From assembly GCA_943736015.1 (NCBI GenBank), contig OX031060.1:10429501-10493500 (forward strand): DNA of 64,000 nt. Direction: 5' to 3'. The notes beneath the pieces were generated by a model. That model had not been told where the DNA came from and did no database searches. It saw only the letters and a program-made list of their open reading frames with translations. Origin of the DNA: Tridacna crocea (taxonomy: Eukaryota > Mollusca > Bivalvia > Cardiida > Cardiidae). Shown here piece after piece: positions 1 to 64,000 of this stretch (the stretch's first letter is position 1; each line of letters starts with the position of its first letter). A program made the position numbers and the translations under genes.

Positions 1-442
1 GCTACCCATAGACTTTCTGAAATATGTGCCAGTGGAGAAAGCCCAGGGTCTGTTTTCACCTACCATTTTTCAGAACAGTCTTGATCTTAGTTTGCAAGAT
101 TTTCAACATTTGACAGCATCACAACCTAAAGGACTTTCAAATGCCCTTAGGGAATGAAACGTTTCAGAAAATGTCTTTAGTCTAATTGGTCAATAAAATG
201 TACATCTTGATAAAATCGACAGAACGTAGGGTCTGAAGCTTTGCTACTGGAAAAATCACGATGGACTTGAGAGGGTACAGTGTACAATAAATATCTGAAT
301 ATGAAAAAGATCACCATAGCTTCTCATAATTGAGGCTATCTGAAGGTTGCTCAGATGTTATTTTTGTGATTGTGTCTCTGCACCCCTTCATGGCAGCCAT
401 TCTTAATACCATCTTGAAATTTCAAAATCTTACCAGTCATCT

Positions 443-669
443 TTAACTCTTTACCAAACAACAGAATTTTTAGACTGGTCCAAATTGAAACCGCTAGCAG
501 ACAAAATAAAAGTAACTCAAAAATCAAAATTTGTTTCTATTAATGTAGAAATCATTATGGGAAAAGGAGGAAATGTTGGTTATCAGCATTTTCTCCTTTT
601 CCCACAATGTTTTCAAAAGGCTTCTATCTCAGGGTTGTTGAAAGTCAGGATTGTGTGGTAAAGGTTTAA
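443..669 (-). mobile_element. TTAA hairpin MITE
   Basis: Bounded by TTAA at 443 and 666. Long arm is altered (ACCGCTAGCAGAC for the usual AGCATTTGCAGAC); hairpin ~550-617 largely intact. Confidence 0.82.
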
Positions 670-1020
670 GTACATTCTGGAACTAAAGCTGTTTGAGAGG
701 TTATCACCTAAATTTCTGCAGCATCAAGGTTAATCAGAGAGAACTTATCATGATGGAAATTTGTCTGAACTTGCATTATCAAAAAAGGCTTGATAAAAAA
801 AAATAACTGTGTCTAGGGTTTTCCTACCTTACCTAGAAAATGCAGCTGACCTTTAACTTTCTTTCTTCATGAATGAAAAAGAAAATATATCCATCGGGTA
901 TGATTTCATTATTATGTTCCATATAATAAATTTTTTGAAAAAAAAAAAAATCCCTACCTACAGTCCATGTATCTCAGACTGAAACCCTACACAGATATTA
1001 TTTTTTAGGTCTAATTTGAA

Positions 1021-1110
1021 TTTGTTTTGCAATAGTAGGTCTATCATATGGAAAATTCAAACCTTTTTGTTTTGTAATAGTAGGTCTATCATATGGAAAA
1101 TTCAAACCTT
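1021..1110. repeat. 45-bp tandem duplication
   Basis: Two adjacent units (1021-1065, 1066-1110) containing AATAGTAGGTCTATCATATG, differing at one position seen (GCAATAG versus GTAATAG). Confidence 0.85.
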
Positions 1111-1798
1111 TTGGAAGAGTACTTATTAAGGATTTAATGAAAATGATACGGGGCAGTTAGGCAATACGACAAATATAAACATTGCTTATCAATCATTATT
1201 TATCCATGTTTTTAAAAGCATGAACACAAGATTCATTGAAATGGTTGTTAACCCACAGGTGCCAAGAGTGACTCACAGATCTTCTGCAGAATGTACAGTC
1301 TGACTCTTTGATCTACACTGTCTGATAAGGAAATATTATACCCATAAATATAAGTTTTTTCTACAGTACAAAAAAATTTCATTTTAGTTATTAACAGGAT
1401 AAGGGTTAAGATTGTAGAATATAATAAATTTAATGTTGCTTGCAGAAATTGTTTTGTAAAAATATTAAATCATAGTGTGTCAGCCATTAATTTTGAACAA
1501 CAGATTAATTGCTAGACAAGACAACAGGAATTCAGACTTATCTGTTATAAATGCGTATGCAGATGACAAATTTAAGATAGTTAAGTGATAGCTTTTATTT
1601 TTGAAAGGGTGTAAAATGTAAAAGGAGAAGAAAATGTGGGTTATCAGCTAAGGATTGTTTAGTAGCAGGCTTTCAGTTTGGACAAGTGTAAAAATTTCAT
1701 TGTTTTGTAAAGAGTATCACACAAAAGTTTTCATATGACTAGGCTGAATGTCACATAAGCAATTACGGATTATTAGGGCTAATATTCATATCAGTGTC

Positions 1799-1962
1799 GG
1801 AGCTCCAGATAAGAAGGAGTGATGTTAGTCTTAATCATGATGTTGTGGGTACTCATTAGAATTGTCTCAATTCTAATGAGTATCTACAACATGGGGTTTA
1901 GTTGAGAATAATGAATATTTTCAATTTTGAAATCAAAATCACTCCCTCTATATGGAGCTCTG
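1799..1962. mobile_element. GAGCTCC-ended hairpin element, copy 1
   Basis: Begins GGAGCTCCAGATAAG and ends near TATGGAGCTCTG. The centre is an inverted repeat, TTGTGGGTACTCATTAGAAT against ATTCTAATGAGTATCTACAA. Same family as 2687-2870. Confidence 0.75.
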
Positions 1963-2128
1963 AAATATGCAATAAGTCCAGTTAAAAATATATCTTTACA
2001 GCAGGAGAGAAAATGTGTTAAAACTTTTGAGTGTGTAGAATGGTTCAGATGTTGGTCATCTGTGTAAACATAGATTATTGATAAATATAGTACACAGGGT
2101 AAAGACAATCAAGGCAATTGTCTTCGAT

Positions 2129-2328
2129 TTAACCCTTTCCCAAACAAGCCCTGGTTTTTACATGTCTGCAGTAAAAGTCTTTGAAAACACTGTGGGAAAA
2201 GGAGAAAACAAGCAATTTCTCCTTTTCCCACAGTGTTTTCTACCCTTTTTGAGAACTTTCTGAAATTGTCGTCTGCAAACTCTTTCGGTTTGGAAGGGTC
2301 CAAAATTTGTTGTTTGGGAAAGGGTTAA
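2129..2328 (+). mobile_element. TTAA MITE, subfamily 2
   Basis: TTAA-bounded, 200 bp. Ends read CCCTTTCCCAAACAAGCCC and GTTTGGGAAAGGG. Long arm uses GCAAACTCTTTCGGTTTGG, the subfamily-2 variant. The hairpin tip is shortened, so the usual GCTCGTAACGAGC centre is missing. Confidence 0.83.
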
Positions 2329-2686
2329 AATGGGAAGCAACACATACTTCTTTTGATGACCCAAACAGTATGAAATTCCTTTTCTCTTGGTAGTAATCTG
2401 TGCCACCTTGCAACCACCAGGGGCATTTTTGTGCGTGGAGAATACAAAAATACTAATAATGAAAAATTAGTGTTATAGATTAAAGATGAAGTAGGCTTCA
2501 AAAACCTGGCTAAGAAGAAGTAATGATGTATGTTAAGATTTCCCAAAAAACTTGGGAAATAACAGGTTGACTCAGAAACTCTTTTATACCAGGATTTTTC
2601 TCAGGAGTTTCTTTGTATGGGGGTCATTTAATCTCCTTCAAATGAAGTTCAGAAGGCAAGTATCTAAATATTGAAGAGCATTTACA

Positions 2687-2870
2687 GAGCTCCAAATAAG
2701 AAGGAGTGATGGTATTCAAAATCCATTATTTTTCTTCCAAACCCTATGTTGTGGGTACTCATTAGAATTGTCTCGAGACAATTCTAATGAGTACCCACAA
2801 CAAAGGTTTAGTAGAGAATAAGTAATATTTTCAATTTTGAAATCAAAATCACTCCCTCTATCAGTATCTC
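2687..2870. mobile_element. GAGCTCC-ended hairpin element, copy 2
   Basis: Core 2742-2806 is a nearly perfect palindrome: CCTATGTTGTGGGTACTC, ATTAGAATTGTCTCGAG and their complements. Flanks GAGCTCCAAATAAGAAGGAG and AAATCAAAATCACTCCCTC match copy 1. Confidence 0.8.
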
Positions 2871-2984
2871 TATATTTAGAAAATTTAGGAGCCCAAATTC
2901 ACAGGAAAAGGGAGTTTAGTTTAAACATATTTATTTTACATCGATTGAGAAACAAGTTCTGACAACTTATACTAATCTCTCTCG

Positions 2985-3170
2985 ATTCTGCTTCCTGGGA
3001 ACTACACCAGTACTCGCGCCAAAAGTGTGGGCCAATTAAAAATCCCAAAGTTGACACCCGCTCCAGGGTATCGAACTCAGGACCTTTTGGTGACGAGGCC
3101 GACGCTCTACCTCACGACCACGGACACCACGAGTCTGGGGAACCCATCTTCGCGAGCCAAGGTTAAGATC
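2985..3170 (-). mobile_element. tRNA-derived SINE
   Basis: On the minus strand a box-A-like CGTGAGGTAGAGCG is followed by a box-B-like GAGTTCGATACCC, the layout of a tRNA-headed SINE. Family not identified. Confidence 0.6.
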
Positions 3171-3574
3171 ACTACGTAGATCTTACCTTGGCTGATTGAG
3201 CCCGATTTAGAGATTCCTGCCATGAGCCTTCTATTGGATGCTGGTTATTACCCACCTTTACATCATATTTCTGAAAGCCAATGAAATATCGTTTTACAGA
3301 CTGCTTACCAATACAATTATTCAACATGAAGCGATAAGCAGACATCCACGTGGGTTACCATGTTTACCTTCTATTCGTAAGGTCGCTACCTAATCCTATT
3401 TTTATCAACGATGAAATGCTACGAGCAATTTCATTCGTTGCAGTTAGAGCTGGCTGCATCCAATGAAAAAGCGTATTGGGTGAATGTAAAAATCAAGCTT
3501 GATCTGCCAAGGGTAGAGTAGTGTAGTGAATCGTCAGCCTTGCAAAGATGGGGAGAACCCTGTGTTACCAACAA

Positions 3575-3706
3575 CAAAAGTTTTGACTTGTTTCAAATCG
3601 AAAGCATCTGCAGACAACAAAATGAATTTTACTAGAAAATTGAAATTGGTTTTCATTAAAAGGAATAAGAAATCATTGTCGGAAAAGGAGAAAATGCTGG
3701 TAACCT
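3575..3706 (-). mobile_element. Half TTAA MITE (right hairpin arm lost)
   Basis: Contains the long arm (AAAGCATCTGCAGACAACAAA) and the left hairpin arm up to GCTGGTAACC; the sequence then leaves the family. Ends precisely near the hairpin tip. Confidence 0.75.
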
Positions 3707-3732
3707 GAGACAGAATTCCAGGCTTGTCCAAT

Positions 3733-3949
3733 TTAACCCATTACCACACAATCTCTACTTTTGATGCCCCTGAGAAAGAAGTCTATAGAAAATATTGTTG
3801 GAAAAGGAGAAAATGCTGGTAACCAGCATTTTCTTCTTTTCCAACAATGTTTTCTACCCTTCAAATTCTCAGTCACTTTTAATTATGTCATCTGCAAAAT
3901 GATTTCGATTTGGACAAACGTAAAATTTTATCGTTTGGTAGTGAGTTAA
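3733..3949 (+). mobile_element. TTAA hairpin MITE with paired arm change
   Basis: TTAA at 3733 and 3946. Hairpin arms read TTGTTGGAAAAG and CTTTTCCAACAA where the family has GTGGG/CCCAC: both arms carry the matching change. Confidence 0.85.
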
Positions 3950-4207
3950 AGCATTTTGCAATTTTTGTTCCATTATAAGGTATGCCTGAAACGGGGTAAA
4001 AAAAAATTGTGGGAAAAGGAAAAAATACTGGTAACCGGTATTTTCAGCTTTTTTTCACAGAATGGTCGAAAAGCAGAATTGTATGGTAAGGGGCTAAATA
4101 AGATTTTTGTTTGGACGGATGTCAGTGACGGCTGAAGCAGAACAAGATAAATGTGCACAATTTATAAATATCTAAATTTTGAAGGTTTATAACCAGGATA
4201 TAGACAT

Positions 4208-4434
4208 TTCACCCTTTACCACATGGCAAAATTTTAGACCTTTCCAAATTGAAAGCATTTGCAGTCGACAATTTCATAGTGGCTAGAATGTCACAATTTT
4301 CGTTGTCAGGGTAGAAAACTTTGTGGGAAAAGGAGAAAATGCTGGTTACCAGCATTTTCTCCTTTACCCACAATGTTTTCTAAAGGCTTCTTTCTCAGGG
4401 TTGTTAAAGTCAGGATGGTGTGATAAAGAGTTAA
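4208..4434 (-). mobile_element. TTAA hairpin MITE
   Basis: Left end TTCACCCTTTACC (TTAA decayed to TTCA), right end ...TGATAAAGAGTTAA. Hairpin ~4315-4383 nearly perfect around GGTTACC. Confidence 0.84.
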
Positions 4435-4748
4435 GTCATTGTGTTGCTTAGTAACAAAATAGATGAAATAAGATATTTACCAGTAGATGTCTAGATGTTT
4501 CATATTGTGTCTTTATTTATGGAAAAATGACGTTAAACTCATGTTGTTCCTGGTAGACAACTTTTCTTTTATTAACACTGAAAAGTGCAAATTTTGATAT
4601 TGCAGGATGATGGAAACATTATTATATCATGTCTCTTTCTTTAACACTTTTCCCAGGCAAAAAATTTTAGATGGATCTAAATTTAAGTTTTTACCAAAAT
4701 TTTAATTTTGCTAAGAAGAAAATACAATTTGTCAATTGTGAAAGCAAA

Positions 4749-4925
4749 ACATGTCCAAATTGACAGCTTTCGCAGACGGCAAATTGTATTTAACTGAAAT
4801 GATGATTTCTGTCTACTAAAATGAGGAAAAAAGAGAAAATGTTGGTTACCAGCATTGTCTTCTTTTTTCACAAGGTTTTCAAGAGAAAACTTCCTCAGGG
4901 TTGTTCAAACTTAAGATTGTATGCT
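4749..4925 (-). mobile_element. Decayed TTAA MITE
   Basis: Long-arm motif TTGACAGCTTTCGCAGACGG and hairpin GAGAAAATGTTGGTTACC with imperfect right arm. Outer ends unclear; a second, more decayed fragment lies at 4640-4745. Confidence 0.65.
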
Positions 4926-5004
4926 GCCTATTTTGACAATCCTATGGGTCTATAATTTTGATGTCTAATAAAAAGTTAGCAATATACAGGCAAACAGTTT
5001 CATT

Positions 5005-5300
5005 GTGTGGTATTTAACGGCATTTTCAGTATCATTTCAATCACATTGTATACCATTGTGGCCAGTGCACCTGTCCATGCTTTCCAGGATTGTCCTTTTC
5101 CCACTACTTCACACAAAATTCTTCCAAGGCTATTGTTTATATTCCCATATAAATACTGTTGAAAGCAAAGTCTTATGAACAAAGTCCATAACAAAGAAAC
5201 AAATTATCAAATGCATGGCAGAAAGACAGTAACCTTGCAGGATTTGAGCTCTAGTATGCCCAGACTAAAGGTCAATACTTAACCACTGAGCCAAAAAGAT
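5005..5300 (-). mobile_element. SINE with unrecognised central domain, copy 1
   Basis: Shares GGCCAGTGCACCTGTCCATG and the following region with 23717-24480, 41490-41735 and 57655-57955. The high-coordinate end has a tRNA-like head on the minus strand (box-A-like GGCTCAGTGGTTAAG near 5280-5290). Confidence 0.6.
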
Positions 5301-5619
5301 ATCTCCCTTTTGTTAGGTATTGTATTGAAATCCAGGCAAAGCCATGCACGAAAGAGTGGTCTCGCGTAACAAAAGACTATACTCAGCACTCTGAAGAAAT
5401 TGGCCGTGCTGAAGTGACCCCCGGGTTTCAAGTTCTGTACACAAAAAACATGGGCAAATTTGACAGATGTGAAGAATCTAGGTTCTTAAGCACAAATTAC
5501 ATATGAGACTTGCTCTGGCATAAGAAGGCTGGCTAAAAGCAGATCTCTGTGATCAATGATACCAAGCAAGCCATCAAATACTGGTACTATAGTAGCCAGT
5601 TCATATAACAATCAACTTA

Positions 5620-6123
5620 AGCAAGGCTGACACTCGCACGACTTTTGGCCACAATTCTGTCGTGGCAAGTCGTGCCATTTTGGGGCACTAACTGGGAGGC
5701 TCGTGTCTGCTTTGATATAAATTGTCTCTTTGCTGGCGATCTCTGGAGCAGTGTTCAGGAAGCCATATATATACCCCCGCACTGACGCGAGCGCCACTGT
5801 CGCGCATTAGTCGTGAACTATTCGTGAACTAGATGTGAGCTGTTCGTGAACTATTCGTGACAGTCAAGGCATGGCGCGCACTGGCACGCATCCTCCCGCA
5901 TCGTCCCGACGATTCACAAACAGTTTGCGCATAGTTCACGACCCGGTCGCGAAATTTTGTCGTGACCAAAATTTTTGAACATTTCAAAGTTTTTGTCCCG
6001 ACATGGCATGCAGTCATGATGTGTTTACACACACTTCATGCCAGTTTACGACTAGTTTGCGCACTGGCACGACTCGAGTCGTGCCAATGCGTGTCACAGA
6101 ATCGTGCAAGTGTCAGCCTTGCT
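5620..6123. mobile_element. 504-bp terminal-inverted-repeat element, TTA duplication
   Basis: Starts AGCAAGGCTGACACTCGC and ends with the complement AGTGTCAGCCTTGCT (one mismatch in about 22 bp). Direct TTA flanks at 5617-5619 and 6124-6126 fit a PIF/Harbinger-type target duplication. The interior is GC-richer and repeats TTCGTGAACTATTCGTGA-like words. No coding capacity recognised. Confidence 0.7.
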
Positions 6124-6289
6124 TTAATTATAGGTAGACTGGTGTTTGTACATACAGATGATTGACCAGTGGTAAAATTTTTGGCCCTGGTGAGCCTGCG
6201 CTAGACTGTGCAGGCAGACCGGGGCCAATACCTTTTGCAGATGCGTTAAGATCACAGTGAAGTCCAAATGGAAAAAACTGTGTCTAACG

Positions 6290-6561
6290 ATATATGGAGT
6301 GCAACACGCGAAAAGGGTCATTTGGACATTTGCGTAAAGTGTCGTCCCGGATTAGCCTGCGCAGTCCGCGCAGGCTAATCCGGGACGGCACTTTATGACT
6401 ACATTAGATTTTGTGCTACAGTCGACTTGCGTAACACAGAAAATCACATAAAATCGGAAAGTGTCGTTTCGGATTAGCCTGTACGGACTGCACACGCTGA
6501 TCAGAGACGACACTTTACGCAAATGTGCGAATGACCCTTTTCGCGTGTTGCACTCCATATA
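6290..6561. mobile_element. Foldback element with TATATGGAGTGCAACACG ends
   Basis: Inverted ends ATATGGAGTGCAACACGCG and its complement; inside, arms GCGTAAAGTGTCGT with an inner palindrome GATTAGCCTGCGCAGTCCGC GCAGGCTAATC. A related palindromic fragment (GGCCCTGGTGAGCCTGC) precedes it at 6180-6230. This word family is widespread in bivalve DNA from general knowledge. Confidence 0.78.
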
Positions 6562-7228
6562 AAAGTGCAGTCCATAAAAGTTCCAGTCAATGGCAGAAAA
6601 AAGAATTTGGAAACTAGAACAGATCCTACCATGTCACATTATCTGTTTGTTTACATAGATGATCGCGGATGACCTTTCGTCATGAATCTCCACAATGTCC
6701 ACCAAATAATGACGTAAATGCCATGTCTTCATTCAAGATGTTGATACAAAACTTTCATACACTGGCCAATACTTGATCATTTTGTGCCCATTCTAGGCTT
6801 GAAAAATCAAGTTTATCGATGTTATAAACAGAAACAATGACACAGGCTAAACATAGTTTATTTGTTTATCATCTATACAGGAAGAGTTTACTACATCTAA
6901 ATAAGCTCAAATATACAGGAAGGTTGTCTCTATAAGTGGCATCCCTGAATTTGATGGTCTTCTCCATGGATTTCACACACATATATCATGGCAACCAAAG
7001 CAGTAACTGACATGTTTGGGTTTTCTCCAATCTTATATTTTGTTTATTGTGATGGGTTATCTGATATATTTTCAAGATATAACAGTGAAAATTATACTTA
7101 TTTTTGGAATTTATTGGTGCTTTAAGCCTCCTTTTCACAGAACAGGGCTCATATAAAACTGGCTATAAAAGTACTAAACAAAAAATTTACCACCAAATCA
7201 AACAGAAACGCTTTGTTTTTCACTACAG

Positions 7229-7352
7229 CAATCGCCAAGTACAAGCCAACTGATGCCACAACAAATCCGTCACTCATCCTGGCTGCTGCCACTATGCCAC
7301 AGTATCAGGAACTTATAGACAAGGCCATCGAACATGCGAAAGCCAGTGGGGG
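7229..7352 (+). CDS. TALDO1: TALDO1 exon (first in window)
   Basis: Follows acceptor ...cactacag and ends before gtatgt. It begins with the last two bases of an Ala codon and encodes [19 protein letters not shown] and onward to KASGG, the conserved TTNPSLI strand of the transaldolase barrel. The upstream exon must end with one base of a split codon. No such exon was found in 1-7228. Confidence 0.95.
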
Positions 7353-10300
7353 GTATGTGCAAGTGCCATGATTTTGGCTTATCATCTTCATCTTAGCCCT
7401 ACAGTAGTCTTTAGCCCACTACCAAATGACAATATTTTAGACTTGTCCAAATTGAAAGCATTTGCAGACGACAAAATAAAAGTGACTGAAAATTAGAAAT
7501 TTGTTTTATGAAGGGTAGAAAACATTGTGGGAAAAGGAGAAAATGCTGGTTACCAGCATTTTCTCCTTTTCCCACAATGTTTTCTGAAGGCTTCTTTCTC
7601 AGGGTTATCAAAAGTAGGAATTGTGTGGTAATGGGTTACCAGAAAATGACAACTTTGAACTTTTACCAAACAGCAAAATTTAAGACTTGTCCAACTTGAG
7701 ATTATTTGCAGATAACAAAATAAACTTGTTTTGGGAACGGTAGAAAACATTGTAGGAAAAGGAGAAAATGCTGGCTACCAGCATTTTCTCCTTTTCCTAC
7801 ATTGTTTTCCGAAGGCTTCTAACATGGGGTCGTTAAAAGTTGGGATTGTGTGGTAAAGAGTTAACACCCTTTAGGAAAGAAGCCTTTTGAAAACATTGTT
7901 TTCTTCCCTATCAAGATTAAAAAAAACCCTAATCACACTGTTAAACCGTAAGCGGTTTCATACAAAAGTGTGATTAAAAATAAAATTCTCTTCATTCCTT
8001 AACCCATTACCAAATGACAATATTTTACACTAGTCCAAATTGAAAGCATTTGCAGACGACATAATAAAAGTGATTGAAAATTTGAAATTTGTTTTGTGAA
8101 GGGTAGAAAACATTGTGGGAAAAGAAGAAAATGCTGGTTACCAGCATTTTCTCCTTTTCTCACAATGTTTTCTAAAGGCTTCTTTCTCAGGGTGTCAGAA
8201 GTAGGGATTGTGGGGTAATGGGTTAAGTAATCTGTCCAACCTGGCTGCCTTCAGGGGCAGTATGTAGCATTAAGATACAACAATGATTATAGTAACATAA
8301 AATAATTATGAAATGGGCTAAAATATCTTGAAAATAAGTATAGAATCTGATGTTCCTTTGAAAGAAATCGTTTTGGGTAGATCTTCAGAAATCTGTAATA
8401 AATGAGAAAATTTTTGGTGTGGCTAAATTGTAGCATTTGCAGATAGAAATGAATTGAAAAGATTGTCATATATAAAACATTGTAGAGGCCGTATTGTCAG
8501 TCTAATTAATTAGGTCACAATGTTTGCGTTGATGACATCTAGCATCCTAGGAACCCAGATTTAGGCATTATGTTACTCTCCATGCATTACCCCTGAGAAA
8601 ATTGACTAGCAAAACGTCGTTTCCTATGAATATTCATATGGTCGGAAAGTACCCTAACAGCCAATCGAATCAATACATATTCATTCTTTCTTTTAAGGAT
8701 GGCAATTTCATTTCGTCAGTTACTGAAAATAGAAATGATGGTATATTTGTGATAAAAATAGTTCAAATTTTCTCAAAGAAAAACTGAGATTACCAATCAA
8801 AATGCTTTATGAATAATCAATGAGAACGAGGAAATGCCAGTCAAATAACCCAGGGTGCATTACAGTATGAATTGAAACTGGGTCAACGAGGATGGACATC
8901 TAGTAGAATTTGAAAATTGGCTACATGTCTCAAAAAGTAGGTCACTAGGCTAAATCTTTGAGAAGCCTTGTATGCATTCTCGATGCCAAATTTCAGCCCA
9001 ATAGTCATGAATCATAGTCAGAATGGCTGTCTTTATAAAATATGGTAAAACACCAGAATTGTCATGTCAGATCAAAAAGTAGGTTACATGAACAAATCCT
9101 AGAAAATCCTTGTATGCATACTTGAGGTCACATTTTTAGGATAATACACATGAAACTTGGTCAGAAAGTTTGTCTTAATGATAAATTGGACAAAATAGAA
9201 TTTGGTTCATGTTTGGTCTGAAAGAAGGTTACTGGGACAAATTTTAGAAAACCCTTGTGTGCAGTCTGTCGGCCTCATTTTCATTCTGAAACTCGTGAGA
9301 CATTGTCGGAATGTTTGTCTTGATGATATTTCTGACAAGTGTATCCAGTATGTCTTTTATGTTCTAAACCCATTACTACACAATCCCCACTTTTGACGAC
9401 CCTGAGAAAGAAGCTTTAAGAAAACATAGTGGGAAAAGGAGAAAATGCTGGTAACCAGCATTTTCTCCTTTACCCACGTTTTCTACCCTTCATGAAACAA
9501 ATTTCAAATTTTCAATCACTTTTATTTTGTCGTCTGCAAATGCTTTTGATTTGGACCAGCCAAAAATTTTGTCGTTTGGTAAGGAGTAACCCTTTACCTA
9601 ATGACAAATTTTAAACTTAATTAAACTTAAACTCTTTCAAACTGAAAGAGTTAGCAGACGACAGTATTATATTTGATAAAAATGGCAGAAAGGTCTCCAA
9701 TAGGACAGTAAACATTGTGGGAAAAGGATAAATTGCTCCTTAAAACCCATTTCTCCTTTTCCCACAGTGTTTTCCAAAGATTTGTATTGAAAACACATAA
9801 AAACACAGGTTTGTTTGGGACAGGATTAACTTATTACTAAGAAACATAGTTTTACATTTGTCCAAGTTGAAAGAAATTGTAAACAACGAATTAAATCTGA
9901 TTCAAATGATGAAATTTTCTTCAGAAAGGAAAGAAAACAATGAGAGAAAAAGAAAAAAAAGCTAGTTACTTACTGTTCTCGTTATCCTAAAATGTTTCCC
10001 AAAGCCCTAGTCCTAGTCCTATGAGTTGATAAAACTTTTGATTGTTTAGTAAACATTAACTCAATACCAAAGGACAATATTATAGACTTGTCCAAATTGA
10101 AAGCATTTGCAGACGACAAAATAAAAGTAAGTGAAAATTTGAAATTTTTCCACAGTGTTTTCTCAAGGCTTCTTTCTCAGGGGCATCAAAAGATTGTGTG
10201 GTAATGGGTTAATCAGGACCTGTATTCATCAACCATTCTGAATTTTGTCAGTGTGAAAGTAACATCACTTCTGATTGGCAAAACCATATGGTTTAGCCAA

Positions 10301-13300
10301 TCAGAAGTGCTGTTACTTTCACTGTCAGAAAATATTGAAGAATAAGACAAAGAACATCTGTAAGAATGGTGTGTGAATATGGACCCAGATGATTTATATG
10401 ATGATAGTAATTCATTTATCTTCATTAAACAGTTCAGACCAGGAGAAACTAGATCTTGCGATGGACAAAGTCTTTGTGAATTTTGGACAGAAAATCCTGA
10501 AGATAGTTCCAGGTCGTGTGTCAACAGAAGTGGATGCCAGGTGCGTAAATTTGACTTTAGAGGGAGTAACTTTTGTAGCTCCGTACAGGACAATTTCCAA
10601 ATTTAGCAACCATAAGGAAAATCTCCTTTGAAAACACTGTGGGAAGAGAAGAAAATGTGGTAACCAGCATTTTCTCCTTTTCCCACAATGTTTCTCTGCA
10701 CTGTCAAAGGCAGATTTTAATGTTTAAGCTACCTTCAATTAGTCACCTGCAAATGCTTTCAATTTGGAAAAGTCTAAAATTTTGTTATCTGTTTCTTACC
10801 AGGAGTGTGGAAACCTACAGTACTTGCCCGACTTGGGAAAATTTGGCATTGAACATGTGACTCGCCCAAATTGAAAGCATTTGCAGACGAAATACATCAT
10901 GTCACCCAAAGCATACTATCTTTCTGTGAAGGGGTAGAAAATACTGTGGGAAATGAAGAAATGTTGGTCACTAGTACTTTCCTTTTTTTTTTGTTAGTGT
11001 GGCGAAGAACTAAAGGTGAATCAAACACAAAATTTTGACTGTCATAGGTAGAAAGCGTTACAGGAAGAGGAGAAACTGCAGAAAAATAAATGTTTCCTCC
11101 TTCACTTGTAATGTTCCACCCTAACGAAGAAAAATTCCACAGCTTGAGTGATTTTTGATGTCTGCAAATACTTCCATTGTGAGTTTAAAATTTTCTCAAC
11201 AAGTAACAAGTTAACAGCAGTTTGTTTACCTACTAGGTTGTCCTTTGACAAAGATGCGATGATAATGCGAGCCAAAAGATTTATAAAGATGTACGAGGAA
11301 ATTGGGATTGGAAAAGATCGAATCCTCATCAAGCTGTCATCAACTTGGGAGGGCATTGAGGCTGCAAAGTAGGTCTTTCTTAGTTCTGGTGCTTTAGAAG
11401 AAAATTCTTAACCCTTTACTCCATAGATACTCATTTGTATGCATTGCTTGCAGGAGATTTTGGAAAACATTGTGGCAAAAGGTGAAATTGCTCGTGACGA
11501 GCAATTTCACCTTTTTGTTACAATGTTTTCTATGCTATCAAAAGGTGTCATATAAACATAACAAACTGCTTCATCCTTGCTGTTATTAAGGGTCAATTAG
11601 AGATACCATAGAAATGCATTATGGGGTAAAGGGTTAAGTATTGTGAGGGCCCTGCTGCTGTGATTAGATTTTCTTTTCTTTTATTACATAAAACTGCCAA
11701 ACTAGTTCATTAAATTCATGACATATAAGCTTGGCTATTTTCAATGAAAAGGAGGTTTTGTCACAGTCCTGGCATGGTCTGTTTCGATGCCATCTGTGCT
11801 GTTGTGTGAAAAGTTTGATATCTCATAATATTCCTGTTCCACTGAAGGTGTATATTTCAAACATTGACAAGTTGTTTACAATCGAAAGGAGAACCTGAAA
11901 ACAAGAGCAGGTAACTATTGTCAAAATGTTTTTGACAAAGTTATGCCCTCTTTTTAGCTCACCTGAGCATGAAGTGCTGAAGGTGAGCTTTTGTGATCGC
12001 CCGATGTCCATCGTCCATATTTCTTTAAATATCTTCTCCTCCAAAACTGATGGGCCAATCTTGATAAAATTTGGCAAAAATGTTTCTTGGGTGAACCTCT
12101 ATCATCAAAGTTGTTCAAGAGATTGAAATCCACCCATAAGTCTTTTTGCCATAGCAACCAAAAGGAAAAAAATGGCAAAATCTTTGAAAATCTTTTTCTC
12201 TGAAACTAGAAGGCATACAGCTTTGAAATTAGGTATGTAGCATCTCCTAGTGGAGCTCTATCAAGTTTCTTCATATGATGCCCCTTGGGTCAAACTGGCC
12301 CAACCCTGGGGGTCACAAGTTCGAAACAGAAACAAAGAAGAAAAACTTTAAAATTCGTCTTCTGTGAAACTGGAAGGCACAGAGCCTTGGTATTTGGTTT
12401 GTAGGATCTCCTAGTGGACTTCTACCAAGTTTGTTCATATGATGCCCCTGCGGTCCAAACTGCCAACTGCCCCACAATGTTTTCTATCCTATGGATAACA
12501 ATTTCAATCATTTGAGCCACATTTAGAATGTTGTCTGCAAATGCTTTGAATTTTGCTGAGCTAAAACTTTGTCATTAGGTTATAGAGTTAAGTCTTTATC
12601 AAACAATCCCTGTTTTTTACAACCCTGAGATAGAAGGCTTTTGAAAACATCATGGGAAAAGGAGACAATGCTGGTTACCAGCATTGTCTCCTTTTCCCAC
12701 AATGTTTTCTGCCGAGCTGGAAATAAATCTAAATTCTTGAGTTGCGTTTATTTTGTAGCCTGCAAGTTCTTTCAACTTGGACCAGTCTTAAATTTTATCG
12801 TTTGGGAAAGGGTCAAGTCTCTACCAAATAACACAATTTTAGAAGTGTCCTTATTGAAAGCATTTACAAATGAAAATGTGATTATAGTTCAAATGAAGAA
12901 ATTTGAATTAGGAAATAATAGAAGACATTACGCGAAAAAGGAGAAAATGCTGATTGTCAGCTTTGTTTCCTTTTCCTGAAGTGATGTCAGAAGCCGTGTT
13001 TTTCAGTCATGATACCCCTGCATAACGAATGTTTTTATACCCCCTCAAAATGAATGTTTTCAGGGATATACTTGAATCAGCCTGTCTGTCCGTGTGTCCG
13101 TTCGCGTGTCCGTCTGTGTTCGAAATACTAGTAATTTTGTGTTGCAAACTCCTCCTACTATTTTCCTTTAATCATATTGAAACTTTGCACATATATTGAT
13201 CATATATTGAAGATTTGCAAGACACAATTTTCAACTGTCAACTCCTCCTGGTTGAGAAATTATCTCCCCTTGAACTTGTCACATTTTTTCTGTCAAAGTG

Positions 13301-16300
13301 CTGGTGGGGTTAAGTCACATTCAGTGATGGCTCAAGTTGGAATGTGGTATAGTTTCGTGATAGGTAAGAAAATTGTGCATGGAATTGCCAAAATACAATG
13401 TTAAGGGCAAAATATTGTGGCTTGCTTCAGGATCTACTAAAACAAGTTATCCGTAAAGGTTTAATCAGAGAATCTCAGTGTTTATATAACTGAGAGAAGA
13501 TTTCTGATTTCAATAGGCGGAAATGTTCAATAGGCGAAAACGTAGAAAACCTGTAAACTTCAAATGTTACCTGTATTCCATTAGGTTTATCAAACAAAAT
13601 GTATACAGCTTTGATACATCATATGAATTGAAGTAAAACACTGTTTTAACACCTTAGGTCATATCATTAGGGTCACTGCACCTACTCAGGTTTTTCTGTC
13701 ACTAGTACAGACACAACTTCCTTTCCAAGTGACTGATGATTTTTCTCACACACATCAGAGGTGAGAGGGGAAAAATCGCCAGAAAGAAAGTTTGCCTCAG
13801 CTGGGTATCGAACTCGAAATCACAAGGTCATGCGTCTGATACGCTAACCACTGAGCTATCCTGGTGGGCTTACAACCTTGAAGTTTCATGCTTGATACCT
13901 GAGTTGAGCACAAAAATAGTTTTATTAGCATTAACCAGAGAGATAAACAAGGACAAATAAAAACATGATTTGTTCATTTTCAGTCATTTTTCCAACATTA
14001 CCATTTTCCTAATCCATGAACCAAACAATTGAGTGTATTTTTTCTCTATATTCACATTACATGTATTTTCTACCTCTTTGTAGTCAAATTACCACAATAA
14101 ACCCTTTACCACATGATCCATACTTTTGACTACCCTGAGAAAGAAGCCTGTAGAAAACATTGTAGGAAAAGGAGAAAATGCTGGTAACCAGCATTTTCTC
14201 CTTTTTCCACAATGTTTTCTACTCTTCACAAAACAAATTTCAAATTTTCAGTCACTTTTCTGTTGTAGTCTGCAAATGCTGTCAATTTGGACCTGTCAAA
14301 AATTTTGTCCTTTGATAATTAGTTAAATCACATTAAATTTTATGACTTTTACTAGTATATATAGCAAATACATATATGTATAGTATATATAGTAAATAAA
14401 TGTACCTACAGTATATAAGGACATAAATCAAATATTGATATCTGATTAAAAAGTTAAAAATGCCAAATACCACAGAGATTTTCTATGACGGTGGAAGGGT
14501 TGCATGAATAAATAGATAATAGGTTTTATTTAGAAATTTATCCGCATTTTTGGTGAAGTATAAATGTAGTAACAGGATATTGGGGTATCGGACCTTGACT
14601 AACGGAAACTCTATACCTCTGCTATACCTCTGCAGTATTTTAGATCCTTTTCCTTACATTCCTGAGTTATAATAACCCTGAAGAAGATAGCCTTTTGAAA
14701 ACATTGTGGGAAAAGGAGAAAATGCTGGTCACCAGCATTTTCTCCTTTTTCCACAATGTTTTCTGTCCTTTTTGATACAATTTTCTACATGTGAGCCCAA
14801 TCAAAATTGTTGTCTGCAACTGCTTTCAATTTGGACCAGTCAAATACTTTGTCATTCTGTCTCTATCTCAACAGAATAATAGCCATGTCCAAATTCAAAG
14901 CAATTGCAGACGACAACTTAAATATGGCTCAAACAATGGGATTTGTCTTAGAATCAGTCGAAAACATTATAGAAAAAGGAGAAAATGCTGGTTGCCAGTG
15001 TTTCATTAATTTTGAAATGGGGCTTGAGATTTTCAGAACAGCCTGTTTGACCCTAGTCCCTGGTTTTTACGACCCTGAGATAGAAGCCTTTTGAAGACAT
15101 TGTGGGAAAAGGAGGAAATGCTGGTAACCAATAATTTTCTCCTTGTCCCACAATGTTTTTTACCCTGCTGGAAACAAAATTCAATTTTTGAGTTGCGTTT
15201 ATTTTGTAGTCAACAATTGCTTTCCATCTGGACCAGTCTCAGATTTTGTTGTTTGGTTAAAGGTTTAACCCTTTCCCAAACAATCCCTGGTTTTTACAGG
15301 TCAGGAATAGAACCCTTTTTAAAGGATTGTGGGAAAAGGAGAAAATGCAGGTAACCAGCATTTTCTCCTTTTCCAACAATGTTTTCTATCCTATCATATA
15401 GAAAAATCATCTTTTTAGCAACTGTTAATTTGTCATCTGCAAATTGCTTTCAATTTGGTCTGGTCCAAAATTTGCCATTTTGGGAAAGGGTTAAGTGCAA
15501 CAAACAATTATTATGCAGTTGTATTGAAATTATTTTTCTTTTGCTTCATACAACACTTAACTTTTCAAGACACCGAGGAAAGAGGATTTTGAAAACATCA
15601 TGGAAAAAGAAGAAATTGCTTGTCACCAACATTTTCTACTTTTCCACAATGTGTTTTGCCTTCCTTCAAAAATACACCAAGAATTTTGGTCTCTTTTTTT
15701 TTTTTATAATAATAATGTTTTCTACAACTTCCTTCAATATGAAAAGGTTGTCTGTTGAAGATTTGATAGTCTTTCATCCTTTACCACACAATCCCAAATT
15801 TTATCAACCCTGAGAAAAGCTTTTGAAAACAATGTAGGCAAAGGAGAAAATGCTGGTTACCAGCATTTTCTCCTTTTCCTACAATGTTTTCTACCCTGCT
15901 GGAAACAAATTTCAGTATTTGAGTAATGTTTGTTTGGCTGCTAATGCTTTCAATTCGGCTAAAATTATGCGATATGGTGAGGAGTTAATGGGTAGAGGAA
16001 ATGTAGTATATACCACAAGACTCCATATTTACATTTTGTGATAGATTTTTTGTATGATTATAATATTATATAGTTGTAACATTTCATTGTGTCTTTTCAA
16101 AAAGAAATGCATATCCCAGGCATTTCTTAGCCCCGTAATAATTATAGTAAGCACAAAGTAACAATGGTTTCCACTGTGGTTAACCTCTAAGTAAAAATTC
16201 TGGGCTGTAACAAACCTGATAAAGAGAATATTTTTAAACATTGTAGGGAAAAGAGAAAAAGCTGGTATATTATTTCTTCCCATTCACAGGAAAAATTAAA

Positions 16301-19300
16301 ACTTGATAAAGAGAACTTTTGAAGACAGTGTAAGAAAAGGGGAAAATCCTGTTAACCAACATTTTCCCACAATGTTTTTTTCCCAGTCACAGAAAAGAAT
16401 TTAACCATTCACCCCCATAAAATTTGTTTACTGAAAATATTTTCAGAATGGACAAACTAAAATTTTGAAATCTGATAAAGCATAATTCATTATAGTGAAC
16501 CCTTTATCAAACAACAAAATATCTGAAATGTCCAAATTGAAAATGTTGGCAGAGAACAAATTAAAGGTGTCTGGAATTATTAAACTAGTCCTTGATAGGT
16601 TAGAAATGATTATGATAATAGAGAAAAATGTTGTTTACCATCATTTTCTCCTTTTCCCACAATGTTTCCAAAAAGCCTTGTTCCTCACTTTTGTCAAAAG
16701 TTGTGATTGTGTGGAAAGGGCTTAAGTGTGATTCAAATAAGAGGAACATGTCTTTAACTACTTACCACATTATCCCGACTTTTAACGACCCTCAGAAACT
16801 GCTGGTAACCATCATTTTCTCCTTTTCCAACAATGTTTTCTAGCCTCCCAAAACCAATTTCAACTTTTGAGTCACTTTAACTTTGTTAACAAGTGCTTTG
16901 AGTATGGACCAGTCTATAATTTTGGAAAAAGTTAAACAGGTAGAAAACATTGAGGAAAACGGAGAAAATGCTGGTTACCAGCATTATCTCCTTTTCCCAC
17001 AATGTTTCAAAAGGCTTCTTCCTCTGGGTCTTCAAAACTTGTGATAGTGTGCCAAAGGGTTAAAATTCCTCTTTTCTGTTTCCACCAAATTTCAGAGTCC
17101 TGGAGAAGCAAGGAATTCACTGCAACATGACCCTGCTGTTCAACTTTCATCAGGTAAATGGGGCTTTGTTTCGCAAAAAAATTACGGTATCTATAGAGGG
17201 CCATTCTTTAGTTATTCCACTTGGTTCTTCTCCAGTGCTACATGGTTCTAATAGTGGGAATGCTTCGTTTTTATCGTTGATTTTCATGCAACAAATAACT
17301 ATGTTCTTGCAATAATATTTAACCCTTTCCTCAACGACAAATTTTAGACTCTTCCAAACTCAAAAAGTTTGCAGACGACAATTTCAAATTTGATAAAAAT
17401 GGCAGAAAGTTCTCCAAATGGGTAGAAAAGACTGTGGGAAAAGGAGACTGTGGGAAAAGGAGAAATTGCTTGTTACGAGCAATTTCTCCTTTTCCCATAG
17501 TGTTTTCAAAACAATTGTACTGCAGACACATAAAAACAAGGGCTTGTTTGGGAAAGGATTAAAGTAAATCAAGTTAGATTTCTTTACAAATCAATATAAT
17601 TTTATAGGAAGTGCCTGATGAATAAGAACAGGATTTGATTTGAATTACATGAGGACCCTACATATGTATCATAAACCATTATTATATTTATTGCAACATC
17701 CCCCGAAAGGTACCAAGGATAAAAACAAAGGAATACAGGTAAAAGGACCATTTTGTTATTTGGAGGCCTTTTGTCTTTATCTGACAAGGGAGACAATTTA
17801 ACTTACATGAATGCTCCCCCCCGTCCATTTTGCCCAAATTGGCTAACAAGACTTAGTGTCTGAGACTTCAGGTAGACACCCCTTCCCCACCCCACCCCTG
17901 CACTACTTGTGTATCATGGAATAGAATTCGTTTTTATATGACCGTCGAAGACGGGACATATTATGGGATCACCCGTGGCGGGCGTCCAGTTCTTTGTCCG
18001 GAGCATATCTCCAAAACTATACTAGCTAGGGTTATGAAATTTCATGGGTGGATAGATCTCACCGACGGGGAGTGCAGTGCACAGGAATCATAACTCTTGC
18101 TAGCTTAATTTTTTAGTTAGTGCCCTTTGTTGTTTTTCATACTTGAATTTTGTTCGGTGTATACCCCAGCTTTACAACTTGGGGTAAGACAGGCGTATCT
18201 TGGGACAATTTGCCGCTCTTGTTAGTTGATAAATAAGAATTTATACTGATACATAATAATTTTGCACATTTCTAACTGACCAGGAATTCATTTGATGACT
18301 ATATTGAAACTATTTGTTGATAATTTTGTTGGTTTCCTGAAAAGGAAGGTAATTATTATCTTCCTTTGTAGTGAGAGCATAGTGGTTTTAGAGTTGTACA
18401 TAATAATTTTAAAAAGGAAAAATAGGGAAAAAAAGTGGCTCCGTTTAAGTAGTACAATAATACTCATTTTTTAATGATTGCAATTTTTTTAGGATAATAT
18501 CATAGTGGTAATAGCTGTTTTCCATTAGGAGTCCCTGACCTTAAATTAACCCTTTCCCAAACGAGAAATTTTAGACTCTTCCAAACTGAAAGAGTTTGCA
18601 GACGACAATTTCAAATTTGATAAAAATGGCAGAAAGTTCTCCAAATGGGTAGAAGACACTGTTATGAGCAGTTTCTCCTTTTCCCACAATGTTTTCAAAA
18701 GACTTGTACTACAGACAAGTAAAAACAAGGGCTTGTTTGGGAAAGGGTTAAGTATACGTAGTGGTTTCACTAACATCATTTCCACACAAAACGACAAAAT
18801 TTTGGGTGCAATCAAATTAAAAGTGTTTGCAGACAGCATAGTACAGGAAGCTCAAGTAGTGAACTCTGTTTTAGTTAGGTTAGAAATCAATGAAGTGAAA
18901 GGAAAGAATGCATGTTTTTTCCTGAATCCACAATTTTTTCAATGACTAGACCTTGTATTCATTAAAATCATCTTTGCAATTGAAAAAGAAGTAAGACTTT
19001 CTTTAGGGGTAGGCTAATTTCTGTGTTAACCCATTACCACACAATCCCTACTTTTGACGCCCCTGAGAAAGAAGCCTTTAGAAAACATTGTGGGAAAAGG
19101 AGAAAATGCTGGTTACCAGCATTTTCTCCTTTTCCCACAATGTTTTCTACCTTTCACAAAACAAATTTCAAATTTTCGGTCACTTTTATTTTGTCGTCTG
19201 CAAATTCTTTCGATTTGGACAAACCTAAAATTTTGTCATTTGGTAATGAGTTGAAGTATATTGCCATACAGACATCTTATGATTTATGTCTCTGTCAATG

Positions 19301-22300
19301 CCACTGTTCTCTTTACCAGACAACAAAATTTTAACCTTTTCAAAATTGAAAGAATTTGCTGATGACAATTTCAGTACAACTTATACCGTGCAGTTTTTCT
19401 GTAATAGATTTACAAAACTTTGTGGGAAAAGGAGAAAATGCTGTTTACCAGCATTTTCTCCTTTTCCCACAATGTTTTCAAAAGCTGTCTTTTTCAGGTT
19501 TATTAAAAGGCAGGAATGTATGGTGAAGGATTAAGTGCATGATACATTTTTAATAGTCAATTGAGTGGTACAGGGCCATGCTGGCCCTCTTGTTTAGCAA
19601 GCATTGAAATTATTTTTGTGTTATTATTTGATTTTTTTGTTCATTTATTTAGGCTGTGGCATGTGCTGAAGCTGGGGTGACGTTGATTTCTCCGTTTGTT
19701 GGACGAATCTATGACTGGTTTGTAAAGAACACAGGCCAGAAAAGTTATGATTATCTAGACGATCCAGGTATGTTTACTCGCAGGCCCTTGAGGCTCCATT
19801 GGTCTATCAAAGAAAAATGAAATTACTAAATATAGTATTGTGGTGCATCCTCCCCCTATATCATTTATAAAAGTTCAGTAAAGTGTGCAGCAAAATCAGT
19901 AAATATTTGACCCTCTGACAAGAGATCATTTCCTCTCCAATTTCGTTACCAATGTGCTATTTCTAGTAAACATATCTGATAATCAAGCAATGAAAATTTC
20001 AATATTCAGTGATAGACCAATGGAGTTTTAGTGACCTGTGGTTAACTCTTCACCAAACGACAAAATTTTGCATTTGACCAAATTGGATGCATTTGCAGAC
20101 AACAACTTAAATATAGCCAAATATTTGTGTCTTTGATTGGGTAGAAAACATTGTTGGGAAAGGAGAAAATACTTGTTACATTTTCCACAATGTTACCATA
20201 CAATCCCTTCTCGTGACAACCTTAAGAAAGGAGCCTTTAGAAAACATTGTGGGAAAAGGAAAAAATGCTGGTAACCAGCATTTCTTCCTTTTTCCACAAT
20301 TTTTTCTACCCTTCACAAAACAAATTTCAAATTTTCAGTCTCTTTTGTTTTGTCTGCAAATGCTTTCGATTTGGACAAACCTAAAATTTTGGCGTTTGGT
20401 ATTGAGTTATTCATTGTCTGTATATGAAATCAAGGGTTTCTGTTTTGTAATGAGCTATCAAACAGTTATCAAATTTCATAGATAGACAAAATGGTTTCCA
20501 TGTTTAACTCTGTACCACTCAATCCCAACTTTTAACGACACTTGGAAAGAAATCCATTGAAAACATTGTGGGAAAAGGAGAAAATGCTGGTAACCAGCAT
20601 TTAACCAGCATTTTCTCCTTTTCCCACCATGTTTTTTTCTCTGCAGGAAACAAATTTCAAATTTTCAGTCACTTTTATTTTGTCGTCTGCAAATGCTTTC
20701 AATTTGGACCAGACCAAAATTTTGTCGTTTGGTAATGAGTTACTCTTACACAGGCTATGAAATTTCGGATACTTCCAAATTGAAAGCACTTGCAGACGAC
20801 AATGTAAATTGGGCTTGAATGATGGGCTTTGCCTTTGAAAGGGTAGAAAACATTTTGGGAAATGGAAGAAATGCTGGTCAGTAGCATTTTTTACTTTTCC
20901 CAAAATCTAGAAAGTATTCTATAGCCCTTTTTCTCAGGGTTTGCTTTAACTAGGACTACTTAGTGGTGCGAGAAAAGGACTTGAAAAATTTTGATGGTTA
21001 TTAAAAAAGGATAGTTAGCTGAAAGGTATAGACAGGCAACCTTTAACTTTACTGGCAGAAAGCCAGTGATCTTATATCACAGCCCGGTCCTTGTTTAGAC
21101 TGTGCCTGTGTGTGTGTGCAGGGTATGCATATGCACATTTGTGCATGTAAAAAATCTGATTCATAAATTGTCTATTCCTAAGTCTTACCTCTATAGCATG
21201 TGATCATGAGTTTTAAGTGACTGACAAAAAAGCTTTTTTAAAATACTGGAGAAGATGCTTGCAATCTATAGCATCAAAGTAACACAACTTCTGATTGGCT
21301 AAACCATTTGGTTCAGCCAATCAGAAGTTGTGTTACTTTCAGATGTAGACACCTTGAAGAATAAGAATGGTCTCAAGAAAGGTTGAATGTGAACCTTGGT
21401 TCCATTTTCAGGAGTGAAGAGTGTTACACGAATCTTCAATTACTACAAAAAGTTTGGCTACAAGACGGTCGTGATGGGGGCCTCGTTCAGAAATACGGAT
21501 CAGATTAAAGGATTAGTTGGCTGTGATCTTCTCACCATCTCGTAAGTTTATAAACCTTTTACTGAATGATCCTTGTATTAATGACCCTTTGGAAAAGAGT
21601 CTTTGAAAACAAAAAAGAAAATGCTGTTAGCATTTATCAATTTATCCTAGTTAAAATGACCCTTTGGAAACATTGTGGGAAAAGGGAAAAAGCTGGTAAC
21701 CGGCATTTATTCCTTTTTATGCTTCCTGAAGGGCAAGCTTATAATCGCCGCTTTGTTTGTCCTTCCGTATATCAGTCTATCTGTCTGTCCGTCCTTCCGT
21801 CCATCCTTCCATCCGTCTATTCGAAGCCATTTCTCCACAACCCCTAGACCAAATTGGATGATACTTCATATATGAACTCTTAAGGATATTGCGCCAATGT
21901 CATTTAATTGGTATTCCAATTTGCTTTTATGTCATGGAAAAAGGGGATTTCTGGTAAAATTCCAGTTTTTACTAATAAGTCCTTCAGTTTTCATCAAAAT
22001 TTCACTCCCACGCTTTTCTCCCGTGACCAAGCATTTACCCACAGCCTTCACTTTCCTGAAAAAAGACCTATTTTAGGAGCATAATTTTTCTACAACAGCT
22101 CTTTTTCCACATTGTTTTCTACTCTCTCATGGATAGTTCTTTCCATTTCAGCAGCATCAGATAAATTGTGAAAGGCATTTAAATATTGCTATGTCCAATA
22201 TTTCATTGTTAACCCATTACCACTACCTTTGACAACCCTCAAAAAGAAGCCTTTAGAAAACATTGTGGGAAAAGGAAAAAACCCAGCATTTTCTCCTATT

Positions 22301-24668
22301 TACACAATGTTTTCTATCCTTCACAAAACAAATTTCAAATTTTCAGTCACTTTTATTTTGTCGTCTGCAAATGCTTTCCCTGTGGACATGCCTAAAATAC
22401 TATCGTTTGTTAATAAGTTAAATTTGAAATTTTGAATACTGATTTAATTTAACTCTTTACCATAAGACAAAAATTTAGTCTTTCTAAATTGAAAGCTTTT
22501 GCAGATGACAAATTAAAGGTCAGACAAATGACAAAATTTGATTTAAATAGAGAAGAAAAGGAGAAAATGTTGGTAACCAGTGATTTGAAGCCTTTTCAAG
22601 TAGAATTTTTAAACTCAAATCTGTGTGGTAAAGGGTCAAATTATGCAGTGCATGTAAAATATGTTCAGATAGTTCGGAAATCTCACTTATTTTTATTTAT
22701 TTACAGCCCGGCTTTACTTGAGAAATTGTCACAAAGTAATGAAACGTTTCAAAAAGAACTGGATGAAGATGATGGTAAGAAAGTTTTGGTTTTTTTACCT
22801 CAGCTGACACTAAAGTATTGTCATAGCCATCGTGGTTTCATCAGCATTTTTGTCTCTTTTGTGCAAAAACTTTACCATTTTACGATTTCTCTGTTATTAC
22901 TGAAGATACCTTTAACTCTTTACCCTACAATCCAAACTTCTAACGATCCTGAGAAAGAAGCCTGTAGGAAACATTGTGGAAAAAGGAGAAAATGGTTTTT
23001 AATTTTTTTGACATGTTTAATTTGTCTTCTGCAAATGCTTTCAATTTGGACAAGTCTGAGAAATGATGTGAGAATGGGAAAAACTGCCGGAAGGGCCGTA
23101 TTATGTTGTGGCCCCAGTCGTCCGCCTGTCTGTCCATTAGCAGTTTCTTGCATGCACAACTCCTACAATTTTCATTGGAATAAATTCAGACTTGCCACAA
23201 CGAATCTCTATAACATGTAGTTGTACATGTGACATCTAGGCATTCAAAGCCCCTCCGGGTGGCTCAGTGGTGAGCGCGTCAGACTCATGACCTGGTGGTT
23301 GTGAGTTCAATTCCCTGTTAAGGCGAACTTTCTTTCCGTCGTATTTTTGCCTCTCACCTCTGCTGAAGCATGTAAGAAAAGTTGGTGGCTTTGGAAAGAA
23401 AGTTGTGTTAGTACTGGTGTGAGAAGGCCAGCAAACACATGTGGGACACCGACCGCCATGATATGACCTTAGCTGTTGAATTGGTGTTAAACCCCAATAC
23501 AACCTATCAAGGCGTTCTAAATTTTGACCCATTTCACAGACAAGCCCCTCCCGGCATATATTCGCCACTCTCTGTAGCTCTTGTCTCACAATATTTTCTA
23601 CCCTTTCAAAGAGGAATCCCAAATTGAGACACATTTTATTTGTTACCTGCAAATGCTTTTCAGATGGACCAGTCTGCAATTATAATGACTGCTAAAGAGC
23701 TGTCCAAGTTAGGTGGTTAACTGACTGATTGTATTTTGTTTAATCCAATTTTCAACATTATTTCAGTTATATTGCGGCAGCCAATACCCCTGTCCATGCT
23801 ATCCTGGACTTCCTTTTTACTTGTACTCTGCACAGTATTCTTTCCGAGCCACTGGCTGCTTTCCCACATAACTAGCATCAAAACAATGATCAGCGGTGAA
23901 AGAAGATTGAATTCTGTTGTAATGACTGTCATTAATCCTTTACCAAACAATCCCTGGTTTTTACGACCCTCAAGATAGAAAACAAGATTAAAAAGGAGAA
24001 AATGCTGGTAAACAGCATTTTCTCCTTTTCCAACAATGTTTTCTACCCTGCTGAAAACAAATCTCAGTTTTTGAATTACCTTTATTTTGTCGTCTGCAAG
24101 CGCTTTCAATTTGGACCAGTCTAGAATTTTGTCGTTTGGTAAAGAGTTAATTCTGGGAAAGAAATTTGCCTAGCCTGGGATTGCACCAGTAACCCCCTGT
24201 CCTTTAATTCTTCACCACACAATTCCGACATTTAACACCCCTGAGAAAGAAGCCTGTAGGAAACATTGTGGGAAAAGGAGAAAATGCTGGTATCCAGCAA
24301 TTTCTCCTTTTTCCACAAGGTTTTCTACCCTGGTGGAAACAAATTTCAATTTTTGAGTTGCATTTATTTTGTTGTCTGCAAGTGCTTTCAGTTTGGACTG
24401 ATCTGAAAATTTGTTTTTTGGTAAAGAGTTAAACCTGCATGCTACCTACTGTGCTACTGTGGCTTGGCCCAAGTTAGCTGACGATACCATATAAATTTCC
24501 CTTTCAGCCAAGAAACTTGATATTGATCAAGTCGACATTGACGAGAAGATATTCCGTTGGGAACTCAATGAGGACGCAATGGCCAATGATAAACTTGCTG
24601 AAGGAATCCGAAAATTTGCAGCGGATGCTGTCAAACTTGAGAATATGATTAGATCTCGGCTGCAATAA
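7229..24668 (+). CDS. TALDO1: Transaldolase gene, eight exons (5'-partial)
   Basis: Cytosolic enzyme of the non-oxidative pentose phosphate pathway; it moves a dihydroxyacetone unit between sugar phosphates through a Schiff-base lysine. Joined exons 7229-7352, 10433-10540, 11237-11368, 17096-17153, 19653-19767, 21412-21541, 22707-22774 and 24508-24668 give 298 residues in one frame, every intron GT-AG. The product aligns without gaps to animal transaldolase from human-equivalent residue 33 to about seven residues before the human end. The Schiff-base lysine ([14 protein letters not shown], partial residue 110 = human Lys142) and the catalytic glutamate ([10 protein letters not shown], partial residue 74 = Glu106) are present; the catalytic Asp27 lies in the missing first exon. 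Introns carry many TTAA hairpin MITEs. An AATAAA overlaps the stop codon. Identification is firm; only the 5' end is open. Confidence 0.97.
7411..7638 (-). mobile_element. TTAA hairpin MITE, perfect hairpin
   Basis: TTAG...TTAC ends (decayed TTAA). Arms from AGAAAACATTGTGGGAAAAG to the complementary end pair without mismatch around GCTGGTTACCAGC; one of the best-preserved hairpins. Lies 58 bp after a TALDO1 exon. Confidence 0.87.
7655..7864 (-). mobile_element. TTAA hairpin MITE with paired arm change
   Basis: Arms read TTGTAGGAAAAGG and CCTTTTCCTACA: the GTGGG to GTAGG change is matched on both arms. Right TTAA at 7861. Confidence 0.84.
7999..8226 (-). mobile_element. TTAA hairpin MITE
   Basis: 228 bp, TTAA at both ends, GGTTACC centre; two arm mismatches near GAAGAAAATG and CTTTTCTCAC. 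Confidence 0.87.
8880..9345. repeat. Decayed ~150-bp tandem array of a mollusc repeat
   Basis: About three to four diverged units sharing AAAAAGTAGGTCACTAGG, CCTTGTATGCATTCT and AAACTTGGTCAGAAAGTTTG/TTGTCTTGATGATA. I recognise this type as common in molluscs; here it is untranscribed intron sequence of TALDO1. Confidence 0.65.
9364..10212. mobile_element. Chain of four TTAA MITEs sharing junctions
   Basis: Four elements abut with single shared junctions: 9364-9589 (plus), 9586-9829 (subfamily 2, minus), 9826-10059 (minus, decayed hairpin), 10056-10212 (minus, most of the left hairpin arm deleted). Junctions are GTAA at 9586 and TTAA at 9826 and 10056; the chain ends with TTAA at 10209. No unrelated DNA separates them. 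Confidence 0.83.
10219..10383. mobile_element. GATTGG-core hairpin element, copy 1
   Basis: Outer inverted ends TATTCATCAACCATTCT and AAGAATGGTGTGTGAATA. The core 10245-10328 pairs GAAAGTAACATCACTTCTGA TTGGC with its complement around CATATGG. Relatives at 21275-21400 and 43500-43660. It directly abuts the MITE chain. Confidence 0.78.
10433..10540 (+). CDS. TALDO1: TALDO1 exon with catalytic Glu
   Basis: Acceptor cattaaacag, donor gtgcgt. Encodes [18 protein letters not shown] through [10 protein letters not shown], containing the family glutamate equivalent to human Glu106. Lies between a four-element MITE chain plus a second hairpin element on its left and another MITE about 70 bp to its right. 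Confidence 0.96.
10610..10800 (+). mobile_element. TTAA hairpin MITE (left end eroded)
   Basis: Hairpin AAAACACTGTGGGAAGAG.. GGTAACC ..; right arm followed by CACCTGCAAATGCTTTC and AATTTGGAAAAGTCTAAAA. A further decayed copy follows at 10862-11060. Confidence 0.72.
11237..11368 (+). CDS. TALDO1: TALDO1 exon with Schiff-base Lys
   Basis: Acceptor tacctactag, donor gtaggt. Encodes [20 protein letters not shown] and then [18 protein letters not shown]; the lysine in ILIKLSS is the Schiff-base residue. A subfamily-3 MITE begins 40 bp downstream. Confidence 0.97.
11408..11637. mobile_element. TTAA MITE, subfamily 3
   Basis: TTAA at 11408 and 11634; ends CCCTTTACTCCATAGATAC and TTATGGGGTAAAGGG. 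Hairpin tip reads GGTGAAATTGCTCGTGACG with complementary arm, unlike the GCTGGTAACCAGC of subfamily 1. Close match to 26998-27230. Confidence 0.87.
11952..12470. repeat. AGCTCACCTGAGC dispersed repeat
   Basis: Starts TTAGCTCACCTGAGCATGA, GGTGAGCTTTTGTGATCGCC, a widespread mollusc repeat by general knowledge. Two loosely repeated segments (TTCATATGATGCCCCT near 12275 and 12435) follow. Non-coding here. Confidence 0.6.
12470..13012. mobile_element. Chain of three TTAA MITEs
   Basis: A right half (12470-12591) starting at the hairpin's right arm is followed by a full copy (12588-12813) and a decayed minus copy (12810-13012). The middle copy has GAGACAATGC/GCATTGTCTC, a matched change in both arms, and centre GGTTACC instead of the usual GGTAACC for its orientation. 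Confidence 0.78.
13030..13400. repeat. TATACCCCC/GTCCGTCTG dispersed repeat
   Basis: ATACCCCCTCAAAATGAATG, then CTGTCTGTCCGTGTGTCCG, and a tail with TCTGTCAAAGTGCTGGTGGGG. The inverse arrangement occurs at 59065-59205, so this is a dispersed family. Confidence 0.6.
13680..13880 (-). mobile_element. tRNA-derived SINE (same family as 23246-23520)
   Basis: Minus strand: GGATAGCTCAGTGGTTAGCG (box A) and GAGTTCGATACCC (box B), then CAAACTTTCTTTCTGGCG and CCTCTCACCTCTG, matching the plus-strand SINE at 23246. Confidence 0.72.
14097..14326 (+). mobile_element. TTAA hairpin MITE
   Basis: Left flank ATAA (decayed), right TTAA at 14323. Canonical GGTAACC tip. Followed by an AT-rich stretch (TATATAGCAAATACATATAT) at 14345-14420. 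Confidence 0.84.
14640..15494. mobile_element. Cluster of four TTAA MITEs
   Basis: 14640-14866 (plus, GGTCACC tip), a left half 14866-15025 (minus), 15035-15268 (plus), 15265-15494 (plus). The last two share the TTAA at 15265. The last copy has the variant ends CCCTTTCCCAAACAATCCC and a CTATCCTATCATA segment shared with 50671-50899. Confidence 0.78.
15777..15987 (+). mobile_element. TTAA hairpin MITE with paired arm change
   Basis: Arms AATGTAGGCAAAGGAG and CTCCTTTTCCTACA carry matched GTAGG/CCTAC; tip is GGTTACC, opposite to the usual tip for this orientation. A decayed copy precedes at 15540-15770. Confidence 0.78.
15988..16186. repeat. Dispersed ~195-bp repeat, copy 1
   Basis: GGGTAGAGGAAATG ... 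TAGATTTTTTGTATGATTAT ... GCATATCCCAGGCATTTC ... AAGCACAAAGTAAC. Matches 41745-41943 in the same orientation. Family not recognised. Confidence 0.72.
16498..17063. mobile_element. Three TTAA MITEs upstream of a TALDO1 exon
   Basis: 16498-16726 (minus, decayed hairpin); 16754-16935 (plus, left hairpin arm deleted so that CCTCAGAAACTGCTGG is fused); 16932-17063 (half, minus). The last two share TTAA at 16932, and the chain ends 32 bp before the exon at 17096. Confidence 0.76.
17096..17153 (+). CDS. TALDO1: TALDO1 short exon
   Basis: 58-nt exon after ...caaatttcag and before gtaaat. Encodes [19 protein letters not shown], matching the family NMTLLF strand. The end of a MITE (TTAA at 17060-17063) lies only 32 bp upstream of the exon, so the polypyrimidine region follows directly on transposon sequence. 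Confidence 0.95.
17319..17562 (-). mobile_element. TTAA MITE, subfamily 2, with arm duplication
   Basis: TTAA at 17319 and 17559. A 17-bp unit GACTGTGGGAAAAGGAG is doubled in the left hairpin arm only. Tip TGCTTGTTACGAGCA. Confidence 0.85.
17935..18215. repeat. GGGATCACCCGTGGCGG dispersed repeat
   Basis: GACCGTCGAAGACGGGACAT, ATGGGATCACCCGTGGCG, then AGTGCCCTTTGTTGTTTTTC and CTTACAACTTGGGG-type sequence. Resembles a known mollusc repeat type. 17570-17930 shows nothing recognisable. Confidence 0.5.
18546..18751 (-). mobile_element. TTAA MITE, subfamily 2, left hairpin arm lost
   Basis: TTAA at 18546 and 18748. The left arm is deleted (AGAAGACACTGTTATGAGCAG) while the right arm CTCCTTTTCCCACAATG stays. 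A decayed minus fragment follows at 18775-18945. Confidence 0.82.
19026..19254 (+). mobile_element. TTAA hairpin MITE with flipped centre
   Basis: Left TTAA at 19026, right end TTGA. Perfect hairpin, but tip GGTTACC although the arms are in the orientation that normally shows GGTAACC. Confidence 0.86.
19309..19535 (-). mobile_element. TTAA hairpin MITE
   Basis: Left end CTCTTTACCAGACAAC, right TTAA at 19531. Left outer arm is altered; inner hairpin from TTGTGGGAAAAGG intact with tip GCTGTTTACCAGC. Confidence 0.8.
19653..19767 (+). CDS. TALDO1: TALDO1 exon
   Basis: Acceptor ttcatttatttag, donor gtatgt. Encodes [20 protein letters not shown], then [18 protein letters not shown], the highly conserved [12 protein letters not shown] strand of transaldolase. 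Confidence 0.97.
20043..20742. mobile_element. Three TTAA MITEs
   Basis: 20043-20192 (minus, right hairpin arm mostly deleted), 20193-20411 (plus, left outer end lost), 20504-20742 (plus; the tip is duplicated as GGTAACCAGCATTTAACCAG). A decayed minus copy follows to 20955. Confidence 0.76.
21275..21400. mobile_element. GATTGG-core hairpin element, copy 2
   Basis: 21275-21340 pairs AAAGTAACACAACTTCTGAT TGGC with its complement around CCATTTGG; flank GAAGAATAAGAATGG as in copy 1. Ends 12 bp before a TALDO1 exon. Confidence 0.78.
21412..21541 (+). CDS. TALDO1: TALDO1 exon
   Basis: Acceptor tccattttcag, donor gtaagt. Encodes [19 protein letters not shown], then [20 protein letters not shown], containing the MGASFRN phosphate-binding segment of the family. 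A GATTGG-type hairpin element (21275-21400) ends just upstream. Confidence 0.97.
21715..22000. repeat. Cys-type GAAGGGCAAGC repeat fragment
   Basis: TATGCTTCCTGAAGGGCAAG, CGCCGCTTTGTTTGTCC, a TCCG/TCCA-rich run and CCAAATTGGATGATACTTC: a diverged copy of the repeat at 31083-31629. Confidence 0.62.
22209..22636. mobile_element. Two TTAA MITEs
   Basis: 22209-22431 (plus; hairpin tip shortened to AAAAACCCAGCATTTTC) and 22449-22636 (minus; right hairpin arm missing after GTTGGTAACCAG). A fragment of a third lies at 22916-23050 after the TALDO1 exon. Confidence 0.78.
22707..22774 (+). CDS. TALDO1: TALDO1 exon
   Basis: 68-nt exon, acceptor ttatttacag, donor gtaaga. Encodes [20 protein letters not shown], the helix following LLTIS(P) in the family. 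Sequence is less conserved than neighbouring exons but phase and position fit exactly. Confidence 0.93.
23246..23520 (+). mobile_element. tRNA-derived SINE
   Basis: Box A GGTGGCTCAGTGGTGAGCG (23258-23276), box B GAGTTCAATTCC (23303-23314), body with TTCTTTCCGTCG and CCTCTCACCTCTG, tail GAATTGGTGTTAAACCCC. Complete-looking member of the family at 13680-13880. Confidence 0.8.
23932..24150 (+). mobile_element. TTAA MITE inserted in a SINE
   Basis: Removing the element and one TTAA restores continuous SINE sequence (GTCATTAATTCTGGGAAAG compared with CCATTCTTCGGAAAG at 41650). Left part of the hairpin is shortened. Confidence 0.82.
24204..24432 (+). mobile_element. Second TTAA MITE in the same SINE
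   Basis: TTAA at both ends (24204, 24429); tip GGTATCC; inserted in the tRNA-like head of the SINE, about 75 bp before the last TALDO1 exon. Confidence 0.83.
24508..24668 (+). CDS. TALDO1: TALDO1 terminal exon and stop
   Basis: Acceptor ccctttcag. Encodes [20 protein letters not shown] through [15 protein letters not shown] to RSRLQ and TAA at 24666-24668. DEKIFRW and [13 protein letters not shown] are family landmarks. The protein ends about seven residues earlier than human transaldolase, which lacks no catalytic element. Confidence 0.97.
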
Positions 24669-24669
24669 A
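24664..24669 (+). promoter_or_regulatory. AATAAA overlapping the TALDO1 stop codon
   Basis: The final codons CAA TAA A spell a canonical poly(A) hexamer. No other AATAAA was seen on this strand in the next several hundred bases outside MITEs, so it may be the working signal (3' UTR of about 20 nt) or a coincidence. Confidence 0.35.
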
Positions 24670-24886
24670 ACAGACATCCTTGGTTCACATATGAAGATGT
24701 AATCAGAACTAGTGTTGAATTTTGGTTATGAAACTTTTTTTATTATTATGGTTTTATTGTTAGGCAATGAGTTAATGTCTCTGATTTTCTTGCAAGTTGG
24801 TCTATAGGTCTTTACTTTTTTATTTTCTACCTTTTTTCTGTGAATTTTCCACAATATAATCTGTTCTCAAGGTGACTTAATTCTTT

Positions 24887-25098
24887 CCAAACAATCCTGA
24901 CTTTAACAATCTTGGGGGAAAAAAAAGGCTTTTAAACATTGAGGGAAAATTAGAAAATGCTGCTAACCAGCACTTTCTCCTTTTCCCACAATGTTTTCTA
25001 CCCTATCAAAGATAAGAATCACCAATTTATCAACACTTGTCATCTGCAAATGCTTTTAATTTTATCCAGTCAAAAATTTTATCTTTTGGTTAAGAGTA
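24887..25098 (+). mobile_element. TTAA hairpin MITE (diverged)
   Basis: Left TTAA at 24887, right end GTAA. Short arm is altered (CAATCTTGGGGGAAAAAAAA); tip GCTAACCAGC unpaired by deletion. Confidence 0.72.
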
Positions 25099-25114
25099 AA
25101 TTCTTTTGCATAAT

Positions 25115-25795
25115 GATGAACGGAATTGTCCAAATTGATATCATTTGCAGATGACAATGTCTTTGTGGCTTGAGTTGTGCATTTTGGCTTAGAAAGGGTA
25201 GAAAATATCATGGGAAAAGGAGAAAACGCTGGTGACCAGCATCTTTTTTTCCTGCAATGTTTTCAAAAGTTCTAATCAGGTCTATTAAAACTCACAATTG
25301 TATTGGAAAGGCTTAACACCTTACCGAATGACAAAATTTTAGACTGATCCAAATTGAAAGCATTTGCAGACGATAAAGTAATAGTGATTGAAAAGTTGAA
25401 ATTTCGTTTGGGAAGGGAAGAAAACACTGCGGGAAAAGGAGAAAATGCTGGTTACCAGCATTTTCTCCTTTTTTCCACAATGTTTTTCGACAATGTTTCT
25501 CCTCAGGGTCATTAAAAGTTGGGATTGTGTGGTAAACTGTTAACTCTTTCATAGGTGGGAAATTTCAAACTTGTCTAAATTGAAAACATTTGCAGATAAC
25601 AAATTGATTGCATCCATATTTATTGGATTTGCCTTTATGAGGGTTGCAAACATTGTGAAAAAGGAATAAAAAGTTTGTTATCAAATTAAATAGAAGGAAA
25701 TATTGGCAAACAGCATCTTTTGTTTACCTACGATATTTGAAAAAACACTTCTTCCTTTGGGGTTTGTTAAAAGACAGTATTGTTTGGTAAAGAAT
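25115..25795 (-). mobile_element. Chain of three TTAA MITEs
   Basis: 25115-25316, 25313-25543 and 25540-25795, all long-arm first, share TTAA at 25313 and 25540. The middle copy is well preserved (GGTTACC tip); the outer two are decayed. Confidence 0.8.
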
Positions 25796-25892
25796 ATCTA
25801 TCACAATAAAGTGTTTCTGATACATGTAAATATTATGTTATGTGAAAGTTTGAAATACTGTATTTTGGAACAAGCATTTGAGCTATGCTCTG

Positions 25893-26122
25893 TTAACCCT
25901 TTCCCAAACAAGCCCTGGTTTTTACATGTCTGCAGTAAAAGCCTTTTGAAAACACTGTTTGAGAAAAGAAGAAATTGCTCGTAACGAGCAATTTCTCCTT
26001 TTCCCAAAGTGTTTTCTACCCTTTTTGAGAACTTTCTGCCATTTTCTCCAAATCTAAAATTGTCGTCTGCAAACTCTTTAGGTTTGGAAGAGTCCAAAAT
26101 TTGTCATTTTGGAAAGGGTTAA
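25893..26122 (+). mobile_element. TTAA MITE, subfamily 2
   Basis: TTAA at 25893 and 26119. Tip GAAATTGCTCGTAACGAGCA with complementary arms; best intact subfamily-2 hairpin core. Long arm GCAAACTCTTTAGGTTTGG, AAGAGTCCAAAATTTG. Confidence 0.87.
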
Positions 26123-26131
26123 AAGGGGGTT

Positions 26132-26396
26132 TAACTCTTTTCCAGATGAAAAAATTCTAGCCTTGTCCAAATTGAAAGCAGTTGCAGACGTCAATTTAAA
26201 TGTGACTCAAAAACTGCAATTTGATCGTGATAGGGTAGGAAACATTGAGAGAAAAGGAGAAAATGCTGGTTACTAGCATTTTCTCCTTTTCCCACAATGT
26301 TTTCAGGTTACCAGCATTTTTTCTCCTTTTCCCACAATGTTTTCAAAAGGCTTCTTTCCTAAAGAGTGCTTAAAGTCATTGTGTGGTAAACGGTTA
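26132..26396 (-). mobile_element. TTAA MITE with duplicated right hairpin arm
   Basis: TTAA at 26132 and 26393. The right arm from GGTTACYAGCATTTT to CACAATGTTTTC occurs twice in direct order (26267-26304, 26305-26343). Confidence 0.82.
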
Positions 26397-26546
26397 ATGC
26401 ATTTGTAAATATGTATCAACCTTGGTCCATCTGCGCAGTCTGACTTCTGCACATAAAAAGACCATCTCATGTTTCAGCTGGTAAGTCTCCATTTTTTGCG
26501 CTATTTTTCTTGAATTCTTGTTGGAATCATTCATGTGTTGCGCACA

Positions 26547-26862
26547 GCTTAGTCCAGTGGCTTGGTTGGTAGCAAACAGGGCTTGAAACTGGGAAGTCGC
26601 TGGTTTGAATCCCAGCTGTGCCAGTTTTTTTTTTTTTTCCTATGGAATGTTGATAGACATTGCTGCAAGATTTATTCCTCACTAATGACTGATTATCCTT
26701 TATCCTTTTCACACTGATCTGGTTGGTTGGGGGGGGGGGGGGGGAACTGGGGGATAAACTTGCTGAAGAAATGATGGAAAACATGGATAGGTGCACTTGC
26801 TAATGCTATATAGCAGATTGAAAATGTAAATGGCGCTAAACAACATACAATCAAACAAATAA
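26547..26862 (+). mobile_element. tRNA-derived SINE with long T and G runs
   Basis: Head GTGGCTTGGTTGGTAGC (box-A-like) and GGTTTGAATCCCAGC (box B), a T-run at 26626-26638, a 16-G run at 26729-26744, and tail AAATGGCGCTAAACAAC typical of invertebrate SINE 3' ends. Confidence 0.68.
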
Positions 26863-26970
26863 CTGCATTATCAAACAAAAGGATATTCCAAATTGATATT
26901 AGAATAAATTAAGAGAACATATTTGAATCATGCTTTTCATATCAACCATGGCATATATTTTAGCATCATC

Positions 26971-27426
26971 TACCCTTTTACCACACAACGACGACTTTTA
27001 ACCCTTTACTCCATAGATACTCATTTCTACGCATTGCTTGTAGAAGCCTTTGGAAAACATTGTGGCAAAAGGTGAAATTGCTTGTGACGAGCAATTTCAC
27101 CTTTTGTCACAATGTTTTCTATGCTATCAAAAGGTGTCATATACCCATAAAAAACGGCTTCATCCTTGCTGTTATTTAGGGTCAATTAGAGATGCCATAG
27201 AAATAAATGCCTTATGGGGTAAATGGTTAAAGACCCTGAGAAAGAAACCTTTTGAAAACATTTGTGGAAAAGGAGAAAATGCTGGTAACCAGCATTTTCT
27301 CCTTTTCCTGCAAAGTTTTCTACCCTACCAAAGCAATATTGCACTATGTGGGCCACTTTGAAATTGTTGTCTGCAAATGCTTTCAATTTGGATAGGTCTA
27401 AAATTTTTCTTTTGGTAAAGGGTTAT
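26971..27426 (+). mobile_element. TTAA MITE interrupted by another MITE
   Basis: Outer element: left end TACCCTTTTACCACACAACG, interruption at 26998-27230, then resumes AGACCCTGAGAAAGAAACC, hairpin with GGTAACC tip, and ends TTTTGGTAAAGGGTTAT. Confidence 0.85.
26998..27230. mobile_element. Subfamily-3 MITE nested in a MITE, TTAA duplicated
   Basis: Flanked by TTAA at 26998-27001 and 27227-27230. Deleting it with one TTAA restores the outer element's GACTTTTAAAGACCCTGAG (family form: ACTTTTAACGACCCTGAG). Ends and tip match 11408-11637. Confidence 0.9.
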
Positions 27427-27540
27427 ATTGTTAAGTATCACTTTCTTTGTTATTTGATGTTTTGAATTTTATATGTAAAGAATGTTTTTGTGGTTCTCGG
27501 AGTGAGACTCTATACGTTCATTTCACTGTGAAGATATTGT

Positions 27541-27626
27541 AAATAGTGGGGTTTCATTCAAGGGAAGAAACTCTTCATAGACTAAATAATGGGGTTTCAT
27601 TCAAGGGAAGAAACTCTTCATAGACT
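27541..27626. repeat. 43-bp tandem duplication
   Basis: Two adjacent units AAATARTGGGGTTTCATTC...CTTCATAGACT, one mismatch seen, implying a recent duplication. Confidence 0.9.
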
Positions 27627-27989
27627 ATGTTGAATATAATTGCATTATCTCCCTTACATCTGTAAATTCAGCAAAGCTCTTTTCAACATGTTTACCCTAA
27701 CATTAAAATATTTCTATGGGCTAGTTAAAGATTGTTTTTCTTTTGTTTTTCTCCTTTTCCTACACCATTTTGAACTTTTATGACGTTAGGAAAGACCACG
27801 CATCTAAACTTTGCGGGATAAAAAGAAACTTGGTAACCAGCCCTTTCTCATTTTTACCACAATGTCTTGTACCCTTATAATGACAAATACAACAATTCAA
27901 ACCATTTCCACTCAATCCAGACTTTTGTCCCGGTGAGAAAGAGAGCTTTTGAAAACATTGTAAGACAAGAAGTAAATGCAGCTAACCAT

Positions 27990-28838
27990 ATAACTCATTA
28001 CCAAACGACAAAATTTTAGGTTTGTGGTAATCGAAAGCATTATGCAGACAACAAAATAAGTGACTGAAGATTTGAAATTTGTTTTTGAAGAGTAGAAAAC
28101 ATTGTAGGAAAAGGAGAAAATGCTTGTTACCAGCAATTTCTTCTTTTCCTACAATGTTTTCTAAAGGCCTCTTTCTCAGGGTCATCAGAAGTAGGGATTG
28201 TGTGGTAATGAGTTAGCCCAGAAAGAAACCATTAGAAAACATTGTGGTAACCAGCATTTTCTTTTTTTGCCCACAATGATTTTTTACCTTTCACAAAAAT
28301 TTCAAATTTTGGGTCACTTTTATTTTGTCGTCTGCAAATGCTTTCGATTTGGACAAACCTAAAATTTTGTTGTTTGTTAATGAGTTAACCCATTACCACA
28401 CAATCCCTACTTTCGACGCCCCTGAGGAAGAAGCCTTTTGAAAACACTGTGGGAAAAGGAGAAAATGCTGGTAACCGGCATTTTCTCCTTTTCCCACAGT
28501 GTTTTCTACCCTTCACAAAACAAAATTCAAATTTTCAGTCACTTTTATTTTGTCATCTGCAAATGCTTTTGATTTGGAAAAACCTAAAACTTTGTTGTTT
28601 GTTAATGAGTTAACCCATTACCACACAATCCCTACTTTCGACGCCCCTGAGGAAGAAGCCTTTTGAAAACACTGTGGGAAAAGGAGAAAATGCTGGTCAC
28701 CAGCATTTTCTCCTTTTCCCACAATGTTTTCTACCCTTCACAAAACAAAATTCAAATTTTCAGTCACTTTTATTTTGTCATCTGCAAATGCTTTTGATTT
28801 GGACAAACCTAAAATTTTGTTGTTTGTTAATGAGTTAA
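27990..28838. mobile_element. Chain of four TTAA MITEs
   Basis: 27990-28216 (minus, paired GTAGG/CCTAC change), 28213-28388 (plus, left end truncated), 28385-28613 and 28610-28838 (plus). Junctions are TTAG/TTAA shared by neighbours. The last two, 229 bp each, share TTTCGACGCCCCTGAGGAAG and differ at only a few sites, so they are a tandem duplication. Confidence 0.86.
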
Positions 28839-29089
28839 ACAGACTCATAAACTGAAATTTGCCTCCAGAAGTGTAGAAAAGCATTGAGGGAAAAGAGGAA
28901 AATGCTGGTTACTAGCATTGTCTCCTTTCCCACAATACTAGCATTTCAGAAGTCTTTTTGGTCAACAATGAGAAAATAACTTGTCCAAATTCAAAACATT
29001 TCCAGATGACAAAATGAGCATGACCAAAGTAATGACGTGTTTTGAAAAGGGTAGAAAGAATTTTGGATAGAGGTAAAAATAATTGGTTA

Positions 29090-29856
29090 TTAACCCTTTA
29101 CCAAACAATCCCTGATTTTTACAACCCTGAGAAAGAAGCCTTTTGAAATTATTGTGGGAAAAGGAGAAAATGCTGGTAACCAGCATTTTCTCCTTTTCCC
29201 ACAATGTTTTTTACCCTGGTGGAAACAAACTTCAATTTTTTAAATATATTTATTTTGTCGTCTGCAAGCGCTTTCAGTTTGGACCAGTCTATAATTTTGT
29301 TTTTTGGTAAAGGGTTAACAGTTGGCCCTTTTTTCCTACAATGTTTTCAAAAGCTGTCCTTGCCAGGGTTAAAATGGGAGTTTCTGGCGGAGATTTAATA
29401 GTTCAATCCGTAACCACGCAATGACAAATTTTGATGACCCTTGGAAATAAGCCTTTTGAAAACATTGTGGGAAAAGGAGAAAATGCTGGTGACCAGCATT
29501 TTCTCCTTTTCCCACAATGTTTTCTATCCTATCAATAAACAGTTGCAGAATTTGAGCCATAACGAAATTGTCCTCTAAAAATGCTTTTAATTTGGACCAG
29601 TCTAAAATTTTGTCGTCTGGTAAAGGGTTAACCCTTCTCCACACAATGACACCTTTGAACACCCCTGAGGAAGTAGCCTTTTGAAAACATTGTTGGAAAA
29701 GGAGAAAATGCTGGTAACCTGCATTTTCTCCTTTTCCCACGAAGTTTTCTACGCTATCAAAGCAAAATTGTGCCATTTGAGCCACTTTGAAATTATCGTC
29801 TGCAAATGCTTTCAATTTGGATTGGTCTAAAATTTTGCTGTGTGGTAATGGGTTAA
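29090..29856 (+). mobile_element. Three TTAA MITEs in the same orientation
   Basis: 29090-29318 (TTAA both ends, GGTAACC tip, perfect inner hairpin); 29402-29631 (GGTGACC tip); 29628-29856 sharing TTAA at 29628. Two half copies precede at 28846-29080. Confidence 0.85.
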
Positions 29857-29859
29857 TGT

Positions 29860-31080
29860 TCAACATTGCTTTGAAGATTATTTCAGCCATGTAAGCACCA
29901 AACCAAATTTATCCACGTGTTTCCATGGTATCCACCGTACTTGGCTAAGGTTCTAAAATGCCGTGCTCGAAAGTGAAGTGCTGGTTGAGAATTGAACTAA
30001 GTTCCTATAAAGTGCCCCTTCAGATTTTGGGACAAAAATTTTAAAGAAATACAAAAAGGTCATCCTTATATGCCCAAAGCCTCTTAATTTTCATTCAGAA
30101 AACCCAAGTAGTCGAAAAACATCTGACAACAAGAGAAATAAGAGATTTAGACTGCCTCTTCATATGCTCGTGGTACTTATGCTTACGCGACCAATATAAA
30201 CTACAAAAAAAAGTAGGCACTTATAATTATCTTGAATTAACTTATCATTTTATTCAGTTTGGTCAAATAAGTCGTCATACAGTGGTTTTGAAAGGGAATT
30301 CCAGTCTCTTTCGGCGTCTGGGCGTGTTTACCCAAACAACAGCCATCTTTGATGATGACATCATGTATTCGCGGAAATGAGAAAATGTGTGTATGGTGGC
30401 CTGAATGTATCATATATTTACTTCAAGGCAGTTCATGTGACTTATTTGTATACAGTTTTTTGCAGCCGAACCGTATATCGGTCAGAATTCGATGGGACTT
30501 GTATTTTTTTTTTTCAGAGGGAAAATGGGGTTTGTAGGTGATAAAGGTACTGAATTAGCATATCTACATTGATTTTTTGATTGGCTAGTTACCGATATAA
30601 ACGAAACTTTCTTGGGTGTTCTTTTTTCATTTGACAGTGTCTCGTGACGGTTTTGCATCCATAAACAACCGTTAGGTGCCTCTAGTGTTCGTTTATATCG
30701 GAAAATACCGTTAACACGAGGATATGACGCCCGCGAGCATATGACGTTACAGTATACTATGGCCCAGGTTGACATCGATGGGAAATAGGGTCTGTTTTTA
30801 CATGAGCAACTTGCTCATTTACATACCAGAAATACACAGGCGAACCTATAAACATAGCATGCGAAGAAGACATTATGGAAAATACTTACACATTTGTTAT
30901 ATTATGAAATTTAAGCATCTTTAGTTACATGGCAGTCACTTGACATTCCCACAATGCTTTTTTGATTTCTGGCATGAAATCTAAAAGTACCTTTTGAGGC
31001 TATGTACCCTTTTAAGGGAACACCATCAAAAATTTTTTTTTGTAATTTTATGATTCTTTATCATTGATGATTGGTATTGT
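29860..31080. other. Low-repeat stretch with a small foldback
   Basis: No exon recognised. A foldback pairs CCGATATAAACGAA (30592-30605) with TTCGTTTATATCGG (30691-30704). Otherwise unannotated. Confidence 0.5.
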
Positions 31081-31082
31081 TT

Positions 31083-31629
31083 TTATGCTCCCCGAAGGGC
31101 GAGCATATAGTCGCCGCTTCGTCTGTCCGTCCGTCCTTCCGTCCGTCCGTCCTTCCGTCCGTCTGTCCGTCCGTCCGTCCGTCCGAAGCGATTTCTCCAC
31201 AACCCTTGGACCAAATTGGATGAAACTTCATATATGAACTCCTTGGGGCAATGTGCCGATATACTTTTCCCGGATTTTCAATTTGACCCCGTGTCATGGA
31301 AAAATGGGGCTTAATGCAAAATTGCATTTTTTACCAATATCTCATTCAGTTTTTGTCAGAATATCATGAAACTTCATGGTTATATTGTTTATGGAAAGTC
31401 TTAGCATCTGCCCTTGCTATTTTTAATCTGGGCATTTTTTAAGTTGACGTTCTGTCATGGAAAAAGGGGGCTTCTTGCAAGATTCCAATTTTTACTAATA
31501 TTTCATTCAGTTTTGGTCAAAATTTCATTAAACTTCATGGTTATATTGTTTTTTTAAGAGTTTCACCATGTGCTCTTGTTTCTTTATCTATGTGTTTATC
31601 AATTTGACCCTCTGTCATGGAAAAAGGGG
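31083..31629. repeat. CCCCGAAGGGCGAGC repeat, 5' part with (TCCG)n
   Basis: TGCTCCCCGAAGGGCGAGC, TCGCCGCTTCGTC, a TCCG/TTCCG run at 31122-31190, then ~150-bp units with AAACTTCATGGTTATATTG and TGTCATGGAAAAAGGGGG. Continues at 35281-35972 after the inserted element; that part ends GGGGAGCATAACCCGTCTC, complementary to the start. Confidence 0.72.
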
Positions 31630-34600
31630 GTTTCATAGCCAACTTTCGCGGACATGGAAAAATCGATATCGGCCAATTTTACCTGCATTTTTTTATAAAG
31701 AATTATGAAGGGCCTAGGTAAATAAACGCTTATAACTTCATCAATTTTCAGAATTGAAGATTATCTCAAGTGAGGTAAGAAAATTCAATTTATTCTCTTT
31801 CAAATGAACTTAGTTTGAAAAAAATCGAAAAAGAAACTTTTGGTCCTTTTTTAACTTAAAAATTGTAGGTATGGTTTATATAGAATAAAGAGGAAAAACG
31901 CATTTTCCGAGGTCAAAAACTGTAATATTTGTCTAATTTTCTTTCTTTGTGTTGAAAAGTCAAAATTATCTCAAGTGGAGTGAGTTACTTTATTCATTTC
32001 TCTTTCAAATGGTATAATTTTGAGGCGTTTAAAAAAATAAACTTTTGGTCCTTTTTACAGTTTTTTAATGCCACTATCCTATTTTTTCTTTTTCCGTGAA
32101 CGTTCGGATTATGCCGGACTTTGCCGATATTGGCCGAGTCTTACTGTTAGATAAGCCAGCCGGGTATCTTTATTGTGTTACGTAATGTTTCATTGACAAA
32201 CGGACCCCCTGCTATGTTTATGATATACATGTATCCACATGATTATAAACTGGAATTTATACCCGGGTTGTATTCAGATCGAATACCGTTTGATCCTGAC
32301 AGAATCCTTAAGATGTTTTATTATGTATCCTATTTATCTAAAAGACCAGAATTTAATACTTATGACATTATTTCCTTTTACAATGATTAAGATTGACATA
32401 TGAAATACGAAAATGTATGTTTGATGATTTTTTCAACTTTTCAGCTTTTCAGAAATTAATGCCTTATAGTTTTTTTTTCTGGCGACAGCTCACAAACTCA
32501 TGTTTCCTTGCTTTTTTCACATCGGTCTTTAATCTGTCGTATCACATATATAGAAGGCCTTGAAAACATTGAAGAAAAAGATTTCAAAGCTGGTTGCCAA
32601 CATTTTCTCATTTTCTTACACTATTTTTAACTCAATAAAAGATAAGTTCCACTTTTTCCATGCATGCTTTATTTGTCTTATGAAAATTACTTCATTGTGA
32701 ACAAGTCTGAAATTTTGTCTTTTGGTAAAGATTCAAATAACAAGCTTAACCTGTTACTGTATAAATACGGCATCTAACGACCCTGCTGTTGATTGTTTAG
32801 GATAAAATATGGAAACAGGCGCATTATCTTTTTACAAGTTATCTTCTACTTTTCAAACAATATTGTCTACATCACGCAATCGGTTTCTCCTGCAAAGAGT
32901 ATTTACCATTCAAAGAATGACAACACTAGATCAAAATTGACAACTTTGGTTTTTTACATCAATCAAACAGTTTCTCCCTCCTTTCAAATGTCTCCCCCCT
33001 TTAACATCTTTAATATCTTAATTGTTCATTAGAAGAATTAGCCTAAACATTGAGGTTCTTCCATCTTTAAAACGATGCAACCTGCAAAAAGCATAACCGC
33101 TATGAGTGAATAAAAGATGGAAAAAAAAAATGACATAGACCATGCATGTACACGGAAATGGGAATAATACAAACTACTTCTCCTTTACCAGTAACTTAAA
33201 AAGTTTCCTGCTGCATAATCATTATTTATTATTTCAAGAGATAGTACTCAATCAACCTTGTATTAAGAATGATCTACATGTATCTTGGTTTGAAACTAGT
33301 TTTTAACACAGCTTGGTGGTGAATTCTACTGATGATTAGTTGAAATGACACCATACATAACTTTTTTAGAGGAAGAAATACCTTTTTATCTTTATCATGC
33401 CTGTAAACGGCGCTAGAGTGTAGCATCGGATCAGTTCACAAGTGTTGATCTGTTACTTTCAACAGGAACCTTTTAGTAACTTTCTGTTGAGTCTCGAGCA
33501 CATTTTCCCCCCATTTCGGATGCAATAAAAAGAATCTTAAGTATATATAATACATCTGCAGCGTTTTTAAACTTGTGTGATAATACCGGTAATAGCTTGG
33601 ACCTACTTTTATGTATAAAAATATAGTTTAGTGCATAGATAGACCTAAGTTGTTCCGAAATACTTATACTTAAACAGCTTTTAGACTCACTCAAAATGGA
33701 AACATCTTAATACGTTTAATACATTTATTGATAGTAGTAGACATTGTAAGCAAATGCAACATCCTTCATTAAGCCAAAATACAAATCGGCGCCACACAGT
33801 ACCATTTTCTTTTATTTGTTCGATGAAAACCAACTTTGAATGAATACTTTTTTATATGCCGAATCTGTAACTTTTCGTCTGCGTAAAACCATGAAAATTT
33901 ACTCTAACGGTGAAATTATTTTATGTGCTATAACAGTTTTATTTCTCCGCCTTCCCAACCTTTTTTTCTTTTAAAAATCGTAGAAAGCAGAAATTATAAA
34001 AATCAAAACCATCAAACCACACATGCACACAAAAGACAAAGTTTACCCAATCGAGATATAACCATTAGCTATTTACTAAACGACAAAATATATTATGATT
34101 CTGTTTTTTTTTTTTTCAAGTTGAAAGAACTTACAGACGAAAAATACCCTTTCGAAAGGGTAGAAAACACTGTGGGAATCGTAGAAAACATGTTATATAC
34201 GATCCCTTGGGAAAATGAGAAATTGCCCACCACAAGTATTTTCTCCTGTCCGTGCTTGCTTTTTCAGGGTCGGATTGGTCTTTCTTTCTCAGGGTCGGAT
34301 AGGTCATGTAACTGCCACATAAAGCAAATCTTCTCATCAAAAAACCGAATGACAAAATTTTGGACACCACCAAGTTAAAAACATATGCAGACAACAAAAT
34401 AAATGCAACTCAAATGATAATGTCTGTCTTTGAAAAGGTAGAACATTTTAGGAACAGGAGAAAATTTTCTCCCTCTCCAGCAAAGTTTACAAAAGCATTT
34501 TTTCTCGGGTCCGTTAGATTACTGTAGTGTGAAACTGGTATTCTCAAAACGCCGAATTTTCTGCTGAATTCAACTTGTTGATTTTGCTATGAATATCAAA

Positions 34601-35280
34601 GATTTTTTTTTCTAACCAAAATAATTTTCGACATATAGAATCGATCAGGTCCAAGATCAGACAGCTTGTTTTGTGCAGCCTGTTATAAATCTACAATGTC
34701 AGCAAAAGTGCATTTGAACGGATTAGATTTCAGGATCAGACTACAAAAAGTGCATTTGTCGAGAGCAGTTTTAGGACCGATCAGTTTATGTCTCAGAGAA
34801 TCAAAACTTAACCCTTAATCCGAGGATAAATGAATTACAAACCGACAAATAATGCTGAAATATAACAATTTCAATGTTCTTTTCTCAAGAAAAATCTCGC
34901 TTTATCAGGAGGTGTTGTTCCAATACGCTGTTGAGTCTAATAAGGGTGCGCATTTTGTGCAGTCTGATACTGATATTCGAGAGCCACACTGTGCTGTACC
35001 AGACAAAGGTTTAGGTTAACTTAGAAAAAAAAATGCCAGGACAGATATACCGTCTAGGCAAGGATTGTGAATTTGAAGCAGGCCTCTGTTACGTAATGTT
35101 ACGGTTCTCTTATCTTTTATCGCTGCAGGCTATTGAATATCGATTACTTGTATACACGATGTAAGTTCGCCAAACTTCGGAAACTCCCGGACCTTTACGT
35201 ATGATATCGATTTTTTTCATCGATTTGTTGATATGCGAGACTGCTGATAAGGCATGTCCGTGAAAGTTGGCTATGAAAAT
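31630..35280. mobile_element. 3.65-kb terminal-inverted-repeat element with 10-bp target duplication
   Basis: Left end TTTCATAGCCAACTTTCGCG GACATG; right end is the complement with one mismatch (CATGTCCGTGAAAGTTGG CTATGAAA). GAAAAAGGGG occurs directly at 31620-31629 and 35281-35290, and removal restores the host repeat unit. A second inverted match (AAAAATCGATATC) lies further in on both sides. A 9-11-bp duplication is typical of Mutator-like elements, but no transposase was recognised; the longest frame on its left side (32175-32390) encodes an unrecognised 71-residue peptide. The interior holds ~207-bp-spaced direct repeats (31736-32065) and decayed MITE fragments. Confidence 0.82.
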
Positions 35281-35972
35281 GAAAAAGGGGCCCTAATGCA
35301 AAATTGCAATTTTTACTAATGTCTTGTTCAGTTTTTGTCAACATTTCATGGTTATATCTTGTTTTACAAGTTTCAACATGTGCCCTTTGTTTTTGCAATC
35401 TATGAATTCTTAATGCGCAAATACGTTTTTCCTGGTTTCTCAAATTAAGGCTGCATCACGGAAAAAGGGACTTCATGGAAAAAATTGTTTTTCACTAGGT
35501 TCTCCTTTATCAGTGCTCAAACCTTTGTGAAATTTCAAATCTGAACTTGTTGGAACGTTGCCCAGGTACCTCTCTCCCTTTTTCTCAATTTCAGGCTGCG
35601 TCTCGGAAAAAGGGGGCTTCATGTAAAAAATTGTTTTATGTAATATTTAATACATGACTGCTCAAAATTTTATGAAATTTCGATTTTTTAATTATTATTA
35701 AAAAATGCCACAAACCACACACCCGTTGTATTTATTGCAATGATCCAATACTGTCTTATGGGAAAAGGAGGCTTAAAGGGGGCTTATTGGGCTTATTGTC
35801 CTCTACAAGTTTATGTTGGCTATCTCCAAGATAGTAATTGCCTTTTCACTTCAAATTTTGGGGGGCATGAACAGGTTCTTCTAGGATAAAAGAAGTGAAT
35901 TTATATCAGTTTCTTATATTTTATGACAAGCACTTGTTCGGGGAGCATAACCCGTCTCTGACGGCTCTTGTT
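35281..35972. repeat. CCCCGAAGGGCGAGC repeat, 3' part
   Basis: Resumes the 31083-31629 repeat (GCAAAATTGCAATTTTTAC, CGGAAAAAGGGGGCTTC) and ends TTCGGGGAGCATAACCCGTC, TGACGGCTCTTGTTT. Confidence 0.7.
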
Positions 35973-36185
35973 TCATATAAATTTCAGTGATATGTATATT
36001 TTTTTAGTGTGGTAAGATGTGCAAAATCTAAATACCCACTTTTAAATACTAAAATATTGGTGTTTTACACCACTTTCAACATAATTCTAGTCATATCACG
36101 ACAATAACTTTTTCCACATACAGAATTGAGTTTAAGAGAAATCTTACCTTTCCCACAATAATTTTACAAGCCTTCCTTCTCTAGG

Positions 36186-36470
36186 AAGTAGCTGAGTCAG
36201 CTCCGTTGGTACCGTGCAGGACTAAAGAACAAGGGGTCGTGGGTTTGATTCCTGGCTCGGTCAATTTTCCAAGGATTTATGATAGTCATTAGGACAGGAT
36301 TCATTCCTCTCCAACTGTTAACCTGGCCACAAATTGTAGACAACTCTTCACCTGACCACAAAATTGTAAACTTAAATCTTTACTCAACCACAAAATATTA
36401 GACTAAACTCTATACCTGACCACAAAATAGTAGACTTTAGACTTAAGGTAAGACCTGTGTAATGCACTTC
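36186..36470 (+). mobile_element. tRNA-derived SINE with repeated tail
   Basis: Head GTAGCTGAGTCAGCTCCGTT and box-B-like GGGTTTGATTCCTGG, followed by about four short imperfect units with CTGACCACAAAATTGTAAAC (36328-36440). Confidence 0.62.
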
Positions 36471-37411
36471 CAGTGAAAATTCTAATTGGTTGATAAATAA
36501 AGATAAATAAGGATTTATGCAGAAATAATATTTTTGCACATTTTTAACGGATCAGAAATTCCGTTTATGTCTATCTTGAATTTATTTTTTGATACTTTTG
36601 TTAGTTTTCTGAAAAGGGAGGTAATTATTATCTCTTTTTGAATTGAGAATATAGTGGTTTTAGATTTATAAATGATAATTTAAAGAAGGAAAATTAGAAG
36701 GCGAGATTTTCATTCTCGCCTTCATATGTCAGCGCTCGGCAGCTTGCTGCAAATGCCTCTGAACAGCATTATCAAAATGCCTTTCAAATAGTTCGATACT
36801 TCTCGAGTGCATTAGAACAAAATAATTGCGAGACCATTGTACATTTAATCAGAACAGCAAGAAAAAAACTTCAAGTTTCCAGAAAGAATGAAATCTAATT
36901 CTTTAAAAGCATCGTTTTTGACAAATGCAAAATACTTTGGATCAATTCATTGATACAATCACATTGCTACAGCAACAAATAAGCCAATCGAAAGCTACTA
37001 ACATGACGTCATTCGGACCTACTTCCACTTCACAACACATAAACAACTAACCAGTGGGTTCGTACATGTAAATTTAAGATCCCTGAACTAACCAGTCGAA
37101 TGGCTTCTTTGAATGACGTATCGCTATAGACCTCTTTTGTGATTGGTACTATGAGATCTCAAGCTAGGATTTCAAGTTCAATACCCATGGCAAGAACAAT
37201 CCTAAATAAAAACTTGAAGCATCAAATGTGGATCAAACCCAAGACTCCTAGCTTACCAACCCTTCTCTTTCCTCATAGATTGGCAAGACCGTACTAAATA
37301 TGAATTTCTCCTTTTCCCACCATGTTTTCTACCTTGCTTTGAAACAAATTTTCAACGTTTGATTTACTTTTGTCATCTTCATGTGCTTTGAATTTGGACC
37401 AGTCTAAAATT

Positions 37412-37636
37412 TTGTTTACCAAACAATGAAATTTTAGGCTAGTCCAAATTCGAAAAAGGACCAGACGACAAAATAACTGTGACTGAAAATTTGAAATTTG
37501 GTTTGGGAAGGGTAGAAAATATTGTGGTAAAAGGAAATAATGCTGGTTACCAGCATTTTCTCCTTTTCCCTCAATGTTTTTAAAAGTCTTCTTTCTCAGG
37601 GTCATTAAAATTCGACATTGTGTGGTAAAGGGTTAA
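37412..37636 (-). mobile_element. TTAA hairpin MITE
   Basis: Left end TTTACCAAACAATG, right TTAA at 37633. Long arm altered (TTCGAAAAAGGACCAGACG). Half copies flank it (37305-37410, 37720-37955). Confidence 0.76.
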
Positions 37637-38464
37637 GACAAATGGTTTCATGTATTTACTCAGTGTCCAAAGCATGCAAGAGCTGGGGATTTGTTGTTAT
37701 TGTCAACCCTCGAATTGTGTACCCCACTTCAAAATTTTAGACTGGCCTAAATTTGAAAGCAAATGCAGACGACAATTTAATTGTTACACAAATTAGAGAC
37801 TTTTCTTTGAAAGGGTTGAAAACATTGCGGGGGAAAAGTGTAAAATCTTGGTCACCAGCATTTCCTCCTTTTTCAACATTGTTTTTAAACCCTTTTTCAT
37901 AGGTATGGACAACGGACATCATAAAGAAAGTATTGTATAATGTGGTTAAGGGTTAACTGCACGAAATTCTCACTTTCCTGAATCCTGCTCCCCTTTTGTG
38001 TCCAGTGTGATGGGGTGATCTGGATGAATCTATTTATGTTGAATGGGTTTAACTCTGTCAGTACATTTGACCCTTTACCTTACAACAACAAAAAATAGAA
38101 CTTGTCCAAATTCAATGTATCTGCAGAAAAATAACTCAAATGTTTCTCAAATTATGGAAGTTTGCTTTCATAGAATAGAAAACAATATGGAAAAAGCTTC
38201 TTTCTGTTGACTGGTAGAATAAATTATTGTAACGTAAAGGATCATTTTCTCCTTTTTCTCACAATGTTTCAATAAGGCTTCATTCTCATGATTTATAAAA
38301 TTTACTTCAAAATTTGTTAGGGTTAAGCAGTCTGGGTTAAGCAGTCAGTCCATTTAACTTGGAAGGTTCCATTTATTATTTTACAATACCTGTATATTCA
38401 TATTAAATTCTACCCCTGGAACAGTTCACTTTAATTGAATAAATCTTTTTCCAATTTCTGAAAT

Positions 38465-39418
38465 GTGGATGAGTTCATTTATTGTTTACCCTTTCAGACT
38501 ACAAAAAAAACTTGGAGTTGACCGAATTCTTAGCTTCTGACATAAAAAATTGGAAGAGTCCAAGAATTAAAGTGAAGTTGGGAGGGTCCATTCTTTCTGA
38601 AATTATAGCTTACTCAACATTGAATTTAGATGAGTCCAGTATATTCATTTATAGTTTTTTTTTTTAAGATGGAAGAGTCCATTTTACTTTTTGTCTGGTC
38701 TAACTATCCACTGAAAATGGAAGAGTCTATTATTTATTTTCAAGGTTCTTTTTTTTTTTAAATATGGAAGAGTTCATTCTACTTATTTTCTGGGGTTCTC
38801 ATCATTCATTGAATTTGGAAGAGTAGATTTCATTTTGAACAAGTTTTAGCATAGAAATTATTGAAATTGGAAGAATCCATTCTAGCTTTTTTCAGTTCCA
38901 TTGCTTATCATTGAATTTGGAAGAGTCCATTCCATTTTAATGCAGTTTCTCATCATTCTTTGAATTTGGACAAGTCCATTTCATAGAAAAAAATCATTTC
39001 TCTTACAATTTAATTTAGAAGAGTCCATTTTTAATTTTGGGTTAATTTTTTCTTATCTTTCAGGTTGGAAGAGTCCATTTTAAATTTATTCTGTTGACTT
39101 GGAATTCATTGAATTTGGAAGGGTCCACTTAATTTTACCTGACATTTTCTTTAAAAAGCTAATATTCTGGAAGAGTCCATTTACCATATTTCTAGTTCTT
39201 TTACAAATCATTGAATTTTGGAAAGTCCATTTCATTAACAAGTGAATGAATTTGGATAAATCCATTCAATCACGTTTAAGACCTCTTACAATTCACTGAA
39301 ATTGGAAGAGTCCATTTATTTTCAGTGAGCCTATTTTTGTAAAAACTATCCCAGGTGCCTTTTTTTCCCTCCTCGAAAAAATGATGTTTTAATTTCTTAG
39401 ATTTGGACGAGTCTACTT
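38465..39418 (+). repeat. Decayed ~50-bp satellite with TTGGAAGAGTCCATTT core
   Basis: About 19 copies of a 16-bp word (consensus TTGGAAGAGTCCATTT), most starting 43-52 bp apart: 38550, 38578, 38625, 38668, 38716, 38763, 38815, 38867, 38917, 38965, 39013, 39064, 39115, 39166, 39216, 39250, 39302, 39401. Spacers share TCATCATTCATTGAAT and T-rich runs in the best units. Each unit is diverged, so the array is old. The core resembles the subfamily-2 MITE arm word TTTGGAAGAGTCCAAAA. Confidence 0.85.
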
Positions 39419-39552
39419 ATTCTGGATTTATTTTTCTCTCTCTCTATTTTTTTTTTAACCCTTCTCATAGTAGCTTGTAAACGTCTGATATTTGGACAAA
39501 CCATATACTACACTGTAAAATCTTAGACTTGCCCACTTGGAAAGCATGTACT

Positions 39553-39777
39553 GATGACCCTTTACCACACAATGACCTTTATTACCCCTGAAAGAGAAGG
39601 CTTCTGAAAACATTGTGAGAAAAGGAGAAAATGCTGGTTGCCAGCATTTTCTCCTTTTCCCATAATGTTTTCTATCCTATGAAAGAAAAATCTTTTTATA
39701 TGAACCACATTGAAACTTTCATCAGCAAATGCTTTCAATTCGGACTGGTATAAAATTTGTTTGGTGGTAAAGGGTTG
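39553..39777 (+). mobile_element. TTAA hairpin MITE
   Basis: Left end GACCCTTTACCACACAATG, right GTGGTAAAGGGTTGA. Hairpin ~39606-39673 nearly intact, tip GGTTGCC. A decayed copy follows to 39930. Confidence 0.8.
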
Positions 39778-40572
39778 AAAATATGCTCTAAAGATGGAAA
39801 GCTTTTTTGGAATGATGGAAAACATTGTGGGCAAAGGTGAAAATGCTGTTTAACAGATCTCCTTTTCCATCAATGATTTTTAAACCTTCCATCTTGGTTG
39901 GAAAAACACTATGATTGTAATGGGTTAGTTCATTTTCGAAAAATAAGACACAGACATAGATTTATTTACGATTTGTACATACAGTACCTCATCATGACAA
40001 TACAACAATGGCACATTTCATTGTTTTCTTTGCATTGGTGTTTATTTTAGAATGTGAGTGAATGTCAAATGTTTGTTGGGCCAGTCTCAATATTTTCCCT
40101 TTATACCTTCACCACACAATACCAGATTTTAACAATATCGAAAAAGAAGACTTTGGAAACTATTGTGGGAAAAGGAGAAAATGCTGCATATTCTCCATTT
40201 TCCCAAAATATTTTTTCCCCTCAGCGACTGAATTTCAATGTTTGATTCATGTTAATTTTGTTACTGCATGTGCTTTGGGTTTGGACAGGCCCATAAGGTT
40301 GTCTTCTAAGAAAGATATAACTGTGTATACATGTATTGGACAGGTCCATTTGATTATTGTGTGCCTGACAAAATATTGCGACATGCTTGCAGTTTGCATT
40401 TTTCATATTCCCACAATATTTTCGAAAGAATTAAAATTACATTGCACCTCTCACAACATTCTCTTTCTCTCAGTGACTACATTTCAGTGTTAGATTCATG
40501 TTCACTCTGTCATGTGGAAGCGCTTTGAGTTTGGGCAGGTCCATAATTTTGTTGTCTGGCCGTGATATAATT

Positions 40573-40790
40573 TTAACCCTTTACCAAACGACAAAATTTT
40601 AGACTGGTCAAAATTGAAAGGCACTTTCAGACAAGAAAATAAATGTAACTCAAAAATTGAAGTTGTTTCCAGCAGGGTAGAAAACATTGTGGGTAAAGGA
40701 GAAAATGCATTTTCTCCTTTTCCCACAATGTCTTTAAAAGGATTCTATCTCTAGGTTGCAAAAGCCAGGGATTGTTTCGAAAAGGGTTAA
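40573..40790 (-). mobile_element. TTAA hairpin MITE, shortened tip
   Basis: TTAA at 40573 and 40787. The tip GCTGGTNACCAGC is deleted, leaving AAATGCATTTTCTCC, still a clean palindrome. Confidence 0.84.
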
Positions 40791-41258
40791 GATATTATTT
40801 TCTCCTTTTACCACTATGTTTTGTACTTTTTCCCAGCCAAACAGCACATTTTCACCTGCTCTTACCTTATTATCTGCTAATTGCTTTAATGTAGACGGCC
40901 ATAATTTTTTGTTATTTTTTGAGGGGTTTTGTAAAGGGTTACTAAGATGGAAAACATTGTGGGAATGTTGATTAACATTATTTGCTACTTTTCCTACAAT
41001 GCTTCACAAGCCTCTGACCCTGATAAAGAAAGCTTTTGAAAACATTGTGGTAAAAGAAGAAAATGCTGGTAACTAGCATTTTCTCCTTTTCTCACAATGT
41101 TTTCTACCCTACTGGAAACAAATTTCAATTTTTGAATTACATATATTTTGTCATCTGCAATTCGGACCAGTCTAAAATTATGCTGTTTGGTGAAAGAGTT
41201 ACAAGGTTGAGTTTTGATTGTATGGTCTTTAACGTCGTTTTCCACATTATTTGATATA

Positions 41259-41489
41259 TTAACCCATTACCACACAATCCCTACTTTTGACGCCCCTGAG
41301 GAAGAAGCCTTTTGGAAACACCGAGGGAAAAGGAGAAAATGCTGGTAACCAGCATTTTCCCCTTTTCCCACAGTGTTTTCTACCCTTCCTAGAACAAATT
41401 TCTTTTTTTTTCAGTCGCCTTTATTTTATCGTCTGCAAATGCTTTCAATTTGGACCAGTCTAAAATTTTCTCGTGTGGTAAGGAGTTAA
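41259..41489 (+). mobile_element. TTAA hairpin MITE
   Basis: TTAA at 41259 and 41486, GGTAACC tip. The short arm TTGACGCCCCTGAGGAAG groups it with the 28385/28610 copies. Confidence 0.86.
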
Positions 41490-41735
41490 GGCCAATGCAC
41501 CTATCCATGATTCCTGGGGTTTCTTTTACCAGTACTTCGCAAAATTTTCCTTCCAGGCCACTAGCTGCTTTTCCACATGATCATCATTGAAACAATGGTT
41601 AGCAAACGCAGAGGAATAAATCCTGTCGCAGTGACTATCACCATTCTTCGGAAAGAAATTGGCCAAGCCAGAGTTTGCAGCCAGGGATCAAACCCTGAAC
41701 TCCGTGTTGCATGTTACGGACTGAGCTAACGAGTT
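41490..41735 (-). mobile_element. SINE with unrecognised central domain, copy 3
   Basis: GGCCAATGCACCTATCCATG, AGGCCACTAGCTGCTTTTCC, AAACAATGGTTAGCAA; head at high coordinates with box-B complement GGGATCAAACCC. Directly abuts the MITE ending at 41489, which has probably replaced its 3' end. Confidence 0.66.
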
Positions 41736-41744
41736 TCGGCTAAA

Positions 41745-41943
41745 GGGTAGAGGAAATGAAGTACACAAACAACAACAATGCATATTTACATTTTATTTGT
41801 AATAGATTTTTTGTATGATTATAATATATATTTAATATTTCAATGTGTATTTTCAAAAAACAAAAATTGCATATCCCAGGCATTTCTCAGCCCCATTATA
41901 ATTATAATAAGCACAAAGTAACTATGGTTTCCACTGTACAAAT
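41745..41943. repeat. Dispersed ~195-bp repeat, copy 2
   Basis: Matches 15988-16186 in the same orientation through TAGATTTTTTGTATGATTAT and GCATATCCCAGGCATTTCT. Confidence 0.72.
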
Positions 41944-42214
41944 ATTTCTCCAACCCAACACCTTGTTCACAAATGTTGGACTCCTCCAAATTCTGAACAT
42001 TCTTACAACATTGAGTAAGAAGTAAACAACATTTGAAATAAATGCATACAGGTTTAAAAAAATACTGAAACAATTATTGAATTGACTCAGTGAAGAAGAA
42101 ATAAAGTTACAACTGACGCACTTTGTCGGTTTACTTCCAAAATCTCGTAACTATACATTGTTACAAGCCGTAGTTACAAGGTTTTCGAAGTAAACTGATG
42201 ACTTGTTCTTCACA

Positions 42215-43255
42215 CCTTTTACTACACAATCCCAGGTTCAAAGACCCTGGGTAGGAAAAGCCTTTTGAAAACATTGTGGGAAAGGGAGAAAATGAGGGTT
42301 ACCAGCATTTTCTCCTTTTCCCGTAATGTTTTCTACCCTATGAAAAACAGTAATCCTTATTTTGGCAACATTTAATGTATTATCTGCAATTGCTTTCAAT
42401 TTGCTATTAACAAAATATATTTTTTTGTCTTTTGGTAATGAGGTAACAAATAACATGGCATTTGTACAGCCTGGAGGAAGGCTTTTGAAAAAACATGGTA
42501 AAAAAAGGAGAAAATGTTTTTATAAGCATTTCCTCCTTTTCCTCCGATGTTTTCACATGCATTCTTCCAACGAGACATACAAACAGGTGATCAACCATAA
42601 AATACTCAATAATGTTACTAAATAAATGATTGTCATCTTTCTCAAAGTTTGATAACAACGGGGAAAAAGTAACAAATTCAAATTCCTTAAAATAACTGCC
42701 TGCTTTGAAAAGAAGTTGTATATTTTTTAAACAAGCTTAGGTTCTATAAACTATAAAAGAAAACCCGCTTACCTTGCAAAAATGTCCGCAACATAAACAT
42801 ACATAAATAAATGCTTTCAAAACTACAAAACTTGAAACCAAAAAACAAATCTATGACTCATAACCACACAATGACAAGTTTTAAACACATGAGAAAGGAG
42901 CCTTTTGAAATCTTTGTGGGAAAAGGACAAAATACTGGTTACCAGCATTTTCTCTGTTTCCCACAATGTGTTCAAGAGTTTTCTTTCTCAAGTGATTAAA
43001 ACTTGTGATGATATGGTACAGGATTAGCTCCTTACCAAACAACAAAATTCTAGACTTGACCAAATTGACAGCGCTAGCAGACGACAAATTAAAGGTAGCA
43101 TAAAAGGTATTATCTATTTTTAATAGTGTAGAAAACATTGTGGGAAAAAGAGAAAATGCTGATTACGAGCATTTTCTCTTTTTCCCATGATGCTTCAAAA
43201 AGGTTTTCTGTCTCATGCTCATTAAAACCCATAATTACGGGGTACAGAATTAAAT
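42215..43255. mobile_element. TTAA MITE cluster
   Basis: 42215-42445 (plus), a partial at 42465-42570, 42862-43028 (plus, short) and 43025-43255 (minus). The last has matched AAAAAGAG/CTCTTTTT changes in both arms and tip GATTACGAGC. 42580-42860 shows nothing recognisable. Confidence 0.74.
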
Positions 43256-43499
43256 TCAACTGACTGAATAAATAGCCTATTTAATATATTTGCACATTAA
43301 ACTAATAAGCCTTTTTTTGTATATATATTAGTATTCTTTTTCATAGATATATAATAGTGGGGGTGATTTTACGATTCACTAGGTCATGTTCTGCTTAGCA
43401 ATGAATACCTTTGCCTTTCAACTGCACCTTTTTCAACTTTGTCCTTTCTTTCAGGTCTTCGGTCCTCCTTAAACAGCCAACCGTTCTTAAAAATGTTCT

Positions 43500-43660
43500 T
43501 CATGTTACACATCTAAGGTTGTCTACATTTGAAAGTAACACTACTTCTGATTGGCTAAACCAAATGGTTTAGCCAATCAGAAGCTGTATAACTTTCAAGT
43601 ATAGAAAATTCTGGAGAACAAAGTAAAGAATGTTCTAAAGAATGGTTGGTGAATGCAGAC
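43500..43660. mobile_element. GATTGG-core hairpin element, copy 3
   Basis: Core 43529-43598 pairs GAAAGTAACACTACTTCTGA TTGGC with AGCCAATCAGAAGCTGTATA around CCAAATGG; flank AAGAATGGTTGGTGAATGC. Confidence 0.78.
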
Positions 43661-44076
43661 TCAGATTTCTTCTTTTCAAGCTTTTAGTAGATCAATTTTA
43701 GGCTTGTACATATTGAAAGCATTAGCAGACGACAATTTAGACTTGGCCTTTTGATGGGATACATCATTGAATTGGGAGAAAACATTATTGGAGTATAGCA
43801 AAAACCCCTCTTTTGTCACAATGCTTCTCATAACTTATCTCTCGGTCTTTAAGACCTGACTTCAATCTAAAATTGAAAAAAGATGTAATCAACTGGCAAA
43901 AGAGATCGATTGCACAGCAGAGACAAGACTGACTCTATCTATCACAGAATCTTGGTGAGCCTGGAAAGTTGTACAATACTTCCGGCATCACAGATAACAG
44001 TTGTCATGACAATGGTATTGAATTATGTTTTGAGTAATGGACAGCGTTGTCATGGCAACTTATTTGTTACAGTTTT

Positions 44077-44443
44077 ACCCTTTACCAAAGAAATCCACAA
44101 CTCTGGAAAAGTAGCCTTTTGAAAACATTGTGGGAAAAGGAGAAAATGCTGGTAACCAGCATTTTCTCCTTTTCCCACAACGTTTTCTACTTTATCAAGT
44201 AAAGATGTAGCCATTTAACTCATTACCACACAACAAAATTTTAGGCTTGTCCAAACCGTTAGCATTTGCAGTCGAGAAAATAAAAGTGATTGAAAATTTG
44301 AAATTTGTTTTGTAAAGAGTAGAAAACATGGCGGGAAAAGGAGAAAATGCTGGTTACCAGAATTTTCTCCTTTTCTCACAATGTTTTCTAAAGGCTTCTT
44401 TCTCATGGTCGTCGAAGGTAGGGACTGTGTGGTAATGGGTTAA
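44077..44443. mobile_element. Two adjacent TTAA MITEs
   Basis: 44077-44218 (plus, right long arm deleted) shares TTAA at 44215 with 44215-44443 (minus, TTAA at both ends, tip GGTTACC). Another plus copy lies at 44508-44740. Confidence 0.82.
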
Positions 44444-45360
44444 GCCACCTGTAGTCTGCAAATGCTCTCAATTTGGACAAGGTTAAAAATCTTACATTTG
44501 GTACAGAGTTACCCCTTTCCCACAGCATCTTGAGTTTATACAACCCTGAAAAGAAAGCCTTTTGAAAACATTGTGAGAAAAGCAGAAAATGCTGCTAACC
44601 AGCATTTTCTTCTCTTCTCACAGTATTTTCTACCCTACATAAAAAACCAGTTTTTGAGTTTCAACATCTTTAGAGTCACATTCAGTTTGTTGTCTGCAAA
44701 TGTTTTCAAATCTAAAATTTCGTCGTCTGGGAAAGAATTACACCATTATTCTTATTATTCATCTAACCCCAATGGGAGTCTTTGTTTATAGCTTGTAAAA
44801 ATCATTCATTGAGAAACTGCTATGAACAAGTTTTATCTTCCTATTTATCAGGATGTTTTAATGATATAAATATCATCTTTCCTCTGGAACAGCTGCCAAA
44901 GTGAAGTTGTCATGACAACGCCATTTGATAAAAAAAAAAAGTGACCATTTTTTCCCAAAATAATTACATAGTAGAAAAAAAACATGAATCCACTTATTTC
45001 AGTCATTTACTAAGCAACAAAACCTTAGACCCATCCAAATTGTACACATTTGCAGACAACAAAGAAAATTTTGCTTAAATGATAATATATGATGTTGAAA
45101 GAGCAAAAACATTGTGGGAAAAGGAGAAAATGCTGGTTACCAGCATTTTCTCCTCCTCCAACAATGTTTTAAAAAAGTCTATTTCTTTAACATTGTGAAA
45201 ATAGTTGTTCTGTAAAGGGTTTAGTGGTGTGATAATTGATTCGCTGAAAATGAAACATAAATAATATTTCTCGATGACAAAAAATATGCAAGCAAGAGAT
45301 CAAGAGCGTGACATTCATTAAGAAATCTGACAAGGATTTTACTTTTCCCTCTGTAAAAGT

Positions 45361-45832
45361 TAGCTCATTACCAAAAGACAATATTTTAGACTTGTCGAAA
45401 TCGAAAGCATTTGCAGACGACAAAATAAAAGTGACTGAAAATTTGGAATTTGTTTTCTGAAGGGTAGAAAATATTGTGGGCAAAGGTTAAAATGCTGATA
45501 CTTGTTTTCTTGGAATTTGTTTAGTTAAGGATATAAAACATTGTGGGAAAAGGAGAAAATGCTGGTGACCAGATTTTTCTCCTTTTTACACAATGTTTTC
45601 TAAAGGCTTCTTTCTCAGGATCATCAAAAGTATGGCCTGTGTGGTAATGGGTTAAAGACAGCAAACTAACATATTCCCTGAATGGAGAAAACTGTCTTAG
45701 ATAGCGTAAAAAACACTGCAGGAAAAGGAGAAAATGCTGGTAACCAGCATTTTTTCCTTTTCCCAAAATGTTTCCAAGGGGCTTTCTTCTTCAGGGTCGT
45801 TAAAACTCAGGATTGTGGGGTAAAGAGTTAAA
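45361..45832 (-). mobile_element. TTAA MITE with internal duplication, plus half copy
   Basis: 45361-45656: the left hairpin arm region occurs twice (TATTGTGGGCAAAGG near 45470 and CATTGTGGGAAAAGG near 45540) separated by long-arm sequence. A half copy follows at 45700-45832; copies at 45000-45225 and 46066-46245 flank. Confidence 0.74.
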
Positions 45833-46249
45833 CACGAACTCAAGAAAGTCTCTGGATCTTACTGCAAAGCTGTTCCTATCAGCTTTGATGATAAGCAAGT
45901 AAGACTAGTTCCAAAAATATTTGTTACATTCCGTAATATTATGCATAATAGCCTTTGGATTTTAATTTTAGAGACAGAGTACCAGCCTATGTAGTATGCT
46001 TGATAATTTTTTTTTTCCATCTGTCAAACCGAATGCCTTTTACGACAAAAGCGGCTTTTGCATACAGCTCTTTACCACACAATCATGACTTTCAACGACC
46101 CTGATAAAGAAGACTTTTGAAAACATTGTGGGAAAAAGGAGAAAATGCTGGTAACCAGCATTTTCTACTTTTCCTACAATGTTTTCAAAAAGCTTCTTTC
46201 ACAAAGGTGTTAAAAGTCGGGTTTCTGTGGTGAAGGCTTGATAAAGATC

Positions 46250-47600
46250 ACTCAAAATGTGCATTTATTTTTCTGAGGAAGAAAACTTGAAAAAAAGGAT
46301 AATAACAGATACCAGAAGAAAAGATCAACTAAATTTCTTCTCGATGATTTCTTTTCTGTTAAAAGATATGCAAATACTTTTGCAATACAGAGACATAAAC
46401 AAAAATAACTAAAAAAAAAAAATCTTCGAAAAACAGAAATGCTGCAAAAAAAAAAGTAAAACATAAAAATGGTGAAAATTAAAGGCAAAAACGACAAATC
46501 GCTTAATTTTAGCACAATTATGGCATTTGGCGATGAGCATGAATATGCATGACATAAAACTATGAATATGCATGATTATTATGATAATGACTGAATAAAT
46601 GAACTGTGATTGGTCCACATGAATCTTGCAATGCTAATTCATGCAAATAAGCTTTAAAGAATAAATACATCATGACATGATCATTCTTTTTACATATTTA
46701 CAAAATAGAATCATTTTAACAAAGGTCTGATCCCGCAATGCCTTTTTTTCCCCATCTATCTATCCTCTAGTTTGAATATTAAGCTGCCAATCTGATAAAA
46801 CATTCATTATTTGAGATACTCATTTTTCCTTCTCAATGGGTTTTTTTTTCCCATTTTTTCATTTCTTTCATTTGTAATTGTGCAATATCCTTATAGAAAC
46901 AATCTGACCTAAACTAAAACAAGAGCACAGCATGCGGGTTCCTACGCTCACCTGAACGTGCTTGATTTTCAGTGAAAATTCCAAGTTGTAAAAAAGGGGC
47001 ATTACTATCTTGAAGGTACTTTGATAATTACCTGCCCTTGTTTAATAGCTTTCCCTTTTGATGGTTAATGACTTGTCCAAGTTCAAAATGGAAATCTTCA
47101 GTAACAACTGTAAAGTTTCGAAGTTTTTGCACAACAACAAAGACGAAGCAGATGATGACGCAAGGGCTATACAGGATACCAACATACTGTACAAAAATAA
47201 ATTCTAATATAAATGAAGAAAATCACCCATTACCCTCCAGATGATAAATTTGAATTGTAAACTATTTCTATATTATGCAAACAGATGTCATACCCCAATT
47301 TTAAAACGCAACAACCCACCTATTTAACAGTTACAAAAATAACAACTCGTAGATTTTCCATTCATTCAAAAATGCACTCAAGCATGCCTTTCATGTATTC
47401 CTAATCTTTAATCCTTAAAGCATCTTTCACAGCTATGGTTGCCTGTGCAGCCAGTGTAGATCAAGATCAGACTGCACAAAACCTGCAGTCTGATCTCTAA
47501 ACTACACTGTCCGCTTCGCTGAAACACTATAGACAAAAGCAATCATTAAACTGCAATTCTCTGGGTTAGATTTTTCAGCGCTTTTAGGGTTAGATTTCTA
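46250..47600. other. A/T-rich flank downstream of CREB3L, no gene seen
   Basis: 46250-46620 is A-rich with two GAATATGCATGA words. 46920-46990 (AGAGCACAGCATGCGGG, CTCACCTGAAC) resembles the end of the AGCTCACCTGAGC repeat. 47455-47520 has an inverted GTGTAGATCAAGATCAGACT element, also at 55650-55730. The 3' UTR of CREB3L must lie here. Confidence 0.5.
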
Positions 47601-47625
47601 TTCTATCTGTGAAGGAAATAGAAAG

Positions 47626-48008
47626 TTAGATTTTGTCAGCACTTTCCACCAATCCCTCTGCTTTCAAGTCACCCCTCGTAATATCCTTTCCAATGACAGT
47701 TTTCAGTGGTTCGTCCCGAGAATGATTCAAATGCCCAAAATGACTTTCCACGGTTACCTTGACAACTTCAACCTTTTTGACTGAAGGGGTTTCAGCTTTA
47801 AGTACCGGTACAGCAACCTCGGTCTTTATAATTTCCATTTCTTTTTGTGAGGTCAGATTAATTTCGGGCTTGATGGTACTGCTGATGACTTTTTTAACCT
47901 GGCCTTCCTGCTTCTCGAGTTCAGCATTTGGAATATTTGGCCCATAGATGTCGTACCAAGTCAGGTCATCTTGCTCCCCACGTAACGACATTAGTACCCT
48001 TGACTTCA
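47626..48008 (-). CDS. CREB3L2: CREB3L terminal exon: lumenal tail
   Basis: Acceptor ttattgttgtag; open to TAA at 47626-47628. Encodes [23 protein letters not shown] and then a charged Lys/Glu/Val-rich tail ending VESADKI. SRVLMS sits where vertebrate CREB3L2 has the site-1 protease site (SRNLLI). No strong poly(A) hexamer is close; a minus-strand AATAAA is at 46264-46269. Confidence 0.9.
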
Positions 48009-51000
48009 CTACAACAATAACAACATGGAAGCGTTAAGAATCAATCTATACATAAATACTTCCTGAGTATCAGCATTTTCGTTTTATCCTACAACTCATT
48101 ACCAAAAGACAAAATTTTAGGCTTGTCCAAATCGAAAGCATTTGCAGACAACAAAATGAAAGTGTCTGAAAATTTAAAATTTGTTCTGTAAAGGGTAGTA
48201 AACATTGTGGGAAAAGCAGAAAATGCTGGTTACCAGTATTTTCTCCTTTTCCCACAATGTTTTCTAAAGCCTTCTTTCTCAGGGTCATCAAAATTAGGGA
48301 TTGTGTGGTAATGGGTTAACAACCAAACAGAAAAAAAGATTTTCCACAGTTTCTCAGAAAATGGTGGTGGGCATCATTTCTGATTCTTTTTCAACAATGA
48401 TTTCTACTTTTTCAATAGCAAATCAAATTATCTGAGCCTACTTGATTTTGCCTTTTGTCCTTTTGATTTGGACAAGTTTACAATTTTGTCATCTTATAGG
48501 GTTAAATAATTTCATGAACAGAACCAATAACAGTTAAAGGCCCATCTACACTAGCCAGTATTTGTTTGAAAATAACAGCAAACTTCAGTTCGGTAAAGTT
48601 TGGTCATGTCTTTCCGCAGGGTGTCTACTGTCTTCACTTCAACAAACAATAGTAAACAATGCTTAGTGATATTTGAATATCATGTAATGTATCCATCACA
48701 TGATAAAAAGGCAGCTTTTGATTGGTCAATATACTTAAGACACCACAAGACAACACCAAACTGAGCAAAAATGAGCATGTCTAAACGGACCTTTACTGTG
48801 TTTCTTCTTGCCATCACCAAAAAATCCCAAGAGCATGCAGCTGTGTCAACATCAAAATGTTGCATTATGGGTACATCTTGTATTTCATGGTATAAGTTTG
48901 ATAACCCAACTGATTAACTCTTTACCAATCCACAAATTTTAGCCTTGTTCAAATTGATATCATTTACAGACAACAAACTAAATGTCATTCAAAACATAAA
49001 ATTTGTCTTGTATAGTGTAGAAAACATGGAGAGAATAGGAGAAAATGCCAGTTACCAGTATTTTCTTCTTTTCCCACAATGTTTTCCATCCTTTCAAAAA
49101 CAAATCCAATCATTTTAGAGACATTTAAATTGTCGTCTGCAAATGCTTTCAAAAAGAACAAGTTGAAATTTTGTCATCTGGAAAAGAGTCTATATGAACA
49201 AAAGGAACTATGTGATACAGCTAACGCTCCAATACGTTAAAGCATGCACTTACTAGGTGGCGTACAGTAGGCATCCACCTTGGCGCCCTCAATCTGCGGC
49301 CCCATCATTGGCGATGGTTTCACAAGCTGTGGGTTGGTCATGGCTGGAAGCCCAGGGTTACCATTACTAGTACCATACCCAATATTGAGGGAGGTTGGGG
49401 TCCAGCTCCCAAGAAAAACAGCAAAGCAGAGTACCAATACCTGAAAAAATGGTTTGAAGTCCCCATAACAGAACGGTTAAACTCCTTACCAACTTGAACC
49501 CAAGTTATTTATGAAACCCTAAAAACTGGGCCTTTGAAAACATTGTAGATAACGGAGGAAATGCTGGACACCAGCATTTCCTCTTTTTCCTACAATGTTT
49601 TCTATCCTTTAATTCCATCAATCCACAGATAGTTAATTGTCCAAAAATGTTTTCAATTTTGACAGGTTCAAGATTTTTACGGGTAAAGAGCTAACTGAAC
49701 AGTTTTGTTACAAACAACATAACTATACAAGTACCACAATCCCTCAATACATGGACTTCTTCCAATACCGTATTTGACTTTCTAAAACAAAGTAAATTGG
49801 GATCATTCTTGAGTTTTTTGTTTGCCTGAAAATTGCTTGTACTTTGGGAAAGACTACAGAAATTCTAAAACTCCAAAAACCAAACAACAAAACTTTGGGG
49901 TTGCCCAAAGTGAAAGCACTTGCAGACGACAATTCAAATGTGGCTGGAATTATGAGATTTGGTCATGAAAGGGAAGAAAAATTGTGAAAAAAGGAGAAAT
50001 TGCTGGTAATCAGCATTTTCTTCTGTTCCGAAGCAGTTTTTCAAAATCCTTTTCCATGGGATCACCAGAACATGGTATTGTTTGGTTAGAGATTACCCAA
50101 ATTTAATGACTACTTTCTGTATTGTTTGCAATACTATCAAAATTAATTGTTTGTATTGTAATAATTTTATTGTATTTGTATTCTATGGTGTTTTACACCC
50201 CTTTCATCATTATTTTGGCTCATCCAGGATAAAAAAGAAAATAAAGTAACTGCATATTTGATAAGTAATATTGGATGAGTCCATTATAGAAGGATAAGGT
50301 TACATGGTTAGATACATGCAGACGACAAACATTTCAAGCGGTTACTGTGAACAACAACAAAAATAAGGTGAAGTGAGGGAACAAGATAAAATAACATGAA
50401 AAATCTCCCAATTCTTTAGCTTAACCCTTTACTCTTTACTGAACAACAAAATTTTAGACTTGTCCAAATTGAAACCATTTGCAGATGACAAAATAAATGC
50501 GACTCTTTGAAACTTGATTTTGGAATAGAAGAAAACATTGTGGGAGAAGGAGAAACTGCTGGTAATCAGCATTTCCTTCGGTTCTGAAGATGTTTTTTCA
50601 AAATCCTTTTCCATGGGATCTTTTCTCCTTTTCCCACATTGTGATCAGAAGGCTTCCCTCCCCGGGACTGTTAACCCTTTCTCAAACAATCCCTGGTTTT
50701 TACCAGTCTGGAATAATAGCCTTTTGAAAACATTGTGGGAAAAGGAGAAAATGCTGGTAACCAGCATTTTCTCCTTTTCCCACAATGTTTTCTATCCTAT
50801 CATAGACAGAAATCATTTTTTCAGCAAGAGTTGAACTGTCGTCTGCAAATGCTTTCAATTTGGTCTAGTCCAAAAGTTTGTCATTTGGGAAAGGGTTAAA
50901 ATGCTTTTTGGACAAGTCTACATTTATTTTTTTATTTTTGTTGAGTAAAGGATTATGCCAAATGAAATCAATGTAGGTACATGTAGTTTACAAAGGTGAA

Positions 51001-54000
51001 ACAGCTTGCACGTAAATAAAGCAGACGATCAATATGAAAATATATTTTGCCCGATCAGAGAAAAAGCTGTTTGTATGGAGATTTTTTTACAAGCAAATAC
51101 TTATGCACCGGAAGTAACATTTCATCACCACAAATCCCTTTCATTAAAATGTAAGCATCTTTCTCAACCTTGGGAAAAAAGTCTTTTAAAAAACAGAGTG
51201 GGAGAAAGGAAAAGAGCATGGCAAGAGCAACATTTTGTCTTTTTTCAACAATGATTCAACACTTTTAACCCTTTTCCAAACAACAAATTTTGGACTCTTT
51301 CTAACCGAAAGAGTTTGACGACAATTTCAGATTTGGACAAAATGGCCAAAAAATTCTTAAAAAGGATAGAAAACACTGTGTGGAAAAGGAGAAATTGCTT
51401 ATTAGGAGCAATTTCTTCTTTTCCCACTGTTTTCAAAAGACTTTTACTGCAGATACGTAAAAACCAGGGCTTGGTTGGGAAAGGGTTAAAGAAAGATGAC
51501 TACATTTTATCTGTCGTCTGCAAACTCTCTCAATTTGGTACAGTCTAAAACTGTTTGGTAAAAAGTTAAGATCTTTCTATTAGCTAGAGGGAGTATTCTA
51601 CAAAGAAAATTAAATAAAAACTAACAAAAACTTTCACACTAATTCTATATTTTATTATGCATTTTTCCTTTCGGCTAGTTTAAATTTCACTCTTTCATGT
51701 GATCATTAAAATTGTACAAAACAAGAGGGTTTAACTCTTTACCACACAATCCCTTTCAACGACCCTGAGCAAAAAACCTTTTGAAAACATAGTGGGAAAA
51801 GGAGAAAATGCTGGTAACCAGCATTTTCTCCTTTTCCCACAATGTTTCTACCCTTTCCAAACCAGATTTCACTTTTTAAGTCAGCTTTGTTTTGTCGTCT
51901 GCAAATGCTTTCAATTTGGACCAGTCTAAAATTACCTCATTTGGTAAAGAGTTAACATGAATAAATGACAGAAAACTAATAATAATAAAACATAATTTCA
52001 TGGCCTTTTCACCAAAATTGATGATACCAATGGAAACTTATCATTATTTTAGAGACATTTCCAGATAATCTGAAGAAAGTTCAACTAAAAGCCCATCAAA
52101 ACTAATGGATGGATGGTGGGTGGGTGGATGGATGGATAAATGGGTGGGTGTGTGGGTGGATGGATGGATGGATGGATGAATCAATCAATCAATACAAGCA
52201 ATTTTGAACAAACTTATCTATAAATCCCTATAGCATCTCAAGTTTTAACCTTTACCACACAATCCCATGTTCAAAACAGAATTGGAAATCATTGAGGTAA
52301 TAGAAGAAAATGCTGGAAACCAGTATACTCTCCTTTTCCTATGATATTCTATTCCATTTCAAAGACAAATTTTATCATTTGAATGACGTCAAATTTGCCG
52401 TCTATGAATACTTTCAATTTGGTGGCATCCAAATTCAGTCAATAATTTCCCAGAATTTTATCATTATCTACATTATCTACATTGAAAGCATTTGCAGACA
52501 AAGAAATAAATGCTACTCAAAATATAAAATTTGTCTTTCATAGGTCAGAAAACCGGGTGGGAAAAGGAGAAAATGCTGATTGCAAGCATTTTCTCCTTTT
52601 CCCACAATGTTTTCAAAGGCTGTCTTTCTATGAGTTGTTAAAAATCGGCATTCTGTAGTAAAGATTTAATGACTTTAGGAAACAAGGCACGAGTTACCTT
52701 GAGAAAAAAAGCCGAAAAAAACATTATAGGGCAAGTAGAAAATACATTTAACCAGGATTTTTACAAATTCCCACACTGTTTTCAACCCCTTTTAAAGACT
52801 TGATAGTCTCATTACTTGAATCACATTTAGCTTATCATTTACAAATACTTAAAATTTCAATAAATCTAAAATTATTGTGAGGTGAAGAGTTGACTCTTTT
52901 GCCAAATAATTTCCAAATTGAAAGCATCTGCAGACAACAAAATGAATGTGACTAAAGAATTGAAATGTGTTTAAGGAAGACAAGAAAACATTGTGGGAAA
53001 TAGAGAAAATGCTGGTTACCAGCATTTTCTCCTTTTCCCACAATGTTTTCAAAAGGTTTCTTTCACAGGGGTGTTAAAAGTGGGAATTCTACAGTAAAGG
53101 GTTAAACTGATTATGCAAACAAATATATACCCCTCTCCTCTACTGTCTTTTCATCTATGCCTCTTTTTCCCCCATAAAGTGAAGAATAATTAAACCAGAA
53201 AATTGACACAAGAATAGATAATGGAATGAACAAAAGAATGAAGGGAATGTAAATAAACATATGAGCACATGAAAGAAAGTGTCTGAGGGTTTCTTCATGC
53301 AGGAATGTCAATTTGTGGCACATCTAAGTTAAAAACTGAGATGAACATTTCAACCGGTTAATTCTTTACTAAACTACAAAGCTTCAGACTGGTCCAAATT
53401 GAAAGCATTTGCAGACGACAAAATGAATGTGACTCAAAAATTGAGGTTTGTTCTGGTAAGGGTGGAAAACATTGTGGGAAAAGGAGAAAATGCTGATTAC
53501 CACCAGCATTTTCTCCTTTTCCAACAAGGTTTTTAAAAGGCTTCTTTCTCATAGTTCAAATCCAGGATTGCTTTGCAAAGAGTTACAGAGACCAACAAAT
53601 TGCAATTTACATGTTGTTTAACTCTTTACCAAACAACAAAATTTTACACCTGACCAAATTGGAAGCATTTGCAGAAGACAAAAGTAATGTGACTCAAAAA
53701 TTGAAAATTGTTTCAGGATGGGTAGTAAACATTTTGGGAAAAAGAGAAAATGCTGGCTACCACCATTTTCTCCTTTTTCCTCAATGTTTCCAAAAAGGCT
53801 TCTTATTCAGGGTCGTGAAAACCAGTGATTGTTTTGGGAAAGCATTGCAAGTTACAATCCAGATTTACCTCGACTGCTCATACATATATTTAAAAGGGAA
53901 GAAAATATTGTGGGAAAAGGAGAATAATGATAGTTACAAGCACTTTCTCCTTTTCCGAAAATTATTTAAAAACCCTTCTTTCCTTGGGTCTTTAAATTTC

Positions 54001-57000
54001 GGCATTGAGTGGTATAGGGTTTAACTCTTTACCACAGGACAAAATTTTAGACTGGATCAAATTGAAAGCATTTGCAGATGACAAAATAAAGGTGACTGAA
54101 AAATTAAAATTTGATCTGGGAAGGGTAGAAAACACTGTGGGAAAAGGAGAAAATGCTGGTTACCAGCATTTTCTCCTTTTCCTACAGTGTTTTCAGAAGG
54201 CTTCTTTCTCAGAGGCGTCAAAAGTAGGGATTGTGTGGTAATGGGTTAAGGCCCAAAACTGATATTATACCCCACAGAGTAGACAAGATCAGTCTGCATA
54301 GATTGGTATATAAAAATTGTGAAGGAGTTGAAGAGTACTGAAAGAAATTGTTACAAGTACACAAGCTTCCTGACATTTATTTGTTGTAACTGTTGTTCTA
54401 CATTTTATTAAGCTTTCTTTGTTCTGATCCAAGGAGACTATGTGTACTTACCATAAGTCCTGTTTGAGGTACAGTCCCGCTAGGACGGATTTTACCCACA
54501 AGGCTTTGCAATTTCTGAAGCTGACTCAACAATGACCTGAAAATAAACAATACATTTATGTCATTGATCAGGCAACCAATGTAAAAGTATAACCCTTTAC
54601 CACACAATCTTGAGTTTTGATGACCTGACAGAAAAGGACTTTTGAAAACATTGTTGGAATAGGTATAATTGCTGGTAACCAGCATTTTCTCCTATTCATA
54701 CATTGTTTTTTTTTAAAACATCTATTTTTTCAGGGTTGTTAAAAATCTGGAGTGTATAGTAAAGAGTTAAGTCTTATCACGTAACACAATTTTGGATTGG
54801 TCTAAATCAAAAGCATTTGCAGAAGAAATATCAAATTCGGTTAAAAAAAACGGGGATTTGTCTTTGAGAGGATTGAAAACATTGTGGGAAAAGGAGAAAA
54901 TGCTGGTAACCAGCATCTTCTCCTCGCCCCACAATGTTTTCAGGAGCCATCTTCCTCAAGCTCATTAAACCCTTGGGATTATTAGGTAAAATGTTATCTG
55001 ATCTCATTTGAAGACAGTTGCAGATAACAAACTGAATGTTGTTAATAATGTAAGATTTGTCTTTGAAAGAGGAAGAGGAGAAAGACACTGTGGCATCCTT
55101 TTCTCACAATGTTTTCAAAAGTCTCCTCCCTCAAGTGGTATTTAACTCAATACCAAACGACAAAATGTTAGACTGGTCCAAACCAAAAGCATTTGCAGAT
55201 GACAAAATAAAAGTGACTGAAAAATTGAACTTTGTTTTGTGAAGGGTAGAAAACATTGTGGGAAAAGGAGAAAATGCTGATTACCAGCATTTTCTCCTTT
55301 TCCCACAATGTTTTCTACAGGCTTTTTGCTCAGGGGCATCAAAAGTACAGATTGTGTGGTAATGAGTTAAAGCTTCAGATTGTTCTGTAAACATGTGAAA
55401 ATAAACTATTTTTGTCATTCACATTCTTTTGCAAACATAATTATCTTTTGTATCACCTTGCAAAACAACAAGGACTTTTTTCTATTACCTGTTGTTGTTT
55501 TCTAACGTGTCCACTTTCTTTCTCAAGTCATTGTTCTCTTGTGAAAAGGACTCGACCCTGTAATATGATATAAAAAGAAATCTTATACGTCATAAATCGT
55601 GACGCTTTTTTTCGTAACCCATAGGCTACTACACGTGACTCACTGACCTTTTGTGGGCAGTGTAGATCAAGGTCAGACTGCACAAGACATGCAGTCTGAT
55701 CTTGGATCTACAGTATCCGATAAGGAGATGTCTTGCTAAAAAAAAAAAAAACCCTTTGAAGTGGCAAAATTTTTTAGTTTTCACGATTGGCTTGAAGGTT
55801 TCATTTCATTTGTTTAGCAGAAAGGCTGCACCAAATAGTCAAGTTTTAATCCTGTCTAAATTGAAAGCATTTGCAGGTGACAAAATAAATTTGATTGCTA
55901 AATTGGAACTTCTTTTGAGAAAGGTAGCAAACAGTGTGGAAGAATATTTTCCAAAACTTTCTTTCAAAGGGTTGATAATAGTTGGGATAAAACGGTAAGG
56001 GATACACCCTTTACCACACAATCCCTAATTTTAACAACCCTTAGATTTGTAGAATGCCATCTAGTGGGAGATAATGCTCTCCTTCCAAATAAGCAGCCAT
56101 TACTCAGGGGACATCACTCTTACTCATTTTTAACCCTTTACCAAACAATACCTTTTGTTTACGACCCTGAGGAAGAATCCTTCTGAAAACATTGTGGAAA
56201 AAGGAGAAAATGCTGGTAACCAGCATTTTCTCCTTTGCCCACAATGTTTTCTACTCCTCTGAAGTCAAGTTTCAATTTTTGGTTCACATTCATTTTGTTG
56301 TCTGCAAATGCTTTCAATTTGAACAAGTCTATGTGTATGTTGTTTGGTAACGAGTTATTGAGACAAACACTAAGATGAATTTTTATGGGTATACATGTTC
56401 AATGACATCATAGCACGATCACAAAAGCTCACAATGAGCAAATTGCTCTCAGGAGAGCTGACACATTGTAAAAGATCAAACCTTTTCTCTAAAGCTTCAA
56501 GATATTCCTTCTTCTTTCTTCTACTCTCTTGAGCTGAGATCTGTAGAGCAAAAAATAACAATTATCAGGAAAATGTTCAAAATTCCATTAAAAAAACTTT
56601 TGGCAACCTCTTGTCAAACAGTTCCCATTTTAAAAATCCTGGAAAATATGCAACTGAAAACATTGTGGAAAAAAAAGAGAAAATGCTGGTAAAAATCATT
56701 TTCTTCTTTTCCCACAATGTTTTCTAGCGATTCAAAGACAAATTCCATCATTTTGGCAATGTTCAACCTGTTTTCTTCAAAGATTTTCAATTTCTTAGTC
56801 TAAAATTTTGTCTCATTTATATCACTTTCAAATTTGTTGTCTGCACATGCTTTGATCCACTCTCACAATTTTGCTGAAACACCATGCAAAACTGACTTAA
56901 CCCTTTCCCAAATGACAAACTTTTGGACTAGACCAAATTGAAAGCATTTGCAGACAACAATTCAACACTTGCTGAAAAGATGATTTCTGTCTATGATAGG

Positions 57001-60000
57001 GTAGAAAACATTGTGGAAAAACGAGAAAATGCTGGTTACCAGCATTTTCTTCTTTTCCCACAATGTTTTCAAAAGGCTACTTTTCCAGAAACCTCATTAT
57101 CAGAAGAATAAAATCTCCTCTCTCAAACCCTGAGGAAGATTTTATGCATTGCCTCTTTTTTCTACAATGTTTTTAAAAACAAACATCTCCATAGGAGGTC
57201 AAAATTTCCTATGATTGTTCGGTTAAGGGTCAAATGTAACAGAGAGAACATTATTCCTTGAATCGATAGAAATAAGATGAAAGGGAGAATAGGAATGAAG
57301 TGCTAGCCCTTTACACAAACAACCAGCGGGCTTTTGAAGACATGGGAAAGTCACTGCATTTTCTCCTTTTCCCAAAATGTTTTCTACCTTATCAAAAATA
57401 AATTCAATCATCTTGGCCAATCAACTTATTGCCTGCAAACACTATGAATTTGGACAGATCTACAAATCTGGCTTTTTTCACTACAGTCATTAGATATACA
57501 TGTAAACAGAGTTTTTGTTTGATACATAATATTATTTTCATTTTTCCACACTATTTATGCCTTTCAAAAAGCTTATTCAGATGTCATGGCCTCCATCGGT
57601 TGTGTCGTAGAAGGTTAAAATACAGTACTGTTTGGAAAACTTGTTGATTTACTGACTGTATGGAGTTTAATACTGTTTCAAATATTGTTTCAGTTATATC
57701 AGCGGCCAGTGCACCTATCATTGCTTTCCTGGACTTTCTTTTACCATTACTCTGCACAGTGTTCTTTCCAAGCCACTGGCTGCTTTTCCACATAATCGTC
57801 ATCAAAACAATCATCAGCGGTGAGAGAGAAATGAATCCTGTCACAAAGACTAGCATCAATCCTCAGAGAGAAACTGGCTGGGCCAGGAATCGAACCAGCA
57901 GCCTCTATTCTCAAGTCCGGTGTGCTTCCAACTAAGCTATGGCTAGGCTGAGAAACTGGTAAGGAGGCAAGACTAGATAAATTATTCAGATCCAGTATGC
58001 ATTCTTTACAGGTGAAAATTCCGGCCAATAATTGCTCTACATCTCACTTAACACAATACAATTTGTATGCAATATGAACACAAATACATCAAAAGTTGAC
58101 AACGCATGAAAACAATGTCAGAAAAGGAGAAACTGCTGTTGGTAATTTTTTCCCCCATTTTACATGTTTTGCAATATAGCAATGATATCTTTCCTGCTTT
58201 TCTTTTGGTAGTTGTCGCTTAGAAAGAGTCAAGGAAAATCACTGACAATGGAGGAAAAAAGGCAAATCTGTACTGGTTAAATCAATACTGACTACTAATT
58301 CAACATGTACAGACCCTTTGCCAAACAATATCAAGTTTTAACACTCCTAACAAAGAACGCTTTTGAAAACATAGTGGGAAAAGGAGAAAATGCTGGTAAC
58401 CAGCATTTTCTCCTTTTACTGCTATATTTTCTACCCTATCAATATCCAATTCCATTGAGAGAACAACATTTAAATTTGGACAAGTCCAAAATTTTATCCA
58501 TTGCTAAAAAGAGTTCATGTAACCAGTATAAGAGTAATGATCTGAGAAAAAGAGGCTAAATGCCATTCAAAATTGAAAATATTATTTATTCTCCACTACT
58601 CTCCATTGAGACAATTCCAATGAGTACCCACAACATAGGGTTTGGAACAGAAGTAACAATTTTAGAATGCCATCACTCCATCTTATCAGCAGCTCTGATT
58701 TCATTTCGAAAATACAGTCTGGATTCAAAGCTAACCTTATTCTTAATCTTGCGTCGAATTTTCTTCAGATTTTTCTCCTCCTGTTTTGTGAGTGGAAGCT
58801 TTGACGGGATCGGATACCCCTCCGATATCAAGGTCCTCTTCTCCTCTTCTGTGAGAACCAGGACACCCGATGTCGGGATCTGCTGAAACACGATGTCCAT
58901 GCTATCACTCTACAAAAACATAAAAAAAAAAATATATTATTATTTTCACTTTTACACCACTTATCAAAGTAATGACCCTGTACAAAACAACACAATATCA
59001 AAATTGAAAGCCGTAATCTTCTGAAAGCAATTGAAACTAGAGCTCTCACTGAATGTGACTTAATACCCCCACCAGCGCTTTGACAGAAACAGGCAATAAC
59101 TAGTATTTTGTACACAGACGGACATATGGACAGACACACCGATGGACAGACAGTTTGATTTCAGTATACCCCCGAAAACGTTCGTTTTGCGAGGGTATAA
59201 TAAGACTTAACTCTTTACCAAACGACAGAATTTTGGACTTGTCCAAATAGAAAGCACTTGCAGACGACAAGATAAACATAACTCGAAAATTGAACTTTGT
59301 TTCCACCAGGGTAGAAAACATTGTGGAAAAAGGAGAAAATGCTGGTTACCAGCTCCTTTTCCTACAATGTTTTGAAAAGGCTTCTTTCACAGGGTCGTAA
59401 AAACCAGAGATTGTTTGGAAAAGGTAGACCATTCTAAATTACAAGCTTTTGCAGATGACAATTTTGAAAGTAATACAAATAAACAAGAGTACTTTGACAG
59501 GGTATAAAACATTGTTAGAAAAGGAGAAAATGCTGGTTACCCAGCATTTTCTCCTTTTCCCACAATGTTTTTTTTTAAAAGCGTTTTCCAATGAGGTTGT
59601 TAAAGGTCAAGATTGTGTGGCAATAAATTAAATGGTTAGTTGAAAGAAATGAAAACATTGTTGGGAAAAAGAAGGGTTTTTTTTTTGCAAAAACATATGA
59701 ACTATAGATGTACATCAAAATTAATTAGGGTCAAAGTCTGGTTTCATACACCTCTTACTCTTTACCAAACAATCCTGACTTTTAATGACCTGGAGAAACA
59801 AGCCTTTTGAAAACATTGTGGGAAAAGGAGAAAATGCTGGTAACTAGCATTTTCTCCTTTTCCCACAATGTTTTCTACTGTTCACAAAACAAATTTCAAA
59901 TTTCCAGTCACTTTTATTTGTCGCCTGCAAATGCTTTCAATTTTGACCAGTCTAATATTTTGTTGTTTGGTAATGAGTTTAAAAATTGTACTCACAATAA

Positions 60001-61554
60001 TTGCTCATTACAAGCAATTTCTCCCACTGCCACTGTGGTTTTTTTCAAGATAGATGTGCTGCAAGACATTAAAGTCTGCAGATGGTTACAAGTAAAGAAT
60101 GAATCGATTACCATGGCAACTTACCTGACTAGATGAGTACAAGGAATGAGTATAATGACGGGATGATCCTTGCGGGGACAGAGAACACGACGATGATGAC
60201 GATGACAATGACGATGAGGCCCTAGAATATGGATGATTTCTGATGGGGCTGGAAGGGGCTGACCTCTGGGGGCTGGGGCAGCTGTCACTATCACTATTAC
60301 TGCTGCTAGGGGGTGTTGGGGGTAGCACTAATGAATCGATGTTTACTGAAAATTGAAATAAAGAAAAATATTTAGTTCATCTACATACATTATATCAATA
60401 CTGTATTTCTTAAAGTGACAATAGTTGTCAAAAGTAAACAAAGTGGGTGTTAAAAATGCATTTCAGTTTAACCTTTTACCTCACAACACCGACTTCTGAT
60501 CAATTTTGACAAAAAAGGGCCATCAATGATGTTCACAAACCCATCAATGATGTTCAAAAAGGTCCCATTTAATCACTCCAGCATGACCCACTGCTGAGAC
60601 AAAATATACCTTCATGTAGCTTAAATTTACGCAGGCCGATATCTTTGCAACACCGACTTCTGATCAATTTTGACAAAAAAGGGCCATCAATGATGTTCAC
60701 AAACCCATCAATGATGTTCAAAAAGGTCCCATTTAATCATTCCAGCATGACCCACTGCCCAGATAAAATATACCCCCATGTAGCTTAAATTTACGCAGGC
60801 CGATATCTTTGCAACACTGATTTCTGATCAATTTTGACAAAAAAAGGGCCATCAATGATGTTCACAAACCCATCAATGATGTTCAAAAAGGTCCCATTTA
60901 ATCATTCCAGCATGACCCACTGCCAAGATAAAATATACCTTCATGTAGCTTAAATTTACGCAGGCCGATATCTTTGCAATTTGTATCAATATGCGACAAT
61001 CGAAAAGAATTCAATTACCATAACATTTCTGGTTTTTACAAGTACTTCTTTTTATGTGGATTTTTTGCACAGTTGTAATTTTTTCGATTTTACGAATTTG
61101 AAAAATTCTTAAACTCTTCTGTTGCATATTTTACCACCAGTACATCAACAAATATTGAGTGTTTTGAATTTGCAAACATTTCTGTATGCAAAATGTATGC
61201 CATTGATAATTCACAATTTTTCTGCACACATACATATCCATGTAAACAGTAAGAAACAACAAGTACCTGTCTGATCCAGACCGTTGTAAACATCTGGAGG
61301 TTCAGTCTTCACTGTGATTTTCGGTAATACTGATCTTTCTGAAAATGTCGCCTGCCCCTGGGACGATGCAACAATAATCGTCGGCTGTTGTTTGGTCACT
61401 GTGAAGGTCCGGGTCAACACTGTGGGCGAGGCTGTGGACGTGATTTGTATGGGATCCAGTTCCACGGGCTCTGTTTTTGCAATCAATGAATTCGTAGCGT
61501 TCTTTATGGTAAGGTCAAGGGCATTGTTGTTGATCAAGATGTCCGAATCCAAAT
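47626..61554 (-). CDS. CREB3L2: CREB3L1/2-type ER-bound bZIP factor, eight exons (5'-partial)
   Basis: Membrane-tethered transcription factor of the OASIS/CrebA group. In vertebrates it sits in the ER, is cut by site-1 and site-2 proteases in the Golgi, and activates secretory-pathway genes. Exons (high to low coordinate) 61554-61267, 60345-60125, 58909-58736, 56540-56482, 55557-55489, 54536-54452, 49440-49254, 48008-47626 join in frame to 488 residues. Order: acidic region with two KTEP motifs, LPPTPPSS, Ser-rich linker, [17 protein letters not shown] box (189-205), basic region ([22 protein letters not shown], 220-241), leucine zipper (to about 285), hydrophobic segment (about 298-312), lumenal tail starting with candidate site-1 cleavage sequence SRVLMS. 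CREB3L1 and CREB3L2 cannot be told apart here; an invertebrate usually has one CrebA-like gene. The N-terminal exon(s) are missing. Confidence 0.95.
48092..48319 (-). mobile_element. TTAA hairpin MITE
   Basis: Left end AACTCATTACCAAAAGAC, right TTAA at 48316; tip GGTTACC. It lies in a CREB3L intron, 84 bp upstream of the terminal exon. Confidence 0.84.
49254..49440 (-). CDS. CREB3L2: CREB3L exon: membrane segment and lumenal stalk
   Basis: 187-nt exon, acceptor attttttcag, donor gtaagt. Starts [13 protein letters not shown], matching the vertebrate VVVLCFAVAFGSF membrane anchor, followed by a Gly/Pro/Asn-rich lumenal stalk ([15 protein letters not shown]...) with little family conservation. 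Confidence 0.93.
49477..49695 (+). mobile_element. TTAA hairpin MITE (diverged)
   Basis: Left end TTAAACTCCTTACC, hairpin GGAGGAAATGCTGGACACCA with complementary arm. In a CREB3L intron. Decayed copies lie at 48915-49190 and 49870-50100. Confidence 0.72.
50671..50899 (+). mobile_element. TTAA hairpin MITE, perfect hairpin
   Basis: TTAA at 50671 and 50896; ends CCCTTTCTCAAACAATCCC and TTTGGGAAAGGG. Arms pair completely around GGTAACC. Groups with 15265-15494 by CTATCCTATCATAGA and CAATTTGGTCTAGTCC. A rearranged minus copy precedes at 50428-50660. Confidence 0.87.
51265..51489 (-). mobile_element. TTAA MITE, subfamily 2
   Basis: TTAA at 51265 and 51486. Tip GCTTATTAGGAGC is a decayed GCTCGTTACGAGC. 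Confidence 0.82.
51731..51955 (+). mobile_element. TTAA hairpin MITE
   Basis: TTAA at 51731 and 51952; GGTAACC tip; short arm slightly deleted (AATCCCTTTCAACGACCC). Confidence 0.86.
52104..52192. repeat. (GGAT/GGGT)n microsatellite
   Basis: ATGGATGGATGG, GGGTGGGTGG and GGATGGATGGATGGATG units followed by AATCAATCAATC. Confidence 0.9.
52244..53105. mobile_element. Cluster of TTAA MITEs
   Basis: 52244-52455 (plus, decayed), 52488-52670 (minus), 52680-52890 (plus, decayed) and 52888-53105 (minus, GGTTACC tip, right TTAA at 53102). The last is the best preserved. 53106-53350 shows nothing recognisable. Confidence 0.72.
53358..53850 (-). mobile_element. Two TTAA MITEs, same orientation
   Basis: 53358-53585 (tip expanded to GATTACCACCAGC by a 3-nt insertion) and 53618-53850. 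A decayed copy at 53870-54022 connects to 54021-54248 by a shared TTAA. Confidence 0.8.
54021..54248 (-). mobile_element. TTAA hairpin MITE, reference full-length copy
   Basis: 228-bp element used as type for the family. TTAA at both ends; ends TTAACTCTTTACCACA and GTGTGGTAATGGGTTAA. In this orientation a long arm (ACTGGATCAAATTG, AAGCATTTGCAGATGACAAAA, GTGACTGAAAAATT) leads to a hairpin whose arms are AAAACACTGTGGGAAAAGG and its complement around GCTGGTTACCAGC. A shorter arm with the complement of CCTGAGAAAGAAGCC follows. No coding capacity. TTAA target duplication and CCC/CTC-beginning ends fit non-autonomous piggyBac elements. Both hairpin arms carry the same change (CACTGT/ACAGTG), a paired substitution. 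Here 'minus' means the long arm comes first. Confidence 0.88.
54452..54536 (-). CDS. CREB3L2: CREB3L exon: end of zipper
   Basis: 85-nt exon, acceptor tattttcag, donor gtaagt. Encodes [20 protein letters not shown] and [17 protein letters not shown] matches the vertebrate QLQKLQTLV heptads and GLM starts the membrane segment. Confidence 0.96.
54590..55370. mobile_element. Cluster of TTAA MITEs
   Basis: 54590-54772 (plus), 54770-54998 (minus), a partial 55010-55140, and 55142-55370 (minus, TTAA at both ends, tip GATTACC). All in the CREB3L intron between zipper exons. Confidence 0.78.
55489..55557 (-). CDS. CREB3L2: CREB3L exon: leucine zipper
   Basis: 69-nt exon, acceptor atattacag, donor gtaata. 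Encodes [23 protein letters not shown], the first zipper heptads with conserved LRKKV and LEN. Confidence 0.96.
56130..56358 (+). mobile_element. TTAA hairpin MITE
   Basis: Left TTAA at 56130, right TTAT; GGTAACC tip. 124 bp downstream (transcription sense) of the basic-region exon. Confidence 0.84.
56482..56540 (-). CDS. CREB3L2: CREB3L exon: DNA-contacting basic region
   Basis: 59-nt exon, acceptor ctctacag, donor gtttga. Encodes [19 protein letters not shown]. The residues [13 protein letters not shown] are diagnostic of the CREB3/CREB3L class (S-A-Q-E-S-R-R contacts DNA). Confidence 0.97.
56898..57110 (-). mobile_element. TTAA hairpin MITE (right end eroded)
   Basis: TTAACCCTTTCCCAAATGAC at 56898, long arm AAGCATTTGCAGACAACAAT, hairpin with GGTTACC tip; short arm degenerates after 57085. 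Decayed copies at 56600-56820 and 57300-57480. Confidence 0.75.
57655..57955 (-). mobile_element. SINE with unrecognised central domain, copy 4 (best)
   Basis: Minus strand: box-A-like CATAGCTTAGTTGGAAGC, box B GGTTCGATTCCTGGC, then TGATGCTAGTCTTTGTGAC, CACCGCTGATGATTGTTTTG, GTGGAAAAGCAGCCAGTGGC and GGTGCACTGGCCGCTGATA. The central part is conserved among four copies here but I cannot assign it to a named SINE core domain. Confidence 0.75.
58310..58515 (+). mobile_element. TTAA MITE (eroded ends)
   Basis: Hairpin AAAACATAGTGGGAAAAGG with GGTAACC tip, right arm decayed (CCTTTTACTGCTATA); long arm shortened. Confidence 0.72.
58563..58682. mobile_element. GAGCTCC-family hairpin element, half copy 3
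   Basis: AAAATTGAAAATATT, then GAGACAATTCCAATGAGTAC CCACAACATAGGG and ATGCCATCACTCC match one half of the element at 2687-2870. It lies directly downstream of a CREB3L exon (sense). Confidence 0.7.
58736..58909 (-). CDS. CREB3L2: CREB3L exon: conserved box and start of basic region
   Basis: Acceptor ttttgtag, donor gttagc, 58 codons. Encodes [35 protein letters not shown], then [22 protein letters not shown]. This is the family-specific box just before the bZIP and the first half of the DNA-binding region; the intron splits the basic region after NK, as in relatives. Confidence 0.97.
59065..59205. repeat. TATACCCCC/GTCTGTCC dispersed repeat, inverse copy
   Basis: CCCCCACCAGCGCTTTGACAG, GACGGACATATGGACAGAC, ATACCCCCGAAAACGTTCG: reverse arrangement of the element at 13030-13400. 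Confidence 0.65.
59208..59982. mobile_element. Three TTAA MITEs
   Basis: 59208-59428 (minus, hairpin right arm shortened), 59435-59630 (minus, eroded), 59757-59982 (plus, tip GGTAACTAGC). Confidence 0.77.
60125..60345 (-). CDS. CREB3L2: CREB3L exon: LPPTPPS and Ser-rich linker
   Basis: Acceptor aattttcag, donor gtaagt, 221 nt. Encodes [20 protein letters not shown] followed by proline- and serine-rich, low-complexity sequence with an [10 protein letters not shown] run. LPPTPPSS is shared with vertebrate CREB3L1/2 and resembles a Cdc4/FBXW7 phosphodegron (inference). Confidence 0.9.
60484..60979. repeat. 164-bp tandem repeat, three units, in a CREB3L intron
   Basis: Units start at 60484, 60648 and 60812, each with CAACACCGACTTCTGATC, a doubled CCATCAATGATGTTC, CCCATTTAATCAYTCCAGC and GCAGGCCGATATCTTTGCAA. 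Only a handful of differences between units. The sequence before unit 1 (TTAACCTTTTACCTCACAAC) looks like a MITE end. Confidence 0.92.
61267..61554 (-). CDS. CREB3L2: CREB3L exon: acidic activation region
   Basis: Acceptor ...tttacag, donor gtactt, 288 nt. Encodes [18 protein letters not shown], then [15 protein letters not shown], a Thr/Val-rich stretch and [20 protein letters not shown]. The two KTEP motifs (psi-K-x-E sumoylation type) match in spacing the IKTEP and PKIKLEP motifs of vertebrate CREB3L2, which anchors this variable region to the family. Confidence 0.9.
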
Positions 61555-61674
61555 CTGTAAATAGATATTGACATTTACCTTTTACCACTTGAACCTAATA
61601 ATATTATAATGATTCTGACTAAAAAAAAGCCTTTGAAAACTTTGTGGGAAAATGAGAAAATGCTGGTAACCTTA

Positions 61675-62131
61675 TCAAACAATCAGACTTTTAATGACCC
61701 TGAGGAAGAATGCTTTTGAAAACACTGATGGAAAAGGAGAAAAATGTTGTAACCAGCAATTTCTCCTTTTCCTATAATGTTTTACGACCCCATCACAGAC
61801 TACTTTTGAAATTTCAGCCACCTTTCATTTGGCGTCTACAAAATTTAAATGCTTTAAATTTGGACATGTCCAGAGTCCAAAATAACGTCGCTTGGTAAAG
61901 AGTTAACCCTTTACAAAATGACAAAATTTTAGACTTATCCAAATCGAAGGCATTTGCAGATGACAATATAAACGTAATTCAAAAATTGAAATTTGTTTCT
62001 AGCAGGGTAGAAAACATTGTGTGAAAAGGAGAAAATGCTGGTCACCAGCATGTACTCCTTTTCTGACAATGTTTTCAAAAGGCTTCTATGTCAGGGTTGT
62101 AAAAACCAGGGATTGTTTGGTAAAGGGTTAA
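61675..62131. mobile_element. Two TTAA MITEs sharing TTAA
   Basis: 61675-61906 (plus, decayed hairpin) and 61903-62131 (minus, TTAA at both ends, tip GGTCACC) meet head to tail at TTAA 61903. Confidence 0.82.
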
Positions 62132-62513
62132 AAAGTCAGTTTGGCCTGCCCTAGAAAGCAGATGTCTTGCCCTGTATTATCATTATTTCACACATAATCT
62201 ACCATAGTCTATATATTTATTATCTAATGCCCTTTGAGCTATTTCAACATAATCAAAATCTGGGTCATAGTATTTTTTCTCCATTCATTGTGCATAATGC
62301 ATAAAGATAAAAATAATAAACTTTTATAAAAGCTATTTCTGGGTATACATATGAGAAATGTTTTATGCAAGATGGAAAGACTAGAAAAAAAAATCAATTT
62401 GATGAAATATGCAAGAATGTAACATTTTGTTTTCCAGTAAGCAGTTACCCCTTTACCAAACAACAAAAACTTGGACTAATCCAAATTGACAGCATTTGCA
62501 TGCAACAAATTAA

Positions 62514-62737
62514 TTAACCCTTTCCCATATGTCATATTTTGGACCTACAAAAGTTTAGAACATTTGCAGACCACTATTTCATGACAATTTTCTTTTTTTT
62601 TGGTAAGGTAGAAAACTTAGTGGGAAAAGGAGAAAATGCTGGTTACCAGCATTTTCTCCTTTTCCCACAATGTTTTCAAAAGGCTGCTTCCCAAGGGTCA
62701 TTAAAAGTCATTATCAAGTCACCATGGTAAAGGATTA
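62514..62737 (-). mobile_element. TTAA hairpin MITE nested in an older copy
   Basis: TTAA at 62514 and 62734; tip GGTTACC, perfect inner hairpin. It sits in the long arm of an older fragment (62450-62513: TTTACCAAACAACAAAAAC, AGCATTTGCATGCAACAAAT). Confidence 0.83.
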
Positions 62738-63334
62738 ACATTGCAATATCTGCATTATTTAGATCTGACAGATAACCTCCATCTCATTTATTTAGCACTG
62801 CAAAGATTTTAATCTAACCGAGCTCATAAAGTGCAAGTAATTATCTCATCATATCCTTGGGTATTTATTAATATTCATCAGAATATAATAATTGTTGAAC
62901 AATATGCTAGGGCAAATGTCCAAAGGTCTTGACAGTTTGAAAAAGTAATGCCTCCTCCATTTCTGTTAGTTAAAACATTAAGTCAACAGAGCAACATATA
63001 AAATTTATACTTTGTTCGCTATTCTTGCAGAAAAAAGCATTTTTATGTCATACTTTCCAGTAGGATATTGAGAAATAGCAGTGAAAATATTTTTCTATCT
63101 TACACTGGCACCACCAGTGAAAATACCGACTGTCATGTTCTTGTGCCTTGGTAAATTGCACATGCCTCACAACCAGATGGGAAATATGACATCATATAAC
63201 TTACATTTCTTGCGCTTGACGTAATACTGTAATGCGTTGCTACGCAGGAGGGGTACGCCACAGGGAATAACGGAAAAGAACTGTACTGGATTCTGCTCCC
63301 AGAAAGGGTTAAAAGCATGTTATAAATAGAATTT

Positions 63335-63478
63335 TTTTTTCGGTGAAAGATTGAAATTTATTTCATCTTGTGAACACCATCGGTAATATTTTCACTTGTG
63401 GTGCAGCCACTCGTGAAATTATTTCCCCCATGGTGTCCACTCGATGAAATAATTTTCAATCATTCACCGAAAAGAAAA
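63335..63478. mobile_element. Foldback element with CGGTGAA ends
   Basis: TTTTTCGGTGAAAGATTGAA and its complement TTCAATCATTCACCGAAAAG frame an inner inverted pair (GAACACCATCGG/CATGGTGTCC). Flanked by another small inverted repeat, ACCACATTTTGGCCAAATGT GG, at 63512-63535. Confidence 0.72.
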
Positions 63479-63639
63479 ATATCCTCTATTATTCGTATTC
63501 GTCATTGCAAGACCACATTTTGGCCAAATGTGGTATTGGCCATGTCACTTTCTAGATATTTTGATCATTGCTGTTTCACAAGAAGAAAAGGTATAATTAT
63601 TTTGCATGTGGCTCAATTGATCATTGATGAAAAGGGTAG

Positions 63640-63935
63640 AAAACATTGTGGGAAAAGGAGAAAATCATGCAGCAGCTGGTCACCAGCATTTTTTCCTTTT
63701 CTGACATCAATCTGTAAAAACCTCCTTTATCAACTCTGATAAACTCTTTACAATACCAGGAAAAAATTTTGAAGACATTGTTGAAAAGGAGAGAATGCTG
63801 GTAAACAATTTTCTCCTATTCCTACAATGTTTTCTACCCTTTCAAAGACGGATCCAACCATTTAAACAACTTTTCATTTTTTGCCTGCAAATGCTTTCAG
63901 TTTGGACAAGTCTAAAATTATGTCATGTTGTATTG
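63640..63935. mobile_element. Two partial TTAA MITEs at the window edge
   Basis: 63640-63745 (hairpin with a tip insertion CATGCAGCAGCTGG) and 63745-63935 (plus; ends near AGTCTAAAATTATGTCATG). Confidence 0.68.
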
Positions 63936-64000
63936 CGCAAAAAAGCTGGTTCAATTTAAGGTCTACAGCTCCCAACACTCAAATTAGAAGACGGAAGCTG

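Follow-up and report, generated by a model that had tools for sequence, protein, structure and literature searches.

Locus and Repeat Element

The window analyzed here, a stretch of 64,000 nucleotides, corresponds to positions 10,429,501-10,493,500 of contig 5 of the 1.05-Gb Tridacna crocea assembly. An exon on its + strand, at 7216-7365, is transaldolase-like (best chains 2e1d_A and 2cwn_A, E = 1.5e-12). A large part of the window consists of a single repeat: with a profile built from the copies named in the original prediction, 150 pieces were detected that together cover 26,528 of the 64,000 bases (41%). Outside the window, 30 stretches of 10 kb each (L001-L030) were chosen at round coordinates on contigs 1-11; the 309 pieces found in them account for 54,148 of 300,000 bases (18%). 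By extrapolation, the assembly would contain ca. 1.1 million pieces.

The profile consensus of the window copies defines a unit of ca. 230 bp with TTAA at both ends. A hairpin whose two arms of 33 bp are separated by a 1-nt spacer is located in the central part of the unit and is flanked by side parts of ca. 107 and ca. 54 bp. The left end repeat is TTAACTCTTTACCA and the right one is the complement of TTAACCCTTTACCA; the end repeat is imperfect. CCCTTT forms the right end. At the left end, most copies have CTCTTT and a minority has C as the second base (the piggyBac-like motif is CC[C/T]T). Judged by these features, the element is a putative piggyBac-like MITE that has TTAA termini and carries a hairpin in its center. 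Scanning viral contigs for the hairpin produced no match.

MITE copies can abut one another. Thirty-five such junctions were found, one at window positions 28384-28839 and 34 more in the window and in L001-L030, and at 28 of them the copies overlap as expected for a single shared TTAA, in all orientations. In the 364 kb covered, there are 577 complete MITE ends and 2872 TTAA sites; 70 of the ends adjoin another copy, in all four orientations. These raw counts do not support preferential insertion of the element into its own ends.

The window copies referred to below are listed here, with the basis of each assignment in brackets. Stem base pairs are numbered, and a paired variant is abbreviated by the number of the pair and its new bases (8CG for pair 8 T.A>C.G).

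3733-3950, - strand: MITE copy, pair 12 G.C>T.A, GTTGG/CCAAC (aligned copies)
7410-7639, + strand: MITE copy close to the consensus, with full complementarity between arms 7517-7550 and 7552-7585 (profile; DNA fold much better than that of shuffled sequences, z = -8.2)
7656-7865, + strand: MITE copy, pair 12 G.C>A.T, GTAGG/CCTAC (aligned copies)
11408-11638, - strand: S3 MITE copy with 21TA, 26TA and 31CG, pair 14 being non-complementary A/G (aligned copies)
12587-12817, - strand: MITE copy, pair 24 A.T>C.G, GACAAT/ATTGTC (aligned copies, genome-wide tip count)
15773-15989, - strand: MITE copy, pair 12 G.C>A.T (aligned copies)
23932-24151, - strand: MITE copy, pair 12 G.C>T.A, in a flank clade different from that of the copy at 3733 (alignment, flank comparison)
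25892-26123, - strand: S2 MITE copy with 8CG, 26TA and 31CG (aligned copies)
27990-28216, + strand: MITE copy, pair 12 G.C>A.T and three single-arm changes (aligned copies)
28384-28614, - strand: MITE copy, pair 8 T.A>C.G, CACTGT/ACAGTG (aligned copies)
28609-28839, - strand: MITE copy with T.G at pair 8, changed in one arm only; adjoins the copy at 28384
43023-43253, + strand: MITE copy, pair 19 G.C>A.T, AAAAAG/CTTTTT, and 7 single-arm changes (aligned copies)
54020-54249, + strand: MITE copy, pair 8 T.A>C.G and an unpaired C>T at pair 12 on the right (aligned copies)
54128-54194, + strand: hairpin of the preceding copy, arms 54128-54160 and 54162-54194, 1-nt spacer

Matched Substitutions in the Hairpin Arms

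According to the original prediction, several copies carry changes in one hairpin arm that are mirrored in the other. Both the sequence and the alignment contain the proposed pairs in all eight copies for which they had been named. The proposed division into three subfamilies with paired tips, S1, S2 (8CG, 26TA and 31CG) and S3 (14CG, 21TA, 26TA and 31CG), was confirmed as well; L006:8098, which has decayed least among the S3 copies, is separated from S1 by four pairs without any single change.

In the window, the hairpin is whole in 107 copies, which contain 51 complementary co-changes, 37 non-complementary doubles and 540 single-arm changes; thus, the majority of arm changes are unpaired. 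Shuffling of columns in the same copies gave a mean of 21 complementary co-changes and a maximum of 36 in 1000 shuffles. The difference between 51 and 21, together with two further variants that exceed independence genome-wide (see below), bears out the claim that both arms are hit more often than independent mutation would allow. We also compared the true register with 12 registers in which one arm was shifted against the other, a procedure that preserves the age and lineage of the copies. Co-changes of any kind numbered 17 in the true register and 3-11 in the slid ones for the 70 window S1 copies that have no more than 8 arm changes; for the 30 copies with more than 8, the corresponding numbers were 28 and 19-33. 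As can be seen, the excess is strongest where copies are little decayed. Chance as the source of pairing is ruled out by column shuffling, by the slid registers and by exact genome counts.

Founders and Recurrent Paired Variants

One can propose that a few subfamily masters chanced to differ by pairs and that nothing but neutral decay followed, the outcome that the original prediction had named as its refutation. This describes the bulk of the data: 47 listed copies combine one or more complementary pairs with no more than 3 single changes, and of these 14 carry 8CG in S1 and 15 belong to S2 or S3 (29 of 47 together). It does not describe the 10 rarer variants that, in addition to 8CG, make up the 11 distinct paired variants of the 86 S1 copies with no more than 2 single changes. 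Identical variants were also found on unlike flanks. The flanks of copies sharing 12AT (four copies), 6TA (three copies) or 13AT are no closer to each other than those of random copies; at a mean flank distance of 0.30, the 22AT copies are close (0.12), and the values for 14AT and 12TA are 0.21 and 0.26, respectively. Recombination moving hairpins between flanks may mimic such independent origin of variants.

The whole assembly contains 180,061 exact copies of the canonical 33-nt tip, which allows all 99 possible paired changes to be counted and compared with the corresponding single-arm changes. Genome-wide counts of exact tips were as follows:

24 A.T>C.G: 242 paired, 571 and 340 single, ca. 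1 paired expected
28 G.C>T.A: 23 paired, 865 and 813 single, 3.9 paired expected
25 A.T>G.C: 24 paired, 437 and 433 single, 1.1 paired expected

The latter two variants were selected for counting because they are absent from our sample. Unmatched control doubles made of the same single changes were found 4 and 5 times versus 2.1 and 2.0 expected, corresponding to a heterogeneity factor of 2.2. After this factor is applied, p is ~1e-16 for 25GC and 4e-5 for 28TA; if the factor is set to its upper bound, 25GC is still at p ~1e-11 and 28TA is marginal (p = 0.035). Such a matched excess at variants that the sample lacks is at odds with founders only.

The paired-to-single ratios differ widely (0.27 for 24CG, 0.014 for 28TA and 0.028 for 25GC), and the position of 24CG far above the other two is what one would expect of a founder. 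The right-A flank allele is carried by 36 of 50 24CG copies (the first 50 of 242) and by 41 of 65 canonical copies (p = 0.33). For the same first 50 of 242, a single right-A founder of 24CG fits poorly (p = 0.007), and 24CG appears to be present on more than one flank allele. Single-arm A>C changes at pair 24 are distributed unevenly between the assembly strands (571 versus 340), unlike the 28TA and 25GC singles; a one-sided tandem array might be the cause of this imbalance.

Paired variants come both from founders and from recurrent events. Why the masters themselves should differ in pairs is left unexplained by founders only, and we regard this explanation as improbable.

Pairing as a Function of Copy Age

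The relation between pairing and copy age was analyzed in 322 hairpins from the window and the sampled stretches, 304 of them in S1, with the number of single changes as the measure of age. S1 copies with no single changes have 4 complementary pairs per 18 copies (0.22), those with 1-2 changes 23 per 69 (0.33), those with 3-4 changes 15 per 64 (0.23), those with 5-7 changes 27 per 74 (0.36), those with 8-12 changes 25 per 65 (0.38) and those with 13 or more changes 12 per 14 (0.86). Non-complementary doubles in the same six classes number 0 (0.00 per copy), 4 (0.06), 7 (0.11), 26 (0.35), 47 (0.72) and 8 (0.57), respectively.

A Poisson model was fitted to 303 S1 copies; it comprised a constant for pairs that predate insertion, a component linear in decay and a quadratic component for chance. 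The fit returned a constant of 0.24 pairs per copy, a linear term of 0.006 per single change, for which the profile gives an upper bound of ~0.04, and a quadratic term of 0.0014. Removal of the pre-insertion constant made the fit 56 log units worse. We conclude that most paired changes were already present at the time of insertion of a copy, with some room for later copying. It thus follows that paired changes inform on the making and keeping of the mobile form and not on the repair of old copies.

These data bear on the possibility that arm copying is the whole story, i.e., that a replication template switch at the hairpin rewrites one arm in resident or mobile copies. The slope with decay, fitted near zero, does not agree with this. 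Comparison with slid registers at pairs 9-25 gave a mixed result, in age classes (30 loci) that count non-complementary doubles as decay and thereby inflate the complementary share in young copies: co-changes of any kind in the mid-age classes numbered 24 versus 9.4 (range 3-15) and 43 versus 28.6 (range 17-46), as copying would predict, and the oldest class (27 copies) showed no excess, 25 versus 31.2. Because of this inflation, the symmetric measure based on single changes is preferred. Relative to a flat rate, mid-age S1 classes contain 53 co-changes of any kind versus 14.2 and 72 versus 34.2, an excess that is in part due to hot sites, which the flat-rate expectation ignores; in the class with 13 or more single changes (14 copies), 20 co-changes were seen versus 22 at the flat rate. 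Since mid-age co-change lies above both slid registers and the flat rate, some copying after insertion is possible. Overall, the comparison by copy age suggested at the outset shows no clear accumulation of paired changes with decay and gives no support to arm copying in resident copies.

Conservation of the Hairpin in the Mobile Pool

In 81 young S1 copies, the pairwise difference is 25% in the flanks and 5.4% in the arms. The arms of these copies have a column variability of 2.9%, compared with 11-12% for the end repeats and 13-20% for the rest of the flanks. In 202 S1 copies, flank divergence follows 0.141 + 1.02 x the arm single-change rate (r = 0.54); from this slope and intercept it follows that arms and flanks decay about equally after insertion and that the difference between them existed before. 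Among the variants of 81 near-full window copies, those present in at most 3 copies are equally dense in arms and flanks, while those present in at least 8 copies are ca. sevenfold rarer in the arms. Taken together, the variability of young copies and the depletion of common variants indicate a mobile pool of elements with unlike flanks and a nearly identical hairpin. By itself, copying of one arm from the other does not lower arm divergence, and the gap between flanks and arms in young copies therefore counts against copying as the only process.

As an alternative to copying, the original prediction proposed that stem pairing is selected, for example in transposition or in RNA. The low variability of the arms supports the first of these, as constraint on the mobile form, and we infer a role of the hairpin in cis in mobilization. 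The second found no support. No Rfam families at gathering scores and no tRNAs were found in the 64-kb window, and wobble-keeping transitions show no excess over wobble-breaking ones (130 versus 145 on the + strand of the element in 100 window S1 copies). On these two grounds, the reading of the hairpin as an RNA gene was rejected.

Strong arm constraint within the mobile pool would also be produced by compensatory selection on an RNA or DNA hairpin, where a single-arm change cuts mobility and a second, independent mutation restores it. Two further observations are in its favor: the neighboring copies at 28384 and 28609, which are 97% alike (distance 0.026), have C.G and T.G at pair 8, respectively, and an unpaired T at pair 12, a tolerated wobble, is common to five 8CG copies. 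The lack of an Rfam match in the window and of an excess of wobble-keeping transitions, together with the spectrum of paired variants described in the section on copying below, weakens the case for compensation, which we consider possible yet doubtful.

End Repeats and Symmetric Copies

As suggested in the original prediction, the hairpin was compared with non-hairpin arms, namely the end repeats, which are ca. 200 bp apart. In 244 near-full copies, 2621 complementary cells were observed at 17 pairs versus 2487 expected; matched changes are thus found there too, and the hairpin is not special in this respect. The odds ratio is 10 for matched columns 9/223 (p = 8e-10), 6 for 16/216 and 4 for 7/225. 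Mismatched pairings gave 1.2 for 9/225, that is, nothing, and 0.37 for 7/223, a negative association. An association just as strong exists between column 9 and column 176, which lies in the flank and is unpaired (odds ratio 13).

Since end repeats carry matched changes, a local hairpin is unnecessary for them, and inheritance within lineages can yield matched arms, a point in favor of founders. The same observation makes hairpin copying less credible as the only source and is in line with a mobile form whose symmetry is maintained throughout.

Both halves could be typed in 210 of 312 hairpins, the remaining 102 being incomplete. Six of the 210 have the same half on both sides. Five are R-hairpin-R copies (window 42855-43026, 46068-46239 and 54590-54771; L006:2414-2591; L008:9040-9233) and one is an L-hairpin-L copy (window 48913-49189). 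The mean identity of halves in the five R-hairpin-R copies is 0.73 within an element and likewise 0.73 between elements, and these copies are therefore no proof of local snap-back. The only one that looks recent is L006:2414-2591, with a half identity of 0.91; the value for the L-hairpin-L copy is 0.68.

Possible Signature of Arm-to-Arm Copying

A double change may arise from two mutations or from a single copying event. Transitions account for 6 of the 11 young paired variants, where two mutations would yield 8.0 (p = 0.15) and one copied mutation 5.8; compensation by independent mutations would have made the set richer in transitions. Four of the 11 are of the A.T>C.G or G.C>C.G kinds, which two mutations rarely make: 0.5 are expected from two mutations (p = 0.001) and 1.6 from copying (p = 0.07). 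The likelihood of the spectrum favors copying over two mutations by 2.6-2.9 log units. At the 1-nt spacer, T>A changes are in excess (26 A and 19 C or G versus 133 and 234 at other T sites, p = 0.005), which is suggestive of spacer inversion, although a shared lineage allele would give the same pattern.

Spectrum and spacer are suggestive of arm-to-arm copying and are not a proof of it. Part of the double changes may have arisen when one arm templated the other, by a template switch at the hairpin, and not from two mutations. The proposal that the arms copy each other thus receives suggestive support for the mobile pool but none for resident copies. As the sole explanation, copying would account for the spectrum, for the spacer and for the matched excess of 28TA and 25GC; given the age data and the low divergence of the arms, we think it unlikely.

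Proposed Origin of Paired Variants

The reading that we consider probable is that the mobile form is kept symmetric and that paired variants arise there, spread by transposition and decay neutrally after insertion. The hairpin arms would be held symmetric strongly and the end repeats less so. Variants affecting both arms would originate in the mobile pool, and transposition would carry them into lineages of very unequal size. After insertion, decay would proceed mainly through independent single-arm mutations.

A different route to a symmetric mobile form is that each mobilization re-templates the element via a folded snap-back intermediate, in which both arms, and the ends to a lesser extent, are rewritten from one strand. 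If so, symmetry would be a by-product of copying of the element and not of selection. This would account for the copied spectrum, for the R-hairpin-R and L-hairpin-L copies and for the fact that pairing does not clearly increase once a copy has been inserted. We hold this route to be rather improbable.

Relation to Known Elements

With ca. one million pieces by extrapolation, this single hairpin element is a natural experiment on the maintenance of long hairpins, in which two mutations, one copying event and selection can be set against each other. The counts make the question of stem evolution testable, including whether a cut-and-paste MITE needs a fold for its movement. Angel elements of teleost fish are reportedly short inverted-repeat elements for which fold-back amplification has been proposed.

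To judge by their description in the accessible part of PMC2872659, CMITEs of Acropora corals are similar to the MITE studied here in having TTAA ends with a CCCTTT-type terminal motif, copies that lie side by side and a short internal region that is more conserved than the terminal repeats (2.9% versus 11-12% variability here). CMITEs are ca. 100 bp long, with ca. 1600 copies estimated in A. millepora, versus ca. 230 bp and a million extrapolated pieces in our case. The conserved core is a hairpin here, whereas the words "hairpin" and "palindrom" do not occur in the accessible CMITE text. The authors of that work speculate that the core plays a part in transposition (PMC2872659).

Template switching between inverted-repeat arms has been described, in the portions of these reports that were accessible, for RNA genes (PMC8794818), yeast coding DNA (PMC8604942) and ape genomes (PMC7954356); the first two reports lend plausibility to arm copying. 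As there, paired changes in both arms, a spacer inversion and a single event for two changes are considered here. Unlike in the systems described, the pairs mostly predate insertion of the transposon, and single-base pairs dominate. Among the matches listed in a search of titles and beginnings of abstracts in the open-access literature, there was no paper on this MITE and none on paired arm changes in any MITE.

Other Repeats in the Window

A second long hairpin repeat, which is unlike the MITE hairpin, is present at 10242-10333 and 43519-43608, with arms of 44-46 nt that are 84-87% complementary. Another repeat, which contains a GC-rich inverted repeat (GTCGTCCCGGATTAGCC...), was spotted by eye at ca. 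6300-6560.
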